A stretch of 37,939 nucleotides of DNA from Muribaculaceae bacterium (GTDB lineage: Bacteria; Bacteroidota; Bacteroidia; Bacteroidales; Muribaculaceae). The position numbers were made by a program, and so were the translations under genes. The notes beneath the pieces were generated by a model. It saw only the letters and a list, made by a program, of their open reading frames with translations. It made no database searches and was not told the origin of the DNA. Of the stretch, positions 1 to 37,939 are shown piece after piece. The DNA is taken from positions 1 to 37,939 of the forward strand of contig JAFZSO010000042.1 in the NCBI GenBank assembly GCA_017619355.1, given 5' to 3'. Within the stretch, counting starts at the first letter, position 1. Each line of letters begins with the position of its first letter.

Positions 1-2314
1 CGAGCGGGGTGAACATGATAATCTCGTCGATGCGGTTCAGGAACTCGGGGCGCATGTGCGTCTTGAGCAGCTGGAACACCTCATTGCGGGTTTTCTCGAT
101 CACTTCGCTGCGATTGTCGGGCGTGAGGTGCTCGAAACGCTCACGAATGAGGTCGGAGCCCAGGTTCGATGTCATGATGATGATGGTGTTCTTGAAGTTG
201 ACGGTGCGGCCCTTGTTATCGGTCAATCGGCCGTCGTCGAGTACCTGCAGCAGCACATTGAACACATCGGGGTGTGCCTTCTCGATTTCGTCGAAGAGCA
301 CCACCGAGTAGGGTTTGCGGCGCACGGCCTCGGTGAGTTGTCCACCCTCGTCGTAGCCCACATAGCCTGGAGGCGAACCAATGAGTCGGGTGACGCTGAA
401 CTTCTCCTGATACTCGCTCATGTCGATGCGGGTCATCATGTTCTCGTCGTTAAACAGGTAGTCGGCCAACGCCTTGGCAAGTTCGGTCTTGCCCACGCCT
501 GTGGTACCCATGAATATGAACGAACCGATGGGTCGGCGTGGGTCATTCAGGCCGGCGCGGCTGCGGCGCACAGCATCGCTGATGGCGACGATGGCCTCGT
601 CTTGACCTATCACGCGCTTGTGCAGTTCCTCCTCAAGGTGCAGCAACTTGTCCTTCTCGGTCTGCAGCATCTTGGTCACGGGGATTCCCGTCCAGCGCGA
701 TACCACCTCGGCGATGTCGTCGCTGTCCACCTCTTCCTTGATCAGGGCCTTGTCGCCCTGCATAGTCTTGAGCTGCTCCTGAATCTGGCGGTTTTCGTCC
801 TCCTTCTGCTTGATGAGGGAGTAGCGTATTTCGGCCACACGGGCGTAGTCGCCATTGCGCTCGGCACGCTCGGCCTCGAAGTTGAGTTGCTCGATATCGA
901 TTTTGTTCTGCTGGATTTTGCCAATCAGTTCTTTCTCGCTCTTCCACTTGGCGGTGTAGTCGCGTTCCTTGTAGCGGAGTTCGGCAATCTCCTTCTCGAG
1001 TTCGGCAATGTGCTGTGCGTCGCCATCGCGCTTGATGGCCTCGCGCTCAATCTCGAGTTGCGAAATTTTGCGTGAAATCTCGTCGAGTCCCTGAGGCACC
1101 GAGTCCATCTCGATGCGCAGCTTGGCGGCAGCCTCGTCCACGAGGTCGATGGCCTTGTCGGGCAGGAAGCGGTCGCTGATGTAACGCTGGCTCAACTGCA
1201 CGGCGGCAATGATGGCTTCGTCCTTGATGCGCACCTGGTGGTGGTTCTCATATTTCTCTTTCAGGCCTCGCATGATGGCGATGGCGCTCTCCTCGTCGGG
1301 TTCGTCGACCATCACAATCTGGAAGCGGCGCTCCAAGGCCTTGTCTTTCTCGAAGTACTTCTGATACTCGTCGAGGGTGGTGGCGCCAATGCTGCGCAGT
1401 TCACCACGCGCGAGGGCGGGTTTCAGGATGTTGGCGGCATCCATGGCACCACTGCTCTTGCCGGCTCCCACCAAAGTGTGAATCTCGTCGATGAAGAGGA
1501 TAATTTCGCCATTCGACTTGGTGATTTCGTTGATCACAGCTTTGAGTCGTTCCTCAAATTCGCCCTGGTATTTGGCACCGGCGATGAGGGCGCCCATGTC
1601 GAGCGAGAATACCTGCTTCTGACGCAAGTTCTCGGGCACATCACCGCGTACGATGCGCTGAGCCAGTCCCTCCACAATGGCGGTCTTGCCGGTACCCGGC
1701 TCGCCAATGAGAATGGGGTTGTTCTTGGTGCGGCGGCTCAGAATCTGCAGCACGCGGCGAATCTCGTCGTCACGGCCAATCACCGGGTCGAGTTTGCCTT
1801 GACGGGCACGCTCGTTGAGGTTGATGGCGTATTTCGAGAGGGCGTTGTACTGCTCCTCTGCTTCCTGGCCAGTGGCTTTCTTGCCCTGGCGCAGTTCGGC
1901 GATGGCGGCGGTGAGGTCCTTCTCGGTGGCACCGGCACTCTTCAAAATTGATGAAATATTAGACCCGGCCTTAAACAGACCCATCAGCAGTGCCTCAACG
2001 GTCACATACTGGTCGCCGTTCTTCTGGGCATAGTCGGTGGCCTTGTCAAGTACCTTGGCGGCATCACCGCTCAGGTAGGGGTCGCCTCCGCTCACCTTGG
2101 GCAGCTTAGCCAGTTCCTCCTCCAGCGGTCGCTCGATCATTGCAGGGGCAATGTCGAGTTTCTGGAAGATGAATTTCACCACCGATTCGCCTTCGGTGAG
2201 GAGTGCTTTCATGATGTGAGCCGGCTCGAGAGCCTGGTTCTGATTGCGGCGGGCAATCTCAATAGCTTTCTGCACAATTTCCTGTGCCTTGATAGTATAG
2301 TTGTTGAAGTTCAT
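1..2314 (-). CDS. clpB: ClpB disaggregase, 3' end outside window
   Basis: Hsp100 AAA+ disaggregase, which in the cytosol pulls aggregated proteins apart with DnaK/DnaJ/GrpE. About 771 codons are present from the start [13 protein letters not shown]. The family is usually about 860 residues, so roughly the last 90 lie beyond base 1. Order seen: N-terminal Clp_N repeats; first AAA module with Walker A GEPGTGKT near residue 204 and Walker B ILFIDEIH near 271; a charged coiled-coil middle domain (about 390-520), which separates ClpB from ClpA; second AAA module with Walker A GTTGVGKT near 600 and sensor/Walker B region [12 protein letters not shown] near 670. The reading continues through [12 protein letters not shown] to the edge with no frameshift. 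No gene shares its transcript on the upstream side, where a sigma-54-like promoter is seen. Identification is secure. Confidence 0.97.
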
Positions 2315-2402
2315 AGTTTGAATTTATGCCCGATTTTTTAGCGTAGTGCCTGTTCTGTAGAGGTTGCGCATTTCGGGTTGCTCCTTTCTGTTATAGGTGT
2401 TT

Positions 2403-2419
2403 AGCAAGGTGTGTGCCAA
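2403..2419 (-). promoter_or_regulatory. Candidate sigma-54 (-24/-12) promoter of clpB
   Basis: On the minus strand the bases read TTGGCACACACCTTGCT. This fits the RpoN consensus TGGCACG-N4-TTGCW with one mismatch and has the correct GG-to-GC spacing. It would start transcription about 75-80 nt before the clpB ATG at 2314. No TAnnTTTG element was seen in the gap. Being a single site read by eye, it could be chance. Confidence 0.5.
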
Positions 2420-2480
2420 TGGAGCCTTAGTGACAAAATGGCAGAGTTTCGTTCATCCGATGAGAGTGGAATCGCACAAT

Positions 2481-2515
2481 GAAAAAACACCCTGCCAATT
2501 TGTTGTGGCAGGGTG
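2481..2515 (-). terminator. Rho-independent terminator of the export lipoprotein gene
   Basis: Perfect 10-bp stem CACCCTGCCA/TGGCAGGGTG (2488-2497 with 2506-2515) and an 8-nt loop. On the minus strand a run of six T follows (2482-2487). It lies 30 nt after the stop codon at 2545. Confidence 0.9.
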
Positions 2516-2544
2516 CTATATTTACCTCAAAAGTCTCTTGTTGT

Positions 2545-3351
2545 TTAGAGTTTGGTGAGGGTGATGACAAATGTGGCGATGGAGATGAGGGTGCCCACAG
2601 CACTCATACCGAGGCTGAGACCTGGAGGTACACTCCATGATGAACGGGCCCTTGATGCATTTGGTGCGACATAAATGATGTCGTTTTGCTGCAGGTTGAA
2701 GTGCGGCGAGACGAGCAGGTTCTTGTCTAGCAGGTTCACGCGATTCACGCTGCGGCTGCCATCAGCATTGGTGTGAATGACCATCACATTGTCGCGGCGG
2801 CCTTGGATGTTGAGGTCGCCAGCCTGTGCAATTGCCTCAAGCACATTCATGCGCCCGTTAGCAGCTTTGAGCATACCGGGGCTTCTTACTTCACCGAGCA
2901 CATATACATGGAAGTTGCGGAAGCGCACTTCGACATTAGGCTTCTCAGTGAGATAGCGGGGATAGATGAGCGACGCGATGTGGTTCTGCACAGCGCTTTG
3001 CGTCATACCTCCGATGTGCAACTGGCCCAGCATAGGGAAGTCGATGTAGCCGTTGTTGTCAACGAGGTAGTAATAGATGGAGTTCTCGCTCTCGGTGTTG
3101 GTAATGTTAGGCGAAGAAGACAGATACTCTTTCTTGTTGAAAGGTTTCACGGCCTCGGTGTTGAGGCTGCCCACATTGATTTGCAGGATGTCGCCTGGCA
3201 TGATTACAGGATCAACAACCTTGGCGGTGGCATTGAGCACTTCAGCGGGGAGCTGGTCGGCTTCTTGCATGTAGGTAACATCTTTGGCTGTTCCGCAGCT
3301 GCCTAACAACAGTGCAAAACTGGATAAAATGTAAATGATTTCTTTTTTCAT
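2545..3351 (-). CDS. Polysaccharide export (Wza/BexD-type) lipoprotein
   Basis: Outer-membrane auxiliary protein of capsule or exopolysaccharide export, 268 residues. The start at 3351 (MKKEIIYILSSF) is chosen because a lipoprotein signal ending LLGSC follows directly and a TAnnTTTG promoter sits 30 nt upstream. An in-frame ATG 47 codons further up would bury both. Seen in order: the Poly_export domain (PGDILQINVGSL, about residues 50-130); a single SLBB domain (VYVLGEVRSPGMLKA ... NVLEAIAQAGDL, about 155-215); and a hydrophobic C-terminal helix (VGTLISIATFVITL) like the Wza membrane-spanning segment. Its usual partner, a Wzc-type chain-length/tyrosine-kinase protein, is not adjacent, so it looks like an orphan or the remnant of a capsule locus. 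Family is firm; the exported polymer is unknown. Confidence 0.88.
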   Translation of the reverse strand: MKKEIIYILSSFALLLGSCGTAKDVTYMQEADQLPAEVLNATAKVVDPVIMPGDILQINVGSLNTEAVKPFNKKEYLSSSPNITNTESENSIYYYLVDNNGYIDFPMLGQLHIGGMTQSAVQNHIASLIYPRYLTEKPNVEVRFRNFHVYVLGEVRSPGMLKAANGRMNVLEAIAQAGDLNIQGRRDNVMVIHTNADGSRSVNRVNLLDKNLLVSPHFNLQQNDIIYVAPNASRARSSWSVPPGLSLGMSAVGTLISIATFVITLTKL

Positions 3352-3380
3352 ATGATTAAAATTTTGGTTTTCTTCTGCTA

Positions 3381-3388
3381 CAAAGTTA
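3381..3388 (-). promoter_or_regulatory. -7 element of the export lipoprotein gene
   Basis: Minus strand TAACTTTG, an exact match to the Bacteroidota TAnnTTTG element, 29 nt before the ATG at 3351. No clear TTTG is found 20 nt upstream, so the -33 box is weak. Confidence 0.55.
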
Positions 3389-3571
3389 ATCATTTTTGCA
3401 TCACTATTTGCATTTTTTATGAAAAAGGTGAGTTTTTCTTCGATTTTTTGTTCTTTTTCGCCCATTTCATGCCTTTTGCCGTTGTCTTTCACTCTTCGGT
3501 TTCACTTTGTGATTGCCCCTTACTATGCCACACTTTTGGTAAAGCTGAAAATTTGTTAAATAACCTATCAA

Positions 3572-3605
3572 TTTGTGGTTAATTCAAATAAAATCAGTAT
3601 TTTCG
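3572..3605 (+). promoter_or_regulatory. Weak promoter candidate for hydBAC
   Basis: TTTG at 3572-3575, then 22 nt, then TATTTTCG at 3598-3605, one mismatch from TAnnTTTG. The predicted leader is about 90 nt. Spacing is 2 nt longer than in the stronger promoters of this window, so support is modest. Confidence 0.35.
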
Positions 3606-3703
3606 TGTGGATTTTCAGCACCCCTCATCGTGAGCGGTGCCGATACTGATATGATTATTATAATCAAACAACTAATAACTAATAACTTAAAAATCTCTTT
3701 TTT

Positions 3704-5611
3704 GTGAAAACCTTGAATTTTGAAGACCTAATCCAATTCAGGAAAAAAGCTCAGGCGAATCTTGAAGTTCGAGAATTGAGCTACGCTGCTGTGAGCGACA
3801 AGGCTTGTGGTCTTGCTGTGGGTACCGAGCACATACAGCTGCTGTGCTGTGGCGGTACGGGTTGCAAGGCTTCGAGCAGTGCAAAAATCGTTGAGAGCCT
3901 GAAGGCCGCCATTAAAGCCAATGGCATTGCCGACAAGGCCGAAGTGATTGTGACCGGCTGTTTCGGTTTCTGTGAGAAAGGCCCCATCGTGAATGTGATT
4001 CCCGATAACACTTTCTACACTCAAGTGAAGCCCGAAGATGCTGAGGAGATCGTGAAGGAGCATGTGATTGGTGGTCGCCGCGTGGAGCGTCTGCTCTATG
4101 TCGACCCCAAGACCAATGAGCATGTGAGCGACTCCAAGCACATGGACTTCTACCGCAAGCAGAAGCGTGTGGCTCTGCGCAACTGCGGCTTTATAGATCC
4201 TGAGAACATCGCCGACTACATTGCCCGCGATGGTTATGCCGCCCTTTCCAATGCTCTCCAGAACCAGACTCCCGAAGAGGTGATTGAAGAAATCAAGAAG
4301 TCGGGTCTGCGTGGTCGTGGTGGCGCTGGCTTCCCCACCGGCATGAAGTGGGGCTTTGCCCGTGGCTATCAGGCTGAGCACAAATATGTGGTGTGTAATG
4401 CCGACGAGGGCGACCCCGGTGCATTCATGGACCGCTCCATCATGGAGGGTGACCCCCACTCGGTAATCGAGGCCATGGCCATTTGCGGCTACTGCATTGG
4501 TGCCGACCAGGGCTTGATTTACATCCGCGCCGAGTATCCTCTGGCAGTGAACCGCCTGCGCATCGCTATCGACCAGGCTCGTGAATATGGCATGCTGGGC
4601 AAGAACATTATGGGTAGCGACTTCAGCTTCGATGTCGAGATCCGTTATGGTGCTGGTGCCTTCGTGTGCGGTGAAGAGACTGCACTCATCCACTCGATGG
4701 AGGGCAAGCGCGGCGAGCCCACCCTGAAGCCTCCTTTCCCCGCCGAGAGCGGTTACAATGGCTATCCCACCAATGTGAACAATGTGGAAACACTTGCCAA
4801 TGTCCCCATCATTCTCACCAAGGGCGCCGACTGGTTCGCTTCCATCGGCACCGAGAAGTCGAAGGGCACCAAGGTGTTTGCACTTGCTGGCAAGATTAAT
4901 AATGTGGGTCTTATCGAAGTACCCATGGGAACCACGCTGCGTGAAATCATCTACGACATTGGTGGTGGCGTGAAGAACGGCAAGAAGTTCAAGGCTGTCC
5001 AGACTGGTGGCCCTTCGGGCGGCTGCCTTACCGAGAAGCACCTCGACATTCCCATCGACTATGAGAGCCTGGCCGCTGCCGGCTCAATGATGGGTTCTGG
5101 CGGTATGATTGTGATGGACGAAGACGACTGTATGGTATCGGTTGCCAAGTTCTATCTCGAGTTTACCGTGGGCGAGTCGTGCGGTAAGTGCACACCCTGC
5201 CGCATCGGTAACAAGCGCATGCTCGAAATCCTCACCCGCATTACCGAGGGCAAGGGCACGATGGAAGACATCGAGCACCTCCGCTCGCTCGCTGCAGTGA
5301 TCAAGGATACGGCACTGTGCGGTCTCGGTCAGACCTCGCCTAACCCCATCCTGTCGACCATCGATAATTTCTACGATGAATATGTGGAACACGTGAAGAA
5401 CCGCAAGTGCCGCGCTAAACAGTGCAAGGCATTGCTGACCTACACGGTGAACCCCGAGAAGTGCAAAGGCTGTGGTGCTTGCTCTCGCAACTGTCCGGCC
5501 GATGCCATCATGGGTGATATCCGCAAACCTCATGTCATTAACTTATTCAAGTGCATCCGTTGCGGCATGTGTCAGTCGCGTTGTAAATTCGATGCTATTC
5601 ATGTATTCTAA
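3704..5611 (+). CDS. hydB: Electron-bifurcating [FeFe]-hydrogenase subunit HydB (NuoF-like, flavin and NADH)
   Basis: Flavin subunit of the HydABC complex, where FMN-bound electrons from NADH and ferredoxin are joined or split. 635 residues. The start is GTG at 3704; no ATG gives the full N-terminus. Order: thioredoxin-like [2Fe-2S] domain (Cys in CCGGTGC near 47-53 and TGCFGFC near 84-90); NuoF core with the FMN/NADH glycine-rich loop GRGGAGFPTGMKW near 204 and NADEGDPGAFMDRS near 232; [4Fe-4S] ligands ESCGKCTPCR near 491 and CGLGQ near 540; a C-terminal 2[4Fe-4S] ferredoxin (CKGCGACSRNC near 587, CIRCGMCQSRC near 617). This architecture is that of HydB rather than of respiratory NuoF. It leads a tight operon, with 18 nt to hydA. 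The gene order here is B-A-C, whereas hydC often comes first elsewhere. Confidence 0.95.
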   Translation: MKTLNFEDLIQFRKKAQANLEVRELSYAAVSDKACGLAVGTEHIQLLCCGGTGCKASSSAKIVESLKAAIKANGIADKAEVIVTGCFGFCEKGPIVNVIPDNTFYTQVKPEDAEEIVKEHVIGGRRVERLLYVDPKTNEHVSDSKHMDFYRKQKRVALRNCGFIDPENIADYIARDGYAALSNALQNQTPEEVIEEIKKSGLRGRGGAGFPTGMKWGFARGYQAEHKYVVCNADEGDPGAFMDRSIMEGDPHSVIEAMAICGYCIGADQGLIYIRAEYPLAVNRLRIAIDQAREYGMLGKNIMGSDFSFDVEIRYGAGAFVCGEETALIHSMEGKRGEPTLKPPFPAESGYNGYPTNVNNVETLANVPIILTKGADWFASIGTEKSKGTKVFALAGKINNVGLIEVPMGTTLREIIYDIGGGVKNGKKFKAVQTGGPSGGCLTEKHLDIPIDYESLAAAGSMMGSGGMIVMDEDDCMVSVAKFYLEFTVGESCGKCTPCRIGNKRMLEILTRITEGKGTMEDIEHLRSLAAVIKDTALCGLGQTSPNPILSTIDNFYDEYVEHVKNRKCRAKQCKALLTYTVNPEKCKGCGACSRNCPADAIMGDIRKPHVINLFKCIRCGMCQSRCKFDAIHVF

Positions 5612-5629
5612 CCCCACACATCATTCATC

Positions 5630-7396
5630 ATGGAAGAAAAATTGATAAAACTCACAATAGATAACCATGAAGTGGAAGTTCCACAGGGCACCACTTTACT
5701 GGAAGCCGGCAAACTCGTCGGCATCGATATTCCCACCTTGTGCCACATCGACCTGAAGGGCACTTGCGTGAAGAACAAACCCGCCTCGTGCCGTCTGTGC
5801 GTGGTCGAAGTGGAGGGCCGCCGCAACCTGGCTCCCGCCTGCGCCACCAATTGCACCCCCGGCATGGTGGTTTACACCAACTCGGCTCGCGTGATTCGTG
5901 CCCGCAAGACGGTGGCCGAGCTCATCCTGAGCGATCACCCCAACGACTGTCTCACTTGCCCCAAGTGCAGCGACTGTGAACTGCAGCGTCTGGTAATGCG
6001 CCTGAACATCCGTCAGATGCCTTACAACCAGGGCGAGAAGAGCCAGCGCAAGAACGAGGTGACTCCCGCCATCACCCGCAACATGGAGAAGTGTATCTAC
6101 TGCCGCCGTTGCGAGAGCGTGTGTAACAATGTGCAGAGCGTGGGTGTTCTGGGCGCCATCCGTCGCGGTTTCGACACCACCATCGCTCCCACCTTCGACC
6201 GCATGTTTACCGACACCGACTGTACCTATTGCGGTCAGTGCGTGGCTGTGTGCCCCGTGGGCGCCCTCACCGAGCGTGACTACACCGACCAGCTGCTCGA
6301 CGACCTCACCAACCCCGACAAGGTTGTGGTGGCTCAGCCCGCTCCCGCCGTGCGTTTCGCACTGGGCGAGGAATTCGGCATGAAGCCTGGAACATCAGTA
6401 ACTGGCAAGATGGCTACAGCATTGCGTGACCTGGGCTTCGACTATGCTTTCGATACCGACTTCGGTGCCGACCTCACCATCATGGACGAGGGTGCCGAGA
6501 TTCTCGACCGTCTGGGCAAGTTCCTGAATGGCGACAAGAGCGTGAAGCTGCCCATCATGACCTCGTGCTGTCCGGCTTGGGTCAACTTCTACGAGCACAA
6601 TTATCCCGACTTGCTCGATTATCCCTCGAGCGCCAAGTCGCCTGCTCAGATGTTCGGTGCCATCGCCAAGACCTACTGGGCTGAGAAGATGGGCATCCCC
6701 CGCGAGAAACTCGTGGTGGTATCTATCATGCCCTGCCTAGCCAAGAAGTATGAGTGCGGCCGTGAGGAGTTCAAGGTGAACGGCAATCCCGATGTCGACT
6801 ACAGCATCTCGACCCGCGAGCTTGCCCGCCTCATCAAGCGTGCCAACATCAACTTTGCACAGTTGCCCGAGAGCGAGTTCGACAGCCCCATGGGCGAATC
6901 GACTGGTGCTGCCGCCATCTTTGGCGTGACCGGCGGTGTGATGGAAGCTGCTCTGCGCACTGTCTATGAGGTTTACACCGGCAAGACCCTGCCGCACATC
7001 AACTTCGAGAATGTGCGCGGTTTCGACGGCATTCGTGAAGCCACTATCGACCTCAACGGATTTGAACTCAAGGTGTGCGTGGCTCACACGCTGAGCAATG
7101 CACGCATCATCATGGACAAGCTGCGTGCCGGAGAACTCAACTACCATGTGGTAGAAGTCATGGCATGCCCCAGCGGCTGCATTGGTGGTGCCGGTCAGCC
7201 CTATCACCATGGCAACATCGAGATTCTCAAGGCCCGCCGCGATGCCCTCTATGCCGAGGACGAAGGCAAGAAGCTGCGCAAGAGTCATGAGAACCCCGAC
7301 ATCCAGAAGCTCTACAACGAATTCCTGGGTAAGCCCCTTAGTGAGAAGTCTCACCACTTGTTACACACTCACTACTTCGATAAATCTATTAAGTAA
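5630..7396 (+). CDS. hydA: [FeFe]-hydrogenase catalytic subunit HydA
   Basis: Cytosolic H2-producing/oxidising subunit, 588 residues. N-terminal [2Fe-2S] domain (about 1-85); His-ligated cluster motif HPNDCLTCPKCSDC near 103; two [4Fe-4S] sites, CIYCRRCESVC near 155 and CTYCGQCVAVCP near 198; then the H-cluster domain with all signature motifs: TSCCPAW (about 310-316, second Cys the expected proton-transfer residue), MPCLAKKYE (about 367) and MACPSGCIGG (about 511). GESTGAAAIFG near 420 is the conserved stretch before the small-subunit-like C-terminus, which ends HTHYFDKSIK. All H-cluster cysteines are present, so the enzyme should be active once HydEFG have matured it. 23 nt separate it from hydC. 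Domain content fits the trimeric (M3-type) bifurcating group. Confidence 0.97.
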   Translation: MEEKLIKLTIDNHEVEVPQGTTLLEAGKLVGIDIPTLCHIDLKGTCVKNKPASCRLCVVEVEGRRNLAPACATNCTPGMVVYTNSARVIRARKTVAELILSDHPNDCLTCPKCSDCELQRLVMRLNIRQMPYNQGEKSQRKNEVTPAITRNMEKCIYCRRCESVCNNVQSVGVLGAIRRGFDTTIAPTFDRMFTDTDCTYCGQCVAVCPVGALTERDYTDQLLDDLTNPDKVVVAQPAPAVRFALGEEFGMKPGTSVTGKMATALRDLGFDYAFDTDFGADLTIMDEGAEILDRLGKFLNGDKSVKLPIMTSCCPAWVNFYEHNYPDLLDYPSSAKSPAQMFGAIAKTYWAEKMGIPREKLVVVSIMPCLAKKYECGREEFKVNGNPDVDYSISTRELARLIKRANINFAQLPESEFDSPMGESTGAAAIFGVTGGVMEAALRTVYEVYTGKTLPHINFENVRGFDGIREATIDLNGFELKVCVAHTLSNARIIMDKLRAGELNYHVVEVMACPSGCIGGAGQPYHHGNIEILKARRDALYAEDEGKKLRKSHENPDIQKLYNEFLGKPLSEKSHHLLHTHYFDKSIK

Positions 7397-7419
7397 CGTC
7401 TCTAAATACCTATAATAAT

Positions 7420-7902
7420 ATGGCAAAAGAAATTAAACTGGCATGTGATGTTATCCAACAGGTAGAGGCTATCTGTGACAAGCATGGTAACAAACCCGGT
7501 GAACTGATCAATATATTGCATGAGGCGCAGTCGATGCACGGCTATCTGCCCGAGGAGATGCAGCGCATCATCGCTCGCAAGCTCAACATTCCCGCCTCTA
7601 AGGTCTATGGCGTGGTCACATTCTATTCCTTCTTCACCATGACCCCCAAGGGCAAGCATCCCATCTCGGTGTGCCTTGGTACCGCTTGCTATGTGCGCGG
7701 TTCTGAGAAACTGCTCGAGGAAATCAAGCGACTCCTCAAGATTGAGGTGGGCGAGACTACCCCCGACGGCAAGTTCTCGCTCGACTGCTTGCGTTGCGTG
7801 GGTGCCTGCGGTCTTGCTCCCGTGGTCACCATCGGCGAGAAGGTCTATGGCCGACTCCAGCCCAAGGACATCCAGAGGATTCTCCTGGAATTCGACGACT
7901 AA
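7420..7902 (+). CDS. hydC: Bifurcating hydrogenase subunit HydC (NuoE-like, [2Fe-2S])
   Basis: Small electron-transfer subunit of HydABC, 160 residues, the normal NuoE-like length. A helical N-terminal part (LINILHEAQSMHGYLPEE) precedes a thioredoxin-like fold with four [2Fe-2S] cysteines: CLGTAC (C-x4-C, about residues 85-90) and CVGAC (C-x3-C, about 126-130). It relays electrons between the [2Fe-2S] centre and HydB. It is the last gene of the operon and is followed 22 nt later by a strong terminator. Read alone it could be a complex I NuoE, but its neighbours HydA and HydB settle the call. Confidence 0.93.
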   Translation: MAKEIKLACDVIQQVEAICDKHGNKPGELINILHEAQSMHGYLPEEMQRIIARKLNIPASKVYGVVTFYSFFTMTPKGKHPISVCLGTACYVRGSEKLLEEIKRLLKIEVGETTPDGKFSLDCLRCVGACGLAPVVTIGEKVYGRLQPKDIQRILLEFDD

Positions 7903-7924
7903 GAACTCTCTCTTATAGAATTAA

Positions 7925-7959
7925 CGGTCATGCACATTGCGGCATGACCGATTTTTTTT
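7925..7959 (+). terminator. Rho-independent terminator of hydBAC
   Basis: Stem CGGTCATGC/GCATGACCG (7925-7933 with 7942-7950), 8-nt loop, then eight T (7952-7959). It lies 22 nt past the hydC stop. Confidence 0.93.
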
Positions 7960-8021
7960 ATAACTGAAGCGGAATTATGGGGGCTCTTCGTAGGCGCAGC
8001 GGTCCAGGGCTGGCCGAAGGG

Positions 8022-9020
8022 CTACTCGTCGTCATCGGGTTCGTCGTCGGGGTTATCGGAGAGCTCTGAGTTCTCGGAGGGCTCGGAAGACTGGATGAGA
8101 GATGAGGGATTATTAACTTCTTGTGCTTTTCTCTTTTTCTCCTTGCGTCTGACAAGCGATTTGCTGATGAACATTCCCAAGAGCATAGAACCCACGGCCA
8201 GAAGAGCGCAACACACCGTGTGGAATATCCTGATGGCATGGGTGGGGCCTGTCGTTAATAGTTCGATGATTGATAAGGCGAGTATAGCAAACAGAGAGCC
8301 ACTGACAAGCATTAATATTCCTCTCCACAAATTTCCCCAAAAGCCGTAACCAAACAGTTGCCTATAGGCATAAAGATAGCACAATGGGACCATAATATAA
8401 AAATAGCTGGAGAAGAAGTCGGCAAGGTCATCCACGATAAGCACCTGAATGCTCATGAAAACCTGAATGAAAAAACCTTGTGGAAGTGAGTGCTTGGTGT
8501 TGCGCGGTGCGTAACGGAAGATGCACCAAGTGGGGATAATGAAGAAGCAGACTATTGACAACCATCCCCAACCAGGACTCGCCTCGACCCAGTCAAAATA
8601 CTGATTCAACAATGGCGAATCTTCTTTAATCACTTCTTCTGTGATGTCGGGGGCCTTGAACAAATAGTCAACAACTACACTGATAATTCCCAAGATAACC
8701 AACATCTTTACGGGCGGGAAACTCACTTGCCGCTTGCCGTTGATGTAGTCGCTAATGAAATGGCCCGGCCGCCAAATAAGCTGCCACAGGGAGTAGAGCA
8801 GCGAGCGATTGTGCATGCCCCATACTTCGGCGCTGCTTTGTAAAACGCTCTTCCACGAGATCTTGCCCACGCCAGCCTTTTGCGAGCAATGTGGGCAATG
8901 GTTGCCCACAAACTCATTCTCGCAATTCACGCAATAGTGATGCTCGTTTTCGTCATAGCTCCAGTCGAAGGCATTTACTTGCCAAGCCTTGAACCGCTTA
9001 TACCGCTCTTTGAGAGTCAT
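8022..9020 (-). CDS. DUF3667 membrane protein with N-terminal zinc ribbon
   Basis: 332 residues. The N-terminus has a C-x2-C / C-x2-C zinc ribbon (YCVNCENEF ... HCPHCSQK, about residues 29-46), the hallmark of DUF3667, a Bacteroidota family of unknown function. About five hydrophobic segments follow (near VKMLVILGIISVVV, WLSIVCFFIIPTW, FYIMVPLCYLYAY, LMLVSGSLFAILAL and CCALLAVGSMLLG), so it is an inner-membrane protein. The last 25 residues are an acidic Ser/Glu/Asp tail with a three-residue period, encoded by 9-bp repeats (8058-8093). It starts 5 nt after the upstream PepSY-like gene ends and is surely in the same transcript. Function is not known. Confidence 0.8.
   Translation of the reverse strand: MTLKERYKRFKAWQVNAFDWSYDENEHHYCVNCENEFVGNHCPHCSQKAGVGKISWKSVLQSSAEVWGMHNRSLLYSLWQLIWRPGHFISDYINGKRQVSFPPVKMLVILGIISVVVDYLFKAPDITEEVIKEDSPLLNQYFDWVEASPGWGWLSIVCFFIIPTWCIFRYAPRNTKHSLPQGFFIQVFMSIQVLIVDDLADFFSSYFYIMVPLCYLYAYRQLFGYGFWGNLWRGILMLVSGSLFAILALSIIELLTTGPTHAIRIFHTVCCALLAVGSMLLGMFISKSLVRRKEKKRKAQEVNNPSSLIQSSEPSENSELSDNPDDEPDDDE
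8058..8093. repeat. 9-bp tandem repeat, four units, in the DUF3667 3' end
   Basis: Units GGAGAGCTC, TGAGTTCTC, GGAGGGCTC and GGAAGACTG on the plus strand. The same unit type recurs at 22059-22085 and 36613-36666. Confidence 0.7.
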
Positions 9021-9025
9021 AAGTC

Positions 9026-9565
9026 TTAGTCGTCAATTCCCAGGAAACGCCCCGATGTGTCGAACTTCAGGTCCAAGCCATTAGCGAGTTCAATCTCATA
9101 GCCGTAAGCATCTTTATCGATTTTAGTGATGGGCACTGCCTGATAGTTGGTATTAACATAATTGGCGATTGCTTGCGGAACAAGTGCCGCTGGAACAGCC
9201 TTGACGTGGCAATCCACATTGTCCCACTGGTTGTTGCGGTCGAACTCAATCTCGGTGCCATCGTTAAGAATCACATCATATTCGACGCCGCCATATTCAG
9301 AGTCGGCATCGACATTGACAATCGTCGCACCGGCGAAGTATTGCTGCACAAAGGCATTGACGGCCTCTGGTACGGCCTGGGGCGATGCTACCGGTGCCTG
9401 TGTCTGGGCTTGAGGTTGGGTAGCATTAACTGAGGCCTGAGCGGGTTGTTGCGCGGCAGGTACTGTTGTTTGCTGTTGGTTTGCTCCGTTATTTCCTGTG
9501 CATGCCATCAGTGCCACAAAGGCAAGACATGCTATCGATAACATTTTAATGCTTTGTTTTTTCAT
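9026..9565 (-). CDS. PepSY-like (beta-lactamase-inhibitor-like fold) lipoprotein, Q/A/P linker
   Basis: 179 residues. The start at 9565 (MKKQSIKMLSIAC) is chosen because a lipoprotein signal ending LMAC follows; a longer frame starts 29 codons upstream but hides the signal. A low-complexity Gln/Ala/Pro linker (about residues 25-65) tethers two PepSY-like repeats: VPEAVNAFVQQYF ... EFDRNNQWDNVDC and VPQAIANYVNTNY ... LKFDTSGRFLGIDD. Each repeat has the helix-plus-meander pattern of the PepSY_like family, found in Bacteroidota periplasmic or surface proteins of unknown role. It is third in a row of three paralogues and runs directly into the DUF3667 gene. Ligand or partner cannot be told from sequence. 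Confidence 0.8.
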   Translation of the reverse strand: MKKQSIKMLSIACLAFVALMACTGNNGANQQQTTVPAAQQPAQASVNATQPQAQTQAPVASPQAVPEAVNAFVQQYFAGATIVNVDADSEYGGVEYDVILNDGTEIEFDRNNQWDNVDCHVKAVPAALVPQAIANYVNTNYQAVPITKIDKDAYGYEIELANGLDLKFDTSGRFLGIDD

Positions 9566-9635
9566 TTTGTTGTAAGGTTTATAATGGTTAGGGGCCAATT
9601 GCTCAGCCCCTAAACCTGTAGTGGATGCAAAAGTT

Positions 9636-10064
9636 TTAGTCGTCGATGTCAATTACCTGGAAAGCACGATTGTACTCAATCTCTAATCCGTTGTTGAGTT
9701 TCACCTCGTAGCCGCGACGATTGCGGTCGAGTTTAAGAATCGTGGTGCCCGGAAAAGATGTCTTGACGTTGGCTTTGATTTGTTCGGGAATGAGCGCAGT
9801 GGGAACAAACGAAGTGCGGCAGTCAATCTCTTTCCATTCGCCTTGCTTGTTAAACTCAACTTTCTCACCGCTGTCATAAACGATGGTGTAGTCGTCCCAG
9901 TCCATGGTGACAACCAGAGGCACCTTGTTGGCAAAGTACTCTTTAAGCAGCGCCTGAGCGTTTGCAGGCAGCTGGTTGTAGGTAATCACTTGGTCGTGGT
10001 CGGCCTTAGCGCTGAAGCCAATGAGTATTGCGACCATCAAAAGAATAGCTTTGATACTTTTCAT
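9636..10064 (-). CDS. PepSY-like periplasmic protein
   Basis: 142 residues. A cleavable signal peptide (MKSIKAILLMVAILIGFSAKA) without a lipobox cysteine suggests a soluble periplasmic protein, unlike its two lipoprotein neighbours. Two PepSY-like repeats fill the rest: LPANAQALLKEYF ... VEFNKQGEWKEIDC and IPEQIKANVKTSFPG ... IEYNRAFQVIDIDD. The acidic ending IDIDD is shared with the paralogues. It lies 70 nt upstream of the next gene and 42 nt downstream of the first gene of the set. Function unknown. Confidence 0.8.
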   Translation of the reverse strand: MKSIKAILLMVAILIGFSAKADHDQVITYNQLPANAQALLKEYFANKVPLVVTMDWDDYTIVYDSGEKVEFNKQGEWKEIDCRTSFVPTALIPEQIKANVKTSFPGTTILKLDRNRRGYEVKLNNGLEIEYNRAFQVIDIDD

Positions 10065-10106
10065 TTTTTATTTGTTAATTGGTTAAACTTTTATTTACTC
10101 TGTTAA

Positions 10107-10544
10107 TCAGTCATCCATTTCCATGAGTGCGCCCTGCTCGTTGAGTTTGACCTCAATGCCGTTGAGCAGGTCCACCTCATAACAGTTGTGCTCCTTGTCG
10201 ATTTTCTTGATGCCGATGCCTGGGAAACTGGCATTGACGTAGGTTGCGACCGGAGCGGGAATTACCGAAGCCGGTACGCCTTGCATGGGGCTTTCAATCT
10301 TCTCCCACACATCGTCGGAGTCGAAACTCACCTGTGTTCCGTCGGTCAAGGTGATTTCATAATGTGAGCAGAGGAAGTCACAATCTTTTTGGGCAAACGA
10401 GATGTTCTGTCCGGGGAACGTCTGCTTGACAAAAGTCTGAATCTGTTGGGGAAGTTCAGCAGGAGCAACCGGCTTGTCGCCGCAAGCTGATAGGGTGAAC
10501 AGAAGAACCCCCAATAATAATAAATAATAATTGTTCGTTTTCAT
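10107..10544 (-). CDS. PepSY-like lipoprotein, first gene of the operon
   Basis: 145 residues. Lipoprotein signal MKTNNYYLLLLGVLLFTLSAC, then two PepSY-like repeats (LPQQIQTFVKQTFPG ... SFDSDDVWEKIES and IPAPVATYVNASFPG ... VKLNEQGALMEMDD). Extra cysteines in repeat 1 (KDCDFLCSH) and repeat 2 (EHNCYEV) are absent from the sisters and could form disulfides. It heads a four-gene minus-strand set that ends with the DUF3667 protein. I found no TAnnTTTG promoter directly upstream. Confidence 0.8.
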   Translation of the reverse strand: MKTNNYYLLLLGVLLFTLSACGDKPVAPAELPQQIQTFVKQTFPGQNISFAQKDCDFLCSHYEITLTDGTQVSFDSDDVWEKIESPMQGVPASVIPAPVATYVNASFPGIGIKKIDKEHNCYEVDLLNGIEVKLNEQGALMEMDD

Positions 10545-11040
10545 AAAATATATATTCTATAATGCCTATTACATTGAAACAAATGACAATAATGGCACAC
10601 CACAGCTTTAGCCGAGATGTGCCGTATTTCCTGATGTTGCGACCATGCCGCAACTATTTTTGTCAGTAAACTCTAAGCACCCACATCTAAACTCTAAACC
10701 ATGAGTGAAGCGAGTATTAAATGGAGGGGGTGATAACGCGCAGTCTATCAATGGATTAATCAACCCAGTGAGAGCAAATGACGATATGTTGTTGCGCACT
10801 ATCATTACTTGTAAATGTATTTTAATTGACAAAGATACTGTATTTTTCTTAAATCGAGCTGCTTTGCAAACAAAAAAGTTTCAGCGGCTCTCTAACTGTT
10901 ATGTTTTTTTGTTTTAGTCTGTTGGTTTCTGATATAGTTTTTTACTTCGTATGCTTCAGCCAAATCTGAATAGAAATTGCCGAGCGGGAGCAGTTTATCT
11001 AGCCGCAGTCTTGTACCGTCAGCACAATCCGTTAGATGGT

Positions 11041-11163
11041 CGTGAGGCACCGCCTCACGATATACCCCGCTCTGTGCCGTCTGTCCCGTCCATGCAGTCC
11101 AAGGTTGTGCCTTGGAAAAATATCTCCTCAACTCCGTAGAAACCCGTAATTGTGTGCAATTAC
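11041..11163. repeat. Cluster of three perfect hairpins
   Basis: CGTGAGGC-acc-GCCTCACG (11041-11059), CCAAGG-ttgtg-CCTTGG (11099-11115) and GTAATTG-tgtg-CAATTAC (11146-11163). None has a T-run, so they are not ordinary terminators. A comparable trio stands at 36325-36397. Confidence 0.65.
11124..11142 (+). repeat. 19-bp direct repeat, left copy
   Basis: CTCCTCAACTCCGTAGAAA, identical to 11926-11944. The pair brackets the winged-helix gene. Confidence 0.8.
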
Positions 11164-11265
11164 CATAGCATGGCCATCCCCCAACCCTTATCTTCGCCCC
11201 CAAAAATTGTCATTAATCATAATAATATTCATCAATTGTCATCAATTGTCTGACCCACTACTATC

Positions 11266-11754
11266 ATGAAAACACTACCTAAAACACTCAATGCCACCAT
11301 CGCGAAGCTCGTTCACGGTAACGCCGTGCGCGGCTACATCATCAACATCATTATAGCTCACAACGGCCGCATTTCCATTGCCGGTATCGCAAAGCTCATG
11401 TTCCGCTCCCGCGAGGCCATAGCGAAACACATCAGGGTGCTCGAAGCCATGAGAGTCATTCAGCATGTCGGAACCACGCGAAAAGGTTACTGGCGAGTAG
11501 TGGCACTTAATAAGGCCCAGCTCAACCAACTCATGGGCATCCCGCCTCAACTGGTCCAACGCTTCGATGGAATTCGACTCAAGCCACATTCAACGAAAGC
11601 ACTTGATAACTCCACGCAAGTACACAATAACTGCACGGAAGCACACAAACCAGCCCCGAAAGTACACAAACAGGCCTCGGAAGTACACAATGAATCCACG
11701 AAAGCACACAATGCCAATTTTGACGATTTCTTCACCGTATCGTTTAGTTATTAG
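11266..11754 (+). CDS. Small winged-helix DNA-binding protein with His-containing heptad tail
   Basis: 162 residues. Residues about 35-85 form a winged helix: SIAGIAKLM, recognition-helix candidate SREAIAKHIRVLEAMRVI, and the wing QHVGTTRKGYWRVV, which resembles the common Bacteroidota ending G.nK.GyWkV. From about residue 110 the chain is built of seven-residue units (NSTQVHN, NCTEAHK, PAPKVHK, QASEVHN, ESTKAHN), each with a His, encoded by 21-bp DNA repeats. The repeats give a polar tail with no known domain. The gene lies alone between 19-bp direct repeats and next to hydF, which reads toward it. A transcriptional regulator is likely, possibly autoregulatory through its own repeats, but no target is proven. 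The ATG at 11266 precedes the first recognisable helix. Confidence 0.7.
   Translation: MKTLPKTLNATIAKLVHGNAVRGYIINIIIAHNGRISIAGIAKLMFRSREAIAKHIRVLEAMRVIQHVGTTRKGYWRVVALNKAQLNQLMGIPPQLVQRFDGIRLKPHSTKALDNSTQVHNNCTEAHKPAPKVHKQASEVHNESTKAHNANFDDFFTVSFSY
11594..11719 (+). repeat. Six 21-bp tandem repeats inside the winged-helix gene
   Basis: Each unit starts CGNAAGYAC, usually followed by ACAA; units start at 11594, 11615, 11636, 11657, 11678 and 11699. The clearest core is CGAAAGTACACAAACA (11657-11672). A seventh partial unit, CGAAAGTACCAT, follows outside the gene at 11789-11800. Confidence 0.9.
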
Positions 11755-11925
11755 CGAGTTACATGATTTTTCAATGCCCAAAACCCCACGAAAGTACCAT
11801 GAAATTTCCCATAATCCACCCCCACGCCCTTCCCCACCGAGCGAAGCGAGCTCGCGAGTGGGAGTTTAGCCCCTTTGCGAGAATATTGTAGCGTAGTTGC
11901 ATGCCATCCGTGGGAATCTCCTTAA

Positions 11926-11944
11926 CTCCTCAACTCCGTAGAAA
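11926..11944 (+). repeat. 19-bp direct repeat, right copy
   Basis: Identical to 11124-11142, 802 bp away, just before the hydF 3' end. Confidence 0.8.
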
Positions 11945-11973
11945 TCTGCGCAGTCAAAAGCAAATCAGTGGTT

Positions 11974-13164
11974 TTAGCGGGGGAGGGTGATGTGAGGGAG
12001 GATGGCTTGGAGGTGGGCGATGGCGAGGCCGTAGTTGGTGATGGGGACGCCTTGCTGCTGGGCCTTGCGGATGCGCGAGAGCATCATGCGGCGGTTGAAC
12101 ATGCAGGCACCGCAATGGATGATGAGGTCGTAGGGTCGCAGGTCGGCGGGGAAGTCTTTGCCGGCACGGATGTCGAAGGTGACCGATTCGCCCACGCGCT
12201 GGCGTATGATGCGCGGAATCTTGACTCGCCCGATGTCTTCGCTTATGGGCACATGGGTGCATGCCTCGGCAATGAGTACGCGCGAGTGAGGTGTGAGGCG
12301 GTCGATGGCTCGAGCCCCTTGTGTGAGCACCTTCACATCGCCCTTATTGGCCGCCATGAGCACCGAGAAGGATGTGAGGCGTGACGCTTCAGGTTTCAGT
12401 TCATAGACCTGACGGAACACCTGCGAGTCGGTGATGATGAGAGCTGGCGGTTCCTTGAGGTTGTCGAGGCACTGCTTCATGTTGGCTGGGGTGCAACACA
12501 GGCTGATGCACTGTTTGTCGAGCAGGTCGCGCAGGGTCTGTACCTGCGGCAAGATGAGCCGACCTTTGGGTGCCTGCGGGTCTTGCGGCATGACGAGCAG
12601 CACGGTGTCACCTGGTTTGGCGAGCGAGCCCGTGAGGCTCAGCGCCTCGTCGCCGCCACCCGCCTGAATCATGGCTTGGCGAAGGCGCTCGATGCTCTGC
12701 GGGTCGGTGGTGCTGACGGGCACGGGGGTGAAGCCCAGTGCGCGTCGGGCCTGTTGCACTGCCGGGAGCATATTGCTGATGAGGTCGGTCTTGTTGAGCA
12801 CCAGCACCACAGGCACCTCAAGCTGTTGGAGACTGTCGAGCCACTGGCGTTCGAGGGAGAGGTCGTCGATCTGGTCAAAGACGAGCAGAGCCATGTCGGC
12901 CTGGTCGAGCACCTTGCGGGTGCGCTCGTTGCGCAGTTCGCCCACATTGCCCTCATCGTCGAAACCGGCCGTGTCGATGAGCAGGCATGGACCCAACGAA
13001 TGGATTTCCATGGCGCGGTTCACGGGGTCGGTGGTGGTGCCCGCCTCGGGCGAGACGATGGCCACTTGCTGCCCAGTGAGGGCATTGAGCAGCGAGGATT
13101 TACCCACATTGCGGCGGCCAAAGATGGCGATGTGTCGTCTGACGGATTGAGGAGCCTGATTCAT
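11974..13164 (-). CDS. hydF: [FeFe]-hydrogenase maturation GTPase HydF
   Basis: Scaffold and carrier that receives the diiron subcluster made by HydE and HydG and delivers it to HydA. 396 residues. G domain: P-loop GRRNVGKSS (16-24), switch region GTTTDPV (42-48), DTAG (64-67) and NKTD near 125. C-terminal cluster-binding domain: EACTHVP near 300 and HCGACMFNRR near 350, giving the C-x-H and H-C-x2-C ligand set of HydF. It is the last of the hydE-hydG-hydF set. A 152-nt gap full of simple repeats separates it from hydG, so transcript continuity is likely but not certain. Confidence 0.95.
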   Translation of the reverse strand: MNQAPQSVRRHIAIFGRRNVGKSSLLNALTGQQVAIVSPEAGTTTDPVNRAMEIHSLGPCLLIDTAGFDDEGNVGELRNERTRKVLDQADMALLVFDQIDDLSLERQWLDSLQQLEVPVVLVLNKTDLISNMLPAVQQARRALGFTPVPVSTTDPQSIERLRQAMIQAGGGDEALSLTGSLAKPGDTVLLVMPQDPQAPKGRLILPQVQTLRDLLDKQCISLCCTPANMKQCLDNLKEPPALIITDSQVFRQVYELKPEASRLTSFSVLMAANKGDVKVLTQGARAIDRLTPHSRVLIAEACTHVPISEDIGRVKIPRIIRQRVGESVTFDIRAGKDFPADLRPYDLIIHCGACMFNRRMMLSRIRKAQQQGVPITNYGLAIAHLQAILPHITLPR

Positions 13165-13168
13165 TTTT

Positions 13169-13215
13169 TAGTAGAATAGGGAATAGTAAAGTAGTAGAAT
13201 AGTGAATAGTAGACG
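13169..13215. repeat. 23-bp unit repeated twice in the hydG-hydF gap
   Basis: TAGTAGAATAG(G/T)GAATAGTA followed by AAG or GACG, at 13169-13191 and 13192-13215. It abuts the 8-bp family that starts at 13212. Confidence 0.75.
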
Positions 13216-13308
13216 AGCTAACAGGCTAACAAGCTAACAAGTAAACGGGCTGAGAGTTGTGGGCTGTGAACTCGTCCCTCGTCAGCTTGTTTGCTCGTTT
13301 GCTTGTGA
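13212..13308. repeat. Imperfect 8-bp repeats (GACGAGCT type) forming a loose inverted repeat
   Basis: Left arm units GACGAGCT, AACAGGCT, AACAAGCT, AACAAGTA and AACGGGCT (13212-13251). Right arm, about 13275-13308, carries the same words on the opposite strand (ACAAGCAAACGAGC on minus). The same unit is tandem at 31297-31360. Confidence 0.7.
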
Positions 13309-13316
13309 ACTCACAG

Positions 13317-14732
13317 TTAGAAGCGGAAGTCGCGTTCGCCATGCTCGATGTCGCAGAGTCGTTTTGCTGCCAGGTCACGAATGCGCTCGTTGGGGAGCAG
13401 ACCCAGTTCGCGGCGTATGAGTGCCTCGCCTTTCTCACGCGTGGTGGGCGAGGCGTAGTCCTCGAGATACTCCTTGAGGGTGATGAGCGCGTTAGGTGTG
13501 CAGCAGTGGCTGATTTTGCCCTGCTTGACGAGCGTCATGAAACGGTCACCGGTGCGGCCCTCACGGTAGCATGCCGTGCAGAAGCTGGGCAGGTAGTCGA
13601 TGTCGAGCAGCCAGGCGATGACCTCGTCGAGGGTACGCTGATCGCTCACATCAAACTGTGCGGTCTCGTCGTGGCGTTCCTCGGTGGTGTAGCCGCCCAC
13701 GCTGGTGCGCGAGCCGCCGCTGATTTGCGAGATGCCGAGGTCGAGCACGCGTTCACGCACCTTTTGTGACTCGCGGGTGGAGATGATCATGCCCGTGTAA
13801 GGTGCAGCAAGACGAATGATGGCCACGATGCGGCAGAAGATTTCGTCGGGGAGCACATCGGGGAAATTGTCGAGCGAGATGTCGTCGGCAGGGCAGATGC
13901 GCGGCACGCTGATGGTGTGCGGTCCCACGCCCATGCGGGCTTCGAGGTGCTCGGCATGCATGAGCAGACCCACGAGGTCGTAGCGGTAGGTGGTGAGTCC
14001 GTAGAGCACACCTATGCCCACATCGTCGCAGCCGCCTTCCATGGCACGGTCCATGGCCTCGGTGTGGTAGCAGTAGTCGCTCTTGGGGCCGGTGGGGTGC
14101 AGTTTCTCGTAGTTCTCCTTGTTGTAGGTTTCCTGGAACAGGATGTAGGTGCCGATACCGGCCTCCTTGAGGCGGCGATAGTTCTCGACGGTGGTGGCGG
14201 CGATATTCACATTCACGCGGCGGATGGCGCCGTTGCCCACCTTGGTATCATAGATGGTCTTGATTGACTCGAGCACATATTCGATGGGGTTGATGATGGG
14301 GTGCTCACCCGTCTCAAGGGCAAGTCGCTTGTGGCCCATCTTCTGCAGGGCGATGACCTCTTGGCGTATTTCGTCTTGCGTGAGTTTCTTGCGGGGGATG
14401 GTGCGGTTCTTGCCGTGATAGGGGCAATAGACGCATCCGTTAATGCAATAGTTGGAAAGGTAGAGCGGTGCAAAGAGCACGATTCGGTTGCCATAGAGTT
14501 TCTTCTTGACCTCGCGCGCCAGGTCTTCGTAGCGCTGCACCAGGTCGGGCTGGTCGCACTCAAGCAGCACGGCGGCTTCGCGGTGGGTAAGGCCTTTGCA
14601 GGTAGCGGCCTTGTTGATGATTTCTTCGATAAGAGCCCGGTTGCTACGGTTCTGTTCGGCGTAGTGTAGGGTCTCTAAGATTTCGCCGTGGTCAATGAAC
14701 TCTTCGGCATGGGGTGATTTAGGATTATACAT
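13317..14732 (-). CDS. hydG: Hydrogenase maturase HydG (radical SAM tyrosine lyase)
   Basis: Cleaves tyrosine to supply CO and CN- for the H-cluster diiron site. 471 residues, the usual length. Radical-SAM motif C96-x3-C100-x2-C103 in CINGCVYC. The C-terminal auxiliary-cluster motif is complete: CTACYREGRTGDRFM from residue 385 and HCCTPNALITLKEYLEDYA near 409. The TIM-barrel stretch ALETGEHP and the motif GGSRTSVGGY, typical of HydG/ThiH, are also seen. The start at 14732 lies 12 nt after the hydE stop. The C-terminal Cys motif separates it from ThiH. Confidence 0.96.
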   Translation of the reverse strand: MYNPKSPHAEEFIDHGEILETLHYAEQNRSNRALIEEIINKAATCKGLTHREAAVLLECDQPDLVQRYEDLAREVKKKLYGNRIVLFAPLYLSNYCINGCVYCPYHGKNRTIPRKKLTQDEIRQEVIALQKMGHKRLALETGEHPIINPIEYVLESIKTIYDTKVGNGAIRRVNVNIAATTVENYRRLKEAGIGTYILFQETYNKENYEKLHPTGPKSDYCYHTEAMDRAMEGGCDDVGIGVLYGLTTYRYDLVGLLMHAEHLEARMGVGPHTISVPRICPADDISLDNFPDVLPDEIFCRIVAIIRLAAPYTGMIISTRESQKVRERVLDLGISQISGGSRTSVGGYTTEERHDETAQFDVSDQRTLDEVIAWLLDIDYLPSFCTACYREGRTGDRFMTLVKQGKISHCCTPNALITLKEYLEDYASPTTREKGEALIRRELGLLPNERIRDLAAKRLCDIEHGERDFRF

Positions 14733-14744
14733 AGTATGGTTGAA

Positions 14745-15806
14745 TTAAAGGTTGTTCATAAATGGAGGATTATTGGGTGCGTCGCCACGGCCCCAGTCGA
14801 TGTGGTAGCCGATGGTGGCGAGTTGCTGTTCGAGTTGATGGATACCTTCGGCCGCCTCGGCATCGGTCACCGCCTTGCCGTCGTAGAGGCTGTACTGGTT
14901 GCGCACAGGGGCGGGAGAGAGGTTGGGCATGACCACATTGGCGCCAGCCTTGATGCCCATGAGCCGGCCCTCGGGGTGAATGGTGTTGAGGGCGGTGGTG
15001 GAGGGCAGGAGTACCTTGGGGAACATGAGCCTGAAGATGGCGTAGAGCCTGGTGGTGAGGTCGGCGCTGCCGGCGGGATGATGGCCCAGAGGTGTGTCGT
15101 GATGCGGCACGAAGGGGCCGAGGCCAATCATGTGCGGCTGGAACTGCTCGATGAACTGGATATCTTCGACCAGATGCCCGACCGTTTGCCCAGGACTGCC
15201 CACCATGATGCCGGTGCCCACTTGATAGCCGAGCTGCTTGAGTGCCTCGAGGCATTCAAGCCTTGTGGTGAGCGACATGGTGGCGGGATGCAGGGTGGCG
15301 TAGTGTGCAGTGTTGTGCGTCTCGTGACGCAACAGGTAGCGGTTGGCTCCAGCCTGTAGCCAGCGCTTGTAGGTCTCATAGCTCCATTCACCCAGCGAGA
15401 GGGTGATGGCGCACTCGGGCCACGATGCCCTGATGTCAGCCACCAGTTGCTCGATCCATTGAGCCTTGTCGCGAGGCAGTTCGCCGCCTTGCAGCACAAA
15501 GGTGCGGAAGCCTAGGCTGTAACCTTGCTGGCAGCATTGCATTACCTCGTCGTGCGTGAGGGTGTAGCGGGCAACATGGGTGTTGCTCTTGCGAATGCCG
15601 CAGTACAGGCAGTCGTTGCGGCACACATTGGTGACTTCTACGAGTCCGCGCACGAAGATGCCGTGCCCGAAGTTGTCGACAGCCACCTGCTGTGCCTGCT
15701 GGCGCAGATAGGCAATGTCATCGCCATCAGGGGCGGTGAGCAGAGCCGCATAGTCGTGCGCCTGGAGGTGGTGCGTGTCACGCAATATGTCGACGAGCCG
15801 TTTCAT
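14745..15806 (-). CDS. hydE: Hydrogenase maturase HydE (radical SAM)
   Basis: Radical SAM enzyme acting on the HydG product to build the diiron unit with its dithiolate bridge. 353 residues. Radical-SAM motif C62-x3-C66-x2-C69 in VCRNDCLYCGI, with BioB/HydE-like barrel motifs (VLQGGELP, HETHNTAHYATLHP, GTGIMVGSPGQT, IGLGPFVPHHDTPL). The N-terminal residues before the barrel fit the family. It leads the maturation operon behind a strong promoter (15840-15871) and is followed 12 nt later by hydG. Without its neighbours it could be mistaken for a pyrrolysine/biotin-type radical SAM enzyme. Confidence 0.95.
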   Translation of the reverse strand: MKRLVDILRDTHHLQAHDYAALLTAPDGDDIAYLRQQAQQVAVDNFGHGIFVRGLVEVTNVCRNDCLYCGIRKSNTHVARYTLTHDEVMQCCQQGYSLGFRTFVLQGGELPRDKAQWIEQLVADIRASWPECAITLSLGEWSYETYKRWLQAGANRYLLRHETHNTAHYATLHPATMSLTTRLECLEALKQLGYQVGTGIMVGSPGQTVGHLVEDIQFIEQFQPHMIGLGPFVPHHDTPLGHHPAGSADLTTRLYAIFRLMFPKVLLPSTTALNTIHPEGRLMGIKAGANVVMPNLSPAPVRNQYSLYDGKAVTDAEAAEGIHQLEQQLATIGYHIDWGRGDAPNNPPFMNNL

Positions 15807-15839
15807 TTTTCGGTATTCGTGAGATTACCAGTTAACCCA

Positions 15840-15871
15840 CAAAGTTACGAATAACGGCTCATAAAAGCAAG
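15840..15871 (-). promoter_or_regulatory. Promoter of hydEGF
   Basis: Minus strand CTTG, 20 nt, TAACTTTG. The -7 box is an exact TAnnTTTG and the spacing equals the other good promoters here. The ATG is 33 nt downstream. Confidence 0.8.
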
Positions 15872-15945
15872 CGAATCGCCGTTTTTCAAACAACGCTTTT
15901 TGGGCGGTGAAAAAGACGGATGGTGGAAAAAACGGGAAAAATGCG

Positions 15946-15953
15946 TAAATTTG
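15946..15953 (+). promoter_or_regulatory. -7 element of the UDG-family gene, near-leaderless
   Basis: TAAATTTG ends only 8 nt before the ATG at 15962, so the mRNA would have almost no leader. The preceding bases GGGAAAAATGCG also precede the -7 box at 22167. Confidence 0.6.
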
Positions 15954-15961
15954 CAGTGAAA

Positions 15962-16555
15962 ATGAAACACAAAGAACCGCAAATAGAGACGCATCCGTTC
16001 GAGCCGTTTTTGCCTGATGGGGCTCGGGTGCTGATGCTGGGCACATTCCCGCCTAAACCCGAACGATGGTCGATGGAGTTCTATTATCCTAACCGTCAGA
16101 ATGATATGTGGCGCTTGGCAGGTCTCATCTTCTTTGGCGACAAGCATCATTTCTGGCTTGAGCAGGAGAAACGCTTCGATTTGCCACGGCTCAAGGAGTT
16201 TCTCACCGAGCAGCGCATAGCCTTGTATGACACGGCGATGCGTGTGCGGCGGCTGAAGGACAATGCCAGCGACAAGTTTCTGGACATTGTGGAGACCATA
16301 GACCTGGACCGCTTTTTTGCTTTGCGGCCCACCATCAGCGCGATTGTGACGGCTGGCGAGAAGGCCACTGGTGTGATTGCCGAGAAGGCTGGGGTGGAGA
16401 TACCCAAGATGGGTGAGAGCGTGCAGTGTGTCTATCATGGCCATCGGTTCATACTCTACCGCATGCCGTCGTCGTCGCGGGCTTATCCGTTGGCGCTGGA
16501 GAAGAAAGCCGAGGCCTATGGTGCGATGTTTCGTGCGCTGGGTTATGAAGTGTGA
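15962..16555 (+). CDS. Uracil-DNA glycosylase superfamily protein (HDG/Mug-like)
   Basis: Likely base-excision repair enzyme removing deaminated bases. 197 residues from ATG 15962, chosen because a -7 element lies at 15946-15953; an ATG 14 codons upstream would sit ahead of the transcription start. The UDG-superfamily motif 1 equivalent is LMLGTFPPKPERWSMEFYY, followed by NDMWRLAGLIF. The terminal motif MPSSSRAYP matches the family's second active-site loop (xPSSSxA). The Asn/Asp usually expected in motif 1 is not obvious, as in family 6 (hypoxanthine-DNA glycosylase) relatives. Substrate is therefore uncertain. It is divergent from hydE and reads toward the DedA gene, 41 nt on. Confidence 0.78.
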   Translation: MKHKEPQIETHPFEPFLPDGARVLMLGTFPPKPERWSMEFYYPNRQNDMWRLAGLIFFGDKHHFWLEQEKRFDLPRLKEFLTEQRIALYDTAMRVRRLKDNASDKFLDIVETIDLDRFFALRPTISAIVTAGEKATGVIAEKAGVEIPKMGESVQCVYHGHRFILYRMPSSSRAYPLALEKKAEAYGAMFRALGYEV

Positions 16556-16566
16556 GTTTTTTATAT

Positions 16567-16574
16567 TATCTTTG
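16567..16574 (+). promoter_or_regulatory. -7 element of the DedA gene
   Basis: TATCTTTG, exact TAnnTTTG, 22 nt before the ATG at 16597. No good -33 box. Confidence 0.5.
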
Positions 16575-16596
16575 TAGGACAAAACAAAAAAGACTG

Positions 16597-17400
16597 ATGA
16601 ATCGAAACAAAACTCTATATACAGCTCTGCTGGTGGTAGCGATGATGGCCGTGGCCATGACAGCCATGGCGCAAGCCGCATCGCCCGATGCTGCTGCCGT
16701 TGCTGAACCGTCTTGGGCCGAGAACCTCTACAACTGGTTCAAGGAGCACATGAACTACTGGACCATCATCCTGCTTATGGCCATCGAGAGTTCGATTGTG
16801 CCGCTGCCCAGCGAGGTAGTGGTGCCTCCTGCCGCCTACTTCTCGCTGCAGGCCAACAGCAACCTTGACTTCTGGCTGGTGATTGTGACAGCGACGGTGG
16901 GCGCCTATGTGGGTTCTGCCATCAATTATGGGCTGTCGATGCTCATAGGGCGGCCCATCTTCTACAAGTTTGCCGACAGCAAGGTGGGCCATGCGCTCAT
17001 GCTCAACCGCGAGAAACTGGAGCGTGCCGAGCAATACTTCCAGCGCAAAGGCTCCATCTCCATCTTCTTTGGCCGACTGCTGCCTGCGGTGCGTCACCTG
17101 ATCTCGATACCGGCGGGCTTGTCGAAGATGAACTTTGGCACCTTCAGCCTGTTCACGGCCCTGGGCGCGGGCATCTGGAATGTGGTGCTGGCGAGCCTGG
17201 GTTACCTGCTCTACAGGGTTGTGCCCGACGACAGTCAGCTCTTTGTGCAGCTTGAGCACTACAGCCACTACCTGAAGATAGCGGGCTTTGTGCTGCTTGG
17301 CGGTGCAGTGGCCTACATCGTATATAAGGTGTATAAGAACAAGAAAAACAAAAAGCAACCTACAGAGGTGAGCGATAATCAACAAGAACCTGAAACATAA
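16597..17400 (+). CDS. DedA family membrane protein
   Basis: 267 residues. The start at 16597 lies just behind a -7 box; an upstream in-frame ATG at 16552 overlaps the previous stop and precedes that promoter. The first about 25 residues look like a signal sequence (TALLVVAMMAVAMTAMAQA), an unusual addition for DedA proteins. The family core follows: IESSIVPLPSEVVVPPAAYF (re-entrant loop), GAYVGSAINYGLSMLIGR, and FFGRLLPAVRHLISIPAGLSKM, with the arginine/proline motif of DedA undecaprenyl-phosphate or lipid flippases. Four to five membrane segments and a Lys-rich C-terminal tail are seen. It is followed 13 nt later by rpe, so the two are co-transcribed. Confidence 0.88.
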   Translation: MNRNKTLYTALLVVAMMAVAMTAMAQAASPDAAAVAEPSWAENLYNWFKEHMNYWTIILLMAIESSIVPLPSEVVVPPAAYFSLQANSNLDFWLVIVTATVGAYVGSAINYGLSMLIGRPIFYKFADSKVGHALMLNREKLERAEQYFQRKGSISIFFGRLLPAVRHLISIPAGLSKMNFGTFSLFTALGAGIWNVVLASLGYLLYRVVPDDSQLFVQLEHYSHYLKIAGFVLLGGAVAYIVYKVYKNKKNKKQPTEVSDNQQEPET

Positions 17401-17413
17401 AAACTGAAAAGCT

Positions 17414-18058
17414 ATGAAAGTATCTCCGTCTCTTCTTTCGGCCGACTTCGGCCACATGGCCCGCGACATTGAAATGGTGAACAATAGCGCTGCGGCATTG
17501 CTCCACATCGATGTGATGGACGGCGTGTTTGTGCCCAACATCTCGTTTGGATTTCCCGTGATGAAGTATGTGCAGCAGCACAGCACCAAACCTCTTGATG
17601 TGCACCTCATGATTGTGGAGCCGCAGAAGTTCGTGAACGAGGTGCGCGACTGTGGTGCCGAGTACATGACCGTGCATCTGGAGGCCTGCACGCACCTGAA
17701 CCGCGTGGTGCAGCAGATTCATGCGGCGGGCATGAAGGCGGGTGTAGCGCTGAATCCGCACACGCCAGTGTGCCTGTTGCGCGACATCATTGCCGATATT
17801 GAACTGGTGCTGCTCATGAGCGTGAATCCGGGCTTCGGAGGCCAGAAGTTCATTGAGGGCACATTGCGAAAGGTGAAGGAGACGCGTGCTCTCATCGCCG
17901 AGATGGGTTCGCATGCCGAGATCGAGATAGATGGCGGCGTGAACGATGTGACTGGCAAACAGCTTGCTGAAGCGGGCGCCGACATTGTGGTGGCTGGCAA
18001 CTATGTGTTCAAGGCACAGCAACCCGCCGATGCCATCGCACTTTTAAACAGCCTGTAA
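17414..18058 (+). CDS. rpe: Ribulose-phosphate 3-epimerase
   Basis: Interconverts ribulose 5-phosphate and xylulose 5-phosphate in the non-oxidative pentose phosphate pathway, in the cytosol. 214 residues, family length. Conserved motifs run in order along the TIM barrel: PSLLSADFGHM (start of strand 1), HIDVMDGVFVPNISFG (metal His/Asp), DVHLMI, VHLEAC, GVALNPHTP, VLLMSVNPGFGGQKF (phosphate loop), IEIDGGVN and ADIVVAGNYVF. All expected metal ligands (His, Asp, His, Asp) are present. It follows the DedA gene by 13 nt. No terminator was seen before the tRNA promoter. Confidence 0.97.
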   Translation: MKVSPSLLSADFGHMARDIEMVNNSAAALLHIDVMDGVFVPNISFGFPVMKYVQQHSTKPLDVHLMIVEPQKFVNEVRDCGAEYMTVHLEACTHLNRVVQQIHAAGMKAGVALNPHTPVCLLRDIIADIELVLLMSVNPGFGGQKFIEGTLRKVKETRALIAEMGSHAEIEIDGGVNDVTGKQLAEAGADIVVAGNYVFKAQQPADAIALLNSL

Positions 18059-18110
18059 AACTAGAAATTTTGCATTGAGCGGGCGCTTGATAAAGATTTT
18101 TCGCAATAAA

Positions 18111-18142
18111 GTTGGCGAAAACACAAAAATTATATAATTTTG
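18111..18142 (+). promoter_or_regulatory. Promoter of tRNA-Ser
   Basis: GTTG, 20 nt, TAATTTTG. The predicted transcript start lies about 30 nt before the tRNA. Confidence 0.8.
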
Positions 18143-18179
18143 CACTCGCAATTCGCCAAACGGGTTGTGCAAATCGACT

Positions 18180-18268
18180 GGAGAGATGCCGGAGTGGTCG
18201 ATCGGGGCGGTCTCGAAAACCGTTGTACGCTTTGCGTACCGTGGGTTCGAATCCCTCTCTCTCCGCCA
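18180..18268 (+). tRNA. tRNA-Ser (anticodon CGA)
   Basis: Acceptor arms GGAGAGA and TCTCTCC pair perfectly. The anticodon loop CTCGAAA gives anticodon CGA, reading UCG. A long variable arm (TACGC-TTT-GCGTA) marks a class II tRNA. The T loop is TTCGAAT. The T stem as drawn (GTGGG/CCCTC) has one T-T mismatch. The discriminator G is followed by an encoded CCA. The tRNA proper ends at 18265. Confidence 0.95.
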
Positions 18269-18394
18269 ACAAATGCAACTGGTTGAGCTCAGGCTCAACC
18301 AGTTTTTTTGTCTCACCCTACGGACAGAAGCTTGCTTATGGACGGAGGGCGAGGCAAAAGGTTCCAGTTGCGATAGCAACAGTTGCATTTGTTG
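18267..18394 (+). other. Nested inverted-repeat element directly after tRNA-Ser
   Basis: A perfect 15-bp inverted repeat (18267-18281 with 18380-18394; CAACAAATGCAACTG) encloses a terminator hairpin (18277-18304), an inner near-complementary pair (TTTTGTCTCACCCT with AGGGCGAGGCAAAA) and a GTTGC-gata-GCAAC hairpin. It would fold as a multi-branched structure. Confidence 0.65.
18277..18309 (+). terminator. Rho-independent terminator of tRNA-Ser
   Basis: 12-bp stem AACTGGTTGAGC/GCTCAACCAGTT with loop TCAG, running into seven T (18303-18309). Confidence 0.93.
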
Positions 18395-18426
18395 TCAGCG
18401 GCCCCGCGGGAGCGTGAGGGATGCGC

Positions 18427-18446
18427 GTGAGCGAATCCCCGCTCAC
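18427..18446 (+). other. Short GC-rich hairpin
   Basis: GTGAGCG/CGCTCAC (18427-18433 with 18440-18446) followed by TCTTCTTTTAT. A weak terminator or leader hairpin before the YbjQ gene. Confidence 0.4.
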
Positions 18447-18520
18447 TCTTCTTTTATGGGTGCAACCTTTGGCATGGTTGTTGCATCTAATGAATGTGAA
18501 ACCTCTTAATTAAAAAAACT

Positions 18521-18838
18521 ATGATACTATCAACAACTCCTACTATTGAAGGTTACACCATACGCGAGTACAGAGGTGTGGTGACTGGCGAGACCATTAT
18601 TGGTGCAAATGTGATTAAGGACTTCTTCGCAGGAATTCGTGACATTGTGGGCGGACGCGCCGGCAGCTATGAAAAGGTGCTACGCGATGCCCGAGACTCA
18701 TCGATGCAGGAAATGATGCAACAGGCTCAAGCCATGGGCGCCAACGCCGTGGTGGGCATCGACATCGATTACGAAACTATTGGTGCTAACGGTTCGATGC
18801 TCATGGTTGCAGTGAGCGGAACAGCCGTGGTGATTTGA
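18521..18838 (+). CDS. YbjQ/UPF0145 family protein
   Basis: 105 residues, cytoplasmic, no signal peptide. It matches the small YbjQ (UPF0145, DUF74) family: the start [20 protein letters not shown], the central [27 protein letters not shown] and the end [20 protein letters not shown] are its conserved blocks. The proteins form ring-like pentamers and have been called heavy-metal-binding on weak grounds. The gene stands alone; no TAnnTTTG promoter was found in the repeat-rich leader. Biological role unknown. Confidence 0.9.
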
Positions 18839-18869
18839 GCATCAACAGTTACTGAGGATTCCATTAATG

Positions 18870-18909
18870 AAAAAATGAAGCGGGGACCATAACCATGGCT
18901 CCCGCTTCA
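18870..18909 (-). terminator. Terminator of the 955-residue protein gene
   Basis: Stem TGAAGCGGGGACCAT with ATGGCTCCCGCTTCA (18876-18890 with 18895-18909; 13 of 15 paired) and loop AACC. On the minus strand it runs into a T-run (18870-18875). It lies 84 nt past the stop. No T-run on the plus side. Confidence 0.8.
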
Positions 18910-18992
18910 GGATTGAGAAGAACTTTGTTTGAACTTTGTTTGAACTTACTTAGTACTTTGTGTATAAATGAGTGTTGGTGTTTTTCCAATTG

Positions 18993-21860
18993 TTATTTGA
19001 CCACTTTCTGGACTGTTGACTTGCCGTTGTCGTAGCGAGTGACGACGACATTGAGTCCGTTGAACGGCTTGTCGCTTGCGACGCCCATGAGGTTATAGTA
19101 GGTAACGCTGATCACGTTGGCACTCTCGAGCACATCGTTGATGGCTGTTGTGATGCTTTCGTTGTAGGTTACGGTTACCTTCTTCTCGGCGATGAAGTAG
19201 TCCTTGCCCTGATTGTCGGTGGGAGCCATGAGAGTATTGTCGTTGGCTTCGACATTGGTAGCGTAGAGACGCACCAGGTAGGTCACCTTCTTGTCGTTGT
19301 TGTTGAGCGCCTTGTCGAGGTAGTTATCTACCACATATACTTCACCGTTGCCGGGATAGAATTCCTTGATTTCCTCATAGTAGGCCTGCCAGCTATCGTC
19401 GGTAAGTGAGGTTGCCTTGTTGAGCAGGGTCTCGTCGTCGAAGTTGGTGTAGTCGTCCATGATTCTCCACAAGCGATAGTAGTAGACATGCTTGATGTCC
19501 TTAGGCATTGAGGGGTTGATCTTGATGGTAGCTGCATAGCCCATGACGGGGTTGGCAACAGAACCCATGGGGTTGGTCTTGACGAGGTCGTCGACCACGA
19601 TATTGACCTGCGGATAACTCATGGCCTGGATGTCGCAGCCATAAGTGTTGGGCTTGTTGATGTCGCCATTGAAACGGGTAGAGATGACGGGCACATAGTT
19701 GCTGCGCTGGTTGGTGCTCGACTGGTTGATGTCGAGGGCAGTGAGGTTGCCGCCTTCGGTACCGATGAACGACTGCTCTACGAGTTCGTTGAGGTTGTTG
19801 CTCTCGTTGAGCGCATAGACGTAGTATTGTCCGCTGTTGTTGAAGTTCTCGGCCTTGCCGATCTTGTCGTAGTTCTTGAAGTTGTTGCTCTTGAGCCTGC
19901 GGATTTCATATTCCACGAGGTTGGCAGCAGGATCGTTGATGGCCGAGAAAGTGATGGTGTTGTTAGGCGAAGCCTTTGCAGAGTGGTCGATGTCGGCCAG
20001 GAACTCGTCGTGGTTGATGCCGTAGCCACTCACATTGTTTGTGGTCTTGTAGACGGGCACCACGAAACGGTTGCTATAGTTATAATAGGTGTCGCCTTCA
20101 ATCTGCTCGAAAGAGTAGGTATATTTGTCTGACTGGTTGTTGGAAAGAGTGGAGGCTGTGAAGCGGTCGATGACAAGCACGGTAGCGTCTTCGAAGGATT
20201 CGAGCGTGCCGCTGGTGACGGGCTCGGTTTCGTCGAAGGTGAGAGAGAGGTCTTGTGTGCCGTTATTATAGACCACTGTATAATTATACTTGGTGGTGCC
20301 TTCGATGGGCGAGAACTGCACAGTGGCGATGATGGCCTTGTTGTCCTTTGCATCGGTGCGAATCACGTCGTACTTCTCAGTGTTGTTCTTGATAGAAGCA
20401 TAGTCTTCGGCCGAGGTGGGACGGATAGAAACTATGTTTTTATAGACATTATATTGTTTTGTTGAGCTCTGCACATCATAACGGCTGCGGTATTCAGAAA
20501 TCTGAGTGAAGAATGGGCTGTGACCGGGGATGGTGACAGTGCGCACAGGACTCTCGGCGCTGATGGTGATGTAGGGGTTGCCCTGCTCGTCGAGAATGCG
20601 GGAGCCATCTTCGTAGTAGTTGATGGGGTGAGCCGTGATGATGTAAGAGATTGTCTGCGGGTCAGTAGTCTGCTGCACAAGGTAGGAGTGCGAGTATTCA
20701 GTGGTGGGTTGCTCTACGCTGGCGAGACGGATGCGGTTGCCGTTCTCGACGATGTAGACATAGAACTGCTGGGGAACATCCACCCCAAGATTCTCGTGTG
20801 TGAAAGAAGTGTTCCAGCTGAGGTTCACCTGGTAGTAACCAGCCTGATCGCTTGGCACAGCCTCGGCGTGGAGGTCGGCGGTATAGAGAAGCACCTTGGG
20901 CATGATGGTGAGGTTGCTGTCGGCGTTCTCGTAGTTCTTGAAGATCTGGTGGTTGAAATCATAGTCGCTCACATTGTCTTTGCCCTTAGTCTCATATTCC
21001 AGACGACGGTCGGGGATGAAGATGGAGAGATTCTTGAGAGTGTAGGCCTCACCGGTGTTGGAGATGGTGAACCAGTGGTCGTAGCCAGCACCGTTAAAAC
21101 CGAGCACATTGGTGCAGTCGTGATAACAGGGGTAGGGGTGACCTGCCTTGATTTCGTTGATGAAGTCGTCGGTGGTGTGACCGCCGTCGCCACGCACGGG
21201 GCTGATTTGCTCAAAGAGGCGGTAGAAGGGACCGTTCTTGTCGTCGGTGATGCGGGGCTTGCCCTTGGAAATGACGAAGAAGCGGTTGGTGGTGCCGTCG
21301 AAGGAGTAGAGATAGCCGGGGTTCACGGGGTCGTTGACGCGCGTGAAGTGCGTCATGAGCTTGATGGAGGTAACGGCATCGTTGAGCATGTCCTTGGGAC
21401 GGTCGTTATAGCGGCTGAAGTAAGAGCGGTACCAGTCCTCGCTGATGTTGACCATGAGCAGCGTCATGCCGTCCTGGTTAGGGTTAGGAGTGACAACCGA
21501 CTGATCCTCGACATCCCAGGGCACTACATAGTTTTTGGCAGGGTTGACCCTTTCACGGGCATAGGCGTTATAGTCGATTTTGCGTGACTGAGTGCCGTTG
21601 AAGTCGTAGGCATAGTGGATGCCAGGGATAGTGGGGTCGGTGTAGATGGCTTTGATGAGCGCGGCCATGTGTTCGGGCGTAGTTGCCTCATCGGTAAGCT
21701 TCGCTGTTTTGGTCACACCGTCCTCAACATAAGTGAATTCGTAGGTAGAGTAGTCGAAATTAGTAACTTTTGATGTTTGTTCGTGATAGACGTAGGCGCT
21801 TGCACTCAGAGCGACACAGCACGTCATCAACAGGCTTGTGTAGAGATTTTTAATACCCAT
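18993..21860 (-). CDS. Large secreted protein, unknown function, with sorting-like C-terminal tail
   Basis: 955 residues. Signal peptide MGIKNLYTSLLMTCCVALSASA. I recognise no enzymatic domain. The body is rich in Tyr, Asn, Thr and beta-strand patterns, with segments that look fibronectin-III- or Ig-like (near YYQVNLSWNTSFTHEN, and TIKINPSMPKDIKHVYYYRLWRI). The end (INDVLESANVISVTYYNLM, then GVASDKPFNGLNVVVTRYDN) is the ending common on Bacteroidales secreted proteins: a strand, a Y-N-L-x-G turn, a G-hydrophobic strand and a basic tail. It is probably a cell-surface sorting signal related to type IX secretion tails. It has its own strong promoter and terminator and is divergent from the C1B protease gene. 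Confidence 0.72.
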   Translation of the reverse strand: MGIKNLYTSLLMTCCVALSASAYVYHEQTSKVTNFDYSTYEFTYVEDGVTKTAKLTDEATTPEHMAALIKAIYTDPTIPGIHYAYDFNGTQSRKIDYNAYARERVNPAKNYVVPWDVEDQSVVTPNPNQDGMTLLMVNISEDWYRSYFSRYNDRPKDMLNDAVTSIKLMTHFTRVNDPVNPGYLYSFDGTTNRFFVISKGKPRITDDKNGPFYRLFEQISPVRGDGGHTTDDFINEIKAGHPYPCYHDCTNVLGFNGAGYDHWFTISNTGEAYTLKNLSIFIPDRRLEYETKGKDNVSDYDFNHQIFKNYENADSNLTIMPKVLLYTADLHAEAVPSDQAGYYQVNLSWNTSFTHENLGVDVPQQFYVYIVENGNRIRLASVEQPTTEYSHSYLVQQTTDPQTISYIITAHPINYYEDGSRILDEQGNPYITISAESPVRTVTIPGHSPFFTQISEYRSRYDVQSSTKQYNVYKNIVSIRPTSAEDYASIKNNTEKYDVIRTDAKDNKAIIATVQFSPIEGTTKYNYTVVYNNGTQDLSLTFDETEPVTSGTLESFEDATVLVIDRFTASTLSNNQSDKYTYSFEQIEGDTYYNYSNRFVVPVYKTTNNVSGYGINHDEFLADIDHSAKASPNNTITFSAINDPAANLVEYEIRRLKSNNFKNYDKIGKAENFNNSGQYYVYALNESNNLNELVEQSFIGTEGGNLTALDINQSSTNQRSNYVPVISTRFNGDINKPNTYGCDIQAMSYPQVNIVVDDLVKTNPMGSVANPVMGYAATIKINPSMPKDIKHVYYYRLWRIMDDYTNFDDETLLNKATSLTDDSWQAYYEEIKEFYPGNGEVYVVDNYLDKALNNNDKKVTYLVRLYATNVEANDNTLMAPTDNQGKDYFIAEKKVTVTYNESITTAINDVLESANVISVTYYNLMGVASDKPFNGLNVVVTRYDNGKSTVQKVVK

Positions 21861-21946
21861 ATTGTCTGGATTTGTAAAAACTTATAGAAAATTGTGAAAA
21901 TGTCTAAATAGTTGTAGTTGATGTGTAAAAATCAAAGAATGTAATG

Positions 21947-21978
21947 CAAAATTAATGCAGTCGGCTGGTATAAACAAA
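21947..21978 (-). promoter_or_regulatory. Promoter of the 955-residue protein gene
   Basis: Minus strand TTTG, 20 nt, TAATTTTG. Both boxes are perfect. Leader about 80 nt. Confidence 0.85.
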
Positions 21979-22058
21979 CAATTTCGATGAAAATTAAGAA
22001 ATGTTTTATTTATTTTGATATTATTCACACTAAAAATAATGGTAATTTTGTGGTTTCT

Positions 22059-22085
22059 GGAGTTCATGGAGAGCTCGGAACTCAG
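22059..22085. repeat. Three 9-bp units upstream of the C1B protease
   Basis: GGAGTTCAT, GGAGAGCTC, GGAACTCAG. Same unit type as at 8058-8093 and 36613-36666. Confidence 0.5.
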
Positions 22086-22142
22086 TCATATTGCAGAAAT
22101 TAGGGTGCAGAATAGCGTTTTGAGCAGAAAAAGGCGTCATTA

Positions 22143-22174
22143 TTTGTGGGAGTGGGGAAAAATGCGTAATATTG
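22143..22174 (+). promoter_or_regulatory. Promoter of the C1B protease
   Basis: TTTG, 20 nt, TAATATTG (one mismatch in -7). Leader about 45 nt to the ATG at 22224. Confidence 0.75.
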
Positions 22175-22223
22175 TGGTGCAAAGTAAAAGCGAATTTATA
22201 AACATTTATATATAATGTGTGCT

Positions 22224-23336
22224 ATGAAAAAGACTATGTTGGTGCTGGCGGCGCTGTTACTGTGCGCGGCGGCTGGTCAGTCGCAAGCGAAGAAACCTGT
22301 GTTTACCACTGTGAAGGCAAATGCCATAACACCTGTGAAGAATCAGAACAAGAGCGGCACATGCTGGTCGTATGCCACATGCGCCTTTGTGGAGGGCGAG
22401 GTGCTGCGCAAGAGTGGCAAGACGCTTGACCTTGCCGAGATGTTTGTGGCGAGCAAGGATTATGTGGACTGCGCCGAGTATCACGTGCGCATGCACGGCA
22501 ACAGCCGTTTCTCGGAGGGAGGCTCGTGCGATGATGTGATTGAAGTCATCAAGCGTCATGGCATCTGTCCGCAGACTGCGATGCCCGTGCAGGGCATGTT
22601 GCCAGGCGACACGCTCCCCAGCTTCAAGGAATTCTTCAGTGTGCTGGAGCCCTATGTGAAAGCCGTTGCCAGCAGTGAGAGCAAACAGCTCACTCCGCGC
22701 TGGAAGGATGGGTTGCAGGGCATCCTCGACAGCTATCTGGGCAAGTGCCCCGAGACATTCGTCTATGAGGGAAAAACCTACACTCCGCAGAGTTTTGCCG
22801 CTTCGCTGGGTTTGAATTGGGACGACTATGTGAGCATTACCAGCTACACGCATCACCCCTTCTACACTGGTTTCGTGATTGAGGCGCCCTACAAGTGGCG
22901 TCCGCGCCCCAGCTATAATGTGCCGCTTGACGAGATGATGAACATCATAGACACAGCGCTCGACAAAGGCTATAATGTGGCATGGGGCGGCGACGTGAGC
23001 GAGGTAGGATTCACCCGCCGCGGTCTGGGCATCGCTTGCCAGAACGACAGCGACTTTGCAAAGCTGGGCTTTGAGTCACCCGAGCTGGAGGTGAGCCAGG
23101 AGTTGCGCCAAGAGCGCTTCGACAACTGGCAGAGCACCTACGATCATGTGATGCTCATCTTTGGCAAGGCCAAGGACCAGAACGGGCGTGAATACTACAT
23201 GGTGAAGAACTCGTGGGGCACCAAGAGCAACGACTTTGAGGGCATCTGGTATATGAGCCGCGCCTACATTGCGCTGAACACCACCTACATTTTCCTGAAC
23301 CGGAACGCCTGCCCGACAGGGACATTCAGGCGGTGA
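22224..23336 (+). CDS. Secreted papain-like cysteine protease (C1B, PepC/bleomycin hydrolase type)
   Basis: 370 residues. The start at 22224 (MKKTMLVLAALLLCAAAG) gives a clean signal peptide; an ATG three codons upstream is also in frame. Catalytic set of the papain fold: oxyanion Gln41 and nucleophile Cys47 in QNKSGTCWSYA, His308 in YDHVMLIFG and Asn329 in VKNSWG. Large insertions between Cys and His, and the DHVMLI context, fit the C1B (aminopeptidase C) branch, which is normally cytosolic. The signal peptide makes this a secreted relative, probably acting on peptides in periplasm or medium. The end NRNACPTGTFRR lacks a sorting tail. Divergent from the 955-residue protein and upstream of two other secreted proteins. 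Confidence 0.88.
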   Translation: MKKTMLVLAALLLCAAAGQSQAKKPVFTTVKANAITPVKNQNKSGTCWSYATCAFVEGEVLRKSGKTLDLAEMFVASKDYVDCAEYHVRMHGNSRFSEGGSCDDVIEVIKRHGICPQTAMPVQGMLPGDTLPSFKEFFSVLEPYVKAVASSESKQLTPRWKDGLQGILDSYLGKCPETFVYEGKTYTPQSFAASLGLNWDDYVSITSYTHHPFYTGFVIEAPYKWRPRPSYNVPLDEMMNIIDTALDKGYNVAWGGDVSEVGFTRRGLGIACQNDSDFAKLGFESPELEVSQELRQERFDNWQSTYDHVMLIFGKAKDQNGREYYMVKNSWGTKSNDFEGIWYMSRAYIALNTTYIFLNRNACPTGTFRR

Positions 23337-23351
23337 TGTGTGGTTGATTTT

Positions 23352-23383
23352 TTTGCCGAAAAAGAAAATATGATATAATTTTG
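23352..23383 (+). promoter_or_regulatory. Promoter of the Big2/dockerin protein
   Basis: TTTG, 20 nt, TAATTTTG; perfect boxes and spacing. It lies 16 nt after the protease stop. Leader about 50 nt. Confidence 0.85.
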
Positions 23384-23439
23384 TGCCCAGAAATCCTGAA
23401 TTATTTTTCAGATAATTGAATATTGTTTTAATAGAAAAA

Positions 23440-24828
23440 ATGAAAAAAATTTTACTTTTTTTGTGCATGATGACTTTGGCTTTACAGGGTTATGCACAGG
23501 AGAGCAGTCGTTTACAGGGTCTTCAACCGCAAGTCAAAACGATTACACCAAAGCCGTTTTCAGGTGCATCAGCAATGACCGAAGCCGACAATGAAGATGG
23601 CGGTTTTACTTTGATGAAGTTGGGTCCCCAGAAGGTCTTCAACACCATCAGTGACCTATATGGCACATGGATGGTGAACTATAGCAACGGCACCCAGCAG
23701 TACTTCACCATTACCATTCGTGGCGGTCTGTCGAGCGGCCAGGTCGTGATCAGCGGCTGGTGGATAGGCAGTCTTGCTACCGATATTACGGGTACGGTTA
23801 GCCTGGCGGGTGGCCAGGGTACACTCTCCATTCCATCAAATCAGTTGGTGGTGAATGTTGACGACTATCAGCCGGGTTATCTGGTGAACAGCACCAATTC
23901 TTCGAGCCCCATCAAGTTCAACATCTATAGCAGCGGAATGTCGACGAGCAACAAGTGGTCGATTGTGACCAGTGAGGGCGGCATCTATGAGAGCTGCACC
24001 GGCATGACGATTTGCAAAAAGGCAAATGGCACTATGCGTTACACCTTTAATGGAGAAGTTTTTACCGACCCGGTGGTGATGGGTCAGAATGGTGTGGGAG
24101 GGGCCTCAAAACTGTCGATTTACAATTTCTTTGGTATGGGCACCATGATGGAGATTGACATGAAGAGCGACTCAACATTTGAGATTCAGCCCTCATTGCT
24201 CTATACCGATAATGATACAGGTGCCCGTTACTACTGCTATGGCACCGACGGTATCTCACGCTGGAACATCACTGGGCCTGGTACCGAGACACACCTGATC
24301 TTTGGCACCGATTGGTCGTTGTGTTCACCGTCGACAGGTGAGTATATGGGTCTCATCAGCAACACCACCATTTTCTATACCGATGAGACAACATTCAAGT
24401 ATCCTGAGGCCATACCCGAGAGCATCACACTGAATGTGACCGATGCTGACGAGCAAGTTGTGGAGCCAGGAAGTTCGCTGCAACTGGTTGCGACCATCTT
24501 GCCCAGAAACGCCAACCAAGCGGTGACATGGAGCTCGAGCGACGAGACGGTGGCGACGGTGGACGAAAATGGTCTGGTGACTGCGTTGCCCGACACGACA
24601 TCAAATACTCTGCGTGCTCCACGCCTCGAAGGTGGAGGCAAGACGGTGACCATTACTGCCACTTCGGTAGCAAAGCCAGAACTCAGCGCCTCGGTGCGTC
24701 TGTATGTGGGCTATCCCATTACGGGCCTGTGGGGTGATTTGAACTTTGATGGTGAGGTAGATGTCAGGGATGTTACTATTTTGATCAATATCATCCTGGG
24801 TTATTATGATGATAAAAAGAATCCTTAA
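23440..24828 (+). CDS. Secreted protein with Big2 domain and a single dockerin-like repeat
   Basis: 462 residues. The start at 23440 (MKKILLFLCMMTLALQGYAQ) gives the signal peptide; an in-frame ATG lies eight codons upstream. Residues about 60-330 are beta-rich and unassigned (DLYGTWMVNYSNGTQQYFTI opens like a lipocalin-type domain). A bacterial Ig-like group 2 domain follows (PESITLNVTDADEQVVEPG ... AVTWSSSDETVATVDENG, about 335-430). The end, GDLNFDGEVDVRDVTILINI, is one calcium-loop dockerin-type repeat; true type I dockerins have two. It is followed 47 nt later by the next secreted protein and is likely co-transcribed. Role unknown. Confidence 0.78.
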   Translation: MKKILLFLCMMTLALQGYAQESSRLQGLQPQVKTITPKPFSGASAMTEADNEDGGFTLMKLGPQKVFNTISDLYGTWMVNYSNGTQQYFTITIRGGLSSGQVVISGWWIGSLATDITGTVSLAGGQGTLSIPSNQLVVNVDDYQPGYLVNSTNSSSPIKFNIYSSGMSTSNKWSIVTSEGGIYESCTGMTICKKANGTMRYTFNGEVFTDPVVMGQNGVGGASKLSIYNFFGMGTMMEIDMKSDSTFEIQPSLLYTDNDTGARYYCYGTDGISRWNITGPGTETHLIFGTDWSLCSPSTGEYMGLISNTTIFYTDETTFKYPEAIPESITLNVTDADEQVVEPGSSLQLVATILPRNANQAVTWSSSDETVATVDENGLVTALPDTTSNTLRAPRLEGGGKTVTITATSVAKPELSASVRLYVGYPITGLWGDLNFDGEVDVRDVTILINIILGYYDDKKNP

Positions 24829-24875
24829 TTATTAAGAAAATAAAATAAGTTTATCAATATTAAAAAGTACATGTG

Positions 24876-26513
24876 ATGAAAAGACTATTATTTGCGTATG
24901 TTGCTTTGCTAACAGCTCTTAGTGGATGGGCAGTGAACCAAACGGACTATTTTGACCCAAGTGTGTTTCCCGTTGCTTTTGAATGGGATGTTGTGAGGTA
25001 TGACTATTATAAAGCAACGAATACTGCTGATCCTGAATTAGTCAGGACACAGGATGTGAAAGTGATTTGGGATCCTTATTATGTGAATGCACAAGGCGGA
25101 TACGGAAAAATCACCTTAGCGAATTTTTATGACCATAGCAGGTTGTATGATGTTTGTGATCTTGTTTTTGACAATGAAAAGAACAAGACTGTCAGAGGTA
25201 ACTGCAATTTCCAATGGAATGATGATTTCACAAAATGCCAGTTCTCCTTGACACCTTACTATTTTTCTGAAGCATCGAATACAACTGGTGCCTATTATAC
25301 TGGTGCAAAAAGTGCATTGTTGGCTTCGGGTGAATATTCGTCTTCCGGGTCACGCTATTGGATTCAACCAGATTATGCCACAAGCAATACATCCAAATAT
25401 GTTTACAGTGCTATCCCATTGACATTTGAGATAGATATTGTCAATAAAACTTTGACCATATTGAATAACACAGCATGGGGTGTTTTTATGAGAACGACAC
25501 CTTCATCAGGATCTTCGTATGTGCTCGAAGCATTTGCACTCTCGTCATTTGAAGTAAAGCCTCCTACGACGCTGGCGTGGATTGAGGAGTTTGGCAAAAG
25601 GAATACAGCGTACACCGTTGCTGACCAACTGGTGGGCGTATATGCCCATGAAGGCAGCCTGTGGTGCAAGGATCAGGGTAATATCTCCATCGAGAAGACA
25701 ACAAACCCCGGCAACATTGACTACATGAAGGGCCTGATGGCTACGATGCACGGAATAGACCCGTCGCTTGAATGGGATCAGAGCAACTGGGTGGAACTGG
25801 ACTTTGGAACCGTCACTCCTGAGCGTGCCACACAGATTAAGAATACCTATGTTGGCCACACGATAAAAGCCGGAACCATCCAAGGAACATATGCTGACAG
25901 TATAAACTATCGCATTGAGGTGAGCGCTGATCCGGAGGTTGACGGGGATCTCAGTTACACCCCTAACTATTATTGCCCTGTGAATTTCATGGGAGAGACC
26001 GAGGTGAGCACCACAGACAAGACATTCTATTTCTTGAATCCCAAGGCTCAAGAGTATGCCATAGCAACAATGGCGGTATGGAACGGTGGCGATGTGTTCG
26101 TGGTTCCTGCCAAGGATGATGCGAGCGGTGTGAACAGTGCAGATTTGAGCGGAGCATTTACCGTGAATTGGGATCTGAATTGCCAGGCAGGAGATGCTGT
26201 GAAACCGAACCTGAGCACCAGTACGGCTTATGAGTTCCACGCCATCTTGCGTCGCGGTACGGTCCAATTGTCGGGCGAGAATCCACGCTATATTGATAGC
26301 GTCACGGGAAAAGCGGTAACGCCTAATGATAAGTATGTGGTGTACCCGCTTGACTTAACGGATTCAAGTAATATCTCTACAGCTATCAGTGATGTGCGTG
26401 TTGAGCGCGAGAACACGGGTGACGGATACTATTATACTATCACTGGCCAGCGTGTCACGAATCCGACTCCTGGATTCTATATCCACAATGGCAAAAAGGT
26501 GATTGTTCGATAA
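24876..26513 (+). CDS. Secreted protein with sorting-type C-terminal tail
   Basis: 545 residues from ATG 24876 (MKRLLFAYVALLTALSGWA); the ATG one codon upstream is equally possible. The signal peptide is followed by an unassigned N-terminal half rich in aromatic residues, then a second half with beta patterns. The end YYTITGQRVTNPTPGFYIHN, then GKKVIVR, is the classic Bacteroidota ending (Y-x-L/I-x-G-Q-R-V ... G-x-Y-I ... NGKKVI-R/K) linked with type IX secretion-type sorting. Base composition changes inside the gene: up to about 25550 it is clearly AT-rich, after that it resembles the neighbours. Function unknown. Confidence 0.78.
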   Translation: MKRLLFAYVALLTALSGWAVNQTDYFDPSVFPVAFEWDVVRYDYYKATNTADPELVRTQDVKVIWDPYYVNAQGGYGKITLANFYDHSRLYDVCDLVFDNEKNKTVRGNCNFQWNDDFTKCQFSLTPYYFSEASNTTGAYYTGAKSALLASGEYSSSGSRYWIQPDYATSNTSKYVYSAIPLTFEIDIVNKTLTILNNTAWGVFMRTTPSSGSSYVLEAFALSSFEVKPPTTLAWIEEFGKRNTAYTVADQLVGVYAHEGSLWCKDQGNISIEKTTNPGNIDYMKGLMATMHGIDPSLEWDQSNWVELDFGTVTPERATQIKNTYVGHTIKAGTIQGTYADSINYRIEVSADPEVDGDLSYTPNYYCPVNFMGETEVSTTDKTFYFLNPKAQEYAIATMAVWNGGDVFVVPAKDDASGVNSADLSGAFTVNWDLNCQAGDAVKPNLSTSTAYEFHAILRRGTVQLSGENPRYIDSVTGKAVTPNDKYVVYPLDLTDSSNISTAISDVRVERENTGDGYYYTITGQRVTNPTPGFYIHNGKKVIVR

Positions 26514-26542
26514 CAAACAATCTCTAGCAATACAATACAGAA

Positions 26543-26574
26543 GGGACGCGACTTGGTGCCGCGTCTCTTTTTTT
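26543..26574 (+). terminator. Terminator of the secreted-protein pair
   Basis: GACGCG/CGCGTC (26545-26550 with 26560-26565) then TC and seven T (26568-26574). It is placed between two converging genes. Confidence 0.85.
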
Positions 26575-26578
26575 GCTG

Positions 26579-29035
26579 TTAGTCGAGGTTGACGATGGTG
26601 ATGCCGGCGCCGCCGAACTGGACATGCTCGTCGTGGTAGCTGGTGACACCGGGGACGGTGTTGAGGTACTGACGGATGACATCGCGCAACACGCCGGTTC
26701 CTGTGCCGTGGAGGATGCGCACCTTGTGGGCACTGAACTGGATGGCATCGTCGATGAAGTAGGTGATTGCCTGCACGGCCTCGTCGGCGCGCATGCCGCG
26801 CACATCGATATCAGGCTTGAACTGCAGCTGCCGTGAGCGGATTTCGTTTGTGGTGGCGTTGCTGATGGAGGCGGTCTCCTTTGCTTTGGTGGCTTGCTTG
26901 AGTGTGCGCTGCAGTTTTGAGGTCTCGACGCGGGTCTTGATGTTGCCGAACGCCACGATGGCATATTTCTCGTCGATGGTGAGGATGGAGCCCACGGTGT
27001 TGCCGCCCTTGAGGATCACATTGTCGCCCACGGCGAGAGGCGCATTGGCGTCGGTTTTGGTTTTCTCTGCCTTTTTCCTTGGTTTGGGCTGCTGCTTGGG
27101 CGTGAGCTGGCGCAGGTGCTCGGTGGATTCACCCTCGTGTTTGCTCTGCTGGAGGCGGCGTTTGAAGTCATCGAGTTGTTGGCGCACCTCCTTGGTCTTT
27201 TCCTTTTCGGCCTGCATTTCGCGTATTTCGCGAATGGTGCGTTCCACCTGTGCGTTGCTTTGGTCGATGATGTCCTGAGCCTCGGTGCGTGCCTGCTTGA
27301 TGATGGCCCGATGTTCCTGCTTGAGGGTATCGATGCGTGCGTTGAAGTCGGCGATGATGGCGTCGAGGCGTTTCTCCTTCTGGTGTATGTCGTAACGCTT
27401 GTTTTCCCAGTATTTGCGGTCGCGCACGATGTCGAGCAGATACTTGTCCATGTTGATGTAGTCGCTGCCCACAATCTCGCTCGCCTTGTCGATGACCTGT
27501 GCAGGCAGACCCGTCTTGCGTGCAATCTCGATGGCGAAGGAGCTGCCGGGATAGCCTATGGACAGCTGGAAGAGCGGCTGCATGAGCTGCCGGTCGTAGA
27601 GCATGGCGCCATTGATAATGCCAGGAGTCTCGTCGGCAAACTGCTTGAGGTTCTGGTAGTGGGTGGTGATAACACCCATGACCCGCTTGTCGTTGAGTTG
27701 CTCGAGGATGGCCTGTGCGATGGCGGCGCCGATCTGCGGTTCGGTTCCGCTGCCAAACTCGTCGATGAGCACGAGTGAGCGGTTGTCGCCACGGTTGAGG
27801 AACATCTTCATGTTCTGCAGGTGCGAGCTGTAGGTGCTGAGGTCGTCCTCGATAGACTGCTGGTCGCCGATGTCGATGAAGATGCTCTTGAAGATGCCCA
27901 TGTGCGAGTTGCTGTGGAGCATGGGCAGGACACCGCACTGCATCATGTACTGGATGACGCCCACCGTTTTGAGGCACACGCTCTTGCCGCCGGCGTTTGG
28001 ACCAGAGATGACTAGAATGCGGTTGTCGCCGTCGAGTTGCAGATTCAGAGGCACCACTTCCTTGCCGTGCTGCCTGAGTGAAAGGAAGAGGGCGGGGTGG
28101 ATGGCGTGGTACCACTCGATGGTGGGTTTGGTATGGAGATTGGGCATCTGGGCATCGATGTCGAGCGCGAAGGAGGCCTTGGCACGGATAAAGTCGATTT
28201 TGCCCAGGGTCTCGTAGGTGTTGAGCAGTTCGTCGACATGTGGGCGAATGAGGTCGGTGACCTCGGTGAGGATGCGGATTATTTCGCGTGCAATCTCAGC
28301 CTCGGTCTCGCGGATACGGTTGTTGGCCTCAACGATTTCCTCAGGTTCGATGAAGATGGTTTTGCCTGAAGCCGACTCGTCGTGGACGATGCCCTTCACC
28401 TTGCGCTTGTGCATGGGTGCGACAGGGAGTACCAGTCGGCCATCGCGCATGCTGGGTGCGGTATCGGAGTCGAACACGCCGCTTTGCCTGCCTTGGGCGA
28501 TGATGCGCCGCATGAGTCCGTTGATGCTAGCCGTGGTGCTGGCAATGGTGTCGCGCAGTTGCTGGAGCAGTGGCGAGGCGTTGTCCTTCACATTGCCGAA
28601 CTTATCGAGCACGCGGTTGATTTCGGTGGTGATGTCGGGGAACGCCAACATCGATGCTGTGAGCTGTGCCAGGCAAGGGTAGGGAGTAGGCTCGCCGTCA
28701 CGAGGCTTGAAGAAGGCGATAATCTCGCCGATGGTTGTGAGCGAGCGCTTGAGGTTGAAGAGGTTCTCGGCAGAGAGGAAGGTACCCGGAGCCGTGATGG
28801 CCTTGAGGGGCGCACGAAGGTCGAAGAAGAAATTGATGGGAAAATCGCGTTTCGACTGCAGGATGGCGAGGAACTCGTTGGTCTGCGTGAGGAGTCGGCG
28901 CACATCGTCGGCGCGGTCAGAGAATTGCATGCGCTCGGCATAGGTGAGTCCGAGGGGGCTCACGCATCGCTTGTTGATTTCGTTTCGCACGACATCGAAA
29001 CCAATTTTCTGTTCAAAATTCTTCGGGTAAATCAT
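26579..29035 (-). CDS. mutS2: MutS2 ATPase/endonuclease
   Basis: MutS-family DNA-binding ATPase with a C-terminal Smr nuclease domain; in other bacteria it suppresses recombination or rescues collided ribosomes. 818 residues. N-terminal helical lever/clamp region; Walker A GPNAGGKS near 344; Walker B SLVLIDEFGSGTEP with the MutS dimer signature; a long charged coiled coil (about 520-630, through EREIREMQAEKEKTKEV-like sequence); a KOW/SH3-like stretch (VGDNVILKGGNTVGSILTID); and the Smr domain from about 746 with DVRGM and LHGTGTGVLR, its catalytic motifs. Mismatch-recognition domain I of MutS is absent, as expected. It converges with the upstream secreted protein and diverges from the LRR gene. 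Confidence 0.96.
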   Translation of the reverse strand: MIYPKNFEQKIGFDVVRNEINKRCVSPLGLTYAERMQFSDRADDVRRLLTQTNEFLAILQSKRDFPINFFFDLRAPLKAITAPGTFLSAENLFNLKRSLTTIGEIIAFFKPRDGEPTPYPCLAQLTASMLAFPDITTEINRVLDKFGNVKDNASPLLQQLRDTIASTTASINGLMRRIIAQGRQSGVFDSDTAPSMRDGRLVLPVAPMHKRKVKGIVHDESASGKTIFIEPEEIVEANNRIRETEAEIAREIIRILTEVTDLIRPHVDELLNTYETLGKIDFIRAKASFALDIDAQMPNLHTKPTIEWYHAIHPALFLSLRQHGKEVVPLNLQLDGDNRILVISGPNAGGKSVCLKTVGVIQYMMQCGVLPMLHSNSHMGIFKSIFIDIGDQQSIEDDLSTYSSHLQNMKMFLNRGDNRSLVLIDEFGSGTEPQIGAAIAQAILEQLNDKRVMGVITTHYQNLKQFADETPGIINGAMLYDRQLMQPLFQLSIGYPGSSFAIEIARKTGLPAQVIDKASEIVGSDYINMDKYLLDIVRDRKYWENKRYDIHQKEKRLDAIIADFNARIDTLKQEHRAIIKQARTEAQDIIDQSNAQVERTIREIREMQAEKEKTKEVRQQLDDFKRRLQQSKHEGESTEHLRQLTPKQQPKPRKKAEKTKTDANAPLAVGDNVILKGGNTVGSILTIDEKYAIVAFGNIKTRVETSKLQRTLKQATKAKETASISNATTNEIRSRQLQFKPDIDVRGMRADEAVQAITYFIDDAIQFSAHKVRILHGTGTGVLRDVIRQYLNTVPGVTSYHDEHVQFGGAGITIVNLD

Positions 29036-29046
29036 AAACTTTGTGG

Positions 29047-29054
29047 CAAAATTA
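29047..29054 (-). promoter_or_regulatory. -7 element of mutS2, near-leaderless
   Basis: Minus strand TAATTTTG, 11 nt before the ATG at 29035. No clear -33 box. A degraded copy of this element and start is at 31378-31411. Confidence 0.6.
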
Positions 29055-29129
29055 ATATTTTTTCTTCAGCAGTACTCTAAAGACCCAAAAAAATCTACTG
29101 AAAGATGTGGTGTTATCGTATTTTTTTGT

Positions 29130-29137
29130 TACTTTTG
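29130..29137 (+). promoter_or_regulatory. -7 element of the LRR-dockerin gene
   Basis: TACTTTTG, matching TAnnTTTG, about 100 nt before the ATG; no clear -33 box. Confidence 0.4.
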
Positions 29138-29239
29138 CCTCTATAAATATGTTAATTAGTGAACCTCATTCTCGCCTGACTCGAGCTTTAGAACACCTTC
29201 GAGTTCTCCGATAAACAAAAACAAATAAAACCTCATATT

Positions 29240-31297
29240 ATGAAAAAGATATTTTTGATTCTGTTGATTAGCGTGTGTGGCTTAATGGCGCAGGGAGCCA
29301 CCAAGATATATGTGTGTGGTACGAAGATAACCGGGAGTACCAGCTTCTCGACAAGTGGCGGTACGGTGAATTATGACAACAACACGCGGACGCTGACCAT
29401 CACAAATGTGGACTACACGAAAACAGGCAGCAGCAACAACGGCATCAGTGTGGATGAGGTTCCTGGGTCGTTGACCATCAATCTGGTAAGCACAACTTTC
29501 GACATTGGTGATGCCGATGCAGTGCTATGCAAAGATAAAAACCATAATAAAACGACTATCAATGTGAGCGGCAATTGCTATTTACGGTGTCGCAGTAAGA
29601 ACCATGCGGGCCTCAAGCTTCAGGACGCAGATGTAACTGTTCAAGGAAGCGGAGGCTTGTACGTTAGTCATACGGCGTACGGCAATGGCGTAAAGGGCGG
29701 ATCTGGCACCGAGAATTTGACGCTGCAAATCAAGACATGCGGTATTTATTCGGGCAATACCAGATTGCACAATCTTAATAAGGTTTCAATCATACCCACC
29801 GGTAACTTCGGCAACGATGATTATTCCACGAAAATCATCCTTGATTATTATAATTCAAATACTGGCTATGCAGCAGCATCGAATGTGGGTTCATGGTATG
29901 CTGGCACAAATGTGAGAATAGTAAAGCCGATAGCCAACTACAATGCTGACTTAAACAACTTGTCAAGTTTTAGCGAAGAGGTCATCATCTCTGATGAACA
30001 GGTGGTGGCACTATTGACCTACTCGTATTTCCCGGATGCAAACTTCCGCAACTATTTGCTGGGACTCTATCCCAAGGGCTATATCAGCCGCAGCGATGTG
30101 AATGCAAGGACATCGCTGACTGTCTCGGGCAAATACATATCTAATTTGAGTGGAATCGAATATTTCAGCAAGCTCACCTATTTGGATTGCAGAGCTAACC
30201 AACTTACCAAACTGCCTACCCTGCCAACAACATTAGAGACACTTCTTTGCTCGTCGAACCACTTTGAGACATTACACATAAATAATTATGCTCACCTGAA
30301 AAAACTGGATATCAGTAACAATACCCGCTTAACTGATCTCTATTGCGGCGACAATGCGTTGACAGACCTCAATGTGGCCAATTGCCCGGCAATGACCACA
30401 CTTAGTTGTGGCAACAATCAGCTGACAGATTTTAGCTCGCTTCCCGCATCATTGCAGACTCTCAACTGCTCGGGCAACAAGTTCAGCACACTTATGCTTG
30501 TTGGATTAAGCGCTATGAGCTGGCTTAATGTAAGTTATAATCAATATCTTACATCATTACATTGTTACGACGGTGTTTTGAAAACCCTTAAAGTGGAAGG
30601 TTGTTCGGCATTGAAAACGATTGACTGTCACAACAACCAGCTCACCACTTTTGTCGTCAGGGAGCCTCACTCGCTGCAATATCTGGACTGCTCAAACAAC
30701 AAACTAAGCGGTGCATACTCTTTCTCAAGCATAACCACATTGAAGATGCTCAACATCAGTAACAACCCGAACCTGACAGTACTCTATTGCTTTGAAAATG
30801 CACTCACAAGCCTCAATGTGGCAGGCTGCTCGTCGTTGAACACCCTTATTTGCTCCCATAATAATCTCACCGGGCTCTCGTTGCAGGGGTTGAACTCTCT
30901 TGAAAGCCTGGAGATAAATGCCAACCAAATCAAGGAAGCAGCCATGGGGACTCTTGTCAACAGTCTGCGTACAATCCCTGTTGGCAACCTCGGTGAATTC
31001 AAGGTTCAAGGCGGTTCTGGCGAAGGTAATGTGATAACCCAAGCGCAAGTCAATACAGCCCGAGCCAAACGCTGGATACCCAAGAAGTATGTGAACAACA
31101 ATTGGACTGAAATTCCCTCAAGTGTTGGCGATGTGAACGGCGACGGGAAGGTGAATGTGAGTGATGTGACCACGCTGGTGAACATGATTCTGGGCGTGAT
31201 TCCCAAAGATGAGACCCGTGCCGACATCAACGGCGACGAGAAGGTGAACGTGAGTGATGTGACCGCGCTGGTGAACCTGATTCTGGGTATTCAGTAG
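29240..31297 (+). CDS. Secreted leucine-rich-repeat protein with two-repeat dockerin
   Basis: 685 residues. Signal peptide MKKIFLILLISVCGLMAQGA. Residues about 22-255 form a beta-helix-like domain with alternating short strands. A linker, YFPDANFRNYLLGLYPKGYI (about 265), opens a run of about twelve LRRs of the type L-x2-L-x-C-x2-N-x-L-T (LDCRANQLT, LYCGDNALT, LSCGNNQLT, IDCHNNQLT, LICSHNNLT). The C-terminus is a complete two-repeat dockerin: GDVNGDGKVNVSDVTTLVNM and ADINGDEKVNVSDVTALVNL, with all calcium-loop Asp/Asn. A large duplication is visible within the LRRs. It has a paralogue at 36976. Likely surface-exposed, binding protein or glycan; no cohesin partner is in the window. Confidence 0.88.
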   Translation: MKKIFLILLISVCGLMAQGATKIYVCGTKITGSTSFSTSGGTVNYDNNTRTLTITNVDYTKTGSSNNGISVDEVPGSLTINLVSTTFDIGDADAVLCKDKNHNKTTINVSGNCYLRCRSKNHAGLKLQDADVTVQGSGGLYVSHTAYGNGVKGGSGTENLTLQIKTCGIYSGNTRLHNLNKVSIIPTGNFGNDDYSTKIILDYYNSNTGYAAASNVGSWYAGTNVRIVKPIANYNADLNNLSSFSEEVIISDEQVVALLTYSYFPDANFRNYLLGLYPKGYISRSDVNARTSLTVSGKYISNLSGIEYFSKLTYLDCRANQLTKLPTLPTTLETLLCSSNHFETLHINNYAHLKKLDISNNTRLTDLYCGDNALTDLNVANCPAMTTLSCGNNQLTDFSSLPASLQTLNCSGNKFSTLMLVGLSAMSWLNVSYNQYLTSLHCYDGVLKTLKVEGCSALKTIDCHNNQLTTFVVREPHSLQYLDCSNNKLSGAYSFSSITTLKMLNISNNPNLTVLYCFENALTSLNVAGCSSLNTLICSHNNLTGLSLQGLNSLESLEINANQIKEAAMGTLVNSLRTIPVGNLGEFKVQGGSGEGNVITQAQVNTARAKRWIPKKYVNNNWTEIPSSVGDVNGDGKVNVSDVTTLVNMILGVIPKDETRADINGDEKVNVSDVTALVNLILGIQ

Positions 31298-31360
31298 ACG
31301 AGCTAACAAGCAAACGAGCTGACGAGCTGACGAGCTGACAAGCTAACGAGTAGACTAGTA
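31297..31360. repeat. Eight-unit 8-bp tandem repeat (GACGAGCT)
   Basis: Units every 8 bp from 31297: GACGAGCT, AACAAGCA, AACGAGCT, GACGAGCT, GACGAGCT, GACAAGCT, AACGAGTA, GACTAGTA. It starts on the last base of the LRR gene stop codon. Confidence 0.85.
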
Positions 31361-31377
31361 GTTTGTCTCGATAATCT

Positions 31378-31411
31378 CTTCGGGTAAATCGTAAACTGCG
31401 TAGCAAAAATA
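31378..31411 (-). pseudogene. Fossil copy of the mutS2 promoter and start
   Basis: 34 nt match 29021-29054 at 29 of 34 positions in the same orientation. The copy keeps a -7 box (TATTTTTG) and the codons for IYPK, but the ATG is ACG. Only the start region is recognisable. Confidence 0.65.
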
Positions 31412-31473
31412 GCGAGATCTTTAAAAATATACAAAATGGAAAAACCTGCGGGGCGATATTGGGAATAAAGTAG

Positions 31474-31481
31474 TATCTTTG
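31474..31481 (+). promoter_or_regulatory. -7 element of the lipoprotein gene
   Basis: TATCTTTG, exact TAnnTTTG, 21 nt before the ATG at 31503; it excludes the longer start at 31479. Confidence 0.5.
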
Positions 31482-31502
31482 TCACAATCGAAAGATGCTT
31501 AT

Positions 31503-32450
31503 ATGAGAATGAAAAAGAGCGTGCTCATATTGCTGATGTTGCTCCCGTGCCTGCTTAGTGGCTGTTTTACGGGAGTTGAAGGCACCAAGAAGGTGACGGA
31601 AAAGGACGTTGCCAAGGTGCTGCAACAGCCATCGGGCGGTGGCTCGGAGGCAGGGCAGCAGGTGCTGCTGCTTGCTCGGCCCGACTCGGTGGCTACATGG
31701 CGTGTGGGCAAGCGCTTCTATGTGTGTGACGACCAGGCCCGGCTTATGTTCTTGCCGAGTGCCGAGTATAGTTCCGACACCCTGAAGCTGGGCGGCAAGT
31801 ATGTGAGTTATGTGGGTTACACCACAGGCAGCCTGCTCGACAACAACAGCCTTGTGACGCTGGAATTTACCGATGGCGTTCACACTTATCGTTACCGTAC
31901 AGGCAAGGAACTTGCCGACCTGCACCCGGGCTATGGTATTCCTTTCTTTATTGAGGAAGACCTGGTGGAGTGTGCCCGCCAGCAACTGGAAGGGAAGGCG
32001 TTCTATATCAAGACTCGCATCTGGTATACGCCCGACAGCGGTGTGATGAAAGATGGCCGGCAGTTCATTCCCGTGAAAATCTTGCAGGTGGAGCCTGGAA
32101 ACAAGGTGTATGCTCTGAAGGTGACCTTTGAGGCGCAGGACAACGGCGAGCGAGCGATGATGTGGGTGGCCGATGACACGAAGGCGTTGCGTCAGCGCAG
32201 TTTTGATGCACTGTTCTCGGTTAGTGATGTGCGCAAGAACTATCCTCATATAACCAGCGATGTGTGGAACCGCATTGTGCATGGCACCGTTCAGGAGGAT
32301 ATGACCAAGGAAGAATGCCAACTGTCGTTAGGTGCACCCAAGAGCATCAACCGGTTGCCCGACCAGAACGGACTCAGGGAATACTGGTACTATGATGGCG
32401 GCGTTTACCTCTATTTTGAAGATGGACTATTGAAGACCTACAGGAAGTGA
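31503..32450 (+). CDS. Lipoprotein with BamE/SmpA-like C-terminal segment
   Basis: 315 residues from ATG 31503 (or 313 from 31509). A lipoprotein signal (VLILLMLLPCLLSGC) places it on the outer or inner membrane. The middle has beta patterns and no domain I recognise. The end (MTKEECQLSLGAPKSINRLP ... REYWYYDGGVYLYFEDGLLK) has the form of the BamE/SmpA/OmlA fold: a helix start with 'T-x-E-E-x2-x2-L-G-x-P', then aromatic strands. It would fit an outer-membrane-associated role, but it is not a canonical BamE. The stop overlaps the start region of the MBL gene (5 nt), so the two are translationally linked. Confidence 0.65.
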   Translation: MRMKKSVLILLMLLPCLLSGCFTGVEGTKKVTEKDVAKVLQQPSGGGSEAGQQVLLLARPDSVATWRVGKRFYVCDDQARLMFLPSAEYSSDTLKLGGKYVSYVGYTTGSLLDNNSLVTLEFTDGVHTYRYRTGKELADLHPGYGIPFFIEEDLVECARQQLEGKAFYIKTRIWYTPDSGVMKDGRQFIPVKILQVEPGNKVYALKVTFEAQDNGERAMMWVADDTKALRQRSFDALFSVSDVRKNYPHITSDVWNRIVHGTVQEDMTKEECQLSLGAPKSINRLPDQNGLREYWYYDGGVYLYFEDGLLKTYRK

Positions 32451-32455
32451 ACAAT

Positions 32456-33232
32456 ATGCTTGAGATAGAATTTTTAGGAACGGGGACATCGACGGGGGTG
32501 CCGCAAATCAGGTGCGACTGCGAGGTGTGCCAGTCGAGCGACCCGCACGACAAGCGGTTGCGCTGCAGTGCCGTTGTGCGTTACAAGGGGCTGAACCTGC
32601 TGCTGGACTGCAGTCCTGATTTCAGGCAGCAGATGCTCACGGCAAGCAACAACGACCTGGATGCGCTGCTGGTGACTCACATCCACTACGACCATGTGGG
32701 CGGCATCGACGACTTGCGCGCCTACTGCAAGGACGGGGACTTCCCGATTTATGCCCGCCAGGATGTGATTGACGACCTGCACGCGCGGTTGCCATACTGC
32801 TTTGCAGCCCGCCCCTATATGGGTGTTCCCAGGCTTGCTGTGACGCCCATTGTGGAGAATGTGCCGTTCAGCATTGGTGGGGTGGAGATTATGCCCTTGC
32901 CTGTGATGCACTATAGGCTGCCTATCCTGGGCTTCAAGATTGGTCCGCTTGCCTATATCACTGACTGCAAGACGATTGACGACAAAGTGGTGGAGCAGTT
33001 GCACCATGTGCCGCTGCTGGTGATCAACGCTTTGAGGCAAAAAGAGCATCCCGCGCACATGTCGCTCAGTGAGACGCTTGATGTCATTGACAAGATTCGA
33101 CCGGGTCGAGCCATTCTCATACACATGAGTCACGACATGGGGCTTCATGCCGAGGTGAACGAGATGTTGCCTGCAGGCGTGGAACTGGCTCACGACGGGA
33201 TGATAGTGCAGGTTGAAGAAGAGAATGGATAA
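32456..33232 (+). CDS. MBL-fold metallo-hydrolase (PhnP-like)
   Basis: 258 residues from ATG 32456; a GTG three codons earlier overlaps the upstream stop and is an alternative. The opening LGTGTSTGVPQIRCDCEVC carries Cys residues as in PhnP-type cyclic phosphodiesterases. The metallo-beta-lactamase motif is THIHYDHVGG (His75, His77, Asp79, His80). Further metal ligands are VMHYRLPILGF and YITDCKTI, and ILIHMSHDMG closes the fold. This group (phosphoribosyl cyclic phosphodiesterase or RNase Z-like) is widespread and often mis-assigned; no phn genes are nearby, so the substrate stays open. It is co-transcribed with the lipoprotein. Confidence 0.85.
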   Translation: MLEIEFLGTGTSTGVPQIRCDCEVCQSSDPHDKRLRCSAVVRYKGLNLLLDCSPDFRQQMLTASNNDLDALLVTHIHYDHVGGIDDLRAYCKDGDFPIYARQDVIDDLHARLPYCFAARPYMGVPRLAVTPIVENVPFSIGGVEIMPLPVMHYRLPILGFKIGPLAYITDCKTIDDKVVEQLHHVPLLVINALRQKEHPAHMSLSETLDVIDKIRPGRAILIHMSHDMGLHAEVNEMLPAGVELAHDGMIVQVEEENG

Positions 33233-33238
33233 AGTTTA

Positions 33239-33270
33239 TTTGCATATCAGGTGAAACATCTCTAATTTTG
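33239..33270 (+). promoter_or_regulatory. Promoter of the small Cys/His-rich protein, near-leaderless
   Basis: TTTG, 20 nt, TAATTTTG; perfect boxes. The -7 box ends 7 nt before the ATG at 33278. Confidence 0.8.
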
Positions 33271-33277
33271 CACCGAA

Positions 33278-33628
33278 ATGCAGACGAAACGCAAAGAAAT
33301 CATATCGTCGTGGTTGCTGCTGTGGGTGTTTGTGCCCATGGTGCTGCTGTCGTCGGTTCATGTCCATGAGGCAGAGACGGTGGTGGATCTGGATTGTGCC
33401 GAGTGTGTGAGCCACACGCAGCACACGGGTCACCTGACGATATACAAAGCCAGCGTGGATGATTGCGTGCTGTGCCGTTTCCTGGGTCAGGAATTTGTAA
33501 CGGCCATGAAGACGCTGATGCCCTATGTGTTATGTTGTGTGGCATTGGTGCTGGTGCCGGTTGCCGCAGCTCACGGCCGTTTCGTTGAGTCTGCCATCAA
33601 TAGGCGGGGTCCTCCCGTTGTTTGCTGA
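33278..33628 (+). CDS. Small Cys/His-rich membrane protein upstream of a TonB receptor
   Basis: 116 residues. Two hydrophobic segments (IISSWLLLWVFVPMVLLSS, residues about 8-26, and LMPYVLCCVALVLVPVAA, about 80-97) flank a short loop rich in metal-ligand residues: VHVHE, DCAEC, SHTQHTGH and DDCVLC. It resembles the small His/Cys proteins (DUF2946-like) that stand next to metal-responsive TonB receptors, but I cannot assign a family firmly. The ATG at 33278 directly follows a perfect promoter. It likely shares its transcript with the TonB receptor, 128 nt on. Possible role: metal or heme sensing or handling for that receptor; this is inference. Confidence 0.6.
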   Translation: MQTKRKEIISSWLLLWVFVPMVLLSSVHVHEAETVVDLDCAECVSHTQHTGHLTIYKASVDDCVLCRFLGQEFVTAMKTLMPYVLCCVALVLVPVAAAHGRFVESAINRRGPPVVC

Positions 33629-33668
33629 ACAAGCAGGAATCTCTAATCCCATAAGGTTTGGACCTGTT

Positions 33669-33716
33669 GCCCGCAACTTCGCTGTTGGCGGGCGGTGGTT
33701 GCATGATTGTGCAGCC
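33669..33716 (+). other. Two-hairpin leader before the TonB receptor
   Basis: Hairpin 1: GCCCGCAAC with GTT-G-GCGGGC (33669-33677 with 33684-33693, one bulged G). Hairpin 2: GGTTGCA with TGCAGCC (33697-33703 with 33710-33716). No T-run follows. It may be a regulatory leader. Confidence 0.5.
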
Positions 33717-33756
33717 GTCAGAATGAGGAATATAACAAGCAAACAATCAACGAAAA

Positions 33757-33798
33757 ATGAAATTGAATAAACTTATGATGAAATTGAATAAACTTATG
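33757..33798 (+). repeat. Perfect 21-bp tandem duplication at the receptor start
   Basis: 33757-33777 equals 33778-33798; each copy begins and ends with ATG in frame. Confidence 0.95.
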
Positions 33799-35895
33799 AT
33801 AAGTGTGCTGGCCCTTGCCAGCATAGCACCTGCCATGGCACAAGAGAAAGGGCAGGAGATTGACTCGACCGATGTATTTTATCGTCACTTGAACCTCAAA
33901 GAGGTGGTGGTGACAGGAGCCACTGGCGACACGCGGCTGAAGAACTCGTCGGCACCGGTGAAGATGCTCACAGGCCGAGAGATGCAGACGCTCTCGTCGA
34001 CCAACATTGTGGACGCCATTGCCTCACAGCCGGGTGTGTCGCAAATCACTACTGGCAGCGGCATTGCGAAGCCGGTGATTCGTGGTCTGGGCTATAACCG
34101 CATTGTGGTGGTGAACGACGGCATCAGGCAAGAAGGGCAGCAGTGGGGCGACGAGCACGGCATTGAGGTTGACGGCCAGAGCGTGGGCTCTGTCGAGATA
34201 CTGAAAGGTCCTGCGAGCCTTGTGTATGGCTCTGATGCCATGGCAGGCGTGATCAAGTTCAACAGCTATCCAGTGGTACCGTTAGGCAAGATCAGGCTGA
34301 ATCTCACGAGCGAGTATCAGACCAATAACGGCCTCTTTGACTATTCGCTGAACTTTGCAGGGAACAAGCAGGGCATCCTGTGGGACCTGCGTTACAGCGA
34401 GAAGATGGCGCATGAATACAAGAACAGGTGTGACGGTTATGTGCCTAACTCCCAGTTCCGTGAGCGTGCCCTGCGTGGTATGCTTGGCCTGAATCGCAGT
34501 TGGGGCAAATCGCAGCTCGTGGTTTCGCATTACCACATCACTCCCAGCATCATCGAGGGCGAGCGTGATGCGGCGACGGGCGAACTGGAAGTGCCTTATG
34601 AGAAACTGAAAACCTACAAGCATGGCATGCCTTACCAGCAGGTGTATCACAGCAAGGCTGTGCTGAACAACACCTTCTATGTGGGCGAGGACCGGCTGAA
34701 TGTGCTGCTGGGCTATCAGCAGAACCGGCGTCAGGAGTTTGAGGAGGCCGAGAGTCCTGATGACTATGCGCTCTACTTCAAGCTGCACACGGTGAATTAT
34801 AATGTGAACTACATCACGCGTGACCTGGGTGGCTGGAAGTTCACCGGCGGTGTGAACGGCATGTGGCAGCACTCGCAGAACTTGGGCGAGGAGTATCTCA
34901 TACCCGAATATAAACTGACTGATGTGGGCGTCTTCGGCACTGCTACCAGAGAGGTGGGCAAATGGGTGCTGAATGGCGGTCTGCGATTCGACCATCGTCA
35001 CCTGAACAGTTACGAACTGATTGAGGATGAGGCGGTGAGATTTGCTGCCATCAAGAAGGATTTTAATGGTGTGACCGGTAGCGTGGGTGCCGTTTTTCAT
35101 GCCACTGATGCGCTGAATTTGAAACTGAATGTATCGCGCGGCTATCGTGCACCCAATGTGAGCGAACTGGCTTCGAATGGCGTGCACGAAGGTTCGGTTC
35201 GCTATGAGTTGGGCAATGCTGGACTTAAGTCCGAATACAGTTGGCAGTTTGACCTGTCGACCGACTATGCGAGCCGTTACTTCAGTGCCGAGGTGGCGCT
35301 GTTCTGCAACCGCATAGACAATTACATTTATCTGCACCGCGTGAACGAGGTGATTGAGGAGGGTTATATGACCTATCGCTTCGACAGTGGCGATGCCCGG
35401 TTGCTGGGCTGTGAGGTGAGCCTTGATGTGCATCCCATCCACTCGCTGCACCTGGGTACCTCGTTCAGTATGGTAGATGCCGTGCAACTGCATCAGCCTG
35501 AGGAGAGCAAGTACTTGCCGTTTACGCCTGCTCCCCGCTGGCAAGTGGATGCGAAGTATGAGATGAACCATCATGGTAAGTTGTTCTGCAACAGCTTTAT
35601 ATCTATTGGGCTTGACTATAATTTCAAGCAGAATCATTATTATAAGGCTGATGACACCGAGACTGCCACTCCTGCCTATGCGCTGCTCAATGCCATGGTG
35701 GGAACTGACCTGAATGTGAGGGGCAAGCATGTGGCATCGGTGTATGTGATAGGCAGCAACCTGACTGATAAGGTGTATCAGAATCATTTGAACCGACTGA
35801 AGTATGCTCCTGTGAACCCTGTGACGGGACTGCAGGGCGTGAGCAACATGGGCCGGAACATTACCTTTAGGGTGGTGGTGCCACTGGAGTTTTGA
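33757..35895 (+). CDS. TonB-dependent outer-membrane receptor (not SusC-type)
   Basis: 712 residues from ATG 33757, or 705 from 33778: the first 21 bp are exactly duplicated (MKLNKLM twice), giving two start options before ISVLALASIAPAMA. No CarboxypepD_reg domain precedes the plug, so it is not a SusC-like glycan porin. The plug starts LKEVVVTGATG, continues IVDAIASQPGVSQITTGSG, and ends SVEILKGPASLVYGSDAMAG. A 22-strand barrel follows, with a TBDR C-terminus ending in aromatic Phe (RVVVPLEF). It probably transports a small ligand such as a metal complex, heme or vitamin. The last codons (TTTTGA) overlap an intergenic repeat. Substrate unproven; BtuB is one possibility. Confidence 0.85.
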   Translation: MKLNKLMMKLNKLMISVLALASIAPAMAQEKGQEIDSTDVFYRHLNLKEVVVTGATGDTRLKNSSAPVKMLTGREMQTLSSTNIVDAIASQPGVSQITTGSGIAKPVIRGLGYNRIVVVNDGIRQEGQQWGDEHGIEVDGQSVGSVEILKGPASLVYGSDAMAGVIKFNSYPVVPLGKIRLNLTSEYQTNNGLFDYSLNFAGNKQGILWDLRYSEKMAHEYKNRCDGYVPNSQFRERALRGMLGLNRSWGKSQLVVSHYHITPSIIEGERDAATGELEVPYEKLKTYKHGMPYQQVYHSKAVLNNTFYVGEDRLNVLLGYQQNRRQEFEEAESPDDYALYFKLHTVNYNVNYITRDLGGWKFTGGVNGMWQHSQNLGEEYLIPEYKLTDVGVFGTATREVGKWVLNGGLRFDHRHLNSYELIEDEAVRFAAIKKDFNGVTGSVGAVFHATDALNLKLNVSRGYRAPNVSELASNGVHEGSVRYELGNAGLKSEYSWQFDLSTDYASRYFSAEVALFCNRIDNYIYLHRVNEVIEEGYMTYRFDSGDARLLGCEVSLDVHPIHSLHLGTSFSMVDAVQLHQPEESKYLPFTPAPRWQVDAKYEMNHHGKLFCNSFISIGLDYNFKQNHYYKADDTETATPAYALLNAMVGTDLNVRGKHVASVYVIGSNLTDKVYQNHLNRLKYAPVNPVTGLQGVSNMGRNITFRVVVPLEF

Positions 35896-36217
35896 CGACG
35901 CGGGATGGCTTCATGAATTAATCAGACAATTGGGTCGAGTGGTGCTGCCTATGGCATCGCACGCCAGCATAGCTGACTTGTGCTGCACCATCTCCCCGAG
36001 CTGGCGGTTGATGACAATGGAGGACAATGATTCCTCTCGCAAAGCCTGTGGCACACAACTTTTTTAAACGCGAATGATACGAATTTAGCCAATTTCGCTA
36101 ACGCGGGGAGTTCTCACACAAAGGGGCTACACGCTAAGCCGCGCGGTGAAACGCGCGGTTTTTTTTGACGACGTGGGGAATTATAAATCAGACAATTGAT
36201 GACAATGGAGGACAATG
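35890..36217. repeat. Duplicated GACAAT-type segments after the receptor gene
   Basis: TTTTGACGACG(C/T)GGG at 35890-35904 and 36163-36177. AATCAGACAATTG at 35920-35932 and again ending at 36198. A 22-bp perfect copy at 36008-36029 and 36196-36217 (GATGACAATGGAGGACAATG core). The first copy is split by about 75 bp of unrelated DNA. A matching motif lies in opposite orientation at 11206-11250. Confidence 0.75.
36139..36166 (+). terminator. Terminator-like hairpin
   Basis: CCGCGCG-gtgaaa-CGCGCGG (36139-36158) followed by eight T. It is 244 nt after the receptor stop, so it could end that transcript. Confidence 0.75.
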
Positions 36218-36279
36218 TTTTTCATTGATGACAATTGCTGTTATCTCTCGCAAAAAGCACGAAAAGGAGCTTCAAAAAG

Positions 36280-36300
36280 CCGCGCAAGCGCGGTATTTTT
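36280..36300 (+). terminator. Second terminator-like hairpin
   Basis: CCGCG-caag-CGCGG (36280-36293), then TATTTTT. Weaker than the one at 36139 and similar in word content. Confidence 0.55.
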
Positions 36301-36324
36301 TCAATGACGGCGCGGGAGATGGAC

Positions 36325-36397
36325 GCCCTGCGGGCTTAAAATTATAATGGCAAGCCATTAAAATTTATTCATTAAAAATTTCAACGGCTTCGCCGTT
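36325..36397. repeat. Cluster of three short hairpins
   Basis: GCCC-tgc-GGGC (36325-36335), TAATGGC-aa-GCCATTA (36345-36360) and AACGGC-ttc-GCCGTT (36383-36397). The last word is a frequent hairpin type in Bacteroidales intergenic DNA. Confidence 0.6.
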
Positions 36398-36550
36398 AAC
36401 AATGCTGCCGCTGGATTTTTGGGGATGGGTGGGAAAGCGTGGAAAGCGTGGAAGGATGGGATAGGTGGGAAAAATGGGAAAAATGCGGTTGTGTTTCATA
36501 ACATATTGATTTTAAGTAGATTGATGGTTTTGATATTATACTGCTTTCGT

Positions 36551-36610
36551 TAAAAGTTTGTATACCATCGAAAGTGTTTGTGTACTATCGTTAAAGTTCA
36601 TGTACTACCG
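36551..36610 (-). repeat. Three 20-bp repeats matching the winged-helix gene repeats
   Basis: Units at 36551-36570, 36571-36590 and 36591-36610. The middle unit read on the minus strand begins CGATAGTACACAAACA, differing at one position from CGAAAGTACACAAACA in the winged-helix gene. Confidence 0.85.
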
Positions 36611-36612
36611 TC

Positions 36613-36666
36613 GGAGAGCTCGGAGGACTCGGAGGACTCAGAGAGCTCAGAGAACCCGGAGGACTC
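36613..36666. repeat. Six 9-bp tandem repeats
   Basis: GGAGAGCTC, GGAGGACTC, GGAGGACTC, AGAGAGCTC, AGAGAACCC, GGAGGACTC. Same family as at 8058-8093. Confidence 0.8.
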
Positions 36667-36866
36667 AGTGTGAGGGATGGGAAATCTGTCAAAGAGCGGT
36701 TGCGCATGTGTGCGTGTGGCAAAAATAGAAAGAAGCGGGTTTGGGAGAAATTGCAATCACTCATATAGCGGGGGTGAGGGTGGGGGAGAAATGGTGCGTG
36801 ATTTGAGATGTTCTTGGGGTTAACATTTTTTAATAAAAATATTGTGGGTAATTGTAAAATTTTGTT

Positions 36867-36874
36867 TAACTTTG
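36867..36874 (+). promoter_or_regulatory. -7 element of the second LRR gene
   Basis: TAACTTTG, exact TAnnTTTG. A TTG lies 22 nt upstream (36842-36844). The leader is about 95 nt. Confidence 0.55.
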
Positions 36875-36975
36875 AAAATTATTATATTCTATATATGCGA
36901 ATTTATAAGTACATATTTGCATAATAATTTATATAAGATATTGAAAATTAACTAAAAAACCTACTAATATTGATT

Positions 36976-37939
36976 ATGAAAAAGATTTTTTTACTTCTGA
37001 TTATTAGTGTGTGCAGCCTGATGGCCAGCGCTGCCACCAAGTATCAAATTAATGTGGGCGGCACCGAAGTGACCAGTGACAACTACAGCTATATCGGCCC
37101 CGCAAGTAACAACGACATCACGGGCGGCTATGCCGTGTATAATTCCAGTACCAACACGCTCACGCTCTACAGCATCACCATCAGTCGCTCCACCAGTGGC
37201 GACTATGCCTTGCACAACCGTGGATGTACGAATCTGAAAGTGGTGTTTGAAGGCACTTGCAATCTTACATCGACCAAGGCACGCGCCATACGCTGTGATG
37301 ACAATACTAGTTTAACAGCCTCGAGCGGCAGCACGGTGAATGTGACCGGTCAGGACGACGGAGCCATCTATGTGCACAATGAATCTGACCTCGATATTAT
37401 AGGTCCTGGCACATTCAACATCAAGTCAACGAGCAAGAAAGGCGCAATTCAGGGAGATGCTAAAGCAGTGGGATATGATAATATGGATTGTGTGTATTTC
37501 AAGAACAATGTGAAAGCCACCATCTCGAGTCCCGAAAGCCCTTTGTACAATCTTTATTGGGTAGATTTTTATGAATGCAATGTTGTTCTCAAGGCCACAG
37601 GCAACAGCAGCTACCCCGTTGTGCGCGATGTGGGCGATATGAGTTTTTACGGAACCCCACAAGCTGCCATTCTCGCACCCTATGGTGCTCACTACGACTC
37701 GAGCGCCAAATCGATTGTGTCATCGTCAGGGAGCAAAATCTATAACCAGGACATTACCATCAGCAACGATTATGTGGCCCTCTTCACTTCGGACTATTTC
37801 CCTGATGGCAATTTCCGCACAGCGCTGCTCAATCTTTACCCCAAGGGCTATATCACCACGAGCGATGTGAACAACTGCACATCTCTTGATGTTTCAAGCA
37901 AGAGCATATTTAACCTCACTGGAGTGAAATATTTCAGCA
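36976..37939 (+). CDS. Second secreted LRR-family protein, cut by window end
   Basis: 321 codons present, open at the right edge. Signal peptide MKKIFLLLIISVCSLMASAA, almost identical to that of the LRR-dockerin protein at 29240. Residues about 20-270 form the same kind of beta-helix-like domain (repeated short strands such as LKVVFEGTCNLTST and LDIIGPGTFNIKST). Near residue 280, YFPDGNFRTALLNLYPKGYI matches the start of the LRR part in the paralogue (YFPDANFRNYLLGLYPKGYI). The LRRs and a dockerin are expected beyond the window. Same orientation, about 7.7 kb apart. Confidence 0.85.
   Translation, partial: MKKIFLLLIISVCSLMASAATKYQINVGGTEVTSDNYSYIGPASNNDITGGYAVYNSSTNTLTLYSITISRSTSGDYALHNRGCTNLKVVFEGTCNLTSTKARAIRCDDNTSLTASSGSTVNVTGQDDGAIYVHNESDLDIIGPGTFNIKSTSKKGAIQGDAKAVGYDNMDCVYFKNNVKATISSPESPLYNLYWVDFYECNVVLKATGNSSYPVVRDVGDMSFYGTPQAAILAPYGAHYDSSAKSIVSSSGSKIYNQDITISNDYVALFTSDYFPDGNFRTALLNLYPKGYITTSDVNNCTSLDVSSKSIFNLTGVKYFS

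Follow-up and report, generated by a model that had tools for sequence, protein, structure and literature searches.

A dispersed direct-repeat family in a Muribaculaceae genome whose full copies appear to encode a winged-helix protein

Results

The analysis of a Muribaculaceae contig (GenBank assembly GCA_017619355.1, contig JAFZSO010000042.1; all of its 37,939 nucleotides are hereafter referred to as the window) points to one dispersed repeat family, in which full copies encode a winged-helix (wHTH) protein and the rest are shortened copies. We assign this interpretation a probability of about 0.55. An element of this family would begin with a promoter-like box, followed by a short stretch or the wHTH gene, by direct units of 20–23 bp and by TTTCCC runs, and in the full copies (types A and B) the wHTH coding sequence would continue through the array. 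Features of the window are listed in Table 1; the congeneric genomes that carry such elements are designated G000, G015, G063 and G090.

Table 1. Coordinates of the wHTH gene, its repeat units and the intergenic element in the window
Feature	Position	Strand	Basis
Promoter-like box TGTGTGCAATTACCAT ... TATCTTCGCC on the 5' side of the gene (TATCTTCGCC at 11189-11198)	11152..11199	+	
Type A wHTH gene, 162 aa	11266..11754	+	ORF listing; Pfam; relatives in G015, G063
wHTH domain (predicted), residues about 6-101	11281..11568	+	AlphaFold2 and Foldseek
Six 21-bp type A units within the coding sequence, first degenerate	11594..11719	+	
C-terminal tail NFDDFFTVSFSY	11716..11751	+	Comparison of type A copies
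Degenerate unit ACGAAAGTACCATGAAA (11788-11804) and TTTCCC, 3' of the stop codon	11788..11810	+	
Tail of the intergenic element, made up of 9-bp runs of TTTCCC type	36428..36485	-	
Array-to-tail segment, recurs in other copies	36486..36533	-	
Type B unit CGAAAGCAGTATAAT, adjoins the type A intergenic array	36535..36549	-	
Three 20-bp type A units (36556, 36576, 36596)	36551..36614	-	
9-bp repeats TCGGAGGAC, also beside several other arrays	36611..36668	.	
TATTTTTGCC variant of the promoter-like box, belonging to the intergenic element	36718..36768	-	

A winged-helix gene with an internal repeat array

The initial annotation of this DNA had described six 21-bp units in the wHTH gene and units with the same core on the minus strand of an intergenic region. 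Both descriptions hold. The 21-bp period is present at 11594-11719, within the ORF 11266-11754, and five of the six units (at 11615, 11636, 11657, 11678 and 11699) fit CGAWAGTACACAAAC with at most 3 mismatches, the unit at 11594 being degenerate. The 20-bp units at 36551-36610 represent the same motif; the reported agreement of 15 out of 16 bases is correct, and the unit at 36576-36590 (minus strand) is an exact CGAWAGTACACAAAC. The suspicion that chance would not produce such a match is borne out by 9 occurrences of CGAWAGTACACAAAC (≤3 mismatches) in the window, whereas 100 shuffles averaged 1.39 (sd 1.14) with a maximum of 5. A genome-wide search at the same tolerance was uninformative (81 matches versus 122 in a reversed control); the exact 13-mer CGAWAGYACACAA occurs 26 times versus once in the control. 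A chance origin of the repeats is ruled out by the exact-pattern controls together with the window shuffles. Another simple repeat of the same genome, TCGGAGAGC, likewise extends into the 3' end of a coding sequence, at 8056-8087.

The units of the arrays fall into two types, designated A (CGAWAGYACACAA) and B (CGAWNGCRGTAYAAW). Units are found in the 3' coding part of four type A and four type B copies (this part is short in the G000 type B gene), and the G015 gene, like that of the window, is trailed by a stretch resembling a degenerate unit and TTTCCC. A wHTH paralogue on another contig of the window's genome likewise ends in units, in this case of type B. We count the presence of two related but distinct units in the 3' ends of two paralogues in favor of the proposed family, albeit the pairing of A and B units could go back to a single ancestral capture, since the A and B genes are homologous.

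The window protein matches the Pfam family HTH_24 (E = 6e-4, with a score under the family cut-off) and has relatives in G015 (78%) and G063 (77% and 65%). In the AlphaFold2 model residues 11-80 form a block with pLDDT of 77-89, with helices at 6-31, 38-45 and 49-61 and strands at 65-68 and 75-78; the top solved folds are of the MarR/ArsR type (best Foldseek E of 4.1e-3). The gene product is likely a DNA-binding protein. Its array-encoded part is modeled as disordered (pLDDT about 25-36), and the DDFFTVS motif of the C-terminal tail is kept in all four type A copies compared. The heptads encoded by the units would be a tolerated linker from the wHTH domain to a conserved C-terminal tail (the tail being a feature of type A). 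By comparison with the Bacteroidetes -33/-7 consensus, the promoter-like box may be a promoter of this type. Family and fold searches identified no transposase encoded by a full copy, the ORF of which is the wHTH protein itself. An HVH-motif protein beside the G015 gene, by eye a candidate REP-type transposase, had no Pfam match at E≤0.001.

Dispersed arrays and shortened copies

As the annotation had supposed, copies are scattered elsewhere: 33 intergenic arrays built from type A and B units were recognized in the window's genome. Among 59 intergenic arrays with full flanks, the promoter-like box lies 5' of the array in the same sense in 38 and in the opposite sense in none; at least two TTTCCC follow on the 3' side in the same sense in 48 and in the opposite sense in none. 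The respective frequencies in control windows from the same stretches were 64 (box) and 74 (TTTCCC) of 2806. By these sequence patterns, genes and intergenic arrays have a common fixed polarity of promoter-like box, array and TTTCCC runs. Counting against the proposed family, no box precedes 25 of the 64 intergenic arrays for which 320 bp of 5' flank is available, and 13 of 76 arrays fall within a long open frame.

The suggestion that intergenic units are remains of a second gene of this kind proved right in places. At G063:C10 (16243) a type B gene has had its wHTH part deleted, representing a deletion intermediate, and at G000:C17 the array and the C-terminal tail remain with the wHTH part gone. 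The other intergenic arrays would likewise be shortened copies without the wHTH part, a derivation demonstrated at one locus and presumed elsewhere. Between species, several array loci have one neighboring gene in common; among the gap alignments listed, most fail to line up, and in one pair (L228/L240) the arrays point opposite ways. To the extent of the gap alignments listed, arrays may not occupy orthologous positions in different species.

A tentative alternative, well short of an even chance, is that a dispersed intergenic repeat spread into an ancestral wHTH gene at its 3' end, where it was tolerated as code for a disordered linker and inherited by both paralogues, the protein not binding the repeat. 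The predicted disorder of the array-encoded region agrees with such a passive capture, as does G063 copy b, which has stayed open despite units in a shifted frame, and the entry of the TCGGAGAGC repeat into a coding end offers a parallel. Against passive capture, genes and intergenic arrays have both the promoter-like box and a TTTCCC tail in common, and the array match is absent in 96 of 97 genomes without the genes. In addition, no other recognizable array-bearing gene emerged among ORFs across arrays (0 of the 10 scanned, from 33 listed, at Pfam E≤0.01).

Distribution among congeneric genomes

Genes and arrays have the same distribution, both being present in four of the 101 congeneric genomes and in the same four, in line with the co-occurrence expected by the annotation. 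The array profile gave at least 52 matches in G000, 50 in G063, 8 in G090 and 6 in G015 (the latter having both genes, yet few arrays), and the only match in the 97 genomes without the genes was a marginal one in G081. Counting against the proposed family, besides the few arrays of G015, is that in G090, a genome 77% complete, type A units are present (L150) and the type A gene was not found. The four carriers, related gut bacteria, probably represent one lineage, since two of those other than the window's genome are its nearest relatives by MutS2. A phage or plasmid origin was considered and rejected: the first 109 aa had no tblastn match in 50,697 phage and 72,556 plasmid records, and viral contigs yielded no confirmed relative.

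Replication and regulation as alternatives

A rather unlikely possibility is that of an initiator-iteron pair like that of phage lambda O, the wHTH protein opening or marking DNA and the arrays serving as origin-like sites or decoys. Iterons within the coding sequence of their own initiator are the lambda layout. The window protein has weak PHROGs matches labeled 'replication initiation O-like' (E of 0.0012 and 0.0023), and 5 of 7 members match phrog_678 at E≤0.01. Other wHTH families, however, score alike or better than the O-like ones. phrog_12156 (with a DNA helicase label) is matched by 7 of 7 members, and some members match families labeled transcriptional regulator. Two larger congeneric proteins that were inspected terminate in a similar domain, which argues that the domain is a common one, and the Pfam matches of the window protein at E≤1 include neither a Rep nor an O family. 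DnaA-box-like words are enriched 3' of the arrays (8 of 68 versus 35 of 3862 windows), although the array copies share descent, and A+T is raised just modestly (0.55-0.64 in the first seven 10-bp bins 3' of 68 intergenic arrays, against a background of 0.507). The absence of phage and plasmid matches to the first 109 aa also counts against an initiator, as does the lack of a recognized partner gene next to the wHTH gene (neighbors judged by eye).

It is quite improbable that the arrays are an ordinary network of operators or chromosome-organizing sites of a wHTH regulator. In its favor are the many intergenic sites composed of direct repeats, which BldC is described as binding; against it, placement relative to neighboring genes is not consistent: orientations are even (15/12/12/12 for the 51 arrays with both neighbors) and median distances are 482 and 304 bp. 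Moreover, unit spacing varies (mostly 20-23 bp), and the window array is without a counterpart in three relatives: the neighboring TonB-type gene has an orthologue in each, but units are absent up to 1.5 kb from it (0 of 3). This absence also speaks for the dispersed family.

Apparent conservation of the unit as DNA

The annotation had viewed the His-containing heptads as a by-product of a DNA-level feature, and the reading frames support this view: the family as a whole translates the unit in three different frames, and a single ORF uses two of these. Type A units are read as ACG AAA GTA CAC in three copies and as CGA AAG TAC ACA in units 3-4 of the fourth; type B genes use GAT TGC GGT ACA and the like. 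The unit seems, on this comparative evidence, to be kept as DNA and not for the encoded peptide, because the reading frame changes across the family. Between G000 and G015 the first 104 codons differ by 22 synonymous and 14 changed codons, and the array codons by 3 and 16, respectively. Against the proposed reading, conservation of fourfold sites in the array was significant in just one of three pairs (Fisher 0.15, 0.011 and 1.0). That the heptads matter as protein, e.g. in metal binding via repeated His (present in 5/6 units in G000, 6/6 in G015 and 6/6 in G063 copy a), is scarcely credible and largely refuted because of the frame changes, a peptide-level function being ruled out by the three frames, with type B genes giving CGTxN-like heptads and G063 copy b partly RKYTEIP.

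Discussion

If the dispersed-family interpretation is correct, each wHTH protein would bind units of its own type in head-to-tail order, so that a gene and its sites would together constitute a self-contained system, and arrays dispersed elsewhere would titrate or recruit the protein, with feedback on its expression or on the spread of the element. Should the protein bind the units, a single piece of DNA would pass on both the gene and its sites, and the two diverged pairs in one genome would provide a natural system for co-change of a protein and its site. A dispersed family having a binding protein and no transposase in its full copies would also raise the question of its spread. More speculatively, and with considerable doubt, we may be dealing with a transposase-free class of elements in which a wHTH gene with its own site array spreads over the chromosome, along with shortened copies, in the form of transcribed arrays. 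The protein would count or control its element by way of these arrays, and the paralogous proteins would diverge in step with their units. Another conceivable role of the arrays is that of decoys, directed against a replicon using the same type of initiator.

Comparison with known systems

No published description of the present element was recognized in the literature searched. It resembles MITE-like elements in being short, with many intergenic copies whose flanking parts are common with fuller copies, and in having internal deletion derivatives (one clear, at G063:C10, the rest presumed); unlike in those elements, the fuller copies carry a wHTH gene and none for a transposase. Like iteron plasmids, it has units arranged head to tail and may operate by titration, but the arrays are dispersed over the chromosome and no Rep family appears among the Pfam matches (E≤1). 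BldC and other direct-repeat binders likewise combine a small DNA-binding protein with direct repeats, whereas a self-encoded array, as found here, is not mentioned in the available part of the BldC account.

The statement of the annotation that nothing similar had been described has to be given up. The lambda O gene contains within its own coding sequence four sites of ~19 bp for O, described as inverted repeats binding O dimers. The likeness to O/ori-lambda lies in a gene for a DNA-binding protein with an array of sites (putative ones here) in its own coding sequence. In contrast to the sites described for lambda, our units show no evident dyad, and no partner gene is recognized. Many further array copies exist elsewhere in the chromosome, with two paralogue/unit pairs. 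Relative to lambda O, the novelty lies in the dispersed copies, in the pairing of each of two paralogues with its own unit type, and in the lack of a transposase.

The winged-helix gene and its relatives

The genome that holds the window (G000; 74 contigs, 2.63 Mb, 89% complete; the window is its contig C55) encodes at 11266-11754 a 162-aa protein, the type A protein, whose Pfam matches are to winged-helix (wHTH) domains only, all of them sub-threshold (HTH_24, E=6e-4). An AlphaFold2 model built with seven relatives places the wHTH at approximately residues 6-101, with block pLDDT of 77-89 across residues 11-80, and presents the rest as disordered (mean pLDDT 60, pTM 0.50). The top solved structures in Foldseek are of MarR and ArsR type, none at E<=0.001. 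The 21-bp units within the gene and the 20-bp units in an intergenic region are present as the initial annotation had described them (see table), and their extent is larger than could be seen there, the unit being genome-wide. The gene sits between two ORF groups, 3704-7902 and 11974-15806, which by eye resemble an iron hydrogenase set with maturation proteins. A 9-bp repeat like TCGGAGRRC lies beside the intergenic array (36611-36668) and again at 8056-8087, where ORF 8022-9020 has it in the 3' end of its coding sequence.

Protein searches of 101 congeners found an array-bearing type A gene in three (G000; G015, 78%; and G063, which has one copy at 77% and another at 65%) and a paralogous wHTH gene, type B, in four (G000:C36, G015:C2, G063:C5 and G090:C161). 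The 3' end of type B genes is made of their own 21-bp units, the same kind as the second intergenic unit (see below); in G000 an inserted palindromic sequence ends the type B frame early, in the third unit, and more units follow beyond the frame. Among 84,980 species genomes scanned, a collection that may leave out close records of the window, five loci were found, in three assemblies whose titles name uncultured Bacteroidales or Muribaculaceae MAGs. The viral contigs searched held no confirmed relative, and the plasmid and phage collections searched gave no match. With a more sensitive profile, another 19 genomes gave weaker matches (E 1e-9 to 1e-3), covering parts of the protein and mostly lying inside longer open frames; the two longer proteins inspected (488 and 337 aa) have a similar domain at the C-terminus. 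Since MutS2 puts G015 (82%) and G063 (81%) nearest to G000 (next full-length match 75%; no match in G090), the co-occurrence of gene and array probably represents one lineage rather than four independent cases.

Distribution of units and arrays

A unit search allowing three mismatches gave 81 matches in G000 vs 122 for the reversed control, so exact patterns only were used for counts. Exact CGAWAGYACACAA, counted in 61 of the 101 congeners, occurs 26 times in G000, 27 in G063, twice in G015 and 0-2 times in each of the other 58 (reversed control 0-2). The intergenic piece of the window retrieved 42 places at E<=10, counting its own and with the lowest-scoring ones no better than chance. A second unit, CGAWNGCRGTAYAAW, is present in many of the intergenic loci; G063 has 60 copies of it, G000 19, G090 four (three in its gene) and G015 one (in the gene), with 0-2 per genome in the other 97 of 101 (reversed control 0-3). 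A profile trained on 20 arrays from these same four genomes, where its matches are thus partly by construction, found at least 52 in G000, 50 in G063, eight in G090 and six in G015; G081 had a single marginal match (E 0.0012), and the 96 other genomes had none. Outside both genes and the training set, three matches lie in G015 (C26, and C13 twice) and seven in G090 (C178, C207, C39, C285, C266, C60 and C271); the sequences of most of these ten were inspected, C39 and C271 being left out. Several arrays are found no more than a few hundred bases from a contig end, and some of them right at it, as though the assembly broke on the element.

Locations of repeat units, REP-like pieces and arrays near contig ends (Lnnn, stretches fetched from the four array-bearing genomes)
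Feature	Source	Position	Strand	Remark
21-bp units	window	11594-11719		within 3' part of ORF 11266-11754
20-bp units	window	36551-36610		intergenic
REP-like palindromic piece	L209	2956
REP-like palindromic piece	L228	2891
REP-like palindromic piece	L232	2981
REP-like palindromic piece	L221	3143	-
REP-like palindromic piece	L227	3112	-
REP-like palindromic piece	L231	3001	-
Arrays near contig ends	G063	C35, C70, C3, C60
Arrays near contig ends	G000	C1, C5, C7, C13, C20

Architecture and polarity

Scanning 80 stretches fetched from the four genomes together with the window, the unit expression identified 71 intergenic arrays (33 in G000, 34 in G063, three in G015, one in G090), with unit-to-unit spacing mostly of 20 to 23 bp. 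Among the 59 having 320 bp on both sides, a promoter-like box, TATYTTYGCY, stands upstream in the same sense in 38 and in the opposite sense in none (downstream, 0 and 4), and at least two TTTCCC follow downstream in the same sense in 48 and in the opposite sense in none (upstream, 3 + 2); in control windows drawn from these stretches without removing the elements, the figures were 64/2806 and 74/2806, respectively. Requiring the upstream side alone, the box accompanies 39 of 64 arrays. Both genes of G000, type A and type B, and the type A gene of G015 also have it upstream, and its alignment (TGTGT..TT.CCATTGC approximately 21 bases 5' of TTATCTTTGCC) is presumably that of a Bacteroidetes promoter.

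At G063:C10:16243 the type B start MKTQPKTCYAAIARLIDGNRNR comes after the box and runs directly into FATAEDLEWEEAIDRGT, the stretch preceding the array in type B genes, and then the array, the wHTH part being absent; G000:C17 likewise has an array and a type A-like tail without the wHTH. Arrays have no preferred orientation to the ORFs beside them (15, 12, 12 and 12 of 51 arrays outside long frames with both neighbours present, gene loci included), and 13 of 76 arrays fall within an open frame of at least 150 aa, or 60 aa at a stretch end. These sequences show a family of polar elements in which some copies carry a wHTH gene, most lack one, and the unit is kept as DNA.

In one G090 element (C60:1909-1960; L279 1850-2165) a start codon after the box opens a 105-aa frame through the units, reading them as yet another peptide, RLWYKIPRLWYELSRIRYN; this frame has no Pfam match at E<=0.01.

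Conservation of the unit as DNA

Type A units read ACG AAA GTA CAC (T-K-V-H), units 3 and 4 of G063 copy b read CGA AAG TAC ACA (R-K-Y-T) in the same ORF as the other frame, and type B units read GAT TGC GGT ACA (x-C-G-T). This use of the homologous unit in three frames supports the earlier suggestion that the repeat matters at the DNA level, as against that of the peptide. In the G000-G015 comparison, 68 of the first 104 codons are the same, 22 differ synonymously and 14 are changed; for the 41 array codons these numbers are 22, 3 and 16. Fourfold sites differ in 14/44 vs 1/13 in the array for this pair (Fisher 0.15), in 17/43 vs 0/11 between G000 and G063 copy a (0.011), and in 8/46 vs 2/15 between G015 and that copy (1.0). 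The case for DNA-level conservation is made more strongly by the frame changes, the fourfold test being significant in one pair only.

Insertions and turnover

REP-like palindromic pieces of 82-84 bp (see table) occur at one fixed point of the unit, right after CGAA; in the fetched stretches, 12 of the 14 left ends come after ACGAA, a share biased by the choice of stretches around arrays. The region upstream of the type A gene in G015 encodes (L067 86-1105, minus strand) a protein of 339 aa; it carries an MPDHVHG motif, by eye resembles REP-type transposases and has no Pfam match at E<=0.001. The TonB-type gene preceding the intergenic array of the window has orthologues in G063 (85%), G090 (83%) and G015 (82%), none of the three with a unit within 1.5 kb on each side; in G063 another long frame begins approximately 160 bp beyond.

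Proposed working and known systems

The wHTH protein may bind the unit, and the arrays would then titrate or recruit it. Because inspection of the unit revealed no evident dyad, head-to-tail binding is a natural guess.

The copy structure agrees with that of MITEs, from which this family departs on the transposase criterion. The window protein has weak PHROGs matches to O-like families (E 0.0012 and 0.0023), which matches to other wHTH families equal or exceed in score. The initial annotation knew of no described system of this kind, wrongly, as the lambda O gene holds its own iterons: two papers (PMC4488673, PMC5043065) describe the lambda origin inside O as four 19-bp iterons with an A+T-rich stretch, and report that extra plasmid-borne origin copies stop lambda replication. 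The layout of the O gene and its origin is in principle the same as that of a type A gene with its own array.
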